Shown: positions 1-64,000 of the stretch, one piece after another
How the letters are laid out: each line of letters starts with the position of its first letter
Numbering within the stretch: position 1 is the first letter of the stretch
Origin: Beijerinckiaceae bacterium
GTDB taxonomy: Bacteria > Pseudomonadota > Alphaproteobacteria > Rhizobiales > Beijerinckiaceae
Length of the DNA: 64,000 bases
Assembly: GCA_030684835.1 (NCBI GenBank)
Contig: JAUXWZ010000015.1
Location: 62,001 to 126,000 of the forward strand
Direction: 5' to 3'
Position numbers and translations under genes: made by a program
Notes under the pieces: model-generated
Database searches by the model: none
Told to the model about the DNA's origin: nothing
The model's input: only the letters and a program-made list of their open reading frames with translations

Positions 1-1305
1 GCGCCATACCGTGTCGCCGACATCGTCGGCGACCAGCAGCGCGCCTTTGGCGTCCATCGTGACGCCCACGGGGCGGCCGAGGGCTTTGTCGTCCGCGCTG
101 ACAAACCCGGTCAGCACATCGCGCGGCTGGCCGGTGGGGACGCCGTTCTCGAACGGGACAAAGATCACCTTGTAGCCGCTGCGCGGGCGCCTGTTCCACG
201 AGCCGTGCTGGCCCACGAACGCGCCATTACGAAAGCCTTCGGGTAGAAGCTCACCGCGGCTGAACACGAGTCCCAGCGGCGCGGTGTGGTTGCCAAGCGC
301 ATAGTCGGGCTTGATCGCCTTGGCGACGAGATCGGGACGCGCGGGCGTGATGCGCGTGTCGACGTTCTGTCCATAATAGGAATATGGCCAGCCATAAAAG
401 CCGCCGTCTTTCAGGCTCGTCATGTAATCTGGAACCAGATCGCTACCCAGTTCGTCGCGCTCGTTCACGACAACCCAAAGCGCGTTGGTCTGCGGTTCGA
501 ACTGCGGCGCGTTCGGGTTCCGCAGGCCCGAAGCGAACAGTCTCATGCGTCCGGTCGCGACATCAACTTCGTGAACCGCCGCGCGTCCTTCTTCTGCCGC
601 CATGCCCTTCTCGCCGACATTGCTGTTGGAGCCAACGGTCACGTAGAGTTTCGTGCCGTCCGTTGAGGCGACGAGGTCTTTTGTCCAGTGATGATTGAAC
701 GGCCTTGAAGGAAGATCGACGACTTTGGTCGGCGCCGCGTCGATCCGCGTATCTCCCTCTTTATAGGGAAAGCGGACAATCGCATCCGTGTTGGCGACAT
801 AAAGGTTGCCCTCCAGAAGCGCCATGCCGAACGGAGAATTGAGGTTTTCCAGGAAGGGCGTCTTCAATTCCGCGCGACCATCGCCGTCCGCATCGCGCAG
901 CAAAGAGATTCGATTCGCGCTCGGATTATTTGAGCCCGCCCGGCGCATCATGAAGCCCATGATCCACCCCCTTAGGCCTTGCGATTCCTCTTTTGGCGGC
1001 GCGTCGGATTCGGCGACAAGAACATCGCCATTGGGGAGCGTGAAAACCGTGCGCGGGTGCGTCAGGCCTGTTGCAAACGCGGTTACCGAGAGGCCTTCCG
1101 CCGCCTGCGGCTGCGCGCCCGCTGGCCAACCAACTGCCGGAGCAATGTTGACCGTCGGGATGAATGAAGTGGTCGGCGGCGGCAGCGCCGGATCGGCCCC
1201 ATAGGTTTCGTTTTCGGGAACGCTCGATCGTTCTCCACAGCCGGCCAGGGAGAGGGCGAGGGTCGCGGCAAAAGTCGCGGCGGCGGCGCGGGACAAATTG
1301 GTCAT
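1..1305 (-). CDS. PQQ-type sugar (sorbosone) dehydrogenase lipoprotein, C-terminus cut by window edge
   Basis: The reverse strand is open from ATG at 1305 to the window edge (435 codons, no stop). The N-terminus is a lipoprotein signal with lipobox LAGC (Cys23), so the protein is probably anchored in the periplasm. The remainder reads as a beta-propeller of the glucose/sorbosone dehydrogenase family: '[20 protein letters not shown]', '[19 protein letters not shown]', '[14 protein letters not shown]', 'GWPYSYYGQ' and '[17 protein letters not shown]' come in the usual order. Family members oxidise sugars or aldoses with pyrroloquinoline quinone; the substrate cannot be told from sequence. Only the last blade or so seems to be missing. 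It is divergent from the MFS gene at 1464. Family assignment is firm; the enzymatic role is inferred. Confidence 0.85.
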
Positions 1306-1463
1306 GAAATCCTGGCGAAAAGCGGGGCGACTGGCGTTAACAGCCGGGAGCGCCAAGCTGTTCCTGACTGGTCCGTCGTTATTTCTTGCCCAAGCCACCG
1401 GACAGGCGCCATTCTTGCGACAAACAGCAAACTGCGCCTGTCCGCTCAAATAGGAAGAATCGT

Positions 1464-2663
1464 ATGGAAGCCACGCTCGCACGCCCCAAAGGCGAACTTA
1501 AGACCGTCGGGCTTGTGAGCTTCGCCCATCTGCTCAGCCATTTTTACATGCTGTCGCTGCCGCCGTTGTTCATCTTCGTGCGTGATGACCTCAACATCAG
1601 CTTCGTCTCACTGGGCCTGTGCGTCACGGCCTACGCCATCACCACCGGCTTGCTGCAAACGCCCATGGGCTTTCTCGTCAACAAGATTGGCGGTGGGAAG
1701 GTGCTGGCGGGCGGGCTGTTCCTGAACGCCGCCGCCATCGCCGCCGTGTCTTTGACGACCGAGTATTGGCAGATCATCGCGTTGATGTTTTTGGCGGGTG
1801 TTGGCTCCAGCGTGTTTCATCCGGCGGATTACTCGATTCTGGCCACGCGCGTTGGCTCCGAACGGCTGGGCCGCGCGCTCGCGACGCACGCGCTGGGCGG
1901 CAATCTCGGGTTCGTCCTTGCGCCTCCAATCGTGGTTGCGCTGGCCGCGATGTTTGGCTGGCGCAACGCCTTGCTGATCGTGGGGGGCGTCGGCATGTTG
2001 CTCGCGCTCGCGCTCGCGTTTCAGATGAGCTCAATCAGCCAACCGCAGGGCGCGCAAAAGAAGCAGGATTCGTGGGGAAGGCTTGTACGCTCGCCCGCCA
2101 TCCTGCTTTTGTTTGTGTTCTACACGCTCTCGGCCGCCGCCAATTCAGGCATCGTGCATTTTTCCGTGTCGGCCTTTAGCGAAATTTACAGCGTTCCCGT
2201 GGCCACCGCCGCTATCGCGCTCACGACCTATCAGGTCCTCTCCATGCTGGCCGTCCTGCCCGGCGGCTGGCTGGCGGACAAGTTTAAGAACCACGAAATG
2301 GTGCTCGCCCTGTGCATGGTCGGCTCGGCGGGTTTTCTCTTGTTGTGCGGCAGCGGCGCGCTGCCCTTTGTGGCGGTGCTGGGCTCGATAGGCGTGGCGG
2401 GGGCGTTTCACGGCCTCGTAAACGCGTCGCGTGACATCTCCGTGCGAGGCGCGGCGAAGGATGTCAGCGTGGGCACCGTGTTCGCGTTCGTCACAACCGG
2501 CTATTCGGCAGGGCAGGTGATCGGGCCTCTGGTCTACGGCCTCATTCTCGACTTTGGGCGCCCGCAGCTCGTGTTCGTCGCCTCAGCCGTGTTTTCGCTG
2601 TTGGCGATCTTGACGATGCTGGTGCGCCGCAATGTGCCTGTGTCACTCAAACCTGCCGAATAG
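1464..2663 (+). CDS. MFS transporter, fosmidomycin-resistance-like
   Basis: A 399-residue major facilitator with about 12 hydrophobic segments and a short cytoplasmic N-terminus. The N-terminal half resembles the Fsr/fosmidomycin-resistance branch: '[20 protein letters not shown]' in the first helix and '[16 protein letters not shown]' in the fourth. It is an inner-membrane secondary transporter; substrate unknown. ATG at 1464 is preceded by AGGA eight bases upstream, so it is preferred over an in-frame ATG at 1386, which would add 26 polar residues with no ribosome site. It stops 19 bp before the convergent Bug gene. It lies beside aromatic-acid genes, so either uptake of an organic acid or efflux is possible. 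Confidence 0.85.
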
Positions 2664-2682
2664 GCGTTTTATCTGACGGCGT

Positions 2683-3702
2683 TCACTTGACGGCGTTCCT
2701 GGCTTTCTCGACGAGCGCCGCCGGGAAAGCGTAAAGCCGCGCCACGATCTTTTCGGCTTCGACGCCGCCGACCGCATCGATAGGCAGCTTCTGCTTTTCT
2801 GCATCGGCCAGAAATGCGGCGTCCTTCACACTCGCGTCAAAAGCTGCGCGAAGCGTTTGAAGGCGATCCGCAGGCACTTTTGGCGATGTGATGAAAGGCC
2901 GGCCCAGTTCGCCTGATGCGAGCAGCACGTCGAGAATGTCCTTCTGCTCTTGTGTGGTCACGAGATCGCCAACAAATTTCGCGGTTTCAGGCACGCCCGG
3001 TTGCGTTGACGGCGACAGGCGCGTGAGCACGGCGATGCTGTTGTTCTTGACCCAGTGATCAGGCAGCGACGACCAGGTGACGCAGGATCCGTCAACCTCG
3101 CCGCGCTCGACGGCGAGAAACATCTCCGTGTTGCCCGGATATCCATGAATCGTCTTCAGGTTCACATTGAGCAGATTGCGCAGCATCGCGATGTTGTTGG
3201 CCGAGCTCGATGTCGCGCCCGCCGCGCCGAACACAGCTTCCTTGCGCTTGGTCAGATCGTCCCACGCAAGGATGCCTGTGGCTCGCCACGCGAAACAGAC
3301 GCGAAAATCGCGGGTGATGCTGCCAAGCCATGCGTAATCGGTGAACTTGGCGCGGGCGGCGGCGCCCTCGCTCATGGAATCGTTCAGCAGGCCCGCGTTG
3401 AAAGCAACGACGGTTGTTCCGTCAGCAGGCGCGGAGCCGTTGAGATGCAGCACTGCGGTGAGGCTGCCGGCCCCAGGCATGTTGCGCACAATCACGTTAG
3501 GCTGCCCCGGCACATGACGCGCGTAATGGCGCGCAAGCAGGCGCGCGTATTGATCGTAGCCGCCGCCGGGGCTGACGCCGACGACAAAGTTTATGGTCTT
3601 GCCGGAATAAAATTGCTCGGGTGTCTGGGCATACGCGGCGGGCGCAGCCAGAGCGGCGAGGACGCAACCGATGAGCGCCTGCGAATGTTTGGTGTCGGTC
3701 AT
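2683..3702 (-). CDS. Bug/TctC-family periplasmic solute-binding protein
   Basis: A 339-residue exported protein of the tripartite tricarboxylate transporter receptor (TctC/Bug) superfamily. GGAGGA five bases before ATG 3702 fixes the start and leaves a clean signal peptide ending AYA. The mature part has the subfamily hallmarks: 'EQFYSGKTI', 'SPGGGYDQYARLLARH', 'PGQPNVIVRNMPGAGS', 'GYPGNTEMFLAVERGEVDG' and 'VPADRLQTLRAAF'. Bug proteins bind carboxylates or other small acids in the periplasm for TctAB-type permeases or signalling systems; the ligand here is unknown. It shares unusual segments (FRVCF, SLPD-W) with the copy at 11840. Divergent from the amidohydrolase at 3821 across 118 bp, so probably co-regulated with it. 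Confidence 0.9.
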   Translation of the reverse strand: MTDTKHSQALIGCVLAALAAPAAYAQTPEQFYSGKTINFVVGVSPGGGYDQYARLLARHYARHVPGQPNVIVRNMPGAGSLTAVLHLNGSAPADGTTVVAFNAGLLNDSMSEGAAARAKFTDYAWLGSITRDFRVCFAWRATGILAWDDLTKRKEAVFGAAGATSSSANNIAMLRNLLNVNLKTIHGYPGNTEMFLAVERGEVDGSCVTWSSLPDHWVKNNSIAVLTRLSPSTQPGVPETAKFVGDLVTTQEQKDILDVLLASGELGRPFITSPKVPADRLQTLRAAFDASVKDAAFLADAEKQKLPIDAVGGVEAEKIVARLYAFPAALVEKARNAVK

Positions 3703-3820
3703 ATAATGTCCTCCGGCTGTGCGCGGCTGGAAATGCGCCCTTCGTCGCGTATAGTGCCGGCGACCATAACCTGCAACGCGCAAGCGCGCGAAGCGAATGA
3801 ATTTCAGGGGAGTTAAGTCC

Positions 3821-4729
3821 ATGACGCGTGCACCATTGCGCGTAAGCCTGCCGCCAGATCCCAATACGCGCGCGCCGCATTGGACGGTGCCGCCCGGCGC
3901 CTGCGATACGCACGCGCATGTGTTTGGACCACCCGATCTGTTTCCTTACGCGGATGATCGCCGTTACACGCCCCCGGCGGCGCCCATCGAGCATTATCGA
4001 AATATGCAGAAGATTACAGGCCTCAGCCGCGCGGTTTTCGTCACGCCGACCGCGCACGGGGTGGACAATCGCGTCGTGCTGAACGCCATTTCAGTGCTCG
4101 GCGAAGACGCGCGCGGGATAGCCAACATCGACTACACGTTCTGTGATGCGGAAATCGACGCCCTGCACGAAGGCGGCATGCGCGGCGCGCGCTTTCACCT
4201 GATGGATGACCGGCCCGGCAGCGAAGAATTCCTCACCGATCATTTGCCGCGACTGCAGCGCAAGAACTGGATTCTCGATCTGCACGTCGATCCAAAGGAT
4301 TTGATCGACCATGAAGATTACATCCGCGCCCTGCCGACCATCACGATCATCGATCATATGGCGCGCGTGCGCGGCAAGGACGGCGTTGACCAGCCTGCGT
4401 TCCAATTGCTGCTGCGGCTTTTGAAGGACGAACGATTCTATGTGAAGCTCTGTAGCTTCGACAAGATCAGCGCGGTGCCAAAGGCGCATGTCGAAGGCTC
4501 TCTGCCTTTCCTTGACATGGTTCCCTTTGCAAAGGCGTGCGTGGACGTGGCGCCAGATCGCGTGATCTGGGGAACGGACTGGCCGCACGGCAACACGTTC
4601 ACGCCAGGGCGCGTACCCAACGAAGGCGATCTGCTCGATATCCTCGCGCAGATTGCGCCCGACATGGCGATGCGCAAGCGCATCCTCGTTGACAATCCCG
4701 CGCGCCTGTTTGGCTTCAAGCCTCTTTAA
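3821..4729 (+). CDS. Amidohydrolase, 2-pyrone-4,6-dicarboxylate lactonase (LigI)-like
   Basis: A 302-residue TIM-barrel metal-dependent hydrolase. The amidohydrolase signature is complete: DTHAHVFGP (His31, His33), LDLHV (His155), IIDHMAR (His179) and WGTDWPH (Asp253). Length and order match the LigI/COG3618 branch, whose characterised member opens the lactone ring of 2-pyrone-4,6-dicarboxylate in protocatechuate and lignin-monomer degradation. Some LigI-type enzymes are metal-independent, so bound metal is not certain. ATG 3821 has AGGGGAG eight bases upstream; an in-frame ATG at 3797 would place that site inside the gene. Convergent with the Pht5-like gene (6 bp apart). Family is firm; the substrate is a guess from neighbours. 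Confidence 0.82.
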   Translation: MTRAPLRVSLPPDPNTRAPHWTVPPGACDTHAHVFGPPDLFPYADDRRYTPPAAPIEHYRNMQKITGLSRAVFVTPTAHGVDNRVVLNAISVLGEDARGIANIDYTFCDAEIDALHEGGMRGARFHLMDDRPGSEEFLTDHLPRLQRKNWILDLHVDPKDLIDHEDYIRALPTITIIDHMARVRGKDGVDQPAFQLLLRLLKDERFYVKLCSFDKISAVPKAHVEGSLPFLDMVPFAKACVDVAPDRVIWGTDWPHGNTFTPGRVPNEGDLLDILAQIAPDMAMRKRILVDNPARLFGFKPL

Positions 4730-4735
4730 GGAGGC

Positions 4736-5725
4736 CTACAACGCCAGCGGATCGACGAACAATTCGGAGAGGCTCAACCGTCGCGGGATGAGCCTCTGCT
4801 TCCACGCAAAGCTTTCCAGCGCCTCAATGGTCTTGATGTTGTTCGAGATGCCGAAGGGCAGCGGATCGGCGCCAACAATGTCCATCATGGCGCGGAATTT
4901 CTGGTCGGTGGCGGCGTTCGCCTCGCCTGACCGCATCTTGGGCAGCCAGTCTTCCTTGGCCTGCGTGAATGCCTCAAGCAGCGATTTTGCCACCCATGGC
5001 CGCTCTTTCAAAACGCTTTCCTTCACCACAATCGTGCCGTGCATCGGGTAGATGCCGGTGCGATTGTGCCATTCGGCCTCAAGCTCGCGGGCGTTGGGAA
5101 AGAGGTCGGGGTAGGGATCGCCCGGCGCAATTTTGTTTGCGTCCCACCCCGAAGTCGGCGCCCCGGCGCGCCCCAGCCCCGCGTTGCCGCCAAAGCCAGC
5201 CTGTATCTCACCCGCAGCCATCATCGAAACCAGCGACGAGCCCTGCGGCGCATGAATCACGTTGGGCGGCAATTGCATCTGCGTGACATGCTCTTCATCG
5301 TCCACGATCCACGTTACTTTCGATGAATCGAGTCCGTATTCATCGATTAAGATTCCGCGCGTCCACGCGCCGGTCGTCACGGAATAGGCGCGCACGCCAA
5401 CCTTTTTGCCCTCAAGATCTGATGGCTTGGTGATGCCCGCGTCGGGCCGCACCAGGAGGCCGCCATGATGAAAAGCGCGCATGAGAAAGATAGGCAGGGC
5501 GATGAATGGCGCGCCGAAAGCGCGCGCGATGACATAGGTGGTGGGCGCCAGTTCGCATACGTCAAACTCAAGGTCGCGCACCATGCGCCTGTAGGCCGCA
5601 ATCTGTGGTTTGACGTCGACAAACTCAGGCGCAACGCCACGAATCCCAATGGCGCCGCTTTTTATGGCGGCGACGTGTGGATTGTCAGCCACGGCGAACG
5701 TGAGAGAAACAGAATCTTGCGCCAC
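4736..5725 (-). CDS. 4,5-dihydroxyphthalate decarboxylase (Pht5)-like / NMT1-like binding-protein fold
   Basis: About 329 residues. Segments such as 'FDVCELAPTTYVIARAFG', 'IALPIFLMRAFHHGG', 'LEGKKVGVRAYSVTTGAW' and 'GIYPMHGTIVVKES' match proteins annotated as 4,5-dihydroxyphthalate decarboxylase, a family built on the periplasmic type II binding-protein fold. There is no signal peptide, which fits a cytoplasmic enzyme or sensor rather than a transport receptor. Start: GTG 5725 has GGGGA about seven bases upstream; an in-frame TTG at 5740 has no clear ribosome site. If the family label holds, it would decarboxylate a dihydroxylated aromatic diacid, which fits the Rieske phthalate-dioxygenase-like protein at 41636. 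Activity is inferred only; an ABC-type nitrate/taurate-like binding role is the alternative. Confidence 0.72.
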   Translation of the reverse strand: MAQDSVSLTFAVADNPHVAAIKSGAIGIRGVAPEFVDVKPQIAAYRRMVRDLEFDVCELAPTTYVIARAFGAPFIALPIFLMRAFHHGGLLVRPDAGITKPSDLEGKKVGVRAYSVTTGAWTRGILIDEYGLDSSKVTWIVDDEEHVTQMQLPPNVIHAPQGSSLVSMMAAGEIQAGFGGNAGLGRAGAPTSGWDANKIAPGDPYPDLFPNARELEAEWHNRTGIYPMHGTIVVKESVLKERPWVAKSLLEAFTQAKEDWLPKMRSGEANAATDQKFRAMMDIVGADPLPFGISNNIKTIEALESFAWKQRLIPRRLSLSELFVDPLAL

Positions 5726-5837
5726 GGACGGTTTCCCCAATTTGTGCGATGTGCCGATTTCGCCTTATGCATGGATAGCAAAACCGCCCGCCGATGGATA
5801 CGTTATGCCGCATGAATGAGAGCGGGAGCGTGAAGGC

Positions 5838-7382
5838 ATGAATGGCGCGGAGAGCCTTCTGGCGACGATGGTGGGCGCAGGCGTTGACACCTGTTTCGCC
5901 AACCCCGGCACGTCCGAAATGCATTTCCTTGCGGCCGTGGATCGCGCGCCCGGCCTGAAATGCGTGCTGACACTCTTCGAGGGTGTGGCGACAGGCGCGG
6001 CGGACGGTTATTTCCGCATGACGGACAGGCCGGCCGCCACCTTGCTGCATCTGGGACCCGGCTTCGCCAACGGCATGGCCAATCTGCACAACGCGCGCCG
6101 CGCCGGTTCGGGTATCCTGAATGTTGTCGGCGATCACGCCACCGCGCATCTCCAGCACGACGCGCCGCTGACGTCAGACCTCATGGGCATGGCGCGCACG
6201 CTGTCGCACTGGGTGCATCGCTCGGACACATCGATGAGTGTGGCGAGCGATGTGGCGAGCGCGATTGCGCACGCCCGGGCGCGCAAGGCGGCCATCGCAA
6301 CACTGGTTCTGCCGGGCGATGTGGCTTGGGGACCTTCACCCGGCGCCGCCGTGGTCACGCCGCTGCCCGATCGCGAACTCATTGATAACGATGCGCTGGA
6401 GAGCGCCGCGAAGGCCTTGCTCGGCGGCGAGCCTGCTCTGCTTGTGCTGGGCGGTCGCGCGTTGCGCGCTGCGTCTCTGGATTTTGCCGGGCGCATCGCA
6501 GCAAAGACCGGCTGCCGCACGGGCGCGCAGTTTTTCAGCGCGCGCATCGAGCGCGGGGCCGGGCGCGTCTCGGTGGAGCGGATTCCTTATTCGGTCGATC
6601 CGGCCGTCGCGTTTCTCAAGGGCTTTCGTCATCTCATCACCATCGAGACGAATGAGCCTGTCGCGTTCTTTTCCTACCCGGACAAGCCCTCGCTGCTGAA
6701 GGCGCCGGGCGCGCAGGTTCATGCCCTTTGTGCGCCGGGCGGCAACGGCTTTGCGGCGCTTGAAGCATTGTGCGCGCGCGTCGGTGCGCTCAATGTGCGC
6801 GCGCTCATGGAGCCGCTATCGCCAACGCGGACAGCGCGCGGCGCGATCACGCCCCAATCGGTTGCTGACGTGCTCTGCGCGGGCTTGCCGGAGCATTGCA
6901 TCCTCGTTGATGAATCCCTGACGACGGGGCGCGAAACTTATGCGCTGACAGCCGGCGCCGCGCCCCACGACACGATCCAGAACATGGGCGGCTCCATCGG
7001 CTTTAGTCCTCCGGTGGCGACAGGCGCCGCGATTGCCTGCAGGGACCGCAAGGTCGTGAGCATGACTGGCGACGGCAGCGCGATGTACACAATTCAGTCG
7101 TTGTGGACTCAGGCGCGCGAAGGCCTTGATGTGACAACGATCATCTTTGCCAACCGCCGCTACCAGATCCTCAACAATGAAGCGTTGAACATGGGCGCGG
7201 GAAATCTGGGCCCCAAGGCGCTGGAGCTGACCTCAATCGACCGGCCCGAGATTGATTTTGTCGCTCTGGCAAAAGGCATGGGCGTGCCGGGCAAGCGTGT
7301 GGCGAGCGCCGAAGATTTTGCGGCGGCGCTGCGAGCGGCGGTTGCGGCGCAAGGCCCGAAACTGATCGAGGTTGTGCTTTAA
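5838..7382 (+). CDS. Thiamine-diphosphate enzyme, acetolactate synthase / benzoylformate decarboxylase-like
   Basis: 514 residues with the three-domain layout of the pyruvate-oxidase/acetolactate-synthase family. The catalytic Glu is Glu48 in LFEGVATGAADGYFR. The central domain is short. The C-terminal ThDP/Mg site reads MTGDGSAMYTIQSLWTQ, with Asn near residue 439 in IIFANRRYQIL. No acetolactate-synthase regulatory small subunit is nearby, and the shortened central domain makes FAD binding doubtful. A catabolic 2-oxo-acid decarboxylase or carboligase is therefore likelier than branched-chain amino acid synthesis. Start ATG 5838 follows GGGAG and GAAGG. Divergent from the Pht5-like gene (112 bp between starts). 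Family firm; substrate unknown. Confidence 0.8.
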   Translation: MNGAESLLATMVGAGVDTCFANPGTSEMHFLAAVDRAPGLKCVLTLFEGVATGAADGYFRMTDRPAATLLHLGPGFANGMANLHNARRAGSGILNVVGDHATAHLQHDAPLTSDLMGMARTLSHWVHRSDTSMSVASDVASAIAHARARKAAIATLVLPGDVAWGPSPGAAVVTPLPDRELIDNDALESAAKALLGGEPALLVLGGRALRAASLDFAGRIAAKTGCRTGAQFFSARIERGAGRVSVERIPYSVDPAVAFLKGFRHLITIETNEPVAFFSYPDKPSLLKAPGAQVHALCAPGGNGFAALEALCARVGALNVRALMEPLSPTRTARGAITPQSVADVLCAGLPEHCILVDESLTTGRETYALTAGAAPHDTIQNMGGSIGFSPPVATGAAIACRDRKVVSMTGDGSAMYTIQSLWTQAREGLDVTTIIFANRRYQILNNEALNMGAGNLGPKALELTSIDRPEIDFVALAKGMGVPGKRVASAEDFAAALRAAVAAQGPKLIEVVL

Positions 7383-7397
7383 CAGCGGCTGAATTCT

Positions 7398-8063
7398 TCA
7401 GCGTGCGCTGAACCAGATGTCGCCGTAAGCAGCTTCCACGCTGCCGCCAAAATTGTCCGCATCGCTCATCAGCGCGACAGCGTCAATTTCCGTGATGTCT
7501 TCGCCAAACGCGCGCCGCAAATCTTCGCGCACGTTGCGCTTGTGTCTTGTCCACACGCCCGCCTTTTCAGGGCCCGAATCAAGCGCGATCAATTTCACTT
7601 GAGCAGTGTAGGGACTGGGCCACAGGCTTCCCACAGGCCGCGCGCTCGACCAGACATAATTGAGCGCCGCCGAATTCATCCCCATCAGGCCGCGCTCACG
7701 CACGACATAGACCCGCGCAGGGAAATCATCGCCCGATTTTGCGGCCTCGTTGATGCCTTTGTAAACGCCGCTTACCTTCCATGAGAAGTTGATAAAGGGC
7801 GTACGCGTCAGGTCAATCTTGATCTTGCGGAAACGGCCGGAGGCGCCCCCGTTGGCGCGGGCAGCCAGAACGCGCGTCGCGCCATCGGAGACGATGCGGT
7901 ACTCGGTGGCGCCCTTGAAGGCGCGGCTCTCCCATCCTTGCAGGTCCCCGGCGGAAAAACGCCCCACTGGGATATTAGGCGCCTGCTGCGCAATGGCCCC
8001 GTGGGCGCCCGCCAACGCAAACAATGCGGCCGTCAGCATACGGATTGGAAAGAGATGGCGCAT
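7398..8063 (-). CDS. DUF3047 domain exported protein
   Basis: 221 residues with a signal peptide (cleavage near AIA-QQ) followed by one DUF3047 domain covering most of the protein. Recognisable segments are 'PFINFSWKVSGVYKG', 'KSGDDFPARVYVV', 'AALNYVWSSARPVGSLWPSP' and 'DAVALMSDADNFGGSVEAAY'. The function of this family is unknown; the fold looks like a periplasmic carbohydrate-binding beta-sandwich, which is inference. ATG 8063 has GGAG eight bases upstream; an in-frame start at 8114 would add a polar leader before the signal peptide. It ends 15 bp from the ThDP gene, tail to tail. Confidence 0.8.
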   Translation of the reverse strand: MRHLFPIRMLTAALFALAGAHGAIAQQAPNIPVGRFSAGDLQGWESRAFKGATEYRIVSDGATRVLAARANGGASGRFRKIKIDLTRTPFINFSWKVSGVYKGINEAAKSGDDFPARVYVVRERGLMGMNSAALNYVWSSARPVGSLWPSPYTAQVKLIALDSGPEKAGVWTRHKRNVREDLRRAFGEDITEIDAVALMSDADNFGGSVEAAYGDIWFSAR

Positions 8064-8158
8064 TCTGGACGCTCCGATCCACGATGTGTGGAGCGGATAT
8101 AATGCGCTAACCATTCATTGGGCAGATGGGTTTGTTAAAACCTGCGTTACCGCGCGCG

Positions 8159-9151
8159 TTACTGCGCCTTGAGCCCGAGTTCCGTGGTGATCTTGCGCCA
8201 GGTTTCTGTCTGCTCGCGCAGGAAGTTTGCCGCCTCCTCGGGCGTGCCTGTCTCGATGCCAAAACCAAGTTTTGGTCCCATCTCGCGAATCCGTTCGTCC
8301 TTCACGACTTCGCGGATCTCGGCGTTCATTTTCTGGATGATCGCTGGAGGCGTTCCGGTTGGCGCCATCAGCATGAACCAGCCTGAGAAATCGAAGCCGG
8401 GAATGGTTTCAGCGGCAGCGGGAACCTCGGGCATATTGTCTGCGCGCTTGTTGGACGCCAGCGCAAGCGCGCGCAGCGCTCCTTCGCGAATTTGCGTCTC
8501 GACGATTGACATGGAGAAAATGCCGATGCCTGCGCGACCTGCAATTGTGTCTTGCAGTCCCGCGTTGATGTTTGGGTAGGGCACAAGAACGAGATTGAGT
8601 CCCGCGCGCCGGTTCAGGGCCTGCGCAGTCACGCCCGCAAGATTGCGCGCCGAGTCGACGGCGATCGATAATTTGCCGGGCTCCTTCTTGTCGTACGCGA
8701 TCAATTCAGCCAGCGTCTTAATTTGCGTATCGGGATGCGCGACGATGACCTGGTGGCTGCGCGTGACAAGCGTGACCGGCGCAAAATCCTTGATCGGATC
8801 GTAGGTCATTTTCTCGATCAGAAACGGATTGGAAACCATCGCCGCAGACGTCGCGAAGAAGAACGTGTAGCCATCGGGCGCTGCGCGCGCGGCAGCAGTG
8901 GCGCCGATGACGTTCGCGCCGCCGGGTTTGTTCTCGATCACCACGCCCTGTCCGAGGCGGCGGCTTAAACGATCCGCCACCATGCGGGCCATCACGTCCG
9001 GGCTGGCTCCTGCGGATTGCGAGACGATGAGGGTGACGGGCTTCTGGGGCCATGCCTGCGCCGACGCTGTTTGCGGCAATGCAACTGCCCCGGCGGCGAT
9101 CGCGCCAAGCGCAAGCAGGGCGCGGCGCGAAGGTCTTATTATGGCGTCCAT
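8159..9151 (-). CDS. Bug/TctC-family periplasmic solute-binding protein, classical branch
   Basis: 330 residues. This is the one copy of the classical Bug type in the window: after an RR-containing signal peptide (cleavage near ASA-QAW) come 'WPQKPVTLIVSQSAGASPDV', 'LGQGVVIENKPGGANVIGA' and 'APTGTPPAIIQKMNAEI'. The others use NMPGAGS and ERGEVDG motifs instead. ATG 9151 is preceded by GGGAGGG, six bases away; a TTG three bases upstream is less likely. It faces the FAD hydroxylase at 9265 across 113 bp that contain a nested inverted repeat, suggesting shared control. Ligand unknown, probably an acid that feeds the hydroxylase/dioxygenase pair. Confidence 0.9.
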   Translation of the reverse strand: MDAIIRPSRRALLALGAIAAGAVALPQTASAQAWPQKPVTLIVSQSAGASPDVMARMVADRLSRRLGQGVVIENKPGGANVIGATAAARAAPDGYTFFFATSAAMVSNPFLIEKMTYDPIKDFAPVTLVTRSHQVIVAHPDTQIKTLAELIAYDKKEPGKLSIAVDSARNLAGVTAQALNRRAGLNLVLVPYPNINAGLQDTIAGRAGIGIFSMSIVETQIREGALRALALASNKRADNMPEVPAAAETIPGFDFSGWFMLMAPTGTPPAIIQKMNAEIREVVKDERIREMGPKLGFGIETGTPEEAANFLREQTETWRKITTELGLKAQ

Positions 9152-9173
9152 CAATATCCCTCCCGATATTTCC

Positions 9174-9218
9174 CCGCTGACCGAGGGGGAATTGACTTTC
9201 CCCTGTCGCGATCAGCGG
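9174..9218. promoter_or_regulatory. Nested inverted repeat, candidate operator between divergent genes
   Basis: The outer arms CCGCTGA (9174-9180) and TCAGCGG (9212-9218) enclose inner arms GGGGAA (9186-9191) and TTCCCC (9198-9203), with centres within two bases of each other. The element lies in the 113-bp gap between the divergent Bug gene and FAD hydroxylase gene, where an operator would be expected. No regulator gene is adjacent. The symmetry is seen in the sequence; the operator role is inference. Confidence 0.35.
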
Positions 9219-9264
9219 TCGGGATGGTATGTCATCGGCAAGGGCTTGCAAGGAGAAACGCGCG

Positions 9265-10824
9265 TTGGATACGTCGGCGGAAACCGGGAAATATCAAGTC
9301 GTGGTGATCGGCTTTGGACCGGTAGGAGCCATGGTCGCGAACCTGATGGGTCGGGCCGGCGTGCGCACGCTCGTCATTGACAAGACGCCCGACGTTTTCC
9401 CCAAGCCCCGCGCCATCGCGCTCGACCACGAAATCCTCCGCGCGTTCGACAACATCGGCGCGCTGGACAAGATTGAGCCCTATCTGGAGCCGTTCACCGC
9501 GTCGCAGCACTTTGGCGTCGATGGCAAACTCATTCGCCGCATCGACATGGCCCCCGCGCCTTACCCTTTGGGCTACGTGCCTTCGCAGGTCTTTCTCCAG
9601 CCCCCTGTCGAGATGGAGCTGCGCAATAATCTTGCGTGCTTTGCGTGCGTCGACGTTCGTCTTGGCCTCGACTTCGCTGGCTTCACGCAGGACGCGGAAA
9701 CAGTCAGCATCGAAACACGCAATGCGGATGGCGGAATCGAACGCTTCAAGGCCGCATACATGATCGGGTGCGACGGCGCATCGTCAGGTGTGCGGCGCAT
9801 GGCCGGTCTCGCACTTGACGATCTCGGCTTCGATGAGCCGTGGTTGGTTGTCGATGTTCTCGTCAACGAAAAAGGGCTCGCAAAACTGCCACGTACGTCC
9901 GCGCAATATTGCAATGCGACGCGGCCGACCACTTACGTCATTGGGCCGAAAAATTTGCGCCGTTGGGAAATCACCATCCTGCCGGGTGAAGATCCCAAGG
10001 AGCTGGAAAACGAAGAGAACGTTTGGCCGTTGCTCGCCCAGTGGTTGACGCGCGAGGATGGCGACATGTGGCGCGCGTCAAGCTATCGCTTTCACGCGCT
10101 TGTCGCCCAACGCTGGCGCAATGGACGCGTTTTCATCGCCGGTGATTCCGCCCATCAGCAACCGCCCTTTATTGGGCAGGGCATGTGTCAGGGAATTCGC
10201 GACGCAGTGAATGTGTCGTGGAAGCTGATAGACCGGATGAATGGCGTGGCGGGCGATCATGTGCTCGACAGCTACGAGCAGGAGCGCGCCGCTCACGTGC
10301 GCGAACTCACTGGGCGCATCAAGGCCATCGGGCAATACATTTCAGAACGCGATCTCGATCTTGCCCGTGCGCGCGATGCACGTTTGCGGGCGGAGGGGGG
10401 CGGCAGTGCGCAGACCGTCACGCGGCAGGAGATCGTTCCCCCGCTGCGGCAGGGGTTTTTGCACGCGGCGTCTGGCGAGGTGGCTGGCACGCTGTTTCCG
10501 CAGCCGTGGGTTGAAACGCAGGCTGGCCCGAAACGACTCGACAAGATTACGGGCTCGGGCTGGCGGCTGGTCTTGTTCGGCATCAGCGATTCCGCGGCGT
10601 TTGACCTGTCGCAGCGCGCGGCGCGGCTGGGCGTTGCCCCGGTGCGGTTCGGCGCCGGCGCCCTGCTCGAGCGCGATGGCGTTCTGCAAGCATGGTTTGA
10701 GCGCAATGGCGCTTGCGCGGCGTTGGTGCGGCCGGACCATTACACGTTCGGGATCGCGGCGGATGCTGTCGCCGCCGGAGATCTACTCGAGGCCTACACA
10801 ATAGCGCGCCAGCGCGCGGCATAA
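9265..10824 (+). CDS. FAD-dependent aromatic hydroxylase, MhpA / phenol hydroxylase-like
   Basis: 519 residues, group A flavoprotein monooxygenase. The FAD-binding GxGxxG is GFGPVG at residues 16-21, the CDGASSGVR segment is the DG motif, and GRVFIAGDSAHQQPPFIGQG is the GD motif that binds the FAD ribityl chain. A thioredoxin-like C-terminal domain follows, as in 3-(3-hydroxyphenyl)propionate hydroxylase (MhpA). Such enzymes use NAD(P)H and O2 to add an ortho hydroxyl to a phenolic acid. AAGGAG nine bases before TTG 9265 decides the start over an unsupported upstream ATG at 9229. The extradiol dioxygenase follows 12 bp later, so the pair would hydroxylate and then cleave the ring. Exact phenol unknown. 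Confidence 0.85.
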   Translation: MDTSAETGKYQVVVIGFGPVGAMVANLMGRAGVRTLVIDKTPDVFPKPRAIALDHEILRAFDNIGALDKIEPYLEPFTASQHFGVDGKLIRRIDMAPAPYPLGYVPSQVFLQPPVEMELRNNLACFACVDVRLGLDFAGFTQDAETVSIETRNADGGIERFKAAYMIGCDGASSGVRRMAGLALDDLGFDEPWLVVDVLVNEKGLAKLPRTSAQYCNATRPTTYVIGPKNLRRWEITILPGEDPKELENEENVWPLLAQWLTREDGDMWRASSYRFHALVAQRWRNGRVFIAGDSAHQQPPFIGQGMCQGIRDAVNVSWKLIDRMNGVAGDHVLDSYEQERAAHVRELTGRIKAIGQYISERDLDLARARDARLRAEGGGSAQTVTRQEIVPPLRQGFLHAASGEVAGTLFPQPWVETQAGPKRLDKITGSGWRLVLFGISDSAAFDLSQRAARLGVAPVRFGAGALLERDGVLQAWFERNGACAALVRPDHYTFGIAADAVAAGDLLEAYTIARQRAA

Positions 10825-10836
10825 GGAAAGCATCCG

Positions 10837-11739
10837 ATGAGCGGACAAAGACTGGCTATAACCGGCGTGCGAAAAATCGAGATGGAGCACGCCGACCCTG
10901 CGCGCGCCGCTAAATTTTATACCGACGTGTGGAACCTGAACGAAGTCGCCCGCGAAGATGGCTCTGTCTATCTGCGTGGCGCGTGCGCGGCTCATCACAT
11001 CCTCGCCATTCATCCCAGCAACGGCCCTGCACGCGTGCGTGAAATCGCGCTGAGCGCGCGTGACAAGGACGCTGTGGATGGCCTCCATGCGCGCGCCAAG
11101 GCTGGGGGCTTCGCCGTTGATGCGCCAGCGCCAAGGCACACACTGGATGGCGGCTACGGCTTTTCCCTGCGTGATCCTGGCGGGCGGCGCTTCTCTATTT
11201 TGTGCAATGCGCGCGATCATGCCGATGATGCGCAGGTTCGCGACCGGCCGTACAAGGTTGGCCACGTCAACATCAACACGGCGCTGATTGACGAGATGAT
11301 CTCATTCTACACCGAAGTCTTCGGCATGCGCCTTGTCGATCAAGCGGGCACGCAATATTTCTTCAATGCCGACTCGCCAGATCATTGCACGCTTGTGTTG
11401 TGCAAGTACGGCATGGAAACTCTGAACCACATCGCCTACGAAATGTGCGATCTGGACTCCGTGCTGCGCGGCGCGGGGCGCATGCATGACGCGGGCTATC
11501 CCATTGAATGGGGTCCCGGTCGCCACGGTCCCGGCGACAACGCGTTCTGCTATTTTGCGGGCCCCGAAGAGTGCCCGCTCGAATATACGGCTGAAGTTCT
11601 GCAAATCGACGAGACCTATGAGTTCCACGGGCCCGACCACTGGAAGTGGCCGCCCGGTCGTCTCGATCAATGGGGCGTCACGCCGCCGCACACATCGCGC
11701 TGGAAACGCGTGCAGACGCTTTACGGTTTCGCTAAGTAA
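10837..11739 (+). CDS. Extradiol (catechol 2,3-type) ring-cleavage dioxygenase, two VOC domains
   Basis: 300 residues with an N-terminal structural VOC domain and a C-terminal catalytic VOC domain. The iron triad of type I extradiol dioxygenases is visible: His143 (VGHVNI), His198 (LNHIAYE) and Glu249 (PLEYTAEV), with the conserved GPGRHGPGDNAFCYF in front of Glu249. It should cleave a catechol next to the hydroxyls to a yellow muconic semialdehyde-type product. AAGGA eight bases before ATG 10837 supports the start. It is the second gene of the 9265-12865 operon, directly after the hydroxylase that would make its catechol. No downstream hydrolase or dehydrogenase for the meta pathway is adjacent. 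Confidence 0.87.
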   Translation: MSGQRLAITGVRKIEMEHADPARAAKFYTDVWNLNEVAREDGSVYLRGACAAHHILAIHPSNGPARVREIALSARDKDAVDGLHARAKAGGFAVDAPAPRHTLDGGYGFSLRDPGGRRFSILCNARDHADDAQVRDRPYKVGHVNINTALIDEMISFYTEVFGMRLVDQAGTQYFFNADSPDHCTLVLCKYGMETLNHIAYEMCDLDSVLRGAGRMHDAGYPIEWGPGRHGPGDNAFCYFAGPEECPLEYTAEVLQIDETYEFHGPDHWKWPPGRLDQWGVTPPHTSRWKRVQTLYGFAK

Positions 11740-11839
11740 CGCGCCATCATCCGGCGGTCGCGTTTGCGTCCGCCGGGTAAAGAATGTCATAATTGACGTC
11801 ACGCAGCCGGAACGAGCTGCGGGCCCCGGAGGAACGAAA

Positions 11840-12865
11840 ATGGCGCGCCTGCGCACCCTTGCTTTGACATGTACTGGCATTATTGCGGCGACAGCAGCGT
11901 CGTCTGCCGTCAACGCCCAGAGCCTTGCGGATTTCTATCGTGGCAAAACTGTCCGCGTGATCGTGGGCTTCAGCAGCGGCGGCGGATATGATCAGTATGC
12001 GCGCCTGCTCGTGCGTCACATGGGTCGCCATACGCCCGGAAATCCGACCTATATCGTCCAGAACATGCCCGGCGCCGCGAGCCTCAAGTCCGTGGTTTAT
12101 CTGGATCAGGGCGCGTCGACCGACGGCACGACCATCGCCACGTTCAATCCAGGCCTTCTGTCCCAATCACTGACGATCCCTGAAAAGGTGAACGTCGACT
12201 TCCGCCGTTACGCGTGGATTGGGAATATCAGTGAGGATTTTCGCGTCTGCTTTACGTGGCACGCAAAGAACATGAAGACGTTCGATCAGGTGAAGGCGGC
12301 CAAACAAATCATCTTTGGCACCACGGGCGTCGGCACGTCCGCCTATATCGAAGGCCGCATGCTGGATGAAATCTTCGGCGTGAGCCTGCGGCAGGTGCAG
12401 GGCTACCCGGGGTCTGCCGACAAGCGCATCGCCATCGAGCGTGGCGAACTTGACGGCGATTGCGGATCCTGGACGAGCCTGCCCGACGACTGGCTGCGCG
12501 ACAAGAAGATCAATCTTTTCGTGCGCTTCTCGAAAAATCTCACGCACGACATGCCAAAGGACCTCCTGTACGCAGGTTCGCTCCTCACCGATCCCGAGAC
12601 GAAGGCCACCTATGATCTGCTGATGTCCGGCGCGGAAGTCGGCCGTCCGTACATGGGCCCTTCGGCGCTTCCCGCAGACAGGCTTGCGGGTTTGCGCACC
12701 GCGTTCAACGCGACGATGAAGGACGCGGAATTCCTCTCCGACGCCAAGAAGCAGAGGCTCGAAGTCAATCCGCAAACGGGCGAGGAAGTCGCCGAAACCA
12801 TAGCGCAAATCTACAAGACGGCACCGGCGGCCATCAAGCGCGCACGCGTCATTTCCGGCGAGTAA
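11840..12865 (+). CDS. Bug/TctC-family periplasmic solute-binding protein
   Basis: 341 residues with a signal peptide (VNA-QS) and the motifs 'FYRGKTVRVIVGFSSGGGYD', 'IVQNMPGAASL', 'GYPGSADKRIAIERGELDG' and 'LPADRLAGLRTAF'. GGAGG seven bases before ATG 11840 fixes the start; longer readings from 11486 would overlap the dioxygenase gene. It is the last gene of the hydroxylase-dioxygenase operon, followed by a strong terminator. It is closer to the copy at 2683-3702 than to the others: both carry DFRVCF-W, FN-GLL and SLPD-W. The pair flanks the 3.8-11.7 kb enzyme block. Ligand unknown; a phenolic acid or its precursor is a reasonable guess. Confidence 0.9.
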   Translation: MARLRTLALTCTGIIAATAASSAVNAQSLADFYRGKTVRVIVGFSSGGGYDQYARLLVRHMGRHTPGNPTYIVQNMPGAASLKSVVYLDQGASTDGTTIATFNPGLLSQSLTIPEKVNVDFRRYAWIGNISEDFRVCFTWHAKNMKTFDQVKAAKQIIFGTTGVGTSAYIEGRMLDEIFGVSLRQVQGYPGSADKRIAIERGELDGDCGSWTSLPDDWLRDKKINLFVRFSKNLTHDMPKDLLYAGSLLTDPETKATYDLLMSGAEVGRPYMGPSALPADRLAGLRTAFNATMKDAEFLSDAKKQRLEVNPQTGEEVAETIAQIYKTAPAAIKRARVISGE

Positions 12866-12880
12866 AAGCTCTTGGAGAGC

Positions 12881-12911
12881 AATGCGGGGCGTCGTAGCGC
12901 CCCGCATTTTT
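12881..12911 (+). terminator. Rho-independent terminator after the Bug gene at 11840
   Basis: A perfect 10-bp stem, ATGCGGGGCG (12882-12891) with CGCCCCGCAT (12898-12907), has a 6-base loop and runs into TTTTT at 12907-12911. It lies 16 bp after the Bug stop codon and just before the 3' end of the convergent bicupin gene. Confidence 0.9.
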
Positions 12912-12926
12912 ATCTTCGTGGAATAG

Positions 12927-14129
12927 TCAGATCGCCGGGCCCTTCAACACCGGCGTCGAGATGACGCCGGTGAGCTGATCGGCAGGAAGTTTTGCGATCA
13001 TCTCTTCATCGAAGAGATCGCCCATCAGCGAAGGATTGCCGGACTTCTTCAATGCATCGAGGAATTTGCGATGGATGCGGTGATCCTGATCCTCGTATTC
13101 GATCTGCCGACCGCCCTCTTTGACGGAGGTTGAGCCGCCGCCCTCGTTGCTCACGCGGCGCAGGGAGATAAACGGATAGCGCGCGCTGCCGATGGAGCAG
13201 GCGAGATAGCGCGCCGGAATATCGCACGTGTTGAAGTGCTGGTGGAACATCCAGAATGGCGGCGTGTACATAAAGCCGTGCCGCCACGGCAATTCCACGA
13301 ACTCCGAGTCGCCATCATACCAAAGCAGCGAATAACCCTCGCCGCCCACGGCGTGAACGTGCGTGCCGGCCGCGTGGCGATGCGCCTTCTTGTAGCGGCC
13401 CACGGGAATTTCGGATGTATGCGCGTGCATCGTACCGTCGGCGAGCTGGAAGAACACATTGCGCGATCCCTTGCCGCGCGTGTTGAGATCATAGAGCTTG
13501 AAGCTGGTCAGGTCGGGCACGAAGTTGGTTTCCCAGACGTTGATCTGGCCGGCGTTCTTCTTGCGCTCGAAGGTGTTGTGGTCGCCTTCGCCGTTGAAGT
13601 GTTGCTCCTTGCCAATCCGCTCGGGAAACTTGAACGGGTTGTTAAAGATGAACTCTTCGTTGTGATAATGGTTTATCGCGAGCGGCAGATCATTCGTGCA
13701 TGACAGGCGCGCAAATTCGCGGCCTGATGAATTGAATATCTGGTATTCGCAATTGAGCGGAATCGCGAACAGGGACTTGGGCCCCCATTCGAATGTGTTC
13801 TTCTCGCCGCTGGGCAGCGTGACGGTTGTCGAGCCATAACCGGCCAGGGCGTAGAAAAACGCTTCGTGCAGATGCTTGATCGGCTTCGTCTTCTTGCCGG
13901 GCTCAACCTCTAGGACGAAATTGGCGCAGAAATCGCCGCGCCCGTGGGTGTGCGCAAAGCAGCCGCGCGCGTCGTAATGGCCCCATTTCTCGGTTTTGAG
14001 CGCGAGAAGGTCATGGCCGAAATCCAGGTGGATCGGAATGTTCTGATTTTGCGCCCAGTCCAGATAGGGGTCGAGGAAAACGCGGGCGCCTTCCGAACTG
14101 GTGACGTCGTCTTTCTGTTTGTCGTTCAT
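12927..14129 (-). CDS. Bicupin protein, putative aromatic-acid dioxygenase or isomerase-like
   Basis: 400 residues with two cupin domains. The first has IKHLHEAFFYALAG (His86, His88, Glu89); the second has KAHRHAAGTHVHAVGGEG (His250, His252, His257, His259). Duplicated cupins with paired histidines occur in gentisate and hydroxynaphthoate dioxygenases and in sugar isomerases, but I do not recognise a defined family here. There is no signal peptide. The start at 14129 follows GAGAGGGA. It is the last of four same-strand genes, VOC-SDR-MFS-bicupin, with gaps of 17-84 bp. A metal-dependent catabolic step is likely; the reaction is not known. Confidence 0.75.
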   Translation of the reverse strand: MNDKQKDDVTSSEGARVFLDPYLDWAQNQNIPIHLDFGHDLLALKTEKWGHYDARGCFAHTHGRGDFCANFVLEVEPGKKTKPIKHLHEAFFYALAGYGSTTVTLPSGEKNTFEWGPKSLFAIPLNCEYQIFNSSGREFARLSCTNDLPLAINHYHNEEFIFNNPFKFPERIGKEQHFNGEGDHNTFERKKNAGQINVWETNFVPDLTSFKLYDLNTRGKGSRNVFFQLADGTMHAHTSEIPVGRYKKAHRHAAGTHVHAVGGEGYSLLWYDGDSEFVELPWRHGFMYTPPFWMFHQHFNTCDIPARYLACSIGSARYPFISLRRVSNEGGGSTSVKEGGRQIEYEDQDHRIHRKFLDALKKSGNPSLMGDLFDEEMIAKLPADQLTGVISTPVLKGPAI

Positions 14130-14213
14130 GGGCGTTCCCTCTCAGCGATTTTCAAGTCTGCGAATTGCCGGCTGGCGACCGGACGCAATCAATAAAGGTT
14201 GCGTGACGCGGCC

Positions 14214-15476
14214 TCAAGCCCTGTCCCGGCCGCCAGAGCCGGACTCGTTCAGCATCATGGACATGGCCTGGCGTTGCGGGCGGGCCCAAAACCAGGCGAC
14301 AAGCATCATTGCAGCGCCTGCGCCTATGGCGACGTTCAGCCCGATATGCGTCGCGATCCAGCCCTGTATCACAGCGCCGACGGCAGGCAGGCCATAGGCG
14401 AATATGATGAACAGGCTGCTGACGCGCGCGCGGAACTCCTGTTCGACGCTGTTCTGGACAAGGCTTTGCGCCGCCACGTTTCCGATCAGCATGAAGAAGC
14501 CCATCACGCACAAAACTGCGGCGCCCGCATAGATATTTGTGAACTGCATGGCGGCCGCAAGCGCGATGCCAGTCGCGCTCGTGGAGAGGACCAGCAGCGA
14601 TGTGAGGCCCTTCGTGTCGCCCCGTCGCGCCAGCCACAGGCTCGCCGTCACCGCGCCGACGCCGATGGCGGCAAGCAGCAGGGCGAGGCCGGTGGGGCCG
14701 CCGGAAAAGAGCTGGGCGGACACCGCGGGCATGAGGTCGACCACGGGGCGGATGAAAAAGCTCGTCGCCGCAAGAAGCACCATGACAAATCTGATGCCCT
14801 TGTGACTCCAAGCGTAGCCGACGCCGGCCTTGATGTCGCGCAAGAGACCCTTCGAAGAACGCTTGGTCGAGGACGTGTCGTCAATGTGAATGGTGCGAAG
14901 CAGGAAAAAGAAGAAAGCGTATATAAGCGCGCACAAGGCCAGCACGGGGCCGCTGCCAAACCACAAGATGAGCCCTCCGGCGATGCCCGGCCCAACGATC
15001 CGCGAGGCGTTAAACGAGGCCGAGCCGAGCGCAATTGCCGAAGCCAGATCGCGCTTGGGGACGAGCGCGTTGACAATCGACATGCGCGCGGGCTGGCCAA
15101 GCGATTCAGACGCGCCCAGGAACATGGTGATAACCAGAAGGATCTCGATTGTAATCAGTTTCAGGATCACAAGCGTTGCAAGCAGGGCTGTGAACATGGC
15201 CGCGCAAATCTGGCTGATCCTGATGATGCGCATGAAGCCGAAGCGATCCGCAAAGGCGCCAGCCAAGATCGTGAGCACAACGGTGGGCAATAAATCGGCA
15301 AAGGCGATGACGCCAAGCCACGCGCTTGAATGTGTCAGCTCCCACGCAAGCCAGCCGACGGAGGTGCGATACATCCAACGGCCTATCGAGGCGATGGAAT
15401 GGCCGGTCCAGTACCTTAGGTACAAGGGTGAATCGAGCGCGCGGCGGGCGCCGCCGAAGACTTTTGTGCCAATCAA
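14214..15476 (-). CDS. MFS transporter, DHA3/EntS-like
   Basis: 420 residues, 12 predicted helices, with the DHA3-type start 'LYLRYWTGHSIASIGRWMYR' and the loop motif 'GAFADRFGFMRIIRISQ'. This branch mostly exports drugs or siderophores, although members in catabolic operons may move aromatic acids. The start is TTG 15476, eight bases after GAGAGG; no ATG with a ribosome site lies nearby. It sits 84 bp upstream of the bicupin gene and 74 bp downstream of the SDR gene on the same strand, so it is probably co-transcribed. A long antisense frame across this gene is a codon-bias artefact. Confidence 0.82.
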   Translation of the reverse strand: MIGTKVFGGARRALDSPLYLRYWTGHSIASIGRWMYRTSVGWLAWELTHSSAWLGVIAFADLLPTVVLTILAGAFADRFGFMRIIRISQICAAMFTALLATLVILKLITIEILLVITMFLGASESLGQPARMSIVNALVPKRDLASAIALGSASFNASRIVGPGIAGGLILWFGSGPVLALCALIYAFFFFLLRTIHIDDTSSTKRSSKGLLRDIKAGVGYAWSHKGIRFVMVLLAATSFFIRPVVDLMPAVSAQLFSGGPTGLALLLAAIGVGAVTASLWLARRGDTKGLTSLLVLSTSATGIALAAAMQFTNIYAGAAVLCVMGFFMLIGNVAAQSLVQNSVEQEFRARVSSLFIIFAYGLPAVGAVIQGWIATHIGLNVAIGAGAAMMLVAWFWARPQRQAMSMMLNESGSGGRDRA

Positions 15477-15550
15477 TTAAATTGCCTCTCACACGCTCGC
15501 GCAAGGCGGCGCGCGCAGATGTGAAGCAAGATTATTGCCTGAATTGCAAT

Positions 15551-16414
15551 TCAGCAATCGCTACGTGCAACCAGGGGCGTCACACTGACGAGGACGCCCA
15601 CGTTTACATTATGGCCGGGGCGTCGGGCGCCGCACTGGCGCGCGTTTGCGATGCGCTGGGCAAGGGGCGAGCTCTCGTCCCACAGGTTGCACGCGAAGCG
15701 CTCGCCCGAGTGTCCGTTGGATAGATCAGAGACAAGCCACAAGAGGGCGTCGTTCATCACGTCGGGCGCCAGAAAGGTCTTGCCCTGCGTCTGCTGCCCG
15801 GTCACGTCGGCGATTGTGTCGACGGCTCCGCCGGGGAGCAATACATTCACGGTCACCCCCGTTCCGGCGAGATCCTGCGCGAAGATGCGCGACGCGGCTT
15901 CCACAAAAGCCTTTGAGGGACCATAGGGCGCAAGGTTCTTCCGCACCATGGTCCGGTCGCCGGTTGAAATATTCACGATGCGGCCAAACCCGCGCTCGAT
16001 CATGGCCGGCGCAAGTTCTTTTGTCAGAAAGAAAATCCCATCGGTGTTGCTGTGCGCCATGCGCAGCCAGTAATCGGCGTCGAGTTTCCAGAACGGCGCG
16101 CCGGGCCCAACATTGGGCACGCCGGCGTTGTTGATGAGCGCGTCGACGCGCCCCAGGCCCTCGATCAACTCTCGCGCCATGCGCGCGCAGTCGTCTGGAT
16201 TTCGCAGGTCGCCGAGCGCAACAAGTGGCTGTTCTCCTTTTCGCGCTGCGGCTTGCGCGAGCGTCTCGCGAAGCGGCGCACTGTCTCCAGTGGCGACGAT
16301 TCCCGTTCGCGCGCCCGCTTCCATAAGAGCCAGCGTCATGGCGCGACCAAGACCGCGGCTGCCGCCGGTTACGATTACGCAGCGGCCCTCAAGTGAGGGA
16401 TGCGAAAAGCTCAT
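15551..16414 (-). CDS. Short-chain dehydrogenase/reductase
   Basis: 287 residues, classical SDR. Nucleotide binding is TGGSRGLG (residues 16-23), followed by NNAG (95-98), Ser150 and the YGPSK active site (Tyr164, Lys168). It probably oxidises or reduces a hydroxyl/ketone using NAD(P). It carries about 25 extra residues after the usual end (GARRPGHNVNVG onward), which have no recognised function. It lies 17 bp after the VOC gene, in the VOC-SDR-MFS-bicupin unit. Substrate unknown. Confidence 0.85.
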   Translation of the reverse strand: MSFSHPSLEGRCVIVTGGSRGLGRAMTLALMEAGARTGIVATGDSAPLRETLAQAAARKGEQPLVALGDLRNPDDCARMARELIEGLGRVDALINNAGVPNVGPGAPFWKLDADYWLRMAHSNTDGIFFLTKELAPAMIERGFGRIVNISTGDRTMVRKNLAPYGPSKAFVEAASRIFAQDLAGTGVTVNVLLPGGAVDTIADVTGQQTQGKTFLAPDVMNDALLWLVSDLSNGHSGERFACNLWDESSPLAQRIANARQCGARRPGHNVNVGVLVSVTPLVARSDC

Positions 16415-16431
16415 TGCCTAGACATCCTTGA

Positions 16432-16857
16432 TTATTTGTAGAGGTAGATGATCTCGATGCAATTGCCATCCGCATCATGAAAATAGACGTGTCGGCCGGG
16501 GAATGTGCGATGGCCTTCGTCTGAATACTTCACGATCTCGATGCCGCGCGCTCTGAGAATGGCCATTGCCCGGTCAAATTCATGCTCCTCAACCATGAAA
16601 GCATGATGGTGCGCGTCTTCGCCCGCATTATTTGGGTTAACGTGATGGGGGATCTTGGCTAGCACGAAGAAGAAGCCGCCGCATTCCATGAAGGAATAGC
16701 GCTCGTTGGAGCGAATAATCTTGCAGCCCAGAACATCTGAATAGAATTTCGCCGCCGCGATGTGGTCGCGAACGCCAATGGTGAAGTGCAATATGCCTGT
16801 TGTGCGTATGGTGTCCGAGGATGATACCTCTGGATATGCGACTGCTGCTTGCGACAT
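16432..16857 (-). CDS. Single-domain VOC metalloenzyme
   Basis: 141 residues, one glyoxalase/VOC domain built of two beta-alpha-beta-beta-beta units. Candidate metal ligands are His24 (ILHFTIG), a His of the HHH run at 83-85 and Glu135 (GNCIEIIYL). The phrase 'FHDADGNCIEI' is typical of glyoxalase and fosfomycin-resistance-like proteins. Single-domain members act as dimers; the reaction may be isomerisation, epimerisation, dioxygenation or glutathione-dependent. GGGAGGG just upstream supports ATG 16857. First gene of the VOC-SDR-MFS-bicupin unit, divergent from the Bug gene at 17016 across 158 bp. Confidence 0.8.
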   Translation of the reverse strand: MSQAAVAYPEVSSSDTIRTTGILHFTIGVRDHIAAAKFYSDVLGCKIIRSNERYSFMECGGFFFVLAKIPHHVNPNNAGEDAHHHAFMVEEHEFDRAMAILRARGIEIVKYSDEGHRTFPGRHVYFHDADGNCIEIIYLYK

Positions 16858-17015
16858 GCATCCCTCCCCGACTGCGAGCGGCCAGAGCTCTTGTCTGGTT
16901 GCTAAGACAAAATTGTTTCATTGTGGCGCGCCAATTGCAAGTGCGTCGCGCAATCAAATTGACAGCGGTCGCCACTATCTAGTGTTGGCGCAACAGCATT
17001 GAGGGAGAGCCTGGA

Positions 17016-18044
17016 ATGACGCATTATCATGCACGCAGCCTGCTTGCCGCTTTTCTCACCTTGTTCAGTATTCAGAACGCTGTCGCACAAGACGAAACGT
17101 CCAAGTTTTATGCAGGACGCAATGTGACGTTCATCGTAGGCTCCACCACAGGCGGCGGGTATGATTTTAACGCGCGGGCGGTCGCCCGCCATATGGGTAA
17201 GTATATCCCGGGCGCACCGGCTATGGTGGTGCAGAACATGCCGGGGGCGGGGTCCATCGTCGCCACGAATTATGTTTACAACGTCGCGCCCCAAGATGGC
17301 AGCGTCATCGGAGTGGTGCAGCGCCCCATTCCGTTTGAGCCCTTCTTCGATGAAAAAGGAGTTCGATTCGATGTTCGCAAAATTAATTGGCTTGGCAGCA
17401 CCACGAGCGAAGTTGGCGTTGTCGTCGCGTGGCATACTGCACCGCAGCGCTCTTTCAAGGATGTGCTTGAAAGCGAGATGATTGTTGGCGGCAACGGTCC
17501 CGCCACAGACACCGAGTTATTCGCGCGGGCGCTCAATCGAGAACTGGGCGCAAAATTCCGTATCGTCGCCGGATACCCCGGAGAGTCGCAGATCATCCTT
17601 GCAATGGAGCGTGGCGAAGTGCAGGGCGTTGCTAACTGGTCATGGAACAACATTCCGGCAAAACATCCCGATTGGATTAGGGACGGCAAAATCCGGCTCC
17701 TGCTTCAGCTGGGTTTGCGCAAGCATCCCGCGCTACCTGATGTGCCGCTGGTTCTAGACCTCGCGAAGGATGCTGATCAACGCAAGCTGTTCGAGACGAT
17801 CATGCAGATGAAAGAGCTGGGGCGCCCCTATTTTGCCGCGCCAAACGTTCCCGCCGATCGTATTGAGACGCTGCGTGCGGCGTTTACGAAAACCATGGCG
17901 GATCCCGATTTCGTCAGCGAGATGAAAAAAGCAGGGATCAGCATTGAACCGGTGTCGGGTTTAGAAATGCAGAAACTGCTCTCACAGGCCTATTCTCTGC
18001 CGCCCGCGCTCATTGCCCGCACGCGCGCCGCCCTCGCAAATTGA
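17016..18044 (+). CDS. Bug/TctC-family periplasmic solute-binding protein
   Basis: 342 residues with a signal peptide ending VAQ and the motifs 'STTGGGYDFNARAVARHMGK', 'VVQNMPGAGSIVATNYVYN', 'GYPGESQIILAMERGEVQG' and 'VPADRIETLRAAF'. GGGAG upstream supports ATG 17016. It stands alone on its strand, divergent from the VOC-SDR-MFS-bicupin unit and convergent with selO, so it probably serves that divergent pathway. Its segment 'KDVLESEMIVGG' is a useful reference for the frameshift in the copy at 34220. Confidence 0.9.
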   Translation: MTHYHARSLLAAFLTLFSIQNAVAQDETSKFYAGRNVTFIVGSTTGGGYDFNARAVARHMGKYIPGAPAMVVQNMPGAGSIVATNYVYNVAPQDGSVIGVVQRPIPFEPFFDEKGVRFDVRKINWLGSTTSEVGVVVAWHTAPQRSFKDVLESEMIVGGNGPATDTELFARALNRELGAKFRIVAGYPGESQIILAMERGEVQGVANWSWNNIPAKHPDWIRDGKIRLLLQLGLRKHPALPDVPLVLDLAKDADQRKLFETIMQMKELGRPYFAAPNVPADRIETLRAAFTKTMADPDFVSEMKKAGISIEPVSGLEMQKLLSQAYSLPPALIARTRAALAN

Positions 18045-18083
18045 TCAGCTAGGGATAGCGAACGCGCGGGCCATGGATGAATT

Positions 18084-19526
18084 TTATGTGCCGCAGAAGG
18101 TCTGCAGCACGCGCTCATCGGGCCGTGGCCCCTGCGCGAGTTCTATCATGTCCGCCCGCACATCAAACGGTCGCGACACGGCCGAAAGCAGGCGATCGAA
18201 CGCGGTGAAGTCGCCGCGGGTGGCTAGTTCAAGCGCCTGCTCGACGCGGTGATTGCGCGGGATGAAGATGGGATTGACGCTCTCCATCAATGCGCGCCGA
18301 GCCTCGGGCGACTGACGTTCGCGTTCATGGCGAGCGCGCCACGCCGCCAGCCACGCGCTCATTTCCGGCGAATCCTCTTCGCTTGATGCGTCGGCTTCCA
18401 TATGCGCTGGCAGCGTGCGGAAGGTGAGCGTGAAATCCGCCTTTGACGCGTGCATCGCGTTGAAGAGATCGTTTGCTAGTTGCGTGTCGCCTTCTTCTTC
18501 AACCAGAAGCCCCAGCTTTGCGCGCATCAAGCGCGTCCAGTGCGCGTGAAACGCGGGCATGAAAGCTTCCAGCCTCTTCGTCGCCTGTTCTACCGCGCGA
18601 TCCTTGTCATCATCAATCACACCGAGCAGCGTCTCGGCGAATCGCGCCAGATTCCATTGTCCGATCGGCGGCTGGTTCGCATACGCGTAGCGCCCCTGCG
18701 CGTCGATGGAGCTGAACACCGCCATGTGATCGTAAGCGTCGACGAACGCGCACGGACCGTAGTCAATAGTTTCGCCGGAGATGGAGGTGTTATCGGTATT
18801 CATCACACCATGGATGAAGCCGATTGAAAGCCATTTCGCGATAAGTTTTGCTTGGGCTTCAACAACCGCCTCCATCAGCGCGAGCGCTGGGTTGGCCGCG
18901 CCTTCAAGATGGGGGTAAAGCCGTTTGATAGCGTAGTCGACCAGGATGCGCACGGCCTCGCCGTCCCCGCGCGCAGCGAAATACTGGAACGTGCCGATGC
19001 GCAAATGGCTCGATGCTATGCGCGTCAGCACGGCGCCGGGCAACGGCGCCTCCCGATACACGGCTTCACCCGTCGCGGCCGCGGCCAAAGAGCGGGTTGT
19101 GGGCACGCCGAGCGCGTGCATGGCTTCGCTAAGGAGATATTCTCGCAACACAGGCCCGAACGCGGCCCGCCCGTCGCCCCCGCGTGAAAAGGGCGTGCGG
19201 CCGGAGCCCTTCAATTGCATGTCCAATCTGCGTCCATCGCGCGCAACAATCTCGCCGATCAGCACAGCGCGGCCATCACCCAATTGCGGATTGAAATGCC
19301 CGAACTGATGCCCGGCGTAGGCGAGCGCCAGCGGCTCCCCGCCCTCGGGGTTGAGGTTGCCTGTGAATATTTTGGCTCGCGTCTGCTCATCCGTTGGCAG
19401 CTCCAGCCCCAGTTCATCGGCCAGAGCCTGATTGAACTTGAGCATTCGAGGCGCCGCCACCGCCACAGGTGACGTGCGGGTGTAAAACCGGTCCGGCAAG
19501 CGGGCGTAACTGTTGTCAAAGCGCAT
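18084..19526 (-). CDS. selO: Protein adenylyltransferase SelO (YdiU)
   Basis: 480 residues, the usual bacterial YdiU/SelO length. This pseudokinase-fold enzyme moves AMP from ATP to hydroxyl side chains of target proteins and is linked to redox stress. Seen here: 'YAGHQFGHFNPQLGDGRA', 'LKGSGRTPFSRGGDGRA', 'SSHLRIGTFQYF', the catalytic/metal segment HGVMNTDN (Asp245) and DYGPCAF (Asp255). The C-terminus ends TFCGT, with Cys478 at the place where some eukaryotic homologues have selenocysteine. Monocistronic; convergent with the Bug gene at 17016, and its start faces the MEKHLA gene. Confidence 0.93.
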   Translation of the reverse strand: MRFDNSYARLPDRFYTRTSPVAVAAPRMLKFNQALADELGLELPTDEQTRAKIFTGNLNPEGGEPLALAYAGHQFGHFNPQLGDGRAVLIGEIVARDGRRLDMQLKGSGRTPFSRGGDGRAAFGPVLREYLLSEAMHALGVPTTRSLAAAATGEAVYREAPLPGAVLTRIASSHLRIGTFQYFAARGDGEAVRILVDYAIKRLYPHLEGAANPALALMEAVVEAQAKLIAKWLSIGFIHGVMNTDNTSISGETIDYGPCAFVDAYDHMAVFSSIDAQGRYAYANQPPIGQWNLARFAETLLGVIDDDKDRAVEQATKRLEAFMPAFHAHWTRLMRAKLGLLVEEEGDTQLANDLFNAMHASKADFTLTFRTLPAHMEADASSEEDSPEMSAWLAAWRARHERERQSPEARRALMESVNPIFIPRNHRVEQALELATRGDFTAFDRLLSAVSRPFDVRADMIELAQGPRPDERVLQTFCGT

Positions 19527-19631
19527 CGTTGTTTCCCGTTATCACCTCAAGACATAGCGCGATTTCACGCGCTTGCGAGCGTCTTGCTAGGCTGCATGCG
19601 CGTAATCGTTTAAAAAGAGGGGCGCAATTGT

Positions 19632-20162
19632 GTGCGCAAAGGGCGGGCCTTGTTCGTGAGTGGAAGCGGTACGGATTTAAACGCGGCCGGCGTCGCGGCG
19701 CAGTGGCATGAGGCCAATCTAGTGCAACACGTCGACCGGCTGGTGCGCTCGTTCCGGCAAGTCGTGGGGCGCGATCTGATAGAACCGGCCTCCAGCGCCA
19801 TTGAGACTGCGCGTCGTCTTTACGAGGCGCCGTTCGTTGTCCTTTCCCATGGTGTTCAGGAAGATCCAATTCTCAATTATGGCAACGCCTGCGCCCTGGC
19901 GCTGTGGGAGATGAGTTTTGCCGACTTCACCCGGATGCCCTCGCGCGTGACGGCAGAAGCCGTTTTGCGTGAAGAGCGGGAGAGGCTGCTGGCGATCGCC
20001 GCCCGGAAGGGGTTCATCGACGATTATTCCGGCGTGCGGATTTCCGCCAGCGGGCGCCGGTTCCAGATTTCCAACGCGATCATCTGGAATGTGAGGGACG
20101 AGCAGGGGACGCGGGTGGGGCAGGCGGCGACGTTCGACCGCTGGTCGGACATTGAGACATGA
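19632..20162 (+). CDS. MEKHLA-domain protein
   Basis: 176 residues. The segment 'VLSHGVQEDPILNYGNACAL' followed by 'LWEMSFADFTRMPSRVTAE' and 'FIDDYSGVRISASGRRF' is the MEKHLA domain, a PAS-like module first described in plant HD-ZIP III proteins and found alone in bacteria. Its biochemical role is unknown; small-ligand sensing is the common guess. The start is taken as GTG 19632, nine bases after AGAGGGG. Its stop overlaps the next gene's ATG by four bases, so the two are translationally coupled. Confidence 0.82.
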   Translation: MRKGRALFVSGSGTDLNAAGVAAQWHEANLVQHVDRLVRSFRQVVGRDLIEPASSAIETARRLYEAPFVVLSHGVQEDPILNYGNACALALWEMSFADFTRMPSRVTAEAVLREERERLLAIAARKGFIDDYSGVRISASGRRFQISNAIIWNVRDEQGTRVGQAATFDRWSDIET

Positions 20163-20785
20163 CTGAAGCGACTGCGTCCCAGCGGTATGATCGATCCGCG
20201 TTCGCCTACAAACTGACCATCTGGGCGATTGCGGGGGGTATCCTGATTTTTGCCGCTGGCCAGTCGTTCTGGGCGCTGTCGATCGGCTCGCGGCAGCTGC
20301 TCAAGGACGCACTCGACTGGGGCTATGATGTTGTCATCTATGCGCTCGCGGCGGTGGTCTTTGGCCGGGGCGTGCGCGCCGAACAGACCGCGGCATTGGT
20401 GATCGCAGCCATTCTCGCCTTGGCCGGGCTGCACACTCTCTACGATCTCTGGGACAAGATTGTCGCGCCTCGACCTATCGAGCCGTTCAACATCGGCTTC
20501 TCGGCGGTGAGCGCGACTGTCATCGGCTACATGATCCTCCTTGCGCTGCTGCGGTTTCGAAAGGACGAAAATCCGCTGGTGCGCGCGACCTGGGTGTCCA
20601 CCCGCAACGCGGTCATCATGACGACGATTTTCGCCGCCGCGACCTATTTCACCCGCATGGCGAGCGAACGCTGGCCTGAATACGCGTTGGATATCCTGAG
20701 CGCCGGATTGCTGTTTCAAGGCGCAGGCGCGATAGCGCTGGCCACGCTGCGCGACAGGCGGTCCACGGCGGCTCCCGCGCACTGA
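20159..20785 (+). CDS. Cation-diffusion-facilitator-like membrane protein
   Basis: 208 residues with about six hydrophobic helices and no cytoplasmic C-terminal domain. The second helix region, LLKDALDWGYDVVIYALA, places acidic residues (Asp50, Asp53, Asp57) as in CDF metal transporters, and the last helix pair resembles CDF TM5-6. Short CDF-like proteins of this kind are widespread but mostly unstudied. It overlaps the MEKHLA gene by ATGA, suggesting a sensor-transporter pair. Metal transport is an inference; a non-transporting membrane protein is possible. Confidence 0.6.
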   Translation: MTEATASQRYDRSAFAYKLTIWAIAGGILIFAAGQSFWALSIGSRQLLKDALDWGYDVVIYALAAVVFGRGVRAEQTAALVIAAILALAGLHTLYDLWDKIVAPRPIEPFNIGFSAVSATVIGYMILLALLRFRKDENPLVRATWVSTRNAVIMTTIFAAATYFTRMASERWPEYALDILSAGLLFQGAGAIALATLRDRRSTAAPAH

Positions 20786-20812
20786 GACGCCTCAGGCGTT
20801 GCCGCCTGCCAT

Positions 20813-21640
20813 ATGACCCGTTATCAACGAACGTCGCCGCGACTGGCGCACATGGCAAGCGACACAATGCGATCTCCTGCATCAATCACAACGACAGATC
20901 TCTTGAAGTTCGCAGGCCTCGCGTTCGTTTTCGCCGATCACATAGGTCTTTTCTTCGCGCCCGATGAAGACTGGTGGCGCGTCTTTGGCCGCGTGGCCGC
21001 CCCAATTTTTTTCTTCCTGATTGGTTTTGCGCGGACAAGCGCCGTCCCCATGATCTGGCTGGCGCTCGGCGCTATGCTGACTGCGCTCGACTTTTATGTT
21101 TCGGACGGTCTCGATGATGTGACGTTGAATATCCTGTTCAATTTTGCTCTCATCCGCTTCGTCATGCCCGTTATCGAAACGCATGTCCTCACGCGCAGAT
21201 GGGGCGCGCCAGTCCTCGCTCTTTTCTGCGCCGCAATGATCCCCGTCGCGGCAGTCATCCTTGAATATGGCGCGGAAGGTTGGCTGTGGGCGCTCTTTGG
21301 CCTTGTCACGCGCGAGGCGATCGTAAAGGCGACCTCAGAGGCGCGCTTGCAGCGCAACCTTGTTGGCCTTTTCTGCGTCGCCGTTTACCTGTTTATCGAA
21401 AGCCGCGATTTTGATTTCGAACCCGTGCAGACGGCGGCGCTGTGCGCGCTGATGATTTTGCTCGGCGTGTTGCTCGCCAATTTTCGGCGAGCGGATGCGC
21501 CTTTTGAAGCTCCTGCGCCAGTGACTCAAGCGTTCAGATGGATAGGCAGCCGTTCGCTCGAGATCTACGCGGTGAGTCTCTTCCTCATGCAATTGACCGG
21601 ACATCTGCTCGAGGTGGATGTTGAAGACGACGATGCGTGA
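20813..21640 (+). CDS. TraX-family membrane protein
   Basis: 275 residues, about eight hydrophobic segments. The N-terminal segments 'TTTDLLKFAGLAFVFADHIG' and 'RVFGRVAAPIFFFLIGFA' are typical of TraX, the integral-membrane acetyltransferase named for F-pilin acetylation. Chromosomal copies away from conjugation genes are common and their targets unknown; no conjugation gene is present here. The start is uncertain: ATG 20813 is used, but no good ribosome site precedes it, and ATG at 20852 or 20867 would leave the family domain intact. Confidence 0.75.
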   Translation: MTRYQRTSPRLAHMASDTMRSPASITTTDLLKFAGLAFVFADHIGLFFAPDEDWWRVFGRVAAPIFFFLIGFARTSAVPMIWLALGAMLTALDFYVSDGLDDVTLNILFNFALIRFVMPVIETHVLTRRWGAPVLALFCAAMIPVAAVILEYGAEGWLWALFGLVTREAIVKATSEARLQRNLVGLFCVAVYLFIESRDFDFEPVQTAALCALMILLGVLLANFRRADAPFEAPAPVTQAFRWIGSRSLEIYAVSLFLMQLTGHLLEVDVEDDDA

Positions 21641-21672
21641 GGCCCGCGCGCGCTAGCCTCGCCGAGTGAAAA

Positions 21673-22698
21673 TCAGTCTTTGATCGCTTTCGCCGCCAAC
21701 GCCACGACGGCCGGGGACGAACTCAGAAACCGATGGAAAAGCTTCTCAACGGTCGCGCCGTCGCTGGCCTTGATGGGCAGGTTGGCCTTTGCGGCTTCAG
21801 CGAGAAACTGCGGATCAGCAGCGGTCGCCGTGAACGCCGCACGCAAAGTCTTGGTGCGGTCTGCAGGAAGGCCCGGCGGGGCTACGATCGGCCGGCCGAG
21901 CACGTGGCTGCCAAAGACAAGATCGAAGACCTGTCGCATTTCGTCCGTCTTTGCGTAATCGTAGACATGCGTCACGCCCTCCAGTTCAGGATGCTTGTCG
22001 ATGGCAAGCTGAACAACCGGAATGAGACGCTTGTCGCGGTAGTCGGCAGTATGCTGAGCCTGAAGTGACGACAGCGCAAATCCGCATCCGCCTTGCAATT
22101 CGCCCCGCGGCATCACGAGCCGTGTATCAAGCGCGCCATTGTAGCCCTGGATAAGCTTGATCTTCAGGCCGAGGAGATTCTTCAGCGCAGCCGCGTGCTG
22201 CGAGTTGATGGCGGCTGGTCCGCTGCCGCCAAAAATCACCTCCCTGTCTCGCATGTCCTCCAATTTGGCGATGCCCGCAGTATGCCAGACGGCGCAGGTG
22301 CCAATCGTCTCATCCAGATTGCCGATCCAGGTGAACTTTGCCGGATCGAACAGCGTCTTATTGCCGGAGTAGAGAGGCTCGAGCGCGGCTGCTGTTGCGA
22401 TCATGCCGAGCGCCGTTCCGTCCTTGGGCGCGACCGAGTAGATGTATCCGGCAGCCTTCATGCTGCCCGCGCCAGGCATGTTCTGCGGAATGATGGTTGG
22501 CGCGCCCGCGATATGCCGTCCCATGTGCCGGGCCATAAGTCGCCCGTAGGCGTCATATCCGGCGCCCGGTCCGTAGCCGATCAGCAGATTAATGGTCTTG
22601 CCTTCGTAAAACGACTGCGCTGACGCGCTTAAGCCCATCGCGCCGAGCGCAAGCGGTGCGCCAAGGATTGCAGCGAATGCAATGCGACTTGCCTTCAT
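21673..22698 (-). CDS. Bug/TctC-family periplasmic solute-binding protein
   Basis: 341 residues. A signal peptide ending ASA precedes 'QSFYEGKTINLLIGYGPGAG', then YDAYGRLMARHMGRH, 'IIPQNMPGAGSMKAAGYIYS' and 'LPADRTKTLRAAF'. GGGAGGGAAGG before ATG 22698 fixes the start. The mid-region 'GYNGALDTRLVMPRGELQGG' departs slightly from the usual ERGEVDG. It stands alone, with no enzyme gene on the same strand, and its start faces the GST gene at 22875 across 176 bp. Ligand unknown. Confidence 0.9.
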   Translation of the reverse strand: MKASRIAFAAILGAPLALGAMGLSASAQSFYEGKTINLLIGYGPGAGYDAYGRLMARHMGRHIAGAPTIIPQNMPGAGSMKAAGYIYSVAPKDGTALGMIATAAALEPLYSGNKTLFDPAKFTWIGNLDETIGTCAVWHTAGIAKLEDMRDREVIFGGSGPAAINSQHAAALKNLLGLKIKLIQGYNGALDTRLVMPRGELQGGCGFALSSLQAQHTADYRDKRLIPVVQLAIDKHPELEGVTHVYDYAKTDEMRQVFDLVFGSHVLGRPIVAPPGLPADRTKTLRAAFTATAADPQFLAEAAKANLPIKASDGATVEKLFHRFLSSSPAVVALAAKAIKD

Positions 22699-22874
22699 GG
22701 CCTTCCCTCCCGAAGCAGACCAGCTTTTCGCCGGACGTTTGGTTCATCCCAGTGTGCCTGACGCCAAAAAATGCGCAAGTGTTTCGCCGTCAATGCCTGG
22801 AGCGCCCTTCACAGGCAGCGCCAAACTGTTAGGCTTGCACAAAGTTCAAAGGAGCGGATGCTCGAGGAGACCTC

Positions 22875-23513
22875 ATGGATATCATTCTCTACTACGCACC
22901 CAACACCTGTGCGCTCGTGCCATTCGTCGCGTTGAATGAAGCTGGCGCGGCCTTTCGCATTGAGGCGCTGAATTTTCGCAAGAAGCAGCAAATGTCCGAG
23001 GACTATTTGCGGCTGAATCCGCGCCACAAGGTTCCATTACTGGTGGTTGACGGAAAACCCCTCACAGAAAATCCGGCCATGCACGTTTGGATCGCGCGCA
23101 CTTTTCCGCAGGCGGGCCTGATGCCGGAAGATCCCTGGATGTTCGCGCAGGCTGTTTCAGTCGCATCGTGGTGCGCCTCCGGAATTCATCACTATTTGAG
23201 CGCCATCAATTCGCCGATGAAGTCATGCGATGCGCCGGGTAGCGAGGAAAGCGTCAAGCGCCTTGCTTTCGCAGGACTCGACGAGAATTTCGCAATAGCA
23301 GACCGGATGCTTGCGGGACGGACGTTTTTGTTCGATCGCTTCTCGACGGCTGACGCGCATTTGTTCTGGTGTCTGCGCCGCGCGGGCCAGCTCTCTTACG
23401 ACGTTGATCGTTGGACAAACTGCAGGAGTTTCTTTGATCGCATCTCCGAGCGTCCGAGTGTGCAGACTGTATTCAATTATGAAAAAGAGACGCTCGACCG
23501 TTTCGCAACGTGA
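22875..23513 (+). CDS. Glutathione S-transferase family protein
   Basis: 212 residues. The N-terminal thioredoxin-like domain starts 'IILYYAPNTCALVPFVALNE' and has the cis-Pro loop HKVPLLVVDG (Pro54) followed by LTENPAMHVWIA, where the Glu normally contacts glutathione. The C-terminal all-helical domain has the N-capping segment 'FSTADAHLFWCLRRAG'. This resembles the beta-class GSTs of proteobacteria, used in detoxification or in ring-opening isomerisations during aromatic degradation. GAGGAG upstream supports ATG 22875. It ends three bases before the convergent kinase gene. Confidence 0.85.
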   Translation: MDIILYYAPNTCALVPFVALNEAGAAFRIEALNFRKKQQMSEDYLRLNPRHKVPLLVVDGKPLTENPAMHVWIARTFPQAGLMPEDPWMFAQAVSVASWCASGIHHYLSAINSPMKSCDAPGSEESVKRLAFAGLDENFAIADRMLAGRTFLFDRFSTADAHLFWCLRRAGQLSYDVDRWTNCRSFFDRISERPSVQTVFNYEKETLDRFAT

Positions 23514-23516
23514 TGC

Positions 23517-25571
23517 TCACACTTTGGCGCGTCCAAAGCGACGGCTTGTCTCAAGCCGTCCCGTGTTGATGGCGCCAAGCAGCATCGCGCGCGTGAACGG
23601 CTTTCTGATCACGCGCAAACCGGCTTTCGTCGCCTCTGCCGAGGCTTCGCTGTATCCGGTCATGAGCAGCGTCTGCATGTCGGGCCAGCGTTGGCGCACA
23701 AGGAGCGCCAACCCGACGCCGTTCATCGGGCCGGGCATCACGATGTCGGACACGAGAAGATCCGAGCCAGCTTCACAAAGCGCCATTGCTTCGCTGGCGT
23801 TGGATGCATAGCGAACATGAAAGCCGATGTCGGCGAGCACTTCACCCGTCAAGACGCGAACATCATCGTTGTCGTCGACGACGATGGCTTGCAGCCCGTC
23901 TGCGCGCCAATCAATGTCGATGGGCGCGGGGTCTTCGCTCGCGGGCATGATGGGTTCGTCCACGGCGGGAAGAAACAGAGAAACGGTGGTTCCTCGCCCT
24001 GGCTCGCTCGCGATTTCGGCGGTTCCACCGTGCGCCTGCGCGAAACCATAAACGTGACTGAGGCCTAGCCCGCTGCCTTTGCCGACCTCTTTGGTTGTGA
24101 AGAAGGGTTCAAAGACGTGCGGGAGATCCTTGGTTGAGATTCCAGAGCCAGTGTCGCTTATCGAAAGCCGCAGGCTACGTCTCGAATGATCGGGATAAAC
24201 CACGGGTTGCAGGCATATCTCGACTTTTCCTCCCATCGGCATTGCGTCGCGCGCATTCGATACGATGTTCACAATAGCCAGATCGAACTGCACCGGATCG
24301 ACCTGGATGAAAACCGGTTCTTTCGGAATGCGGAACTCGATCGGGATGTTGTCGGTCACCGATTGCTGAAGAAGCGACTTGATGCTGATAAGTCGTAGCC
24401 CGACGTCAATGGTTGTGACTTCGCCGCCTTGCCCGCGGGCAAACATAGTCAATTGGCGCGTCAGCCGCGCCCCGCGGTCCGCGGCGCCTTGGATCGCTGT
24501 GAGAAAGCGCTCGGCGCTCTTGTCGAGATTTCGTTGGCGAAGCATTTCGGCGGCCGTTGTCACGACCATCAGCAGATTGTTGAAATCATGTGCGACGCCG
24601 CCTGTCATGCGCCCGAGCGCCTCCATTCGCGACGCGCGCGACATAGCCTCTGACTCTGTACGCATGGCCACAAGTTCGCGTCGAGCCACATAGGCGAAAA
24701 CGCCGAATAGAAGAAGCGCGAGAAGCGTCAGCGCTCCGATGACCGCAATCGAGCGGTGCAGCGGTTCGTTATATGCGTCTGCAGGAATCGAAATGTGTGC
24801 GGACCAATTGGTCTCGGCGGATTTGATGAACGCGGTGATGACAGGCTCGCCGTTCCAGGCCTGTCCCGGATACACGCCGCTTGCCCCCCCTGAGCGCGCT
24901 GCGATGGCGGGTGCTCCGGCGCGCTGGCCGGTAGCGCTCGCCGCGCGCGGCGCAGAGATGATGCGATCCACGCCGTCAATAAGAAACGGACGCCAACTCG
25001 CTTCGATCCGCGCTTGGCTGATCGTGCGATCGAACAATTCCGCGCGAACGAGAACGCTGAGAACGATCGTCTGTCCGTTTGGCAAATTAAGCCGTTTGCG
25101 TAACGCAACCACCGCAGGCCCGTTCGCCGCCAGGGGTCCAGGGCCTGTCAGGTTTGTCACGATTATGTCGTCACTCTTCAGCGCCTCGTCGAAGCCCTCG
25201 GCGTCCACGATGCCCGGCAGATTTGTTCCAAACGGAACGGCGGTATTGAGGATTTGACCGTGGCCAACCTGCGCAAGGATCACGCGATCCCATCCATCGA
25301 CTTGCGCGATAAAGCGCCGGGCAACCTCGTGAAAGCGCTCAAGATCAAGCGTGGGCCCTTCAAGGGTGGGAGAGCGAGCAAGGACGGCAACAAGATGACG
25401 CTGCGCCCGCAGTTCACGATCCACTGAGCGCAAGACATCAGTCGAGTATCCGACCGCAGCATCGCGCAAATCGGCCTGTTTTTGTGAAACCGATAAGAAA
25501 CTCAGCGCTCCGATGACAACCACCAATGGTAGCAACGCAGCAATTACCAACAGAAGCAATCTCTGACGCAC
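23517..25571 (-). CDS. Hybrid sensor histidine kinase with C-terminal receiver
   Basis: 684 residues. TM1 is about residues 5-27, a periplasmic sensor domain runs to about 272, TM2 is about 273-297, then a HisKA domain with phospho-acceptor His328 (GGVAHDFNNLL). The ATPase domain has the N box NIVSNARDAM and the G boxes SDTGSGI and GKGSGLGLS. The receiver domain has VVDDNDD and phospho-acceptor Asp609 (SDIVMPG). The HDFNNLL box and C-terminal receiver are typical of HWE/PAS-like hybrid kinases that control through a separate output. No partner response regulator is adjacent. The start is GTG 25571, ten bases after GGAGG. It is the only recognisable signal-transduction gene in the window. Confidence 0.9.
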   Translation of the reverse strand: MRQRLLLLVIAALLPLVVVIGALSFLSVSQKQADLRDAAVGYSTDVLRSVDRELRAQRHLVAVLARSPTLEGPTLDLERFHEVARRFIAQVDGWDRVILAQVGHGQILNTAVPFGTNLPGIVDAEGFDEALKSDDIIVTNLTGPGPLAANGPAVVALRKRLNLPNGQTIVLSVLVRAELFDRTISQARIEASWRPFLIDGVDRIISAPRAASATGQRAGAPAIAARSGGASGVYPGQAWNGEPVITAFIKSAETNWSAHISIPADAYNEPLHRSIAVIGALTLLALLLFGVFAYVARRELVAMRTESEAMSRASRMEALGRMTGGVAHDFNNLLMVVTTAAEMLRQRNLDKSAERFLTAIQGAADRGARLTRQLTMFARGQGGEVTTIDVGLRLISIKSLLQQSVTDNIPIEFRIPKEPVFIQVDPVQFDLAIVNIVSNARDAMPMGGKVEICLQPVVYPDHSRRSLRLSISDTGSGISTKDLPHVFEPFFTTKEVGKGSGLGLSHVYGFAQAHGGTAEIASEPGRGTTVSLFLPAVDEPIMPASEDPAPIDIDWRADGLQAIVVDDNDDVRVLTGEVLADIGFHVRYASNASEAMALCEAGSDLLVSDIVMPGPMNGVGLALLVRQRWPDMQTLLMTGYSEASAEATKAGLRVIRKPFTRAMLLGAINTGRLETSRRFGRAKV

Positions 25572-25866
25572 GCCGCAAACGCCTCCGAGGGGTGATATTC
25601 AAGAAGGCGACCGTAGCACGAAATACCGTCATGCTCGAAGCGCCGGCTAGGATGGGTTGGAGCATCTCTTGCTTGGATTGATTGCGGTGAGCAAGCATCG
25701 GGCCATCCTCGTCGCTCGACGCAAATCGGAGCGTGAACGACGCTGGCTGCAGTCGTTCTTCCGCAATTATTTGTGAAGGGGGCGAGTGTTCCCCCGGCCC
25801 GCGAGCGGCGCTAGCTTTGACCTGAGTTGAAGCCGACAAACACAAGCTGTACACACGGAGACAACA

Positions 25867-26691
25867 ATGAAAACTTCCCGGGCCGGCAGCTGCGCCGCTG
25901 CCGTTCGCTTTGCCGCCGCGATCACGCTGACCTGTGCGCTGTCCGCGCCGGGAGCGTTTGCCCAGCAAGCCAATGAGCCGTTCGAGCCGTATTCGGGGCA
26001 GGCCGGAAAAGACGTTGTCTGGGTGCCAACGCCCGACAAGTCCGTGGAGGCGACGCTCGATCTCGCGGGTCTGCAGCCCAGCGACTACGTGATTGATCTG
26101 GGCTCAGGCGACGGCCGCATGGTGATCGCGGCGGCTAAACGCGGCGCGCGCGGGCATGGCGTCGAGTTCAATCCGAAGATGGTGGAATACGCACGCAAGC
26201 GCGCGCAGGAAGCAGGCGTCGCCGACCGAGCGCAATTTGTAGAAGGCGACATGTACGCGGCCGACATCTCCAAGGCGACGGTGATGCCGCTGTTCCTCCT
26301 GACGCAGAACCTCGACCAGCTCGTCCCCAATTTTCTCAAATTGCGTCCTGGCACGCGCATCGTGACCGTGACCTACACGATTTCCGGTTGGGATCATGAC
26401 GAGACCGCCGAAGTGGGGCCGGACTGCACGGCCTGGTGCCGCATGTACAAATACATTGTCCCGGCAAACGCCAACGGCGTCTGGAAGCTGGGAGAGGCCG
26501 ATCTTGTTGTGACGCAGAAGTTTCAGACGTTCACTGGCAAGCTCGGCGCCGCCGCCCTTGAGGATGGCAGGCTGCATGGCGACGAGATCAGCTTCACAGT
26601 GGGCGGCGTCGCCTATTACGGCAGCGTCACCGGCGATGAAATGCGCGGAGTGCGGCCAAATGCCTGGCGCGCAACACGATCCGGCGGCTAA
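25867..26691 (+). CDS. Exported class I SAM-dependent methyltransferase
   Basis: 274 residues. A Sec-type signal peptide with a hydrophobic core and AFA-QQ cleavage site (about residue 32) precedes a Rossmann methyltransferase domain: motif I is VIDLGSGDGR (75-84) and GVEFNPKMVEYARKR is the acidic motif II region. The C-terminal half from about 170 is a distinct extension, with 'GPDCTAWCRMYKYIVPA' containing two cysteines. Exported methyltransferases are unusual because SAM is cytoplasmic. GGAG six bases before ATG 25867 supports the start. Its stop overlaps the stop of the convergent phosphomannomutase gene by four bases. Substrate unknown. Confidence 0.82.
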   Translation: MKTSRAGSCAAAVRFAAAITLTCALSAPGAFAQQANEPFEPYSGQAGKDVVWVPTPDKSVEATLDLAGLQPSDYVIDLGSGDGRMVIAAAKRGARGHGVEFNPKMVEYARKRAQEAGVADRAQFVEGDMYAADISKATVMPLFLLTQNLDQLVPNFLKLRPGTRIVTVTYTISGWDHDETAEVGPDCTAWCRMYKYIVPANANGVWKLGEADLVVTQKFQTFTGKLGAAALEDGRLHGDEISFTVGGVAYYGSVTGDEMRGVRPNAWRATRSGG

Positions 26692-28169
26692 CTCGCCGGT
26701 GGACTTGCCACATTGAATCGCGCTGCAATTGCCCGCAGCGCATCGGCAAGGAGGGCATCTGCCCTAACCTGCGTATCTGCTTCCACATAGCAGCGGAACT
26801 CGGGCGCGTTGCCCGATGGCCGAAGATGCACAATGTCGCCACTCGCCATTGTCACGCGAAGTCCGTCCGTCGAATCCACCGTGCTTTGCGTCGAGCCAGT
26901 GAATGAAAGGAACGCGTCGCAACTCTTAGGGTCGCTCTGCATCGTAAGAACGAATGTGAAGCTGTCGATCGTGGCGATTCCCTTGATGCTGCCGGATGAC
27001 GTGCGTCGCGGCGGAAGCGAGTCGACGAGCGCGGATACAGGCGCGCCGCTTTCCTTTGCAGCTGTCAGCGCCAGCAGGATGGGCAAGGTGCTGTCGCGTG
27101 TCGGCAATGGTGAGAGGCTGACGCCGTTCACCTGCGCCGCAGTCTGGGTCAGGAAACCGCCATTGGCCTCGTATCCCACCACGCAAACGCCCTCATCCTC
27201 GGCAAGCGCCTCCATAGCCTCAATGACGAAGGGCGAGCCGATGCGGGTGCGCAGGATCTTTTCGAAGGCCTCGCATTTCTCTAGGGCCGTGTTTGAGCTG
27301 ACCGGCGTTGCGACGCGTTGCGCACCTAAGCGGCGGGCCGCCAATACGCCAAGGACATCGCCGCGCACGAACGCGCCGCGCTCGTCGCACACCCATGGCC
27401 TGTCGCCGTCGCCATCGGTTGAGACGATAGCGTCGAGCCCATGCTCCTTCGCCCACGCGGCGGCTCTTGTCTCATCCTCCGGCAGGACAGCTTCGGTGTC
27501 GATCGGCACAAACGACTCGCTGCGTCCGAGCGCGACGACCTCGGCGCCGAGGTCGCGGAGTAGACTAAGCAGGAAATCTCGTCCAACTGCGCTGTGTTGA
27601 TAGACGCCAATTCGCAGGCCTGACAGGCAGTCGGCTGCGAAAGCATCGCTGAAGCGGGCGCGATACGCGCCCATAGCTTCCCCCGAGGGCTCAGCGAGAG
27701 CTTTCGTCCAGCGGCTGACGGCGCTCGCCAGATCGTCGGGGCTGATCACAAGCTCGAGCGCATCGCAGGCCGTGAGACTATGTTCGTCCGCCTTGGTGAT
27801 CTCGCCCCGGGCGGTAAAAAACTTCACGCCGTTTCGATCGAAAGGAATGTGGCTTCCAGTGACGACGATGCCCGGCTTGCCGGCCGTGATCGCGCGCAGG
27901 CCGATGGCTGGCGTGGGGCAGGGGCCGGCGATTTCCGGCTCGACGCCTTCGGCCTCGAGCCCCGCGCACACAGCCGCCGCAATTGCCTGGCTGCTTGGCC
28001 GCAGGTCCCAGCCGACGACGCATCCGGTGACGTCAGCACCTTGCGACCGGGTGGCGCGAATGAAGGCGCGTGCATAGGCGCTGACGGCTTCTGGCGTCAG
28101 GTTGGAAACCAAGGCGCGCAAGCCACTTGTCCCAAAGCCAACCGCCGGTGCGTAGTCACTGAGCAACAT
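26688..28169 (-). CDS. manB: Phosphomannomutase / phosphoglucomutase
   Basis: 493 residues, alpha-D-phosphohexomutase. FGTSGLR (12-18) opens domain 1; the phosphoserine loop is VVTGSHIP (Ser106); metal is bound by STDGDGDR; EANGGF is the sugar-recognition loop; RPSGNAPEFR is the C-terminal phosphate site. It should interconvert mannose-6-phosphate and mannose-1-phosphate, feeding the guanylyltransferase at 29789. ATG 28169 begins the conserved domain; an in-frame start at 28307 would add 46 non-conserved residues. It is divergent from the UXS-manC pair across a 577-bp gap, so the GDP-mannose genes are split over two strands. Phosphoglucomutase activity cannot be excluded. Confidence 0.87.
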   Translation of the reverse strand: MLLSDYAPAVGFGTSGLRALVSNLTPEAVSAYARAFIRATRSQGADVTGCVVGWDLRPSSQAIAAAVCAGLEAEGVEPEIAGPCPTPAIGLRAITAGKPGIVVTGSHIPFDRNGVKFFTARGEITKADEHSLTACDALELVISPDDLASAVSRWTKALAEPSGEAMGAYRARFSDAFAADCLSGLRIGVYQHSAVGRDFLLSLLRDLGAEVVALGRSESFVPIDTEAVLPEDETRAAAWAKEHGLDAIVSTDGDGDRPWVCDERGAFVRGDVLGVLAARRLGAQRVATPVSSNTALEKCEAFEKILRTRIGSPFVIEAMEALAEDEGVCVVGYEANGGFLTQTAAQVNGVSLSPLPTRDSTLPILLALTAAKESGAPVSALVDSLPPRRTSSGSIKGIATIDSFTFVLTMQSDPKSCDAFLSFTGSTQSTVDSTDGLRVTMASGDIVHLRPSGNAPEFRCYVEADTQVRADALLADALRAIAARFNVASPPAS

Positions 28170-28746
28170 TGATGCATTTTCCCCAAATCTGTACGCGGTA
28201 TCGCACGCCACGCTTTTCGCACGCTGGATTTGCAGCGCCAATGGCCGTGCTGCCCGTTGCTGCATGCGCGAGGTCACACAACGTTTTGTATCGCTCTCTG
28301 GCGCCATTCATCAACGGTTACCGATTGTGCTTGAGCTTAGCGTAATAGCAGCGTTTGTTATAAAAAAGGTTCACTATTCGCCTCTATTGTCGTTCGATCG
28401 CGGCAATTGGTCAGTTGCCGCAGGTCATCAGATGCGGCGGAGAAGGAAGCTGTGCATCCCACTGTTGAATATGAGGAATTTGCTCCACTCGTGAGCGCGT
28501 TTCCGTCGTCGCTTGCCCAGCTTGGGCGGCGACTGCTTCCGGCTGACCTGGTTGTGCCTGTTCGGGCGCCTTCCCCCCATGCTAGCGCCAAGAATAGGTT
28601 GACCGTCGGTCTTCCCGCCCATAACGGCAAAGCTTCCGCTTGCCTCCTCCGGGATGCCGAGATCGGAATCTCGGCCCTCGCCTTGAGGGGTCGAGCCCGT
28701 GTATGCATCACAGCGCTCGGCGCGCAAACTTGAGCGGGTGTTCTTC
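28170..28746. other. 577-bp divergent intergenic region, no convincing gene
   Basis: It lies between the divergent manB and UDP-glucuronate decarboxylase genes. Short open frames exist on both strands, but none has a ribosome site with a recognisable product. The centre (about 28330-28370) is AT-rich and contains TTATAAAAAA, a plausible promoter area. The right end carries two tandem hairpins. The space could hold two promoters and a long leader for the polysaccharide-precursor operon. Confidence 0.6.
28656..28689 (+). promoter_or_regulatory. Two tandem hairpins in the leader of the UXS-manC operon
   Basis: The 8-bp stem GCCGAGAT/ATCTCGGC (28656-28663, 28668-28675) with a CGGA loop is followed, sharing one base, by CCCTC/GAGGG (28675-28679, 28685-28689). 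No T-run follows, so it is not a simple terminator. It lies 58 bp before ATG 28747. It may be a DNA operator (perfect dyad) or an RNA leader element; neither can be shown from sequence alone. Confidence 0.35.
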
Positions 28747-29730
28747 ATGCTGGCCGGAAAACGCATTTTGGTGACGGGCGGGGCGGGCTTTTTGGGATCG
28801 CACATTTGCGAGCGGCTGCTAGCGCAAGAAAATGAGGTTCTCTGCGTCGACAATTTCTTTTCAAGCTCGCGACGTAACGTGGAACACCTCCTTGGTAATC
28901 CGAGTTTTGAATTAGCGCGCCATGACGTGACCGTTCCTCTCCATGTCGACGTGGAGGAAATTTATAATTTTGCATGTCCTGCTTCGCCAGTTCATTATCA
29001 GTTTGATCCAGTGCAGACGACAAAAACGAGCGTCATCGGCGCCATGAACATGTTGGGGCTCGCAAAGCGCGTGAAGGCAAAGATCCTGCAGGCGTCCACG
29101 TCTGAGATATACGGCGACCCGACGGTTCATCCGCAGCCGGAATCGTATTGGGGGAACGTAAATCCCATCGGGGTCCGGTCATGTTACGACGAGGGCAAGA
29201 GATGCGCGGAGACATTGTTCTTCGATTATCGGCGTCAGCACGATGTGGCGATCAAAGTCGTCCGCATCTTCAATACATATGGGCCCCGGATGCACCCTTA
29301 CGATGGACGCGTTGTCTCAAACTTTATCGTCCAGGCGTTGAAGGGTGAGGATCTGACGATCTACGGCGACGGCTCGCAGACGCGCTCGTTCTGTTACGTC
29401 GATGATTTGATCGACGTAATCATCCAGATGATGGCGACGGACTATGAAGTAACCGGGCCGGTCAATATCGGCAATCCTGGCGAATTCACTGTGAGAGAAC
29501 TCGCCGATCTTGTATTGGAAATCACGGGTTCGAAATCGAAGGTGGTTTCGCATCAGCTTCCACCAGATGATCCCAGACAACGCCAGCCGGACATAAGTCT
29601 GGCGCGCCAGCTTCTGGACTGGCAGCCCAAGACGCAGTTGCGCGACGGCTTGGTGAAGACGATCGCATATTTCGAGGAGTTGTTATCACAAGGCGATGTC
29701 TGGCGGCCTCATCGGCAAGGCGTATATTGA
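28747..29730 (+). CDS. UDP-glucuronate decarboxylase (UDP-xylose synthase)
   Basis: 327 residues, extended SDR. The NAD site is TGGAGFLG (10-17); the active site is [10 protein letters not shown] (Glu120) with YDEGKR (Tyr147, Lys151). The YDEGK form and [20 protein letters not shown] segment are characteristic of UXS-type enzymes, which oxidise and decarboxylate UDP-glucuronate to UDP-xylose for surface polysaccharides. A related dTDP-glucose 4,6-dehydratase would normally have YxASK. ATG 28747 starts at the conserved [12 protein letters not shown]; an upstream in-frame ATG at 28699 would add 16 non-conserved residues. manC follows 58 bp later on the same strand. Confidence 0.87.
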
Positions 29731-29788
29731 ATAAGCATTTTGCTGCGGCCATCGTAAATTTTCCAAGTTCGAAGTCTGAGAGGATAAA

Positions 29789-31198
29789 ATGAGTCTGATC
29801 CTACCGGTGATCATGTGCGGCGGGTCAGGAACCCGCATGTGGCCGCTGTCCCGGGAGAGTTATCCCAAGCAGTTTCTTCCGCTGATTTCGGAAGAATCCA
29901 GCTTTATCGAGAGCCTGCGGATGATGTCGCGCCCAGACATTTTTGCCGCGCCGATAGCTATTTCCAACAAGGACTATCGCTTCCTTGTCGGCGAGCAGAT
30001 GCAACTTGCCGGCGTAAAGGGCGAGATCGTGCTTGAGCCGATGCGTCGTGACTCGGGGCCAGCAGTTGCTGTTGCCGCTGAAATAGCGTTTCGGCGCTCA
30101 CCGGACACCATTGTGGCTATGCTGGCGGCCGACCATTCGATCCTGGATCGGGAGGGTTTCGTCTCCCTCTGTCAGCAAGCCGCGAAAACCGCCGCAATGG
30201 GATACATCGTGACCTTGGGCGTCAAGCCAGATCATGCTGCGACGGGGTATGGTTATATTCGCCCCGGCGCCAGCGTCGACGAGTACGCATTTGCAGTCGC
30301 AGGCTTTACCGAAAAGCCGGACGCTGAGCGCGCACAACAATTTGTCGACGCCGGATACCTGTGGAATTCCGGAAACTTCTTTTTCCGCGCAGATGTCATG
30401 CGCAGCGAGATTGAGAGGTTTGAGCCAGCTATTGCTGAAGCGGCACGGGCCGCAGTTGACAATGCGCGCGAGGATCTCGACTTCGTTGTGCTCGACGAAG
30501 CGTCCTTCTCCCTCGCCCCGAAGAAGTCTATCGACTACGCCGTTATGGAACGTACAGAAAAAGCAGCGGTCATGCCGGCTGATGTGGGCTGGTCGGATAT
30601 CGGCTCCTGGGCTGCCGTTGGAGCGCTTTCATCACCCGATGAGGACGGGAATGTCATGCGTGGCGAAGGCGTCATCATGGACGCAAAGAATGTCTACTTG
30701 CGGTCTGACGAAGGCCTCACTGCGGTCGTTGGCGTCAGCGATATCATTGTCGTGAACACGGGCGACGCGACTCTTGTCGTCGCTGCAAGCGCAGCCAATC
30801 GCGTGAAAGAACTCGTCGAGCGCCTCAAGCTGGAAGGTCGGCGAGAGCCGCTGGAGCATCGCCGCGTCTACAGGCCGTGGGGCTATTATCAAACGATCGA
30901 TCTCGGTGATCGCTATCAGGTGAAGCGCATTAGCGTCCGGCCGGGCGCAGCGCTGTCTCTGCAGAAACACCACCATCGCTCCGAGCATTGGATCGTGGTT
31001 CGCGGTGCGGCCGAGGTGACAATCGACTCGCAAAAGAAGCTCGTTCATGAAAACGAGTCGATTTACCTACCCATCGGATGCGTTCATCGTCTCACCAACC
31101 CGGGCAAAATCGACATCGAATTGATTGAAGTCCAGACCGGCAGCTATCTTGGCGAGGATGATATCGTTCGCATCGAGGACAGGTACAATCGTGAGTGA
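29789..31198 (+). CDS. manC: Mannose-1-phosphate guanylyltransferase / mannose-6-phosphate isomerase, bifunctional
   Basis: 469 residues, the usual length of type II phosphomannose isomerases (ManC/AlgA/XanB). The N-terminal nucleotidyltransferase has GGSGTRMWPLSRESYPKQF (11-29), FTEKP and WNSGNFFF. From about residue 355 the C-terminal cupin domain has RPWGYY and LQKHHHRSEHWIVVRG, the metal-binding isomerase site. The protein should make mannose-6-phosphate from fructose-6-phosphate and GDP-mannose from mannose-1-phosphate, with manB at 26688 supplying the middle step. A rho-independent terminator lies about 100 bp after the stop. Confidence 0.92.
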   Translation: MSLILPVIMCGGSGTRMWPLSRESYPKQFLPLISEESSFIESLRMMSRPDIFAAPIAISNKDYRFLVGEQMQLAGVKGEIVLEPMRRDSGPAVAVAAEIAFRRSPDTIVAMLAADHSILDREGFVSLCQQAAKTAAMGYIVTLGVKPDHAATGYGYIRPGASVDEYAFAVAGFTEKPDAERAQQFVDAGYLWNSGNFFFRADVMRSEIERFEPAIAEAARAAVDNAREDLDFVVLDEASFSLAPKKSIDYAVMERTEKAAVMPADVGWSDIGSWAAVGALSSPDEDGNVMRGEGVIMDAKNVYLRSDEGLTAVVGVSDIIVVNTGDATLVVAASAANRVKELVERLKLEGRREPLEHRRVYRPWGYYQTIDLGDRYQVKRISVRPGAALSLQKHHHRSEHWIVVRGAAEVTIDSQKKLVHENESIYLPIGCVHRLTNPGKIDIELIEVQTGSYLGEDDIVRIEDRYNRE

Positions 31199-31747
31199 AC
31201 TGTAATGCCTACCACTCACGCGAGAACTCCGCTAAGGCCTCGCATTTTCCGCGCCTAACGCTGCTTTTGCGCCGGATGTCGATCCACCCTGTTGACCATT
31301 CCCTTCCTGGTGTTGCGCGCAGCAGGAAGGGCACTTTTTTCACTGGCTGCAGGATCTGTATCCAGAAGTCGCGAATCCCTTGGGCGTGCCGCTGATTCCG
31401 GCGACGAGATGCTTATTGCCGCTCTGGCTGAATGCTTTGCGCGCGCCCCGTAGTTATGTCGCTCTTGCGAGCGCATGCGGGAAGGTTAGAACAAACAGCG
31501 AACAATAAAGCCCACGCAGTTCCGCGCCTTTTCCAATCAGAGGCTCGCGCGTCTCAATGAACGTTCAGACGGCCCGATCGGATGTCCGGCATGACTGAAT
31601 CGCCAGGCGCAACCTTCATCAGTCAAAACATTTCGGCCATGTGTTGACAGCGCAGCCCCGAAGGCTGACTCTGACGCGGAGGATGCATCAGACATCCGGT
31701 AAGGAGGAAGCGCGGGCGCCCCACAGGCGCTGCGGGCGAAATGTATT
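31199..31747. other. 549-bp intergenic region, no convincing gene
   Basis: It separates the polysaccharide-precursor operon from the second catabolic region. Short frames on both strands lack ribosome sites and recognisable products. It contains the manC terminator (31301-31340). The right half presumably holds the promoter of the 31748-36074 operon; I do not see a clear -35/-10 pair. Confidence 0.6.
31301..31340 (+). terminator. Rho-independent terminator after manC
   Basis: The 8-bp perfect stem CCCTTCCT (31301-31308) / AGGAAGGG (31324-31331) encloses a 15-base loop that itself contains the palindrome TGCGCGCA, and is followed by CAC and TTTTTT (31335-31340). It is placed about 100 bp past the manC stop. 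Confidence 0.8.
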
Positions 31748-33076
31748 ATGGCTGATAAAAAGCAAATTAAACTCGGCATGTTCCTGCGGCCTGCAGGACA
31801 TCATCTGGCGGCGTGGCGCCATCCCAACGCGCAGGCGGACGCTGGCGTTAACATCGCGCGGTTTATCGAAGTCGCGAAGATTGCTGAACGCGGCTGCTTC
31901 GACATGCTGTTCTCGGCCGATTCGGCCACGGCCAATTCGGTGTTCGACGAGAATGGACTGCGCCGCATGGCGTATGTGGCGTGGATCGAGCCATTCACAC
32001 TCCTTGCTGCGCTTGCAAGCGTCACGCAACATATCGGTCTTGTTTGCACGGCCAGCACAACTTTCGAAGAGCCGTTTTCACTGGCGCGCAAGTTTGCCTC
32101 GCTAGACCATGTGAGCCACGGTCGCGCAGGATGGAACCTCGTCACCTCCGGCAATCATACTGCGGCGCTGAACTTCAGCCGCGACGAACATATGGCCAAG
32201 GACCAACGCTACATCCGGGCGCGCGAATTTGCCGAAGTGGTGATGGGTCTGTGGGATTCATGGGATGATGACGCTTTCGAGCGCAATCGTGATAGCGGCA
32301 TCTTCTTCGATCCGAAGAAGATGCACACGCTCAACCACGTCGGTGATCACTTCAAAGTCAAAGGCCCGCTTAACGTCGCCCGTTCGCCTCAAGGGCGGCC
32401 TGTGTTGGTGCAGGCGGGGGCTTCGGAAGATGGCAAGAGCCTCGCCGCCGAAACCGCTGAGGTGGTGTTCACCGCAACGCCGACAATCGAAGAAGGCCGC
32501 GCGTTTTATTCCGACCTGAAGTCTCGCATGGCGGCTTTCGGGCGAGAGCCTGACGAACTCAAGATCATGCCCGGCTTTTTCGTCACCGTGGGTGACACAC
32601 AAGAGGAAGCCCACGAAAAGCGGGAGGTGTTGCAGCGACTTATCCACCCGGAAGTTGGAATCGCGTTACTGTCGCAGCGCATGGGGCTCGATCTCTCCGG
32701 CTTTGATGTGGACGGCCCTCTGCCGGACGTGCCGCAAGACCAGGTCATCAGTAGTCGCGTAACGCTCCTCATGGATATGGCGCGGCGCGACAACATGACT
32801 ATACGCCAGCTTTACACGCAGATCGCGGGCGGGCGTGGCCACTACGACATCTGCGGCACGCCCGAGCACATTGCGGACGTCATGGAGGAATGGTTCCAGA
32901 CAGGCGCAGCGGATGGCTTCAACGTCATGCCGCCGGTGTTTCCTGACTCGCTTACGGACTTCGTCGACAAGGTCGTGCCGGAGCTTCAACGTCGCGGCTT
33001 GTTCCGGACGCGCTATGAAGGAACGACCTTGCGCGAAAACCTGGGGCTCTCGCGCCCTGCAAGCAGATACGCATAA
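31748..33076 (+). CDS. LLM-class flavin-dependent monooxygenase, NtaA/SnaA/DszA type
   Basis: 442 residues. The luciferase-like TIM barrel with the NtaA/SnaA/DszA insertions is recognised from 'LGMFLRPAGHHLAAWRHPNA', 'VSHGRAGWNLVTSGN', 'HVGDHFKVKGPLNVARSPQG' and 'VLVQAGASEDGKSLAAETAE'. Family members use reduced FMN from a separate reductase to oxygenate aminopolycarboxylates, sulfones or other xenobiotics; no flavin reductase is adjacent. ATG 31748 has only a weak ribosome site. It is first in an operon with two Bug genes and a VOC protein. Substrate unknown. Confidence 0.87.
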   Translation: MADKKQIKLGMFLRPAGHHLAAWRHPNAQADAGVNIARFIEVAKIAERGCFDMLFSADSATANSVFDENGLRRMAYVAWIEPFTLLAALASVTQHIGLVCTASTTFEEPFSLARKFASLDHVSHGRAGWNLVTSGNHTAALNFSRDEHMAKDQRYIRAREFAEVVMGLWDSWDDDAFERNRDSGIFFDPKKMHTLNHVGDHFKVKGPLNVARSPQGRPVLVQAGASEDGKSLAAETAEVVFTATPTIEEGRAFYSDLKSRMAAFGREPDELKIMPGFFVTVGDTQEEAHEKREVLQRLIHPEVGIALLSQRMGLDLSGFDVDGPLPDVPQDQVISSRVTLLMDMARRDNMTIRQLYTQIAGGRGHYDICGTPEHIADVMEEWFQTGAADGFNVMPPVFPDSLTDFVDKVVPELQRRGLFRTRYEGTTLRENLGLSRPASRYA

Positions 33077-33117
33077 AAGGCGAAGTACAAACGCCAAGTG
33101 CAAAAGGGGAGAAAAAT

Positions 33118-34185
33118 ATGCGGCCACAGCTCAAGAGGGCGACGTTCGCCTTCATCATTGCAGCGCCACTCAGCGTACCCGCTGGATCCGCGCTGGCGCA
33201 ACAATCCGTGCAGGAGTTTTACTCTGGGCCCGGCAAGCAGATGCGTATGGTTATTCGCACGACCGCCGGCGGCGGTTATGATTTGCTCAGTCGTCTTGTA
33301 GCACGCCATATCGGACGCTTTATCCCCGGCGAACCCCAGATGGTCCCGGTCAACATGCCAGGCGGCGGTGGCATTGTTGCAGCTAATTATATGATCCAGG
33401 TTGCGCCAAAAGACGGTACCGTTCTGTCGATTTTTAGCCAAGGCCTTGCGAGCGATCAGGCGCTCGGTCTCTCGCCTCAGTTCAAGGCCGATCTGCGCAC
33501 GGTGAGCTGGATCGCCAACGTCACCCATTCCAACCAATTGCTCGTCGTACATCGTACTGCGAAAACGCAAACGCTTGAAGAGGCGAAACAGCGCGTCACC
33601 ACCATTGGTACCACAGGGGCGGGCTCGGCTTCCGTGCAATTCCCCGCGTTCTTCAATAATGTCCTCGGCACCAAGTTCAAAATGGTGTTCGGCTATCCCG
33701 GCGGCGCTGAAATAGATCTTGCGATGGAGCGCGGCGAAGTCGAAGGACGGGGCACGAATCCCTATACAGACTATATGTCTGCCAAACCGACGTGGCTCCC
33801 CAACAAGATCGTCATTCCGCTCATTCAGACTGGTCTTGTGAAAGAGCCTGCGTTGCCAGATGTTCCTCTCCTATCGGACCAGAAGGTGCCGCCGGAGGAC
33901 AGACCGCTGCTTGATTTCATGTCGCGCTCCGCAGCGGTTGGCCGGCCTCTTGGCACAACGCCAGGCGCGCCAGCCGATCGAGTCAAGGCCTTGCGCGCTG
34001 CGTTTCAGGCGATGATCAAGGACTCGGAGTTCATGGCTGACGCCAAAAAGCACAACATGGACATTCGCCCGATGACTGGCGAGCAACTGGACAAACTCAT
34101 CCGCGATATTGTCGACACGCCAGCCGATATTCGAGAGCGGGTGAAGCGCGCGCTGGAGCCAAAGGACGGCGACGTTTTGAAGTAG
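33118..34185 (+). CDS. Bug/TctC-family periplasmic solute-binding protein
   Basis: 355 residues. A signal peptide (ALA-QQ) precedes 'RTTAGGGYDLLSRLVARHIG', 'MVPVNMPGGGGIVAANYMIQ', 'GYPGGAEIDLAMERGEVEGR' and 'APADRVKALRAAF'. The AGAGS triad is replaced by GGGG, and the N-terminal 'FYSGPGKQMRMVI' carries a two-residue insertion compared with FYxGKxI, so the ligand pocket may differ. GGGGAG upstream supports ATG 33118. It lies 41 bp after the LLM monooxygenase gene and 34 bp before another, damaged Bug gene. Confidence 0.9.
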   Translation: MRPQLKRATFAFIIAAPLSVPAGSALAQQSVQEFYSGPGKQMRMVIRTTAGGGYDLLSRLVARHIGRFIPGEPQMVPVNMPGGGGIVAANYMIQVAPKDGTVLSIFSQGLASDQALGLSPQFKADLRTVSWIANVTHSNQLLVVHRTAKTQTLEEAKQRVTTIGTTGAGSASVQFPAFFNNVLGTKFKMVFGYPGGAEIDLAMERGEVEGRGTNPYTDYMSAKPTWLPNKIVIPLIQTGLVKEPALPDVPLLSDQKVPPEDRPLLDFMSRSAAVGRPLGTTPGAPADRVKALRAAFQAMIKDSEFMADAKKHNMDIRPMTGEQLDKLIRDIVDTPADIRERVKRALEPKDGDVLK

Positions 34186-34219
34186 CAACAAGACAAGCAG
34201 CGCGGCGGGGAGAATGGAA

Positions 34220-35253
34220 ATGACAAGGCGAACGTTTTACCTCGCTGCCGCGCTGGCTGTGTCTGCATGCGCTGGCGCGCAGGCGCAAACCGCAGAAGAC
34301 TTCTATAAAGGCCAAAAGCTTTCCTGGATCTTGAGCGCGGGCGAAGGTGGCGGCTACTCTACCTACGCACGGTTTTTTGCGCCGATCTTCGCGCAAAAGA
34401 TTCCTGGTAATCCAAACATTGTGATCCAAAACATGCCTGGCGCCGGCGGTATTCGCGCCATGATGCACCTGGCCAATGTCGCGCCACGCGATGGCAGCGT
34501 GATCGGCCTCGTGCACGCGAGTGTTCCGTTTGCGCCGCTTTACGGCACCAAGGGCGCAAATTTTGATCCGCGCCAGATGAGCTGGATTGGCTCCATCTCA
34601 ACCGAAAGCGCCATGTGCGTAGCGTGGTCATCTGCGAGGATCAATAATTGGAAGGATCTCTTCGAAGTGATTACGTGGTCGGCGGAACGGGCGCCGGATC
34701 GCAGATGGAAATGCTGCCGCACATGCTGAACAGGCTGTTTGGCACAAAAATAAAGATAGTGTCCGGATATCGCGGTGGAAACGATGTCTACATGGCCATG
34801 GAGCGCGGCGAAGTACATGGTCGTTGCGGCGGCCTCGTGACGTCGATCAACACGACACGCCCTGACTGGTTTTCGCAAAAGAAAGTTACGATCCCGGTTC
34901 TGATCGCGCTGAAGCGCAAGGCGGAGTTTGCGGACACGCCGGCCGTGATCGAATTTGCAAAAGATGAGCAGACGAAAAAGATCCTGGAACTGGTGCTCGC
35001 GCCGCAAGGCATGGACAGACCAATTCTGGCGCCGCCAAACGTGCCCGCCAACCGGCTTGCAGCGTTGCGCGCTGCGTTTACACAAACGATGAATGATCCT
35101 GCTTTTATTGCGGAAGCCAAAAAGCAGAATATAGAGATCGACGAGGTTTCAGGTGACGACGTCGCCGCCATCATAGCCAATTCCTACGCGGCGCCTCGCG
35201 AAACTGTCGAAGCGGCCAAGGACATCATGAACTTCGGCGGAAGCCGCGACTGA
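34220..35253 (+). pseudogene. Bug/TctC-family binding protein gene with a one-base frameshift
   Basis: The first reading frame (34220 to stop at 34729) starts with a signal peptide and gives GGGYSTYAR, NMPGAGGIR and 'INNWKDLFE', then runs out of the family. The second frame (34648-35253) resumes with SDYVVGGTGAGSQMEMLPHM, GYRGGNDVYMAMERGEVHG and VPANRLAALRAAF. Joining GAA-AGT-GAT with one extra A at 34665-34666 restores 'KDLFESDYVVGG', aligning with 'KDVLESEMIVGG' in the copy at 17016. The lesion is therefore a single-base deletion, or a sequencing error in a short A run. The conserved Asp of GGGYD is Ser here. Start 34220 is chosen over 34214 because GGGGAG is seven bases upstream. Confidence 0.8.
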
Positions 35254-35264
35254 CAGAGGAAGCC

Positions 35265-36074
35265 ATGTTCTCCAAGATCAACCACGTTGCGATCGTCAGC
35301 CAGAATTATGCGCTGCTCGCACGGTTTTACGAAGCCGTCTTCAAGATGAAACCGTCCTCAAAGGAGCGCGCCGAACGTGCGCAAACGGTGGGTGACGGAT
35401 ACGTCGGCCTCAACATCAACCCGCGCAAGGCGGGCCGTCCCGCCGGCCTCGATCACTTCGGCGTCGAGGTCGAGGATGTAAACGCCGTCTTCGATCGCAT
35501 GAAGAAATATCAGGACGCTTCATGGGTGCAGCGGCCCGGCACGCGACCGTTCGCCGGCATTACCGCGAATGATCCTGATGGCAACGTCTTTGATCTCTCG
35601 CAGCGGGACATGGCGAACCGTTCCGCGATTTACACCGAAAATGCGGGCGAGCGTCGTCCTCGCTTCATCTCCCACATCGCTATGCGCACGATGCACCCTG
35701 AGAAAATGGCGGACTTCTATCGCGACGTTCTGCAATTGGTTGATGTCAACAAGGAGGCTGACGACGAGAACATGTATCTCACCGACGGCAAGGTCACGCT
35801 CGTTCTGGTGCCGTGGAAGATCAATAATTATCTCGGCCAGAGCATCCTGCCGACAGGCATGGATCATATCGTTTTCACAGTCGAAGATCTGCAGGCATTC
35901 AAGGATGATCTCGACAACGTCATAGGCATTAACCCGATCATGAACACGGTGCCCGTGGGCCTCGGCAAGGAGCAGGGCGCGCGCCTGCAGTTGCTGAAGC
36001 GCCAGTGCCCAGCCGGCGAACATTTCATCGCCGACCCTGATTTCACTATGCTGGGCGTGCGCGCGGCCATGTAG
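35265..36074 (+). CDS. Two-domain VOC protein, putative extradiol-dioxygenase-like
   Basis: 269 residues, two tandem VOC domains. Domain 1 (about 1-115) has His7 (INHVAIV) and His64 (GLDHFGVEV) but Asp110 (NVFDLSQ) where the third ligand would be Glu. Domain 2 (about 130-250) has His137 (FISHIAM) and His201 (GMDHIVFTVEDL) and then 'GARLQLLK' with no acidic ligand. The metal site is thus atypical in both halves and ring cleavage is uncertain; another VOC reaction is possible. AGAGGA supports ATG 35265. Last gene of the LLM-Bug-Bug-VOC operon; its stop codon lies in a terminator hairpin. Confidence 0.8.
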   Translation: MFSKINHVAIVSQNYALLARFYEAVFKMKPSSKERAERAQTVGDGYVGLNINPRKAGRPAGLDHFGVEVEDVNAVFDRMKKYQDASWVQRPGTRPFAGITANDPDGNVFDLSQRDMANRSAIYTENAGERRPRFISHIAMRTMHPEKMADFYRDVLQLVDVNKEADDENMYLTDGKVTLVLVPWKINNYLGQSILPTGMDHIVFTVEDLQAFKDDLDNVIGINPIMNTVPVGLGKEQGARLQLLKRQCPAGEHFIADPDFTMLGVRAAM

Positions 36075-36095
36075 GCCGCGCGACACTTTTATTTT
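36057..36095 (+). terminator. Terminator hairpin overlapping the VOC stop codon
   Basis: CGCGCGGCC (36060-36068) pairs with GGCCGCGCG (36074-36082), and GTG/CAC extends the stem past one bulged A. TTTTATTTT follows at 36087-36095. The TAG stop of the VOC gene straddles the loop and the first base of the right arm. The T-run overlaps the 3' end of the convergent ubiD-like gene. Confidence 0.8.
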
Positions 36096-37552
36096 AGCAG
36101 GTAGCCGAAGCGTTCGCGCCCAAGTTTGCGCATCTCCGGCGAGGGCTGGTTCACCTTCGGGTACTGATCCTTCCAATGGAAGGGTTTGCAGGCGTCGATG
36201 ATGGCGCGGCTGTTCGTGAAATCGCCCTTCGCCTTGCGCTCAGGCTCGATGCGCGGATCAAGCGGCGTCGACCACGCATTGGTAATGATGTCGATAGACG
36301 TGGCAGGATCTGAGCGGGTCAACATCGCCCAGATCACTTCTTCCAGGTTCGAGACGTCAATGTCGTCGTCAACGACGATGACATAGCGTCCCGCATACGC
36401 GCCCGAATGGCACATGGCCGCAACGTGCCCAGCCTGTTTGGAATGGCCGCCGTAACGCTGCTTGATCGCAACAGCAAGAAGTAGCCGCGACGTGCCGACC
36501 TCATGCGCCCAAACAGCCGTCACGTCCGGCACGCCGGCCTTGACGATGTTTTCACGTACAATGGCGGAGCGCGTAAGGGCGCGATAACGTCCAATTTCGT
36601 CGGGCGGGCGCTGCGGTGCGCAGCCAAGCAGGATCGGGTTGTCGCGATAGTAAATTGCATGGATATCCATCACCGGCTCGTCACGAACGTCTGAACCGTA
36701 ATACCCGAACCATTCGCCGAACGGGCCTTCCGGCGCCACATTGCCAGGCTGCACATAGCCTTCAATCACAATCTCGGCGTTCGCGGGAACCGGCAGTCCG
36801 GTGATTGGCGCCTTGACAAGTTCGACAGGCTTGCCGCGCAGGCCGCCGATCACTTCATATTCGCAGACGCCATACGGAATTTCGCTCGATGACATGAGGA
36901 ACGACATTGGGTCGCATCCAACCACAATGGCGACGGGCATCGGCTCGCCACGTTGCTCGTACTTGTCGCGCATGATGCGTCCATGCTTGCCGGGTGAAAT
37001 GTAGAATCCCACACGTTTACTGTCGTGAATCATGACGCGATAGGTGCCGCAATTGATCCAGCCTTCATCGGGGTCGCGCGTCACATTGAACGAACCGGTG
37101 CCGATGTAGCGACCACCATCTTCAGGATGCCACATGGGCGTCGGAAAGATCGAGACGTCGACTTCTTCGCCTTTCATCATGTTCTGGAAAACGGGTCCGT
37201 CATTCACATAAACGGGCGGAATGCGTTTAAGATCGGCCATGTAGTTGAGGCGAAACGCCTCGCTCAATTCAAGCTTGTTAAGGTGTTTGGGAAAGCCGAG
37301 CGTCATCTTCTGACGATCCCCGCCAAAGAAGTTCACCAGCACGCGGCTGCCGGGCAGCGTACCGGGAACGTCCTCGAACACGATGCAGGGCGCCGATTCC
37401 TCATGCAGCACAACCTCGGAGGCCATGCCGATTTCTTCCTGCCAGTTGAGCCCCTTGACGGTTCGCACTTCGCCCATGTTCTCGGCGAGATCGAGCCATT
37501 CGCGCAAATCGTAATAGCGTAGGTCCGCCTTGATATCCTTAACGTCGGTCAT
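36089..37552 (-). CDS. UbiD-family decarboxylase
   Basis: 487 residues, typical UbiD/Fdc length. Active-site residues can be placed by the family pattern: Arg172 (CGTYRVM), and Glu275 and Glu280 in EGPFGE, five apart as in Fdc1. 'GTGSFNVTRDP' is the metal/prFMN-binding strand. UbiD enzymes reversibly (de)carboxylate aromatic or unsaturated acids with prenylated FMN made by UbiX, which is not in the window. Start ATG 37552; an in-frame start at 37642 would overlap the TAXI gene. Transcribed after a Bug and a TAXI gene (19 bp from the latter), so the operon couples acid binding to decarboxylation. Substrate unknown; phthalate-like or hydroxybenzoate acids fit the neighbours. Confidence 0.9.
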   Translation of the reverse strand: MTDVKDIKADLRYYDLREWLDLAENMGEVRTVKGLNWQEEIGMASEVVLHEESAPCIVFEDVPGTLPGSRVLVNFFGGDRQKMTLGFPKHLNKLELSEAFRLNYMADLKRIPPVYVNDGPVFQNMMKGEEVDVSIFPTPMWHPEDGGRYIGTGSFNVTRDPDEGWINCGTYRVMIHDSKRVGFYISPGKHGRIMRDKYEQRGEPMPVAIVVGCDPMSFLMSSSEIPYGVCEYEVIGGLRGKPVELVKAPITGLPVPANAEIVIEGYVQPGNVAPEGPFGEWFGYYGSDVRDEPVMDIHAIYYRDNPILLGCAPQRPPDEIGRYRALTRSAIVRENIVKAGVPDVTAVWAHEVGTSRLLLAVAIKQRYGGHSKQAGHVAAMCHSGAYAGRYVIVVDDDIDVSNLEEVIWAMLTRSDPATSIDIITNAWSTPLDPRIEPERKAKGDFTNSRAIIDACKPFHWKDQYPKVNQPSPEMRKLGRERFGYLLK

Positions 37553-37571
37553 GGCTTTTGATCCCAGTTGG

Positions 37572-38462
37572 TCAGGCGAGAAGGCCCGCATCCCGATAGG
37601 CTGCAACAGCGCCGTCATGAAGGGCGACGCCGCCAAATTCAAAGGCCTTACGGCCGTCGGTTTTTAGCTCCGGAAAGAGATCCGGCAAGCCGTCATAAAG
37701 CGCGTCCAGGGAAACAAGCTCTTCGGCGCCTGAAACGATGGCGGCTGTAACATCGCGCACGAGCGCAGCGTCGACTTTGGCGTGCGTCACGATCACATTC
37801 ACAACGGCGGGTTGCCGCGTATCCTCGCGCACGCACCGCAGCTTTCCCGCGCGGATCGTTGTAGGCCGATAGAGCGGCTGAAATGCGAGCAACCTGTCGA
37901 AGTCGGCGCCCCATTCAAGCACACGCAGGTCGGCGGATGCGTCGAGCGCATTCATCACCTTGTTTGGAATTGGGCATTGCAATTGTGCGTCAACCTCGCC
38001 GCGCTTCAGCGCTTCGGCCCCTTGCGCAAAATCCAGATTGACGATCTGCACATCCGCATTTGTCCAGCCGAGCGCGCGAAACATCGTGTCGGCATGCTGC
38101 GCCATTCCGCTTGTCGCGGGGCCGACGCAGATGCGTTTGCCCTTGAGTTGCGCGACGCTGTGTAATCCGGAAGCTGCGAGCGCAATAAAGAACAAGGGGC
38201 CGGCGTTGGCCGGCGACACCATGCGCAGCTCAATCGGATTGCTGAACGGCGCCTCGCCCCTCAGCGCTCTGCCGATCCAGTTCGACGCCATATAACCGAA
38301 TTGGATAGCCCCCGCGTCGAGGCTCTGCGCATTCTCGATGCTCGCCGACAAAGCGGCGACCACCTCAATGGGTTGCGCGACGCCGCGTTGATCGAGAAGC
38401 TGCTTAAGGGCGTTGCCCTGTGAAAGAAAAGTACTGCCGGGTTCGGCCGTGCCGATGCGCAT
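37572..38462 (-). CDS. TAXI-family (TRAP-type) binding protein without a signal peptide
   Basis: 296 residues. 'MRIGTAEPGSTFLSQGNALK' begins directly at the first strand of the TAXI fold; 'IQFGYMASNWIGRALRG', 'LKGKRICVGPATSGMAQHAD' and 'LKRGEVDAQLQCPIP' follow. TAXI proteins normally have a signal peptide and feed TRAP permeases. Here GGAGG is five bases before ATG 38462 and an in-frame stop lies just upstream, so no leader can be hidden. No TRAP membrane gene is near. The protein may act in the cytoplasm as a ligand sensor or carrier for the adjacent UbiD-type enzyme; this is inference. Second gene of the Bug-TAXI-UbiD operon. Confidence 0.8.
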   Translation of the reverse strand: MRIGTAEPGSTFLSQGNALKQLLDQRGVAQPIEVVAALSASIENAQSLDAGAIQFGYMASNWIGRALRGEAPFSNPIELRMVSPANAGPLFFIALAASGLHSVAQLKGKRICVGPATSGMAQHADTMFRALGWTNADVQIVNLDFAQGAEALKRGEVDAQLQCPIPNKVMNALDASADLRVLEWGADFDRLLAFQPLYRPTTIRAGKLRCVREDTRQPAVVNVIVTHAKVDAALVRDVTAAIVSGAEELVSLDALYDGLPDLFPELKTDGRKAFEFGGVALHDGAVAAYRDAGLLA

Positions 38463-38552
38463 AAGTCCTCCCGTGTTGCGGGCTACGCCGCATCTTTATG
38501 AAGCCAAGTAAGGAAAACGCAGTTTACCTGTCAAGTCGAGGCGCCGCGCAAA

Positions 38553-39572
38553 TCAATATCCCATCATTTTTCTCACGCGCTGCACAAGCGGTTGCGGTGA
38601 AGAATAAATGGCTTGGACAAACTCTTGCATCTTGTCGCCCGCGAGGGGGCGCACCTCGAGCCCACGCTTAGTAGCTGTCGCCACAAACTCTGGGTCAGCG
38701 AGTGTATCGGCCAGCGCCTTTCGTAAAATGGCGACCCTGCCGGTAGGCACACCCGGAGGCGCTGCAACCGGGCGCGCGACCTCCAATTGCCCGAAAATGA
38801 GGTTGAAGGCGAGGCGGTCTTCGTCTGATGTGATGAGGTCGGACGCGTTGGGCACATTCGGCAATTCGGGATGACGCTCCATGCCCATCTGCACGACAAG
38901 CCGAAGCTCGCCCGAGTCGAGATACTTCTGATATTGCGACTTCACGCTCGACATCCAAAGGCCGCAGCTGCCGTCCACCTCGCCGCGCTCCGCCGCCAGC
39001 ACGACATCGCGCGTGCCCTTGTAGCCGTGGATCACCTTGATCTTCGCGCCAATCAGCGCGTTGAGCGCTACCGCGTCCTGCGTCATCGAAGTGGTGGGCC
39101 CATAAGATCCGACGAGCGTCTCACCTGCGCGCAACGCGTCGAGCGACGTCCCTTTCGAGCGGTTCCAGAAGCCGCAGGTTGTTACTTCGCGGTTTGCGTT
39201 GCCCAGCCAGTTGAACTTCGTTGCGTCGAATTGAACGCCGGAAATGCCCCACAGCGGCTCGAATGCGATCCAGCCCCCAAACACGCCGATGACCGTGCCA
39301 TCCTTGGGCGCGACGTTATAAAGCCAGTTCGCTGAGACGCGCCCTCCGGCGCCGGGCCGGTTCTGCGGCGTTACGACCGGCGCACCGGGAATATGTCGGC
39401 CCAGAAATTCGGCGATCACGCGGCCATACGCGTCGAAGCCACCGCCGACATCTGCTCCAATGTCGACGTTGATTGTCTTGCCCTTAAAGAAATCCGCCTG
39501 CGCAAAGACGGGTGACGCGAACGACATTGAGGCCGTGAATGCAGCCGCCGCCATAAAGTTGCGATTAGCCAT
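38553..39572 (-). CDS. Bug/TctC-family periplasmic solute-binding protein
   Basis: 339 residues with a signal peptide (VFA-QA), then 'FFKGKTINVDIGADVGGGFD', 'VVTPQNRPGAGGRVSANWLY', 'GYKGTRDVVLAAERGEVDG' and 'VPTGRVAILRKAL'. NRPGAGG is intermediate between the classical Bug motif (NRPGAGG/NKPGG) and the NMPGAGS of its neighbours. AGGGGGGA eight bases before ATG 39572 sets the start. First gene of the Bug-TAXI-UbiD operon; divergent from the SDR-AKR-Rieske operon across 159 bp. Confidence 0.9.
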   Translation of the reverse strand: MANRNFMAAAAFTASMSFASPVFAQADFFKGKTINVDIGADVGGGFDAYGRVIAEFLGRHIPGAPVVTPQNRPGAGGRVSANWLYNVAPKDGTVIGVFGGWIAFEPLWGISGVQFDATKFNWLGNANREVTTCGFWNRSKGTSLDALRAGETLVGSYGPTTSMTQDAVALNALIGAKIKVIHGYKGTRDVVLAAERGEVDGSCGLWMSSVKSQYQKYLDSGELRLVVQMGMERHPELPNVPNASDLITSDEDRLAFNLIFGQLEVARPVAAPPGVPTGRVAILRKALADTLADPEFVATATKRGLEVRPLAGDKMQEFVQAIYSSPQPLVQRVRKMMGY

Positions 39573-39673
39573 TTTTGCGTCCCCCCTTACGTGCGCCAAT
39601 GTGCGCCGCCTTGTTATGGTGGAAGGCTAGGACAAATCTCGGCGTGCGGCAAGAACGGCCAAGCCTTCGCCTC

Positions 39674-39707
39674 TTGACGCGCGTCGCGCGAAACACGATG
39701 TTCGCGC
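39674..39707 (+). promoter_or_regulatory. Candidate promoter with overlapping inverted repeat, SDR-Rieske operon
   Basis: TTGACG (39674-39679) with a 17-base spacer to GATGTT (39697-39702) is a weak -35/-10 pair on the plus strand. The inverted repeat GCGCGAA (39686-39692) / TTCGCGC (39701-39707) overlaps the proposed -10, a common operator position. It is 25 bp before ATG 39732. The -10 matches consensus poorly, so this is tentative. Confidence 0.3.
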
Positions 39708-39731
39708 AACAAAATGTTTGGGAGGACGACG

Positions 39732-40538
39732 ATGCCAAACGGCGGGCTTATGGCCGGACGCGTTGCGGTGATTGCGGGCGGGGGCGGCGAAATCGGCGGC
39801 GCTATCGCGCGCCGCTATTGTGCGGAAGGCGCCAGCGTTGTTGTCTGCGACATCTCGCTGGAAAAAGCTGATCTCGTGGCCAGGGACATCGTCGCAGCCG
39901 GCGGGCAAGCGGTCGGCCTGAAGGTTGACGTGTCCAGCGAAGAGGACTGCAGTAACGCCGGGCTTTTCGCCGTTCGGACTTTTGGCAAGATTACTGATCT
40001 CGTCAACGCGTCAGCAACCCTTTCGCCGGACGGCAACGTCGAAACCCTGTCCGTCGCCGCATGGCGCAACGCACTCGATGTCAATTTCACCGGCGTCTTC
40101 CTGATGTGCAAATACGTCCTTGGCCATATTCGCGCAGCGGGCGGCGGGTCGGTCGTCAATATTGCCTCCAGCCACGGCCACTTTGGCCTGCCGGGCCGCT
40201 CCGCTTATTGCTCCACGAAAGCCGCGCTGATGCATTTCACGCGCGTCCTGGCCATCGACTATGGCCCGCACAACATACGCGCCAACACAATTTCTCCCGG
40301 CCCCATCGACACGGCGCGGTCGCTGCGTCGCTTTGGCACCCGCGAGAACTCCAACAAGGTCCGTGGCCGGGGCCAAGTCCTGGGCCGCACCGGGACCGTT
40401 GAGGAAGTCGCTGCAGCGGCGGTCTTCCTTGCATCCAACGAAGCCTCGTTCATCACGGGAACGGATCTCCTCGTCGATGGCGGGCAGACCGCGTTCAAGG
40501 GAACAGCGTTGGCGGATATTCATCAGAGTGCGACATAA
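39732..40538 (+). CDS. Short-chain dehydrogenase/reductase, catabolic
   Basis: 268 residues, classical SDR: AGGGGEIG (15-22) for NAD(P), Ser146/Ser147, and YCSTK (Tyr159, Lys163) for catalysis, ending LLVDGGQTAFKG. The NNAG motif is replaced by VNASATL, a conservative change. GGGAGGA five to six bases before ATG 39732 decides the start over ATG 39714. It could rearomatise a cis-dihydrodiol or oxidise a hydroxyl formed by the Rieske oxygenase two genes later. First gene of the 39732-45916 operon. Confidence 0.85.
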   Translation: MPNGGLMAGRVAVIAGGGGEIGGAIARRYCAEGASVVVCDISLEKADLVARDIVAAGGQAVGLKVDVSSEEDCSNAGLFAVRTFGKITDLVNASATLSPDGNVETLSVAAWRNALDVNFTGVFLMCKYVLGHIRAAGGGSVVNIASSHGHFGLPGRSAYCSTKAALMHFTRVLAIDYGPHNIRANTISPGPIDTARSLRRFGTRENSNKVRGRGQVLGRTGTVEEVAAAAVFLASNEASFITGTDLLVDGGQTAFKGTALADIHQSAT

Positions 40539-40557
40539 GATCCAAAGGCAAACCAAT

Positions 40558-41607
40558 ATGCGATATCGCCAGCTCGGCAAAACCGATCTTCATGTTTCGG
40601 AAATCGCCTTTGGCACGGGTGACAACGCGGGGCTGATGACGATCGCGCCCGAGGCCGACCGCTGGAAGTCGTTCGAATACGCGCTGTCCATCGGCGTCAA
40701 TTATTTCGACACATCGCCGGATTACGGCAAGGGACGCGCGGAAGAAAACCTTGGTCTCGCGCTGAAGCGTTTCGCGCGTGAAGCTCAGCGCCCACTTTAT
40801 GTTTCGACTAAGGTGGAAGTGATGCCCGGTGATGTTGACGACATTGGCGGCAAGGTGATTGCTTCAACCGAAGCAAGCCTGCGCCGCCTCGGCGTTGACT
40901 GCATCGATGTAATGATGATCCATAACCCGCCGCGCTCGACGCGCGATCCATCCGCTGCGCACTGGTTGCCGCTCACGCCTGACGACATGCTCGGGCCTGC
41001 GCTGGAAGGCCTCGAGCGTATGCGCGACGCAGGAAAAATTCGCTGGTTCGGCTTCACCTGCGAAAGCGCTGAGCCGGAACCCACCAAACGGGTCCTGTTT
41101 TCAGGCAGCTATCACGCCATCAATTGCTGGTACAACATGGTCAATCCCACGGCCGGCATGAACCCCGTCGGCGTTCGCTATGGCGCAGGTTACGATAATT
41201 ATGATGGCATCATTACGCACGCTGGCGAATGTGGCGTTGGCGTCGCCGTCATCCGTCCACTGTCTGGCGGCGCTCTCACTCATCAGGTGATTGAGCAAGG
41301 CGCAGGCGGCCGGCATCGCCACGCCGGCGGCATTTACACGCGCCAACCAGAAACCTTCACGCCTGAAATTCAGCGCGGACGCGCCTTCGCCTTTCTGCAT
41401 CGCCCGCCGCGCACGCTACCCGTTGCTGCGTATCAGTTCGCACTCGCGCATCCCGCTGTATCGACCATCGTGGGCGGTTTTTCAGAGATTGCGCAGCTTC
41501 AGGAAGTTGCAGCGGTCGAAAGCGTGCCGCCACTTTCGTCAGATGAGTGGACGCAGATCAACGCCGCCTACGCTGGGAATTTTTATCTCGATGAGGCTGC
41601 TTCGTGA
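40558..41607 (+). CDS. Aldo/keto reductase
   Basis: 349 residues, (alpha/beta)8 AKR. The catalytic tetrad is present: Asp51 and Tyr56 (FDTSPDYGKG), Lys85 (VSTKVE) and His122 (MMIHNPP). The N-terminus 'MRYRQLGKTDLHVSEIAFGT' is typical of the group. It should reduce or oxidise a carbonyl with NADPH/NADP. ATG 40558 lies 19 bp after the SDR stop; a longer frame from 40261 would lie inside the SDR gene in another frame and is rejected. It is part of the SDR-AKR-Rieske operon; substrate unknown. Confidence 0.87.
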   Translation: MRYRQLGKTDLHVSEIAFGTGDNAGLMTIAPEADRWKSFEYALSIGVNYFDTSPDYGKGRAEENLGLALKRFAREAQRPLYVSTKVEVMPGDVDDIGGKVIASTEASLRRLGVDCIDVMMIHNPPRSTRDPSAAHWLPLTPDDMLGPALEGLERMRDAGKIRWFGFTCESAEPEPTKRVLFSGSYHAINCWYNMVNPTAGMNPVGVRYGAGYDNYDGIITHAGECGVGVAVIRPLSGGALTHQVIEQGAGGRHRHAGGIYTRQPETFTPEIQRGRAFAFLHRPPRTLPVAAYQFALAHPAVSTIVGGFSEIAQLQEVAAVESVPPLSSDEWTQINAAYAGNFYLDEAAS

Positions 41608-41635
41608 GCGCCCTGCTTGACCCGGAGAAAATCGG

Positions 41636-42925
41636 ATGTTGACCGCTGAAAAGAACGACATTCTTTGCCGCACAAGCTCATCGACGCCTATGGGACAATT
41701 GATGCGGCGCTATTGGCTCCCGGTGTGCCTCGGCGCTGATCTCGTGGCGGGCGGCGCGCCCAAGCGCGTGCGCTTGCTGGGCGAAAATCTGGTTGCGTTC
41801 CGCAGCCCTGATGGCTCCCTCGGCCTGATCGACGAGGCGTGTCCGCATCGCGGCGTGTCGCTGGCGTTGGCCCGCAATGAAGAATGCGGCTTGCGCTGCC
41901 TTTATCACGGCTGGGTCATGAACGCCGTTGGTGAGGTTGCGGAAACGCCAGCCGAACCAGAGGGCAGTCGGATTAAAGAGCGCGTGAAGTTTACCGCTTA
42001 TCCCGTGCGCGAATCCGGCGTGTTTGTTTTTGCCTACATGGGGCCGCCGGACTTGCAGCCCCCGCCGATGGATTTTGATTTCTCCGATCTCCCGGCGTCT
42101 CACGTCATTGTCATGCGTTCGCGTGAAGAATGTAATTGGGCGCAATGCATCGAGGGCGTGCTTGATTCCGCCCATTCAAATTACCTGCACTCCGACGGCA
42201 TCAAGCCGAAGGGTGGGCTTAGCATCACGGAAGACACGGATCTGAAGGTCGCCCAGTTTACGCGGCCTTCCAATGATGGCGCGCCTCGGCTTGAGGTTGA
42301 GCAGCAGCCTTTCGGGTTTCGATACGCTGCGCTTCGGCGCCCGATGAAAAACCCGGAAAGCAATACCTATGTGCGCGTGACGCTCTATGTCGCTCCAGTC
42401 TACGCGATTTTCCCCGCCCCCAAAGGCTGGGCGTCGATGCAGATGTTCGTGCCGATCGATGACGAACACACGATGTTCTACTACGTGCTGTGGAAGCGTG
42501 AGGCGCCCATCGACGATGAGACCCGCGAACGCTACCTCGAACAGCACGGCATGCGCGTTGGCGTGGATATGGACGAGCAGTTCCGAAAGGTTGGGACGCG
42601 AGACAACAACTGGATGCAAGATCGCGAGTCGATGATGTCCGGGCGTTCTTTCTCCGGCATTTACGGCATCAACACGGAGGATTTCGCCGTGCAGGAAAGC
42701 ATGGGGCCGATTGTCAATCGTGCGCGCGAACATCTTGGCGCGAGCGATCTTGCGGTCATCCATTTTCGTCGGACGATCATTGACGCCGCCGAGAAACTTG
42801 CCCGCGAGGGTGCCGCGCCAGTAGGCCTTGGACAGCAAGTGGATTACAAGGCTCTTTCGAGTGGCGAAGGCATGGTGCCATTGGGCGCTGATTGGCGTCG
42901 TGTCTGCGAGCCCGAGCCGGCCTGA
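41636..42925 (+). CDS. Rieske non-heme iron oxygenase, phthalate 4,5-dioxygenase-like
   Basis: 429 residues, oxygenase component. The Rieske [2Fe-2S] ligands are Cys69-x-His71 (ACPHRGVS) and Cys88-x2-His91 (CLYHGW). The mononuclear iron site follows in 'QCIEGVLDSAHSNYLHSDG' with His180 and His185, and Asp177 as bridging residue. The start 'MLTAEKNDILCRTSSSTPMG' and the EECGLRC segment resemble the phthalate 4,5-dioxygenase / O-demethylase group that works as a homotrimer. It needs a ferredoxin-type reductase, which is not in this window. GGAGA supports ATG 41636. It lies between the AKR gene and a Bug gene and is probably the entry step of this operon's pathway. Confidence 0.88.
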   Translation: MLTAEKNDILCRTSSSTPMGQLMRRYWLPVCLGADLVAGGAPKRVRLLGENLVAFRSPDGSLGLIDEACPHRGVSLALARNEECGLRCLYHGWVMNAVGEVAETPAEPEGSRIKERVKFTAYPVRESGVFVFAYMGPPDLQPPPMDFDFSDLPASHVIVMRSREECNWAQCIEGVLDSAHSNYLHSDGIKPKGGLSITEDTDLKVAQFTRPSNDGAPRLEVEQQPFGFRYAALRRPMKNPESNTYVRVTLYVAPVYAIFPAPKGWASMQMFVPIDDEHTMFYYVLWKREAPIDDETRERYLEQHGMRVGVDMDEQFRKVGTRDNNWMQDRESMMSGRSFSGIYGINTEDFAVQESMGPIVNRAREHLGASDLAVIHFRRTIIDAAEKLAREGAAPVGLGQQVDYKALSSGEGMVPLGADWRRVCEPEPA

Positions 42926-42977
42926 AGAAAAGAAACTAATGGGCGCATGAATGCGCCACACATGGGAGGGAAAACGA

Positions 42978-44012
42978 ATGAAGACGGGAACGCAGATTCT
43001 TGCGGCGGTCGCTTTGCTTGCTGCCAGCTCCATTGCGCACGCACAATCGGTGGAGCAGTTTTATACGGGCAAGACGATCAATGTAATCGTACCTTTCTCC
43101 GCAGGGGGCATCTACGACACGACGGGTCGCCTTCTCGCCCGCAACATGGGTCAGTACATTCCTGGGAAGCCGACGCTTGTCGTGCAAAACCAGCCCTCGG
43201 GCGGGGGTATCGGCCTTGCGAACCGCTTTGGCGCCGGCGAAAGCGACGGCACGCTGATTGGCACTTTGCAGCGTGGATTGCCGCAGCTTGCGCTCACCGG
43301 TGACCCTAATGTTCGCTTCGATCCCTTGAAGCTCACATGGATTGGCTCGCTCTCTGCCTATGCAAACGATTCCTACATCCTCTCTGTCAATTCCAGCCAT
43401 TCGTTGAAGACAATCCAGGAATTGCAAAGCGCGTCTCCGCCGGTCTTGCGTATCGGCGCCAATCGCGCGGGCTCGACCAATCTCACCATCGCGCTCGTCG
43501 TGCAGCACGCACTGGGCCTGAAGCACGAGATCGTTCGCGGATATCCCGGCGCGGCTGACATCAATCTTGCGCAGCAGCGCAACGAGGTGGATGGTCAATA
43601 CGCTGACGTCAGTTTCTTCCAAACTAACATGCGCGACATTTGGGAGAAGGGCGGTTTACGTCCGCTGGTGCAGACTGGTCGACGGGCTCGCCTGTCGTCG
43701 CTCGCGGATGTGCCCCTCGCGCGCGAACTTACGCAAGATCCAGCCATGCGCGCGCTGCTCGAATTTGCGGAGATGCCTTTCGAGATGGCGCTTCCGGTCG
43801 CGGGGCCCGCGAGCATGCCGAAGGATCGCGCTGCCGCGCTCAAGAGCGCGTTTAACCAGATGAGCAAGGACCCGGGCTTCCTCGCCGATGCGAAGAAAAT
43901 GAATTTCCTCGTCGATCCTATTTCGGGCGACGAAGTGCTCGAAATCATCGAGCGCGCTGCGAAGACACCGCGCCCCGTCATCGAACTCTACAAAAAGCTC
44001 ATCGAACAATAA
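42978..44012 (+). CDS. Bug/TctC-family periplasmic solute-binding protein
   Basis: 344 residues with a signal peptide (AHA-QS). Motifs diverge from the set: 'NVIVPFSAGGIYDTTGRLLA' (AGGIYD for GGGYD), 'VVQNQPSGGGIGLANRF' (NQPSGGG for NMPGAGS) and 'GYPGAADINLAQQRNEVDGQ' (QRNEVDG for ERGEVDG). The changes cluster in the loops that hold ligand in Bug structures, so a different ligand is likely. GGGAGGG seven bases before ATG 42978 fixes the start. Four bases separate it from the class II aldolase, so they are co-translated. Confidence 0.9.
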   Translation: MKTGTQILAAVALLAASSIAHAQSVEQFYTGKTINVIVPFSAGGIYDTTGRLLARNMGQYIPGKPTLVVQNQPSGGGIGLANRFGAGESDGTLIGTLQRGLPQLALTGDPNVRFDPLKLTWIGSLSAYANDSYILSVNSSHSLKTIQELQSASPPVLRIGANRAGSTNLTIALVVQHALGLKHEIVRGYPGAADINLAQQRNEVDGQYADVSFFQTNMRDIWEKGGLRPLVQTGRRARLSSLADVPLARELTQDPAMRALLEFAEMPFEMALPVAGPASMPKDRAAALKSAFNQMSKDPGFLADAKKMNFLVDPISGDEVLEIIERAAKTPRPVIELYKKLIEQ

Positions 44013-44016
44013 CGGG

Positions 44017-44760
44017 ATGCACGCCATGTACGAGGATCTCAAGGAACGTCTGAAAAACGCAGGTCGCGTGCTGGTGCACGAAGGACTTGGCGATTATGTC
44101 GCTGGGCACATCAGCATGCGCCTGCCCGATCGTCCCGACCAGTTTCTGATGAAACCGGCCGGCATGGGTCTCGATGAAATGACCATCGAGAACATCATCA
44201 CAGTCAACCTTGAAGGGCAGAAGACCGCCGGACCATCGCCCCGTCACAACGAAGTGTGGATTCATTCGGAAGTGCTTCGCCTGCGGCCGGATGTAAATTC
44301 AGTGCTGCATGCCCATCCTGAAGCTGCTGTCGCGTTCTCGTCGCTCGACAAGCCTCTTTTGCCCGTGAGCAACGATGGCTCGATCTTCTATGCCGGGGTT
44401 CCAGTCTTTGCTGAGACGACCGATCTCATCACGACGAAAGAGCGCGGCGAGGCGGTGGCGCGCACCATGGGCGACAAGCAGGCGCTCATCTTACGCAACC
44501 ACGGCATCGTGACCTGTTCGTCCAGCATTGAGGAGACAGTCTGGCTCGGCCTCAAGCTTGAGCGCGCGTGTCGCGTTCAATTGGCGGCAGAGGCGGCGGG
44601 CGGCCCAAAGCTTCTCGTCAAGACAGAGGAGCTGCAGGCCAAAGCTGCAAAAGCGAACCGGCCAGACCTCCATTCAAATGTTTTCGCATATCTGGTGCGG
44701 CGCGCGAATGCGACGTGTCCCTATTGCGAGCCGCAAGGCGGCATCCGCATCGACTCGTAA
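44017..44760 (+). CDS. Class II aldolase/adducin-family protein
   Basis: 247 residues. Zinc ligands are His98 and His100 (VLHAHPEA) and His162 (LRNHGIV); 'GHISMRLPDRPDQFLMKPAG' is the phosphate/substrate loop. The family includes fuculose-phosphate aldolases and decarboxylases; in aromatic operons it often cleaves or decarboxylates hydroxy acids. A C-terminal extension with ATCPYCEPQGG carries a CxxC pair not needed for the aldolase fold. Start 44017 is used; ATG 44026 is also possible. It lies between two Bug genes in the 39732-45916 operon. Confidence 0.83.
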   Translation: MHAMYEDLKERLKNAGRVLVHEGLGDYVAGHISMRLPDRPDQFLMKPAGMGLDEMTIENIITVNLEGQKTAGPSPRHNEVWIHSEVLRLRPDVNSVLHAHPEAAVAFSSLDKPLLPVSNDGSIFYAGVPVFAETTDLITTKERGEAVARTMGDKQALILRNHGIVTCSSSIEETVWLGLKLERACRVQLAAEAAGGPKLLVKTEELQAKAAKANRPDLHSNVFAYLVRRANATCPYCEPQGGIRIDS

Positions 44761-44784
44761 GAAATAGCACGGCAAAACCGCGCC

Positions 44785-44802
44785 GGGCGCATGCTTGCGC
44801 CC
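44785..44802 (+). other. Short GC-rich hairpin between aldolase and Bug genes
   Basis: GGGCGCA (44785-44791) and TGCGCCC (44796-44802) form a 7-bp stem with a TGCT loop, 24 bp after the aldolase stop. No T-run follows directly (CTTTT begins nine bases later). It may attenuate transcription or protect the upstream mRNA end. Confidence 0.4.
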
Positions 44803-44884
44803 GCGTGCGCCTTTTGGTTCTATGCGTTTCGTGCGGTCATGCGCAGTCGATAAGCGCCGCCGCGTCAACATGGGAGGGAAATTC

Positions 44885-45916
44885 ATGCGCGCACTTTTGC
44901 TCGCCGCCGCCGTCGCGGTCTCGCCGCTTACTTTGTCGGGCGCCTCGATTGCGCAGAGCGCAGACCCGGTAGAGGCCTTCTACAAAGGCAAGAACCTCAA
45001 CCTGCTCGTGGGTGTAAGCGCGGGCGGCGCCTACGACCTCACGCTGCGCCTCGTCGCGCGCCATATCGTGCGCTTTATCCCCGGTCGCCCGACCCCTGTT
45101 GCGCAGAACATGACTGGCGCTACGGGCCTGGTGATGGCGAATTATCTCTACAATGTCGCGCCCAAGGACGGCAGCTACATTGGCCTCATTCAGAACGGCC
45201 TCCCCACGTTTCAGGCGGTGGGAATGGAGGGCGCGCAGTTTGATGCGCGCAAGCTCGAATGGATAGGTTCGCCCGCTCCCACGATCGAAACAATGATCGC
45301 CTACAAGAAACGGACAGGCGTCGCGAGCATTGAGGATGCGCGGCAACGTGAAGTGATCGTCGGGTCGATTGGCTCGTCTGGGATCACCTATATGTATCCG
45401 CTCATGCTTAACGATATGGCGGGGACAAAATTTCGCATGGTGCCGGGATATACGGGGTCAGGCGCGCTCAACCTTGCGATGGAGCGTGGCGAAGTCGACG
45501 CGCGCAACAATTCGTGGGGAAGCGTCAAGGCGAACAAGCCGGACTGGATTGCGAACGGGGACATCGCCGTGCTCACGTATTCGGGCCGCAAGCAGCCGGA
45601 CCTTGCGAACAGTCCCCATCTTGAAGACATTATCAAGGACAAGACTGACCTTGCTGTTTTCAAGGTCGTGACTGCCGGCAGCCAGTTGGGTCATCCGTTC
45701 GCAATGGCGCCAGGCGTGCCTGCTGACCGCATCGCCGCTGTGCGAAAAGCTTTCGCCGAAATGCTCAAGAACCCCGAGTTCATGAAGGAGGCCGCCGCGG
45801 CGCAGATCAACATTGACTACGTCGACCCGGACGAGATGCGACAAATCGTGAGTGACTTGTTCGCCACGCCTCAGAGCGTTCGCGATCGCGCACGCAAATA
45901 CTTCGACCGCAAATAA
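44885..45916 (+). CDS. Bug/TctC-family periplasmic solute-binding protein
   Basis: 343 residues with a signal peptide (SIA-QS), 'FYKGKNLNLLVGVSAGGAYD', 'PVAQNMTGATGLVMANYLYN', 'GYTGSGALNLAMERGEVDAR' and 'VPADRIAAVRKAF'. GGGAGGG seven bases before ATG 44885 decides the start; upstream in-frame ATGs lack this. The same GGGAGGGAAAnnnATG spacing precedes the copy at 42978. Last gene of the catabolic operon, followed by a 10-bp hairpin and a convergent LLM gene. Ligand unknown. Confidence 0.9.
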   Translation: MRALLLAAAVAVSPLTLSGASIAQSADPVEAFYKGKNLNLLVGVSAGGAYDLTLRLVARHIVRFIPGRPTPVAQNMTGATGLVMANYLYNVAPKDGSYIGLIQNGLPTFQAVGMEGAQFDARKLEWIGSPAPTIETMIAYKKRTGVASIEDARQREVIVGSIGSSGITYMYPLMLNDMAGTKFRMVPGYTGSGALNLAMERGEVDARNNSWGSVKANKPDWIANGDIAVLTYSGRKQPDLANSPHLEDIIKDKTDLAVFKVVTAGSQLGHPFAMAPGVPADRIAAVRKAFAEMLKNPEFMKEAAAAQINIDYVDPDEMRQIVSDLFATPQSVRDRARKYFDRK

Positions 45917-45926
45917 GTCGATAGCC

Positions 45927-45951
45927 GAGATGGCGCGCATTGCGCCATCTC
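45927..45951. terminator. Perfect hairpin between convergent genes
   Basis: GAGATGGCGC (45927-45936) and GCGCCATCTC (45942-45951) form a perfect 10-bp stem with loop GCATT, 10 bp after the Bug stop and 14 bp before the convergent LLM stop. No T-run follows on either strand, so it may act as a barrier or a rho-assisted bidirectional terminator. Confidence 0.55.
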
Positions 45952-45965
45952 ACCTTGGCCGAAGC

Positions 45966-46958
45966 TCAGCGAATGAGAGGCATAATCTCGCGTGCAAAAC
46001 GCTCCAGTCCTTCCCGCATGGGATGAAACTGCAGCATCAGGCATGTGACGCCAAGCTCTTCGTAGACGCGTATGCGCTCTGCGATCACTTCCGGCGGCCC
46101 AACAAGACCGGCTCCGAGCGATTTCGCCGCCACGGCCGACGCCGGGTCTGCCTCAATACGAAGCGCTTCTTCCTTCGCTTGCGCCAGCGTCGCGCCAAAC
46201 GCGACATGCGTGCTGACGCCGATGCCGATCTCGCGACCGTACCGCGCCGCCCGCTCGCGCATGGCGGCCACATCCGCACGCATCAGAACGAGATTCTTCT
46301 CGTAATTTTCATGTCCAGGTTCGTAAGACGCGAACCAGAGGTCGCACTCACGCGCGATGATATCCTGCCCCAGCGGCGACCCGCTCGCCGCGTAAATTGG
46401 AATGGGTGAGCGAAACGGCTTTGTTGCGACGCTTGCTTCGCGCACATCGAAGAATTGTCCTTCAAGCGTGAACGGCTCCATGCCCCAAAGGCCTTTCACG
46501 ACGCGCAGAAATTCATCCACCCGTTGGTATCGCGACTGTGTGTCGTCGATCCAGCCGTTGTTCCCGTACAGCGCGAACTCATGCGAGCGGCGACCGGGCA
46601 CCATGTTGAGGCAGGCGCGCCCGCCAGAAAGCCTGTCCAGCGACGCCGCCATCTTGGCGACCAGCTGCGGGGGGAAAATTCCCGGATGCACGGCGGTCAT
46701 GATCTCGATGCGCGATGTCTCGACAGCGAGCGCGGACGCGACCACCCAGGCCTCCAGGTCGCGCGCGACAAGGCGCTCCGCCACCAGAGTGATGTCAAAG
46801 CCAATCTCCTCGGCGCGTTTCACCACGTCTCTCACGAAGACGTAGGAGCGATCGACCGGGAGCCCACGACCAGGCGAACCGAGTTCATCCAGTGCAAGAT
46901 CAATTTCGGCCTCGCGACCGATCGTGTGGGGCAGGGGGGCCCAGACGCCAAGCTTCAT
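45966..46958 (-). CDS. LLM-class flavin-dependent oxidoreductase, SsuD-like
   Basis: 330 residues, luciferase-like barrel: 'MKLGVWAPLPHTIGR', 'HPGIFPPQLVAKMAASLDRL', 'GGRACLNMVPGRRSHEFALY', 'RYQRVDEFLRVVKGLWG' and 'PIPIYAASGSPLGQDIIARE'. This resembles alkanesulfonate monooxygenase-type proteins that take reduced FMN from a partner. No flavin reductase is adjacent. Monocistronic, convergent with the 39732-45916 operon and divergent from glgX. Substrate unknown. Confidence 0.87.
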   Translation of the reverse strand: MKLGVWAPLPHTIGREAEIDLALDELGSPGRGLPVDRSYVFVRDVVKRAEEIGFDITLVAERLVARDLEAWVVASALAVETSRIEIMTAVHPGIFPPQLVAKMAASLDRLSGGRACLNMVPGRRSHEFALYGNNGWIDDTQSRYQRVDEFLRVVKGLWGMEPFTLEGQFFDVREASVATKPFRSPIPIYAASGSPLGQDIIARECDLWFASYEPGHENYEKNLVLMRADVAAMRERAARYGREIGIGVSTHVAFGATLAQAKEEALRIEADPASAVAAKSLGAGLVGPPEVIAERIRVYEELGVTCLMLQFHPMREGLERFAREIMPLIR

Positions 46959-47084
46959 GGTTCAATCCGTGTGTCAATGCTGGCGTCATGTTCTAACGGC
47001 CAAGCCGGCAAGGCAAGCGCGCATGCGTTCGGATATCACCCAAACGTCAAATCACAGCGTCTCAACTTTAGGCTTCGGGACCGT

Positions 47085-47109
47085 GAAACGAAATTGCGAA
47101 GGCAGCGTT
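47085..47109 (+). promoter_or_regulatory. Candidate EcfG (general stress response) promoter of the trehalose/glucan operon
   Basis: GAAAC (47085-47089), a 16-base spacer and CGTT (47106-47109) differ by one base from the alphaproteobacterial EcfG consensus GGAAC-N16/17-CGTT. It lies 56 bases before the glgX ATG. Trehalose genes are known EcfG targets in several Alphaproteobacteria. The match is seen in the sequence; use by EcfG is inference. Confidence 0.4.
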
Positions 47110-47165
47110 GACGGCGGTGAAGCAGGCGACTCCGTTTCGCCTCAATCGACTTTCTGGAGCTTTGA

Positions 47166-49271
47166 ATGCTGCGACTCGACGATGGCCACCCTGCACCGCT
47201 TGGCGCGACGTGGGACGGGGGAGGCGTTAATTTCGCGGTGTTCTCAGCTCACGCGACAGCTATCGACCTATGTTTGTTCGACCCGACTGGACGCAAGGAA
47301 GTCCGGCGAATCCGCATGCCAGCGCGCACCGAAGACGTTTATCATTGCTATGTGGCGGGCATTCTTCCGGGACAATTGTATGGCTTGAGAGCACATGGCC
47401 CGTATGAACCCGACCGCGGGCATCGCTTTAATCCGCACAAATTGCTCATCGACCCCTACGCGCGCCAGCTCTACGGCTGGGTGCGATGGCACGACGCCAT
47501 GTTCGGTTATCGCATCGGCGCCCATCGCGGCGATCTGACGATGGATCGTCGCGACAGCGCGCAAATGGCGCCAAAAAGCGTTGTCGTGGATCCAGCTGCA
47601 ACGTGGGGAGACGACCGTCCCCCGCGTCGCCCCTGGAGCGATACAATCATCTACGAAGCCCATGTCAAAGGCCTCACGATTTCCCATGAAGGCATCGCGC
47701 CTACAGCCCGGGGCACTTACGCCGCGTTAGGCCACCCTGCAATCGTCGATCACCTCGTCAAACTTGGCGTCACCGCTGTCGAGTTATTACCCATCCACGC
47801 CTTCGCTGACGATCGATTCTTGCTCGAACGCGGCCTGCGAAATTACTGGGGCTATTCAACCCTGAATTTCTTCGCTCCCGAGCCACGCTTTATGGGCGAC
47901 GGCGGCGCAAATGGTTTGCGTAGCGCAATCCGCACGCTTCACTCCGCCGGCATCGAAGTCATTCTCGACGTCGTGTACAATCACACATGCGAAGGCAACA
48001 GTCTCGGGCCCACGCTCTCGTGGCGTGGGCTTGACAACGCGGTCTACTATAAAACCCCGTCGGAAGCGCCGCGCGCTACGTGGGATTCGACGGGAACTGG
48101 CAACACGCTGGATCTTTCTCACCCCCGCGTATTGCAGATGGTCATGGATAGTTTGCGGCACTGGGTGGAATCGTACCACGTCGATGGTTTCCGCTTCGAT
48201 CTCGCATCATCGCTGGCGCGAGATCCTTTCGACTTCAATCAGCGCAGCGGCTTTTTGCAGGCTGTCGCTCAAGATCCCGTTCTCTCGCAAGCAAAATTGA
48301 TTGCCGAGCCCTGGGATGTGGGCGACGGTGGCTATCGCGTTGGCGGCTTTCCATCTGGATGGGCGGAATGGAATGACAAGTGGCGGGACACGGTTCGTGG
48401 TTTCTGGCGCGGTGATCCAAACCAAATCTCAGACCTTGCACGAGCGCTGACAGGTTCACGCGAGATATACGAAATAAGTCGCCGCCATCCGTGGGCGTCC
48501 GTTCAATTTGTTTGCTCGCACGATGGCTTCACGCTGCACGATCTCGTCAGTTATAACGACCGACATAACGAAGCCAACGCCGAAGACAATCGTGACGGAC
48601 ACAATCATAATCTATCCTGGAATTGCGGTGAAGAAGGGCCCACGGAGGACGCCGACGTAAACGCTATGCGTGCATTGCAGAAGCGCAATCTTCTTGCGAC
48701 GCTTATGTTATCGGTGGGCACGCCAATGATGCTCATGGGCGATGAATTATCAAGAACGCAAAACGGAAATAACAACGCTTACGCGCAAGATAACGAAATA
48801 AGCTGGCTCGACTGGGAGGCGGGCGCCGCTCGCGACCCTGCGCTGCTCGAGTTTACACGAACGCTTTCGCGATTGCGCAAAGGTTGCGCGAGCTTTCGCC
48901 GCACGACATACCTAAGCGGAAAAGTGCTCCCCGAAAGTGGCCTAAAGGACATTTACTGGCTTGCGCCGGAAGGGCGTGAAATGACGTCAGAAGACTGGAA
49001 CGAAGATTTGCGCCGCGCGCTCGGCATGCAAATAGGCAACGAAGGCAATGGCGAACGCCGCTTTCTTATTTTGATGAACGCTGCGCCCGAAGACGTCGAC
49101 TTCATTTTGCCGGCTGATTTTAAAGCGCAGGCTTTTGTACATGTGTTCGATACACGACTCGACGAGGGGCTTGTGCGCGAAGACCCGTTCATCCTGAGAC
49201 CGGGCGTCGGTTTCAACCTGATGGCGCGATCGATGGCTGTTTTTCAGCATTCCGCGGACACGCAGCCATGA
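47166..49271 (+). CDS. glgX: Glycogen debranching enzyme GlgX
   Basis: 701 residues: an N-terminal CBM48 domain (about 1-110), then a GH13 catalytic barrel and C-terminal beta domain. Conserved regions: DVVYNHTCEG, DGFRFDLASSL (nucleophile Asp near 344), LIAEPWDVGDGGYRVGGFP (acid Glu near 380) and FVCSHDGFTLHDLVSYNDRH. It removes alpha-1,6 branches from glycogen or maltodextrin, giving linear chains for TreY. GGAG six bases before ATG 47166 supports the start. First gene of the six-gene operon, overlapping treZ by ATGA. The closely related isoamylase TreX acts in other trehalose operons, so either name may apply. Confidence 0.93.
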   Translation: MLRLDDGHPAPLGATWDGGGVNFAVFSAHATAIDLCLFDPTGRKEVRRIRMPARTEDVYHCYVAGILPGQLYGLRAHGPYEPDRGHRFNPHKLLIDPYARQLYGWVRWHDAMFGYRIGAHRGDLTMDRRDSAQMAPKSVVVDPAATWGDDRPPRRPWSDTIIYEAHVKGLTISHEGIAPTARGTYAALGHPAIVDHLVKLGVTAVELLPIHAFADDRFLLERGLRNYWGYSTLNFFAPEPRFMGDGGANGLRSAIRTLHSAGIEVILDVVYNHTCEGNSLGPTLSWRGLDNAVYYKTPSEAPRATWDSTGTGNTLDLSHPRVLQMVMDSLRHWVESYHVDGFRFDLASSLARDPFDFNQRSGFLQAVAQDPVLSQAKLIAEPWDVGDGGYRVGGFPSGWAEWNDKWRDTVRGFWRGDPNQISDLARALTGSREIYEISRRHPWASVQFVCSHDGFTLHDLVSYNDRHNEANAEDNRDGHNHNLSWNCGEEGPTEDADVNAMRALQKRNLLATLMLSVGTPMMLMGDELSRTQNGNNNAYAQDNEISWLDWEAGAARDPALLEFTRTLSRLRKGCASFRRTTYLSGKVLPESGLKDIYWLAPEGREMTSEDWNEDLRRALGMQIGNEGNGERRFLILMNAAPEDVDFILPADFKAQAFVHVFDTRLDEGLVREDPFILRPGVGFNLMARSMAVFQHSADTQP

Positions 49272-51073
49272 CGAGGCGCCGCATGCCCTTTGGCGCGGAG
49301 ATCGTCGATGATGGCGTCCAGTTCAGTCTGTATGCACCTGACGTCGATGCAATTGACCTTCTGATCGCCGGGCGCGCGGAAGCCAGAATGATCGGCGACA
49401 ACGGGTTCAAGCGCGCGCATGTTCCTGATGCCCGCGCTGGCGACCTTTATAGTTATAGACTGCCAAATGGGCTTATCATCCCAGATCCCGCCTCCCGCTT
49501 TCAACCACAAGGAGTAACAGGCCCATCGGAAATTATAGATCCTCAGTCGTATGCTTGGCGCAATAAAGACTGGCGGGGTCGCCCTTGGAACGAAGCTGTG
49601 CTTTATGAAGCGCATATCGGCGCTGCAACCGAGCAGGGAACATATCATGCTTTCGCAGATCGACTCGATGAACTTGCCGATCTTGGCGTGACGCTAATCG
49701 AGTTGATGCCTCTGGCGCAATGGCGAGGTGAACGCAATTGGGGCTATGACGGCGTTCTGCCATTTGCTCCTGCGAATTCCTACGGTCGGCCCGAAGACTT
49801 GAAAGCGCTTGTAGATAAAGCGCATGGCCTCGGTCTTATGATTGTTATAGATGTCGTTTACAATCACTTCGGACCCTCAGGTAATTACCTCAATAATTAT
49901 GCTCGCTCATTCTTTACGAATCGTCACGAGACGCCTTGGGGCGAAGCAATTAATTATGACGATGAAGGTCAGGATGTGACGCGAGCGTTTTTCATTCACA
50001 ATGCGCTTTATTGGATCGAAGAATTTAACGTTGATGGACTGCGTTTGGATGCAGTGCATGCAATCCACGATCACAGCGACAAGCATATCCTGTTAGACAT
50101 CGCGCAAAGCGTCAAGGACGCTTGTCCCGACAGACATGTTCACCTTTTCCTCGAAAATGAAGAGAACCAGGCGCGTTGGTTAGCGCGTGAGGAAGACACT
50201 CTCACGCCACGGTACTACACGGCGCAATGGAACGACGACGCGCACCATTGTTGGCACGCGCTGCTCAGTGGCGAACAGGAAGGGTATTATATAGACTTTG
50301 CGGATGATCCTGCCGCACGCCTTGCCAGAGCTCTGACCGAGGGTTTCGCATATCAGGGCGACAGATCTATTTTTCGAAAAGGCGAGCCCCGCGGCGAGCG
50401 ATCTTCGCATCTGCATCCCACGGCTTTTATCGATTTTCTGCAAAATCACGATCAGATCGGCAACAGGGCGTTTGGCGAGCGCATTGATGCGCTCGTGCCG
50501 CCGGAGCGCCTTACGATGGCGCGCGAAGTTCTCTTGCTATCGCCTCATATCCCGATGTTGTTCATGGGCGAGGAGTGGGCGTCGTCTAAACCGTTTCTTT
50601 ACTTCGTTGATTTTGTAGATGAGCCTGAACTTGCGCGCGCTGTTTTCGAAGGCAGGCAAAAAGAATTCGCCAGCTTTAAGGATTTTGGAGCCGATGAAGC
50701 AGCGATACCAGACCCAAACGCGCTCGATACATTTCTCCAAACACGGATTGCGCTGGAAGAGCGTAATCTTCCTCACCACAATAGCGCCTACGAGCGAACT
50801 CGTAAACTACTTCAACTGAGAAGAAGTTTCGTGGCGCCGCTTCTCGCAACCGGCTTCCGAGGCGCCTCGCAAAATAATTCATTCATTAACGATCTGATTG
50901 ATCTCAGTTGGCGCTTCGACGCAGGAACGCTCCGTATTGCAATGAACGTCGGGGCTCACGATGTCGAAACGCCTTTGGTAGAGGGCGTGATCTTCTATGC
51001 GAGTGACGCAATCCAACGAGAAGCGGAAAGCATCCGCCTTCCTCCGTGGTCAATGATAGCGATCAGGAGCTAG
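49268..51073 (+). CDS. treZ: Maltooligosyltrehalose trehalohydrolase TreZ
   Basis: 601 residues: N-terminal beta domain, GH13 barrel and C-terminal domain. Signature regions are [30 protein letters not shown] (nucleophile Asp), HLFLENEEN (acid Glu) and FLQNHDQIGNRAFGER, which is typical of TreZ. It hydrolyses maltooligosyl-trehalose, made by TreY, to free trehalose. ATGA overlap with glgX and direct abutment of treY show translational coupling. Third-position A/T use appears higher here and in treY than in the flanking genes. Confidence 0.93.
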   Translation: MTRRRMPFGAEIVDDGVQFSLYAPDVDAIDLLIAGRAEARMIGDNGFKRAHVPDARAGDLYSYRLPNGLIIPDPASRFQPQGVTGPSEIIDPQSYAWRNKDWRGRPWNEAVLYEAHIGAATEQGTYHAFADRLDELADLGVTLIELMPLAQWRGERNWGYDGVLPFAPANSYGRPEDLKALVDKAHGLGLMIVIDVVYNHFGPSGNYLNNYARSFFTNRHETPWGEAINYDDEGQDVTRAFFIHNALYWIEEFNVDGLRLDAVHAIHDHSDKHILLDIAQSVKDACPDRHVHLFLENEENQARWLAREEDTLTPRYYTAQWNDDAHHCWHALLSGEQEGYYIDFADDPAARLARALTEGFAYQGDRSIFRKGEPRGERSSHLHPTAFIDFLQNHDQIGNRAFGERIDALVPPERLTMAREVLLLSPHIPMLFMGEEWASSKPFLYFVDFVDEPELARAVFEGRQKEFASFKDFGADEAAIPDPNALDTFLQTRIALEERNLPHHNSAYERTRKLLQLRRSFVAPLLATGFRGASQNNSFINDLIDLSWRFDAGTLRIAMNVGAHDVETPLVEGVIFYASDAIQREAESIRLPPWSMIAIRS

Positions 51074-53749
51074 ATGATGAAACGCCTGCCGCCGGGGGCG
51101 ACCTATCGCCTCCAATTCAACGCTAATTTTACATTCGCGGATGCCGTCGCGATCGCGCCCTACTTGGCGTCACTTGGCGTAACACATGTCTACGCATCGC
51201 CCATTCAAAAAGCACGGCCGAGCTCAACGCATGGGTATGACATCGTCGATCACTCCACGATCAATCCCGAGTTAGGCGGAGAGGCGGGCTTCTGCGAGTT
51301 CACGAAGGCGCTATCTCTAAATGGACTAAAGCTCTTACTCGACATTGTCCCAAACCATATGGGCGTGGGCGGCGCAGATAACGCGTGGTGGCTTTCAGTT
51401 CTGGAGTGGGGCGAGCAGTCTCCTTTTGTGTCTTTTTTTGACATCGATTGGGAGAGAATAGGAACCAACGGGAAGCTTGTTCTCCCGTTTCTGGGAAAGC
51501 CTTATGGGGCCGCATTACGCGAAGGTGAGTTACAACTTCGCTTTGATAATGATCAGGGCGCGTTTAGCGTATGGCATTGGGAGCATAAATTCCCAGTCAA
51601 TCCGCTCGACTACCGCTTCATACTGGAATGGGCGCAGGTGGCCGGTGGAGGTGGCCTCGCCATGCGCCCTCTCTATCAAATGGCCTCCGAGTTAAGAGAG
51701 CTTGCAGAAGCGCCTAGACCTGTTACCCAAGAAGGCCGCGTTACTCGCTGCGAACGCATCAAGCGCGATCTTTCCGCGCACTTCAACGCCTCGCAACCAA
51801 TCCGGGATGCGGTGGACAAGGCGGTGGCATTTGCGTGCGGCGACCCGCGCACGCCCGAAAGTTTTAGTGCTCTTCATGAGTTGCTTCAGAGGCAGGCCTA
51901 CAGAATTGCCCATTGGCGCGTAGCGTCTTCGGAGACAAATTACCGTCGATTCTTTGATATCAATTCGCTTGCCGGCGTACGCGTCGAGGAAGGCGCAGTC
52001 TTCGAAGCAACTCACAAACTCATATTCAGCCTCATCGAAGATGATCTCGTGCATGGCCTGCGCATCGATCATATCGATGGATTGGCCGACCCTCAGATGT
52101 ATCTAGAGCTGCTACGCGCGCGACTCGGGCCAGATTTCTACATCGTTGTCGAAAAAATCCTTGAACCCGGGGAGGCTCTCCCGTCTTGGCCGATCGCGGG
52201 CGCGACAGGATACGAGGCGATGGTCTATCTGGATGGAATTTTCGCATCGTCACAACATGAGAGACGCTTCACCGAAATTTATGAGAAAATTGCTGGATAT
52301 CAGCAGGAATTTGAAATCCAGTTGCGAGACGCAAAGCTCGAATTACTACGTATCAGCTTTAGAAGCGAGCTCGAGACTCTCGTCTCGGACGTGCAGCGCG
52401 CCGCCCAATCAGATTTACTCACCAGTGACTTTACGCTGGATGAGATCCGGCGCGCGATAGCCGAGATCATTGCTCACCTGCCGGTTTACCGAACCTACAT
52501 CGATCAAAATCCTGTACGTTCTTCTGATCGGATGCTTGTTACTCAAGCGGTCGCCCACGCAAAACGAATGACCTCGCTCGATACCTCTGCAGCGCATGAT
52601 CTGGTGCAATCATATCTTGTTGCACTTCCAGACGCTGATCGCAGTCCTTACTTGCAGACGCTTATTGAACGAATAATACGGAGATTTCAGCAGATTACTG
52701 GGCCCGTTATGGCCAAAAGTCTGGAAGACACTTTATTCTACCGGTTTGCGCGCTTTGTCGCGCTCAACGATGTGGGTGGTGATCCACAGCGTTTTGGAGT
52801 CGACGTTGACGCATTCCATGCGTTCAACGTCGAACGCGCATTGCGCTTTCCGCACGCACTCACTGCGACGGCAACGCACGACACTAAGCGAGGCGAAGAT
52901 GTCCGGGCCCGGCTCTTCGCGCTATCGCACAGACCAGACGTATGGGTCAGCCTGGTGGAGGCTGCGCACGAAACGTCAGCGGATACTCCCGATCCCATTG
53001 ACCGTTACATGCTCCTGCAAACTATCGTCGGGGCGTGGCCGATGGCTGCCGACAAGTCAGCACCCCTGGAGCCTGACGATCTCTTCCGGCAGCGATTGCT
53101 CGATTATGCGACGAAGTCGGTGCGTGAATCCAAGCGGCACAGTTCGTGGACCGCGCCAGACCAAGCTTACGAAGATGCGCTACATAGTTGGATTGATACA
53201 TTGCTAGCGTCAGCACGGTTCAAGCGTGCTTTGTGGACTGAGTTGCCGCCGATAGCTCAGGCTGGTTCTCAGATCAGCCTCTCTCGCCTGGTGCTCAAGA
53301 TGACTGTACCGGGGGTGCCAGACATTTATCAGGGCTGCGAATTGGAGGACCTCTCGCTTGTCGACCCGGACAATCGTAGGGCCGTTGACTATGGCGCCCG
53401 AGCATCCGCGCTTGAAAATGGAACTTTCGATCCAAACGACCTCAAGCTTTCGATAACTGCAACGCTTCTTAGGGATCGTGCTTCTACGCCAGAACTTTAC
53501 GCCTCCGGAAACTATCAGCCGCTTTCGCCGTCACAGCACGATCTCGTCTGCTTTTCCCGCGCGTATGGATCAGACCAACTCGTCGTAGCCACGTCGATCA
53601 ATCCATTTGAATGCGTCGACGTAGACCGCATCGTGGAATATCTGGCTATCGGTGATGGGTGGAGCAACCTTCTCGAGGGACACGCGTTGAATCAGCGTAA
53701 GCATGGGGGCCCTGGGCTTCCTGCCGTGGTCTTGAGGAAGTCCAGTTGA
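51074..53749 (+). CDS. treY: Maltooligosyltrehalose synthase TreY
   Basis: 891 residues. The TreY N-terminus is YRLQFNANFTFADA with 'LGVTHVYASPIQKARPSSTH' and GYDIVDHSTINPELGG. Catalytic regions: LLDIVPNHMG, HGLRIDHIDGLADP and IVVEKILEPGE, then TATHDTKRGEDVRARL near the C-terminus. It isomerises the reducing end of a linear glucan from alpha-1,4 to alpha,alpha-1,1 linkage. The length is usual for the family. It starts on the base after the treZ stop and ends on the base before glgE. Confidence 0.94.
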   Translation: MMKRLPPGATYRLQFNANFTFADAVAIAPYLASLGVTHVYASPIQKARPSSTHGYDIVDHSTINPELGGEAGFCEFTKALSLNGLKLLLDIVPNHMGVGGADNAWWLSVLEWGEQSPFVSFFDIDWERIGTNGKLVLPFLGKPYGAALREGELQLRFDNDQGAFSVWHWEHKFPVNPLDYRFILEWAQVAGGGGLAMRPLYQMASELRELAEAPRPVTQEGRVTRCERIKRDLSAHFNASQPIRDAVDKAVAFACGDPRTPESFSALHELLQRQAYRIAHWRVASSETNYRRFFDINSLAGVRVEEGAVFEATHKLIFSLIEDDLVHGLRIDHIDGLADPQMYLELLRARLGPDFYIVVEKILEPGEALPSWPIAGATGYEAMVYLDGIFASSQHERRFTEIYEKIAGYQQEFEIQLRDAKLELLRISFRSELETLVSDVQRAAQSDLLTSDFTLDEIRRAIAEIIAHLPVYRTYIDQNPVRSSDRMLVTQAVAHAKRMTSLDTSAAHDLVQSYLVALPDADRSPYLQTLIERIIRRFQQITGPVMAKSLEDTLFYRFARFVALNDVGGDPQRFGVDVDAFHAFNVERALRFPHALTATATHDTKRGEDVRARLFALSHRPDVWVSLVEAAHETSADTPDPIDRYMLLQTIVGAWPMAADKSAPLEPDDLFRQRLLDYATKSVRESKRHSSWTAPDQAYEDALHSWIDTLLASARFKRALWTELPPIAQAGSQISLSRLVLKMTVPGVPDIYQGCELEDLSLVDPDNRRAVDYGARASALENGTFDPNDLKLSITATLLRDRASTPELYASGNYQPLSPSQHDLVCFSRAYGSDQLVVATSINPFECVDVDRIVEYLAIGDGWSNLLEGHALNQRKHGGPGLPAVVLRKSS

Positions 53750-55753
53750 ATGAAGTCTGCAAAACCTCGTGTTGCCGACGGGCGTCTGTCGGATCCTTCG
53801 CTTGCATGCCGCTGGCCGGGCCGGGTCGCAATAGAAAACATTGAACCGACAGTAGACGCAGGTTGCTGGCGCTCGAAACGCGTCATCGACGAAGAAATTC
53901 TCATTGAGGCCGACGTTTATTCTGATGGGCATGACATTGTCGAATGTGATGTTCTTTGGCGCGTTATTGGCGATGGACCCTGGCAAAAATCGCCTATGCG
54001 CTTGCTGGTGAATGATCGATGGCGTGGGTCAATGCTGCCGCGCATTGTCGGCCCCCACGAGTTCTTCGTTGAGGCATGGCGCAACCCGTTTGCCAGCTGG
54101 GTAAGCGATGTCACCAAAAAGGCCGACGCTGGCCTGGACCTGACAATCGAAATCGAAGAAGGCCTCGCAATCCTCAGGAGCGTCGAAGAGAAGCTTGACG
54201 GGCTGCAGCCAAGCTTGTCTGATATAGATGGAGTGAAGGCCGATAATAAGGTCAAGCTAGCGAGCTTGATGGCCCCCGACGTCATCGAGGCGATGCGTGC
54301 CCATGGTCCGCGCGTGGGCGTGAGTTGGACGAAAGCCTTCGAGATTTCGGTTGATCGAAAGCGTGCGGCTTTTTCATCCTGGTACGAATTATTTCCACGC
54401 TCGGCATCCAATGATGCCGACCGCCATGGCACGTTCGACGACGTTGTTGCACGGCTTCCCTACGTTCGTGACCTGGGCTTCGACGTCCTCTATTTTCCGC
54501 CCATTCATCCGATTGGTGAGAAGAACCGGAAAGGGCGCAACAACTCACTTGCTGCGGAGCCGTCAAGTCCTGGCAGCGTTTATGCTATCGGGTCTCACCT
54601 TGGTGGGCACGACGCCATTCATCCTGAACTGGGGTCTCTTGAGGACTTTGAGAGGCTTGTGCGTGAGGCGAGTGCGCATGGGTTGGAGATCGCACTGGAC
54701 ATAGCGTGGCAGTGTTCACCGGACCATCCCTGGCTCGAGCAGCATCCAGAATGGTTTGAGCGTCGCCCTGACGGCTCAATCAAGTATGCGGAGAATCCGC
54801 CCAAGAAATATGAGGACATCGTCAACATCCGCTTCGACGGTGAAAACTATCAAGAGGTCTGGAAGGCGCTGCGCGACGTCATTCTATTCTGGGCATCGCA
54901 CGGTGTCCGCATCTTCCGTATCGACAATCCACACACGAAACCACTTCCGTTCTGGGAGTGGATGATTGCTGAAGTGGGGCGCGCTTATCCCGACTGCATC
55001 TTTCTTGCGGAAGCGTTCACCCGGCCGAAAATGATGAAGCGACTGGCAAAGGTCGGCTTTCAACAAAGCTACACATATTTCACGTGGCGCAACACCAAAC
55101 AGGAAATCATCGACTACGTCGAGGAACTCAACGGCGAAATGGCTGAATACTATAGGCCAAATTTCTTCGTCAATACGCCCGACATTAATCCTTACTTTCT
55201 TCAAACGAGCGGGCGCCCCGGTTTCATCGTTCGATCGACCCTTGCGGCTACGCTCTCGGGTAATTGGGGAGTTTACAGCGGATTTGAAATTTGTGAGTCG
55301 GCGCCGCTACCGGGCCGCGAAGAATATCTCGACTCCGAGAAGTATGAAATCAGGGCCCGCGACTACGACGCGCCGGGAAATATCAAGGACCACATACGTC
55401 GCCTAAATGCGATACGTAACGAGCACACTGCACTTCAAATGCAGGGCAACATCAGTTTTCTCAATGCGTGGAGCGATAGCGTCGTCGCCTATGTGCGAGT
55501 TTCACCGCAGCGTGACGAGGCAATTATGGTTATTGTCAATCTTGATCCCCATAACCGGCAAGAGTGTGCCTACGAAGCCCCTCTATGGGAGTTTGGCCTG
55601 CCGGATGATGGTGTGATTGAAGTGGATGATCTTCTTTTCGGGGGGCGGTTCACTCTGTATGGCAAGAGCCATCAGATTGCGCTCGATCCAGCGCATAATC
55701 CAGTGATTGTCTGGCGTCTTATTGCCCCATCGGCGGGGCGCGATAATGATTGA
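53750..55753 (+). CDS. glgE: Alpha-1,4-glucan:maltose-1-phosphate maltosyltransferase GlgE
   Basis: 667 residues. The N-terminal DUF3416 domain, a helical insert with 'GPRVGVSWTKAFEISVDRKR' and AAFSSWYELFPRS, and the barrel with FPPIHPIGEKNRKGRNN identify GlgE. The nucleophile Asp (about 391) is in FRIDNPHTKPLPFWEW, and the acid Glu (about 419) in IFLAEAFTRPKMM. It adds maltose units from maltose-1-phosphate to glucan, the polymerising step of the GlgE pathway. It abuts treY and overlaps treS by eight bases. Confidence 0.94.
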   Translation: MKSAKPRVADGRLSDPSLACRWPGRVAIENIEPTVDAGCWRSKRVIDEEILIEADVYSDGHDIVECDVLWRVIGDGPWQKSPMRLLVNDRWRGSMLPRIVGPHEFFVEAWRNPFASWVSDVTKKADAGLDLTIEIEEGLAILRSVEEKLDGLQPSLSDIDGVKADNKVKLASLMAPDVIEAMRAHGPRVGVSWTKAFEISVDRKRAAFSSWYELFPRSASNDADRHGTFDDVVARLPYVRDLGFDVLYFPPIHPIGEKNRKGRNNSLAAEPSSPGSVYAIGSHLGGHDAIHPELGSLEDFERLVREASAHGLEIALDIAWQCSPDHPWLEQHPEWFERRPDGSIKYAENPPKKYEDIVNIRFDGENYQEVWKALRDVILFWASHGVRIFRIDNPHTKPLPFWEWMIAEVGRAYPDCIFLAEAFTRPKMMKRLAKVGFQQSYTYFTWRNTKQEIIDYVEELNGEMAEYYRPNFFVNTPDINPYFLQTSGRPGFIVRSTLAATLSGNWGVYSGFEICESAPLPGREEYLDSEKYEIRARDYDAPGNIKDHIRRLNAIRNEHTALQMQGNISFLNAWSDSVVAYVRVSPQRDEAIMVIVNLDPHNRQECAYEAPLWEFGLPDDGVIEVDDLLFGGRFTLYGKSHQIALDPAHNPVIVWRLIAPSAGRDND

Positions 55754-58700
55754 TCGCACCGACCAGTCGTGGTGGAAAGACGCCATCATTTATCAGCTGC
55801 ACGTTAAAGCGTTCTTCGATGCGAACAACGATGGCGTTGGAGATTTCGAGGGCCTCACCGCAAAGCTAGATTACGTGCGCGATCTTGGCGCTACGGCGAT
55901 CTGGCTTATGCCGTTTTATCCTTCGCCTCTGCGAGATGACGGCTACGACATTGCGGATTATCGCAGTGTGAATCCGGCTTTCGGTTCGATGCGAGATTTT
56001 CGCCGTTTAGTGCGCGAGGCGCATGAGCGAAACCTGCGTGTCATCACAGAGCTGGTTATCAATCACACGTCGGATCAGCACCCGTGGTTTCAGCGGGCTA
56101 GGCAAGCGAAACCAGGTTCGTCCGCGCGCGATTTTTACGTTTGGTCCGACACAGACAAGAAATACGCTGACGCGCGTATCATATTTCTGGACACGGAAAC
56201 TTCAAACTGGACTTGGGATGCTGGAGCAGGAGCCTATTATTGGCATCGTTTCTACAGTCATCAACCCGATCTCAATTTTGATAATCCGCGCGTCCTTGAG
56301 GCGGTCATCGACACAATGCGTTTCTGGTTCGACATTGGCGTCGACGGTCTGCGCCTGGACGCGATTCCGTATCTCATTGAGCGCGATGGCACGAATTGCG
56401 AAAATCTGGCTGAGACGCACGAAGTCATTCGCCGGATCCGCGCCGCGCTTGAGGAATCGCATCCCGACAGAATGCTTCTCGCCGAGGCCAACCAATGGCC
56501 AGAGGAAACAGCTGAATACTTTGGCAAGGGTGATGAATGTCACATGGCGTTTCATTTCCCGCTAATGCCGCGCATGTATATGGCGCTCGCCATGGAGGAT
56601 CGGCATCCAATCACCGACATCATGCGGCAGACTCCGGAAATCCCTGAGTCAGCGCAATGGGCGATCTTCCTGCGCAACCACGATGAATTGACGCTCGAGA
56701 TGGTGACTGATCGTGAGCGCGACTATCTTTGGTCGTTCTATGCAAGTGATCGGCGCGCGCGCATCAATCTGGGCATTCGGCGTCGACTTGCTCCGCTCCT
56801 CGCCAACGATCGTCACAAGGCGGAGTTGTTGGCGTCCTTGCTCTTTACGATGCCTGGTACGCCCGTGCTTTATTATGGCGATGAGATCGGGATGGGTGAC
56901 AACATCTATCTTGGAGATCGTGATGGCGTGCGTACCCCTATGCAGTGGTCGCCCGATCGAAACGGTGGCTTCAGTCGGGTAGATCCCGCACGGCTTTATC
57001 TCCCCGCCATTCAAGATCCAATCTACGGTTTCAACAGCGTCAACGTTGAATCACAACTTTCCAGTCCCGCAAGTTTGTTGAACTGGACGCGGCGCATGGT
57101 CGCCATACGACGCAACCACCGCGCGCTTAGCCGTGGCGCATTGCGATTTGTGTATCCGTCAAACAGAAAAGTTCTCGCATATCTCCGTGAGGTCGATAAC
57201 GAGCGGATCTTGTGCGTGTGCAACGTCTCGCGCTCGCCGCAAGCGGTGGAGCTGGATTTATCCGAATTCAAAGGCTCGAGGCTTGTTGAACTGACTGGCG
57301 GATCGGTGTTCCCCCAAATTGGATCGCTTCCGTATTTGATTACTTTGCCAGGCTATGGCTTCTATTGGTTCTCGCTGGATGCATCGAACGCTGAAGAAAA
57401 TCGGTTTGGCCCATCGCCCGCGCCCGAGCTATTCACACTTGTTCTGAAAGGCGATGCTGGAGATCTGCTGACCGGTCGGGAAGCTATAGCTTTCGAGCGC
57501 ACCATAGCCCCTGCATTCCTGTCGTCGCGAAGGTGGTCGCCGGGACGCAACGAGGGTGTGCGTCAGGTTGCGGTGAAGTCGCTTGGCAAGCTTCAAGCGT
57601 CGCGTTCGGCGCGCACGTTCCTCTTGAATAGCATCGACGTCACACCACGCTTTGGTGCGCCACAGACGCTGTTTGCGCCGCTTGCGATAAACGAAGCAGA
57701 GGAGGAAGAGAGCGTTCTTCCTTACGCCGTGGCGCGGGTGCGTCGTGGCGCGCGGGTTGGCTTATTGTACGATGCGGACGCTGATCCGCAGTTTGGCGCA
57801 ACGCTGGCTGCCCACATGAAGCGGGGAGCGGTGATTCCTGCGAAGGATGGCGGGACTCTGCACTTCCATGGCGTTGAAGCGCTTGACGAAATGCATTTGG
57901 ATGAACTTGAGAGTGCGCGCCTCGGGGGCGATCAGAGCAACTCCACCCTGTTGATAGGTGAAGAGGCTGTTCTGAAGATTTATCGGCGCCTGCAGGAGGG
58001 GCCTAATCCGGAAGTTGAGATGAGCCGCTATCTCACCGAAACGGCGCAATTCGACGGTTCGCCGGCTTATCTGGGCTCTCTGACTCATGTTAATGCAGAA
58101 GGCGTGTCGACGCCGCTTGCGATCATGCAACGCTATGTTCGCAACCAGGGTGATGGATGGACGCGCACGCTTGACGCGTTTCGCCTCGCTTTGGAGGAAT
58201 TAGTGACGCCGCCGCCTGGGCAAGAGCCCTCGCTTGAGGAGGCGTTTGCTGCGTTTTTGCCCCGCGCGCAGGCGTTGGGCCGGCGAACGGGGCAGATGCA
58301 TTGCGCTCTTGCTCGGCCCACAGATGATCCATGTTTTGCGCCCGAGCGCCTGTCGGATGAAGATATGGCGGCAGCTGGAAACGAGATGCGGGCGCAGGCG
58401 ACCCGGGGGCGCGAAAATCTTCGTCGCGCCTTAGCTGACGCTCCTGAAGCCCAGGCGGCGCTGATGAACCGGTTCATTGAGAGCGGTCCGCTCTTCGATG
58501 ACGCCATCGCAGCGCTGACCAAAGAGCCTGTGGATGCGATGAAGTTTCGTGTTCACGGCGATTATCATCTCGGGCAGACGCTCATCGTCCAGACGGACGT
58601 GCTTATTGTTGACTTCGAGGGTGAGCCGTCCCGCTCTGTTGAAGAGCGACGCGCAAAGGATACGCCGCTTCGCGATGTCGCGGGTATGCTGCGGTCCATT

Positions 58701-59012
58701 TCTTATGCCGGAGAGTCGGCTATACTCGCAGTCGAGCAGCGCCTGTCCACAGACGTTGCGCGCGCGGAACGCATCGCGTCAGAAGGGGTGCAACTCGTGA
58801 GCAGGGTCTTCATGGACGCATATGCCGCAGAGGTGGTCGGCACCTGGGCCGAAGTCGCCGACCCCGTGCATAGACAGCGTTTGTTGAGGATGAAATTGTT
58901 GGCCAAGGCGTTATACGAAATCAATTATGAGGCCGAGTTCCGGCCGACGTGGGTAGGCGTGCCCCTGAAAGGCGCACTGGCCTTGATGAGTGAAGTGGAA
59001 ACGGCGATATGA
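55746..59012 (+). CDS. treS: Trehalose synthase-maltokinase fusion TreS-Mak
   Basis: 1088 residues. The N-terminal GH13 trehalose synthase (about 1-550) has [38 protein letters not shown] and [12 protein letters not shown]. The C-terminal maltokinase (about 575-1085) has a kinase-like catalytic site [11 protein letters not shown] (about 933-942) and [11 protein letters not shown] for metal. It isomerises trehalose to maltose and phosphorylates it to maltose-1-phosphate for GlgE. Fusion of the two is common. Start ATG 55746 overlaps glgE by eight bases; a start at 55707 would lie deep in glgE. Overlaps glgB by ATGA. Confidence 0.94.
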
Positions 59013-61237
59013 CAGCCCCAGCGCGAGCCTCCCTCGATTCTGGAACCGAACTGGATGGCCATGCTCTCGTTGAGCGGTGGCGGTCGAATCCGTTCGCCGT
59101 GCTTGGCCCCCATCCGTCGGTGTCTGGCCAATGGATGGTGCGTGTCTTGGCGCCGCACGCGGACGCCGTTTCGCTGATTGATACGCAATCGGATGCGACG
59201 TTGGTTGAGATGCGGCGTGTACACGACATTGGATTGTTTTCTGCCGTTCTTGCTGGAGCACAGCGACCGGCATACAGGCTTCGCATCGAGAGTGCTGGCG
59301 AGGTTCAAGTCACGCACGATCCTTACGCTTTCGGCGTTCTGCTTGATGAAGATGCGTTGCGCGCCGTGCGCGGTGAATCGACACGCGAGAGTTACGAGAT
59401 TCTCGGCGCTCATCCGCTTGAGCATGACGGCGTCACCGGTGTGCGCTTTGCTGTTTGGGCGCCCAACGCTACGCGCGTGAGCGTTGTGGGTCCGTTCAAT
59501 GATTGGGACGGCCGCCGTCACGTCATGCGGTTGCGCCATGAGGGCGGGGTATGGGAGCTTTTCATTCCCGGGCTCGAGCCTGGCGCTCTTTACAAGTACG
59601 AACTTGCCGGACCGGACGGAGGTCTTCTGCCTCTTAAGGCTGACCCCTACGCGTTCGCCGCGGAACAGCCGCCGGCCACCGCATCCATCATCGCCCCACC
59701 GCGTCAGCCCCATGCGCGCAAGCAAAGCTCGGAGGAGAGCAGCCCGGCTCGCGACATGCGGCCCGCGCGCGAACGCCCTGTGTCCATTTATGAGTGTCAC
59801 CTCGGCTCCTGGGCGCGCGTGCCGGAGGAGGGAGATCGCTTTCTCACCTATCGTGAAATGGCCGAGCGCCTCTTGCCTTATGTGCAAGACATGGGCTTCA
59901 CACATATTGAGCTGTTGCCGATAACCGAGTTTCCCTTTGACGGGTCCTGGGGCTATCAGCCGATTTGCCTGTTCGCTCCAACAAGCCGTTTTGGTTCGCC
60001 AGAAGATTTCGCATACTTCGTCGCCGAAGCCCATCGGCGCGGACTGCACGTTTTGCTGGATTGGGTGCCCGCGCATTTTCCGAACGATGCGCATGGCCTT
60101 GCCCAGTTCGATGGCACGCATCTTTATGAACACGCCGATCCCCGACAGGGCTTCCATCAGGATTGGGGCACGTATATTTTCAATTACGGCCGCAAGGAAG
60201 TGGAGGCGTTTCTCGTCTCTAACGCTCGCTTCTGGCTGGAGCGCTATGGCCTCGATGGGCTCCGCGTCGATGCTGTGGCCTCAATGCTTTATCTCGATTA
60301 CTCGCGAAAGCACGGCGAGTGGGTGCCCAACCGCCACGGCGGGAACGAGAACCTTGAGGCCATTGCTTTCTTGAGGCGCATGAACGAGGTCGCCTACACG
60401 GCCGCGCCGGACACGATAACAGTGGCCGAAGAATCTACTGCATGGCCGGGGGTCTCGCGTCCCACCTGGGCCGGGGGACTTGGCTTTGGCTTCAAGTGGA
60501 ACATGGGGTGGATGCACGACACGCTTCGCTACATGAGCCGCGATTCAATTTACCGCCGCTTCCATCATGAGGACCTAACGTTCGGTCTGCTCTACGCCTT
60601 CACCGAAAACTTTGTTCTGCCCTTGTCTCACGACGAAGTTGTGCATGGCAAAGGGAGCCTGTTGGGCAAGATGAAGGGCGACAACTGGCAACGCTTCGCG
60701 AACCTGCGCGCCTATTATGGCTTCATGTGGGGGCATCCGGGCAAGAAGCTTCTCTTCATGGGCGGCGAAATCGCGCAGGAGCGTGAATGGAACCACGATT
60801 TGAGCCTTGACTGGCATCTGCTTGCCGACCCGATGCATAAGGGCGTGCAAGATTTGGTTCGGGATCTCAATCGGGCCTATAGCGGCGTTCCGGCTCTGCA
60901 TGAACTCGATTGCGAGAGCGACGGCTTTTGCTGGCTGGTGTCGGATGATCGCGACAACAGTGTTCTGGCGTTTGCACGGTTCAATCGCGACCGCGACAGT
61001 ATCGTGATCGTTGTCAGCAATTTCACGCCCCTCGTTCGCGCTGATTTCCGAATAGGCGCCCCACGCGGCGGCTATTGGCGTGAGATCGTCAATACAGACG
61101 CCGCATGTTATGGCGGCTCGAACGTCGGCAATGGCGGCGGGTTGAATGCGCGCGAGGAGCCAAGCCACGGGCAGAGCCATTCCTTGTGCCTGACCATACC
61201 GCCGCTGGCGACCATTATGTTCGAATGGCAACGATGA
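59009..61237 (+). CDS. glgB: 1,4-alpha-glucan branching enzyme GlgB
   Basis: 742 residues, the two-N-domain (N1 plus CBM48) GlgB form. CBM48 contains [20 protein letters not shown]; the barrel has ELHLGSW-like '[10 protein letters not shown]', [31 protein letters not shown] (nucleophile near 419), [16 protein letters not shown] (acid Glu) and [16 protein letters not shown]. It makes alpha-1,6 branches in the glucan built by GlgE. Last gene of the operon, overlapping treS by ATGA. No glgA or glgC is in the window, so the GlgE route may be the main local glucan route. Confidence 0.95.
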
Positions 61238-61258
61238 AATAGACTCGAGCGGAACCGT

Positions 61259-62761
61259 GTGCGTCCATGCGGTGTTTGTGTCCGCATGAACGCTTCTCCT
61301 GGTTTGCAAAGTCCTGATCCGATTTTTGTTGCGGCTCCGCCAAAGGTTTTGCGGACTGGCGACACCTGCTGGCGTCTTTCGCGCTCGGCTCACGCCGCGG
61401 TGCTCATTGATGGTGCAGACTATTTTAACCGACTAGATGAAGCCTTGCGTAAGGCGCGACACTCGATTTTTATACTTGGTTGGGATTTTGACAGCCGAAT
61501 ACGCCTGCGGCCAGACGTCCCCGGCTCGCCCACGCTTGGCGATCTGCTGCGCGAGCTGGTCGATCAACATTCCCAACTTGAAGTGCGCGCACTCATCTGG
61601 AGCGCGGCCGTCGTCCATGCGCCAAGCGAACCAAAGCAATTGTTGCTGGGCGCCGAGTGGGACAAGCACGAACGTATCAAAATAAAGCTAGACACTTTCC
61701 ATCCAATTTACGCCGCACACCATCAGAAGGTGGTTGTTATCGATGATTCCATCGCCTTTGCGGGCGGAATGGATCTCACCGTGCGCAGGTGGGATTCGCA
61801 CCCGCACATGGTGGATAATCCGGCACGCGTCAGCCCGGAAGGTGCACCCTATGCGCCGATTCACGACGTTCAAATGGCGGTGGATGCAGACGCTGCGGCG
61901 TCGCTTGCAGATATGGCGCGTGATAGATGGCTGCGCGCCACCGGCGAGGACTTGTCGCCATGCTCTGAGCGCCACGACATATGGCCCGCGACACTCCCAG
62001 CCGATTTCGTGGAAAATAACATCGCCGTTGCACGCACATATCCGCAACTTGGGGAATGCGAGTCTGTAACGGAGGTCGAACGGCTTACAAGGGCCAGCCT
62101 TCGTCTCGCGCGAAAGCATATCTATATCGAGCAGCAATATATGACCGCGCCCTTTGTCGGCGATATTCTGCGCGATCATCTTCGCAAGCCCGACGGTCCC
62201 GAAATCATGGTTCTCATGACGCGCGAGTCGCGCGGCATTGTGGAGCGGCTTGTCATGGGCCACAATCGCGACCGCCTGATCCGCCGCCTCAAGAAACACG
62301 ATCATCATGGACGCTTGCGTGTTTGCTACCCCACAATCCGGAGTGAAAATGGCGACGCGCAAGTGATGGTGCATTCCAAACTAATGGTAATTGACGATTG
62401 GTTCCTGCGCATCGGTTCGGCGAATTTGAACAATCGCTCAATGGGACTCGACTCGGAGTGCGATCTGGCGATCGAAGCCCACGATCAAGACGCGCGTCAG
62501 GCGATCAATCGTTTGCGCTGGCGATTGATTGGCGAGCATCTTGATGCGGAGCCGCAGGTCATTGCCGCACACGCGGACATTTCCGGCTCGATGATTGCGA
62601 CCATTGACCATTTTAACAAGAACGGCCGCGGTTTCGAATGCTTTGAGGCGATGACAAATAGAGGGCCTACACGGCCGGTGTTGGGGACGAGTATTCTTGA
62701 TCCGGCCCGCCCCTTCGAGCCGCTCTGGTTTCTACGTCGAAAAAAACGCCGGAACACCTAG
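61259..62761 (+). CDS. Phospholipase D-family protein, cardiolipin synthase-like
   Basis: 500 residues with two HKD motifs: HHQKVVVIDD (His155, Lys157, Asp162) and VHSKLMVIDD (His372, Lys374, Asp379), each followed by a GG/GSAN segment. 'YIEQQYMTAPFVGDILRDHL' lies between them. There is no clear transmembrane anchor. Family members hydrolyse or transfer phospholipid head groups. In E. coli the ybhP-ybhO-ybhN genes (EEP nuclease, PLD cardiolipin synthase, flippase-like) are adjacent, and all three types are here. GTG 61259 is used as start with weak ribosome-site support; ATG 61286 is also possible. Begins 21 bp after glgB and may read through from that operon. Confidence 0.85.
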   Translation: MRPCGVCVRMNASPGLQSPDPIFVAAPPKVLRTGDTCWRLSRSAHAAVLIDGADYFNRLDEALRKARHSIFILGWDFDSRIRLRPDVPGSPTLGDLLRELVDQHSQLEVRALIWSAAVVHAPSEPKQLLLGAEWDKHERIKIKLDTFHPIYAAHHQKVVVIDDSIAFAGGMDLTVRRWDSHPHMVDNPARVSPEGAPYAPIHDVQMAVDADAAASLADMARDRWLRATGEDLSPCSERHDIWPATLPADFVENNIAVARTYPQLGECESVTEVERLTRASLRLARKHIYIEQQYMTAPFVGDILRDHLRKPDGPEIMVLMTRESRGIVERLVMGHNRDRLIRRLKKHDHHGRLRVCYPTIRSENGDAQVMVHSKLMVIDDWFLRIGSANLNNRSMGLDSECDLAIEAHDQDARQAINRLRWRLIGEHLDAEPQVIAAHADISGSMIATIDHFNKNGRGFECFEAMTNRGPTRPVLGTSILDPARPFEPLWFLRRKKRRNT

Positions 62762-62799
62762 GTTGATGACTCGCCTGCGAGGTCTTGCAAGCCCGACTG

Positions 62800-63789
62800 C
62801 TAGGTTTTGGCGCGGCGCGTGCGCCAAAAGAGTTCGGTTATCGCGACTGTGAAGAGACCAAATACAAATGGAATGAAGAAATAAGTCGCCCGAAAGACAA
62901 TGAGCGCCGCAATGAGGCTGGCTCCTGGCACGAGGTAGACGATCACACTCTCGATGATTCCAAGCCCGCCGGGCACGTGCGAGACAAGCGATGCGCCGTT
63001 GGCCAGAACATAAGCTGTGGCGACCGACGGGTAGCTTACTTCGGCAAACGCACGAATAGCCTGATGCAGGCACGCAGCGACAAACGCAAAGTTTACGGAA
63101 CCGACGACGATTTGTCCGAGCGCCAATCGAAGCGGTGGGAAAGTGAACGACCATCTACGAATGTGAAGCGGCCGACGGATAAACGCTGCGCACAGAAGCC
63201 ACGCCGCACAAAGCGCCAGCGCAGTCGCTCCACACGCCATCGCCGCGCCCTCGCTCAACCCGGTAATTGTTGCAGCATCGGCGGCGCGAACCAGGAAAGT
63301 GAAGCCGATCAACGTCAGTAGTCCGAGCGCAACCGTAGCGCCGCAGAACAGAATGACCTTGGCCACGCCTTCCCGGCTCATTCCCCAGCGTGTGTAAAAA
63401 CGATAGCGCACCGCGCCGCTGCTCAGGGCAGCAAAGCCAATGTTATGTCCGAGCGACAGCGCCGTGAAAGAAGCGTGAGCCGCGCGCCGCCACGGCATGG
63501 GGAAGCCTGCATACCGGGTCGCCATCCAGTCGAAAAGCGTCAGACAGAGATAACTTGCAGCGGCAAAGCCGAATGCCGCGGCCAGGCGCATCTTGGGCGC
63601 TGAAGCCAATGCGGATTGAAACTCCTGCCACGAATATTCACGGAATATGCGATGCAAAAGAAACGCAGCGAGCGCAACCCCGGCGACCGCGAGCGCACCG
63701 CCAAGAATCCGCCGCCAATTTGGCTTCTTCGTCGTCTCAACGCCTTTGATTTTTGGGTTCGCGTCGCGAACATCAGACGCGGCGCTCAT
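62800..63789 (-). CDS. YbhN/UPF0104-like lysylphosphatidylglycerol synthase TM-domain protein
   Basis: 329 residues, about eight hydrophobic helices, without the C-terminal aminoacyl-transferase domain of MprF. 'ASFTALSLGHNIGFAALSSG' with AVRYRFYTRWGMS, and 'VSHVPGGLGIIESVIVYLVP', are the family marks (xPGGxGxxE). Proteins of this kind are thought to act as lipid flippases or lipid-binding membrane proteins. Convergent with the phospholipase D gene (38 bp) and downstream of the EEP gene on its own strand (56 bp). ATG 63789 has no strong ribosome site. Confidence 0.85.
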   Translation of the reverse strand: MSAASDVRDANPKIKGVETTKKPNWRRILGGALAVAGVALAAFLLHRIFREYSWQEFQSALASAPKMRLAAAFGFAAASYLCLTLFDWMATRYAGFPMPWRRAAHASFTALSLGHNIGFAALSSGAVRYRFYTRWGMSREGVAKVILFCGATVALGLLTLIGFTFLVRAADAATITGLSEGAAMACGATALALCAAWLLCAAFIRRPLHIRRWSFTFPPLRLALGQIVVGSVNFAFVAACLHQAIRAFAEVSYPSVATAYVLANGASLVSHVPGGLGIIESVIVYLVPGASLIAALIVFRATYFFIPFVFGLFTVAITELFWRTRRAKT

Positions 63790-63845
63790 GTGGAAAGCTT
63801 GTTCAACATGGCGTCACAACGCGCAAGGCGTGCGCTGGTTTCGCT

Positions 63846-64000
63846 TCAGGCTTCGGTTCGCGCTTCAAACTGCGGCGCCGCGCGAATGACGGGGCGAATG
63901 ACGAAGTCGACGAACAGGGGCAGATGATCTGATGCAATTCGCGCTTCCTGCGTGCGCAGGGTTTCTGCGCGCATTACGTCAAATGTTCGGCTCAGGAACA
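63846..64000 (-). CDS. Endonuclease/exonuclease/phosphatase family protein, 3' end only
   Basis: The reverse strand is open from the window edge to TGA at 63846-63848, about 50 residues. The segment 'LRTQEARIASDHLPLFVDF' is the C-terminal SDHLP active-site motif of EEP nucleases/phosphatases (catalytic Asp-His). Together with the YbhN-like and phospholipase D genes it completes the three-gene lipid module seen as ybhP-ybhO-ybhN in E. coli. The N-terminal part lies outside the window. Confidence 0.75.
   Translation of the reverse strand, partial: FLSRTFDVMRAETLRTQEARIASDHLPLFVDFVIRPVIRAAPQFEARTEA

Follow-up and report, generated by a model that had tools for sequence, protein, structure and literature searches.

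A divergent clade of TctC-like receptors in a Beijerinckiaceae bacterium and its candidate partners, a separate clade of mostly fused TctAB permeases

According to the sections of the literature drawn on here, many orphan TctC receptors beside few permeases have been described for Bordetella, Cupriavidus and Rhodoplanes (PMC5994714, PMC5812351). Rhodoplanes sp. Z2-YC6860 has 434 TctC homologues, nine of them in full TTT operons (Rosa et al. 2018, PMC5994714); these homologues were found by tblastn at 1e-15 from classical queries, and both a shared permease and a role in sensing were proposed for the receptors (PMC5994714). For Bordetella, a review table gives 2 to 8 TctA per genome (PMC5812351). 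Which membrane proteins work with orphan Bug/TctC receptors is stated to be unknown (PMC5994714, PMC11452294). In Comamonas, the receptor gene of the TphC/TpiBA system lies in a catabolic operon and the permease genes lie in another operon (PMC8556258). Fusion of TctA and TctB is mentioned as rare, and a tctB downstream of tctA is the mark of a group that includes slcHFG (PMC5812351). A TRAP study found receptor-membrane pairs to be specific, not promiscuous (PMC5812351), which counts against sharing.

We analyzed a window of 64,000 nucleotides from a Beijerinckiaceae bacterium (contig JAUXWZ010000015.1, positions 62,001 to 126,000), for which a preliminary description had reported ten TctC/Bug-type loci. 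All ten are present at the positions given there, nine intact and one frame-broken. The array is a further example of the orphan-receptor pattern that is already published. What goes beyond this pattern is a divergent receptor clade, termed class II in distinction from the classical class I, together with what appears to be its own permease clade. The ten loci, followed by two genes that had been counted with them, are:

2683..3702, minus strand: class II TctC-like receptor, transcribed divergently from an amidohydrolase gene; start picked by codon score
8159..9151, minus strand: classical (class I) TctC/Bug receptor; PF03401 192 bits; classical group in the tree
11840..12865, plus strand: class II receptor, downstream of a glyoxalase/dioxygenase-family gene; 93% in the relative L079
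17016..18044, plus strand: class II receptor, flanked by opposite-strand genes; PF03401 62.7 bits; structure modelled
21673..22698, minus strand: class II receptor, flanked by opposite-strand genes; class II in the tree
33118..34185, plus strand: class II receptor, downstream of a luciferase-like monooxygenase gene
34214..35253, plus strand: class II receptor with a broken frame, split into 34214-34729 and 34648-35253, which are in different frames and were searched separately
38553..39572, minus strand: class II receptor, first gene of a string that continues with TAXI-like and UbiD genes
42978..44012, plus strand: class II receptor, flanked by genes for a LigXa-type Rieske oxygenase and a class II aldolase-family protein
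44885..45916, plus strand: class II receptor, 3' of an aldolase-family gene
37572..38462, minus strand: TAXI-like (PF16868) protein in the UbiD string, without signal-like N terminus
4736..5740, minus strand: NMT1/phosphonate-binding-fold protein, without signal-like N terminus; called Pht5-like in the preliminary description

A Pfam scan placed PF03401 above its cut-off (27 bits) in three of the nine intact copies (8159, 17016 and 38553) and in the first piece of the broken copy (28.2 bits). The copy at 33118 scored 21.4, and no TctC match was listed at E 1e-3 for those at 2683, 11840 (scanned as the longer frame 11486-12865), 21673, 42978 and 44885. None of the eight class II copies scanned matched an NCBIfam model. 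Despite the Pfam scores, the divergent copies are TctC-like as judged by their profile matches to solved receptors and by one predicted fold. A profile of the eight intact class II copies matched 11 solved TTT receptor sequences (E 3e-14 to 9e-8), and TphC (7ndr) is among these weak matches. The AlphaFold2 model of the 17016 copy, the one of the nine intact copies that was modelled, had a pLDDT of 87. Its best 17 fold matches in the PDB were TTT receptors (E 5e-15 to 3e-11; the next match had 8e-8), with 16-20% identity in the fold alignments.

Next to this, a tree of the receptor ORFs from 1.82 Mb of the same genome separated 201 class II from 26 classical sequences with a support of 0.999; the receptors were taken from stretches around search hits and the copy numbers are lower bounds. 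Two of the 201 class II leaves, both from contig C116, have a long branch and match the classical profile only, so that 199 class II copies are sure. The trees leave out two weak ORFs (<40 bits) and 14 ORFs of <280 aa among the 241 hits. All 14 score as class II, including both pieces of the broken window copy, and some of them are pieces of one gene or cuts at contig ends. The eight intact divergent window copies lie in the class II clade and the copy at 8159 lies in the classical group. This agrees with the earlier proposal of a nine-copy subfamily apart from 8159, for which a tree had been suggested as a check, and it rules out that the copies are unrelated families. The broken copy is the ninth member, since its pieces scored 151 versus 60 and 202 versus 23 bits with the divergent and the classical profile, respectively. 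The three motifs named for this subfamily hold as a consensus but not as a strict mark; among the eight intact divergent copies, GGGYD is exact in four, NMPGAGS in three and ERGEVDG in two. We take class II to share descent with classical TctC as a distinct sister clade.

The genomic setting of the copies is mixed. The statement that they sit one or two per catabolic operon fits 11840, 33118 with the broken copy, 38553, and 42978 with 44885. It does not fit 2683, 17016 and 21673, which lie between opposite-strand genes, or 8159, which has only a DUF3047 gene on the same strand. The stronger statement that each operon carries its own receptor is not supported in that form, because the former three copies are without an adjacent same-strand gene and because the 11840 receptor, one of two window copies kept at 93% in the relative L079, is retained there even though the neighbouring hydroxylase and dioxygenase-family genes are missing. 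Tandem duplication inside the window was rejected as a source of the array: the window copies are at most 42% identical and the nearest relative of every intact copy is on another contig. A closest relative on the same contig was seen for 8 of the 201 class II sequences. The frame break at 34214..35253 may be a biological lesion or an assembly error. The TAXI-like and Pht5-like proteins, formerly added as two more of similar fold type, both begin without a signal-like N terminus, and therefore neither looks like a periplasmic receptor. The TAXI-like gene, overlooked by our home-made gene calls, starts at the mature domain and the frame upstream carries a stop; its product is probably not a periplasmic receptor. 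The window also contains MFS genes at 1386 and 14214 and a hybrid kinase gene at 23517-25571.

The reported lack of TctA and TctB near the array was confirmed by a genome-wide search, which found neither in the window nor on its contig (C104, 140,386 bases). This result rules out a TctAB pair just beyond the window; likewise, the adjacent tctA and tctB of a complete TTT system (TctABC operon) were not found in the window or on this contig. All nine TctA and nine TctB matches of the genome are on other contigs. The genome encodes four fused TctAB proteins of 693-712 aa (on C172, C63 (two) and C159), which have PF01970 and PF07331 in a single frame with the TctA part first and the TctB part last. 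The window copy at 33118 is 59% identical to C159:2477-3622, which of the receptors of this genome lies closest to a fused permease.

The phylogeny of TctA, based on 75 rows (69 loci after merging of duplicates) and without TctA pieces of <330 matched residues such as the flanking frames of L228, L234 and L236, split in two (SH-aLRT 100, branch 1.19). In the flanks of the 35 clade I loci the receptor was classical in 25 cases and class II in none, with 10 loci having no receptor; in the 34 clade II loci it was class II in 19 cases and classical in none, with 15 having no receptor. The pairing of receptor class and TctA clade is strict in the examined loci (Fisher 7e-13), with some receptor class calls being thin (e.g. 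L271, 112 versus 91 bits). At least 28 of the 34 clade II permeases are single-chain TctA-TctB fusions. Furthermore, the clade of 199 leaves that unites the window copies (support 0.976) also contains eight receptors from other genera that adjoin a fusion-profile permease. Judged from these trees, class II receptors have a permease clade of their own, consisting mostly of fused TctAB, and the fused TctAB is likely their shared partner.

A class II-type permease was found in nearly all examined genomes of the genus (24 of 25), namely in the own genome, with its four fusions, and in 23 of 24 congeners, with one or two each; in G006 it is the TctA part only, at a contig end. Within the genus, the fused permease and the class II receptors lie apart, whereas in other genera they are often adjacent. 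In the genome G010 (96% complete, 350 contigs), 45 class II receptors were found at E 1e-40, and the only TctA found, of whatever kind, is a fusion. In G005 (95% complete, 390 contigs), 53 class II receptors were counted and nothing matched the fusion profile; its sole TctA belongs to clade I and has a classical receptor. Among 296 other genomes of the order, in which presence was called from 7 or 3 scored candidates per genome, 21 have class II receptors (E 1e-40), 20 have a fusion-type permease match (E 1e-150) and 15 have both (Fisher 1e-16). The same count by genus (n=117) gave 15, 12 and 9 (Fisher 1e-7). Six of the 21 genomes have class II receptors without a fusion-type match. All six carry a TctA frame in the flank of a receptor (L228, L231-L234, L236); one of these is unfused (G039, 553 aa) and the others run off the end of the locus. 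A fusion-type match without a class II receptor at the cut-off was seen in 5 of 20 genomes, three of which have a weaker class II-like receptor in the flank (L270-L272, 103-120 bits). Seven of 19 fusion loci from other genera have no receptor in the flank. A phylum-wide search detected class II (E 1e-40) in 2 of 397 genomes, the own genome included, so that it is rare in that draw; a scan of distant relatives with a single protein led to one locus.

We propose, with a probability of about 0.6, that the class II copies are exported solute-binding proteins that hand their ligands in trans to a few shared class II TctAB permeases. The window copies would be exported members of the divergent TctC clade, each of which would bind its own small acid in the periplasm. 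The loaded receptor would then pass the acid to one of the few shared permeases encoded elsewhere in the genome, that is to a class II TctA-TctB, usually one polypeptide. Here we infer export, the ligand class, physical docking and transport in trans; a signal-like N terminus, scored by a home-made rule only, is present in 140 of 199 class II proteins, 48 of 179 controls and 49 of 303 neighbours. The preliminary description had already suggested shared distant permeases, and this idea gains from the pairing of the divergent clade with a separate, mostly fused TctA clade encoded elsewhere in the own genome and in 23 of 24 congeners. G005, the partial permease of G006 and the unmatched receptor-only and fusion-only genomes count against it. 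A more tentative extension, to which we give slightly less than even odds, is that class II forms a TTT type of its own with a hub design: a single-chain TctAB would serve interchangeable receptors by the dozens or hundreds, many of which would have catabolic genes beside them. If it is true, new substrates could be gained by copying the receptor alone, and G010 with its 45 receptors and one TctA found would be the extreme case.

The receptors might instead be mainly sensors, the loaded proteins touching histidine kinases, chemoreceptors or other membrane regulators so that catabolic genes are induced without delivery. We consider this unlikely, even though a sensor role has been put forward in print for orphan TctC proteins and Rosa et al. 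report such genes near 14 of 22 kinase genes (PMC5994714). Gene neighbours of receptors of both classes (294 eligible) were compared with controls (169 eligible), in each case by scanning the first 110 of a random draw of 140; the controls include genes near TctA (TctA 2/110, TctB 3/110) because stretches around TctA had been fetched. HisKA_2 occurred in 2 of the 110 neighbours, and the window has its hybrid kinase gene; but HisKA_2 is the sole sensor family among the 25 families listed for these neighbours, and enzyme families lead. The strict pairing with a permease clade also says that the receptor clade is at heart a transport component, with which a second role is compatible. Somewhat less probable still is that the receptors feed other transporter families (MFS, ABC, TRAP) or classical TctAB sets. 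The two MFS genes of the window and G005, with its clade I TctA only, would fit this explanation, and some Rhodoplanes receptors are linked to ABC (41) and TRAP (8) genes (PMC5994714). However, only 2 of the 110 sampled neighbours matched MFS_1 and at most 2 matched ABC_tran (9/110 in the controls), and we therefore rejected adjacent carriers of these two families as the general partner; none of the 69 loci has a class II receptor next to a clade I TctA. MFS carriers are also not known to depend on binding proteins, which counts against an MFS partner.

A largely neutral expansion, in which dispersed duplicates persist with little function, seems quite improbable. The frame-broken window copy, the short ORFs among the hits, and the three window copies without a same-strand neighbour could be read in this way. 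However, the median nearest-neighbour identity of the 201 class II copies is 48%; most copies are therefore old, yet their frames are still open, and L079 retains two of the window copies at 93%.

Delivery to shared class II permeases thus remains our preferred reading. A receptor clade that is tied to one recognisable permease clade makes the puzzle of the lone receptors testable, and genomes in which one or two such permeases were found offer a clean deletion target and a clean pair for reconstitution. Class II has no NCBIfam model, as judged from the eight copies scanned; most of its window copies score below the Pfam cut-off or close to it, and most of the clade is missed at the published BLAST cut-off; in blastp at 1e-15 the 26 classical proteins of the own genome retrieved 8 of 201 class II copies. 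Published counts may therefore be low in some lineages.

Like Rhodoplanes sp. Z2-YC6860, the bacterium studied here is an alphaproteobacterium with hundreds of dispersed TctC homologues; unlike here, the sections of that study drawn on name neither a class of receptors nor a permease class to go with it (PMC5994714). The many orphan TctC homologues also recall the Bordetella Bug proteins, to which the corresponding sections of two articles link no fused permease (PMC5812351, PMC11452294). The solved TTT receptors, Bug ones included, match class II weakly (profile E 3e-14 or worse; 16-20% identity in fold alignments). The published fused TctAB and A-then-B sets share the fusion and the gene order with the class II permease, but the passages on the fused and slcHFG-type sets draw no tie to a receptor clade or to orphan expansions (PMC5812351). 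The Comamonas system differs in its separate TpiB and TpiA and, in the passages drawn on, in having one receptor and one permease pair, but with TphC/TpiBA it provides a precedent for a receptor that is encoded apart from its permease genes (PMC8556258).

All ten TctC/Bug-like loci listed in the preliminary description were found at their places, nine of them intact and one frame-broken. The Pfam scan placed PF03401 above the cut-off in three intact window copies and in one piece of the broken copy. A profile was built from the eight intact divergent window copies, so that these are matched by construction; it also matched 11 solved TTT receptor sequences (E 3e-14 to 9e-8). The predicted structure of the copy at 17016 is consistent with this assignment; its top 17 PDB fold matches were TTT receptors. 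The broken receptor (34214-35253) resembles C161:50814-51866, on another contig of the same genome; its two pieces share 68% and 64% identity with that locus.

In the 4.93-Mb genome PF03401, scored for the best 150 of 228 candidates, gave at least 141 matches; the divergent profile, scored for the best 150 of 272, gave at least 150. Their union covers at least 215 places. We examined 1.82 Mb, mostly around these 215 places, and obtained 241 receptor ORFs above 40 bits, 227 of them with at least 280 aa. The tree of the 227 ORFs separates 26 classical receptors (class I) from a divergent clade of 201 (class II) with a support of 0.999, in agreement with the separate subfamily proposed from the window. 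Two receptor-like ORFs among the 201 (G000:C116, L135:4522-6425) are placed on a long branch next to the class II clade; of the two profiles only the classical one detects them, and they adjoin a classical receptor. A blastp search with the 26 classical queries recovered 8/201 divergent copies at 1e-15, which is the search cut-off in the available text of the Rhodoplanes sp. Z2-YC6860 study (PMC5994714), 48/201 at 1e-10 and 179/201 at 1e-5. The divergent copies are scattered and old: their median nearest-neighbour identity is 48%, and the closest copy lies on the same contig for 8/201.

The initial view of one or two receptors per catabolic operon holds in part. Many receptors, though not all, are linked to other genes, often to catabolic ones: 111/199 class II receptors have, within 150 bp, a neighbor on the same strand that is not a receptor (home-made gene calls). 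Among 110 sampled immediate neighbors of receptors of both classes, enzyme families lead the 25 families listed, namely arylmalonate decarboxylase (6), glyoxalase/dioxygenase (6) and luciferase-like monooxygenase (5). Among control genes each of these families reached at most 1/110, and ABC_tran topped the families listed (up to 25) with 9/110. In L079, the nearest named relative (a metagenome-assembled 'Beijerinckiaceae bacterium'), the receptors at 11840 and 17016 are both kept at 93%; missing from the same place are positions 8154-11751, which carry the classical receptor, an FAD monooxygenase and glyoxalase/dioxygenase-family genes. In this one comparison gene neighbors turned over and the two receptors persisted.

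Three other features of the window were recorded. A TAXI-like protein without a signal-like N terminus adjoins a UbiD-family decarboxylase gene (36089-38462) and may be a cytoplasmic partner or an enzyme with a binding-protein fold. A hybrid histidine kinase gene (23517-25571) lies about 0.8 kb from the receptor at 21673, with a GST-family gene between; it is a possible sensor partner of that receptor. A six-gene run with alpha-amylase domains, including GlgE-like and GlgB-like genes, occupies 47166-61237.

The genome-wide search confirmed that TctA and TctB are absent from the 140-kb contig; the nine TctA and nine TctB matches are on other contigs.

TctA sets of the window's own genome.
Four fusions among the nine TctA genes: 693-712 aa, TctA-TctB in one chain
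C200 and C87 sets: separate TctA and TctB, then class II receptors
C52 set: TctA set adjoining a classical receptor
C184 and C185 TctA: no receptor up to 9 kb away in the sequence examined

TctA sequences from the own, congener and order genomes split into two clades (branch 1.19, support 100). The loci came from a TctA-family search, which chose neither side, from a class II receptor search, in which the permease clade is the test, and from a fusion-profile search, in which the receptor class is the test. The flank was 1.5 kb from the match, about 0.8 kb past the TctB end for fusions found by TctA family, and shorter at contig ends. With duplicates merged, a classical receptor flanks 25 clade I loci, and the other 10 show no receptor in the flank; in clade II a class II receptor flanks 19 loci, and 15 show none. 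No locus in this set cross-pairs; class calls are thin for a few clade II neighbors (L271, 112 vs 91 bits; L270, 120 vs 81; L235, 163 vs 122). At least 28/34 clade II sequences are fused, the remainder being unfused or truncated by the locus end.

Class II receptors (E 1e-40) occur in 24/24 congeners, with at least 52 each in 20/24; the expansion is a feature of the genus. Deeper scoring of 13 congeners gave 7 to 101 each, the G008 and G018 figures being lower bounds. None was found at this cut-off in 13 listed genomes of other genera of the family. Counting the own genome, class II is present in 22/297 genomes order-wide and in 2/397 of a phylum-wide draw. Across 296 order genomes, which are not independent, 15 have both receptor and fusion-type match (E 1e-150), 6 the receptor only, 5 the match only and 270 neither; by genus (n=117), the receptor occurs in 15, the match in 12 and both in 9. 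These presence calls used the top 7 or 3 candidates of each genome and may contain misses. All six receptor-only genomes have a TctA frame beside a class II receptor. Throughout the order, the class II receptor and its permease class go together as a pair.

In other genera a class II receptor lies in the flank of 12/19 fusion loci and a classical one in 0/19. In the window's genus no receptor is directly beside any of nine fusions (four own, five congener), and 8/9 flanks are free of receptors; at the C159 fusion a class II receptor lies 1.25 kb away, with an opposite-strand gene between. The own genome has four fusion copies, and 23/24 congeners have one or two matches. In this genus the receptor has multiplied, while the permease has stayed few-copy and sits apart from it. 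The plainest mechanism suggested by these sequences is a shared permease in trans: class II receptors would share a few permeases, with docking and transport that we infer. Its strongest single case is congener G010, where 45 class II receptors were counted beside a single TctA, namely the fusion. Its main exception is congener G005, in which the fusion search (best candidates per genome) found no fusion despite 53 class II receptors.

The expansion of orphan TctC proteins has already been described in print, as have the ideas of a shared permease and of sensing, according to the available text of PMC5994714, PMC5812351 and PMC11452294, and fused TctAB is rare according to that of PMC5812351. 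In the titles, abstract openings and passages of the open-licence literature we found no report of a receptor clade tied to fused TctAB. The receptor density of the own genome is at least 46 per Mb, as compared to the 434 receptors in 8.2 Mb given for Rhodoplanes sp. Z2-YC6860 in the available text of PMC5994714.
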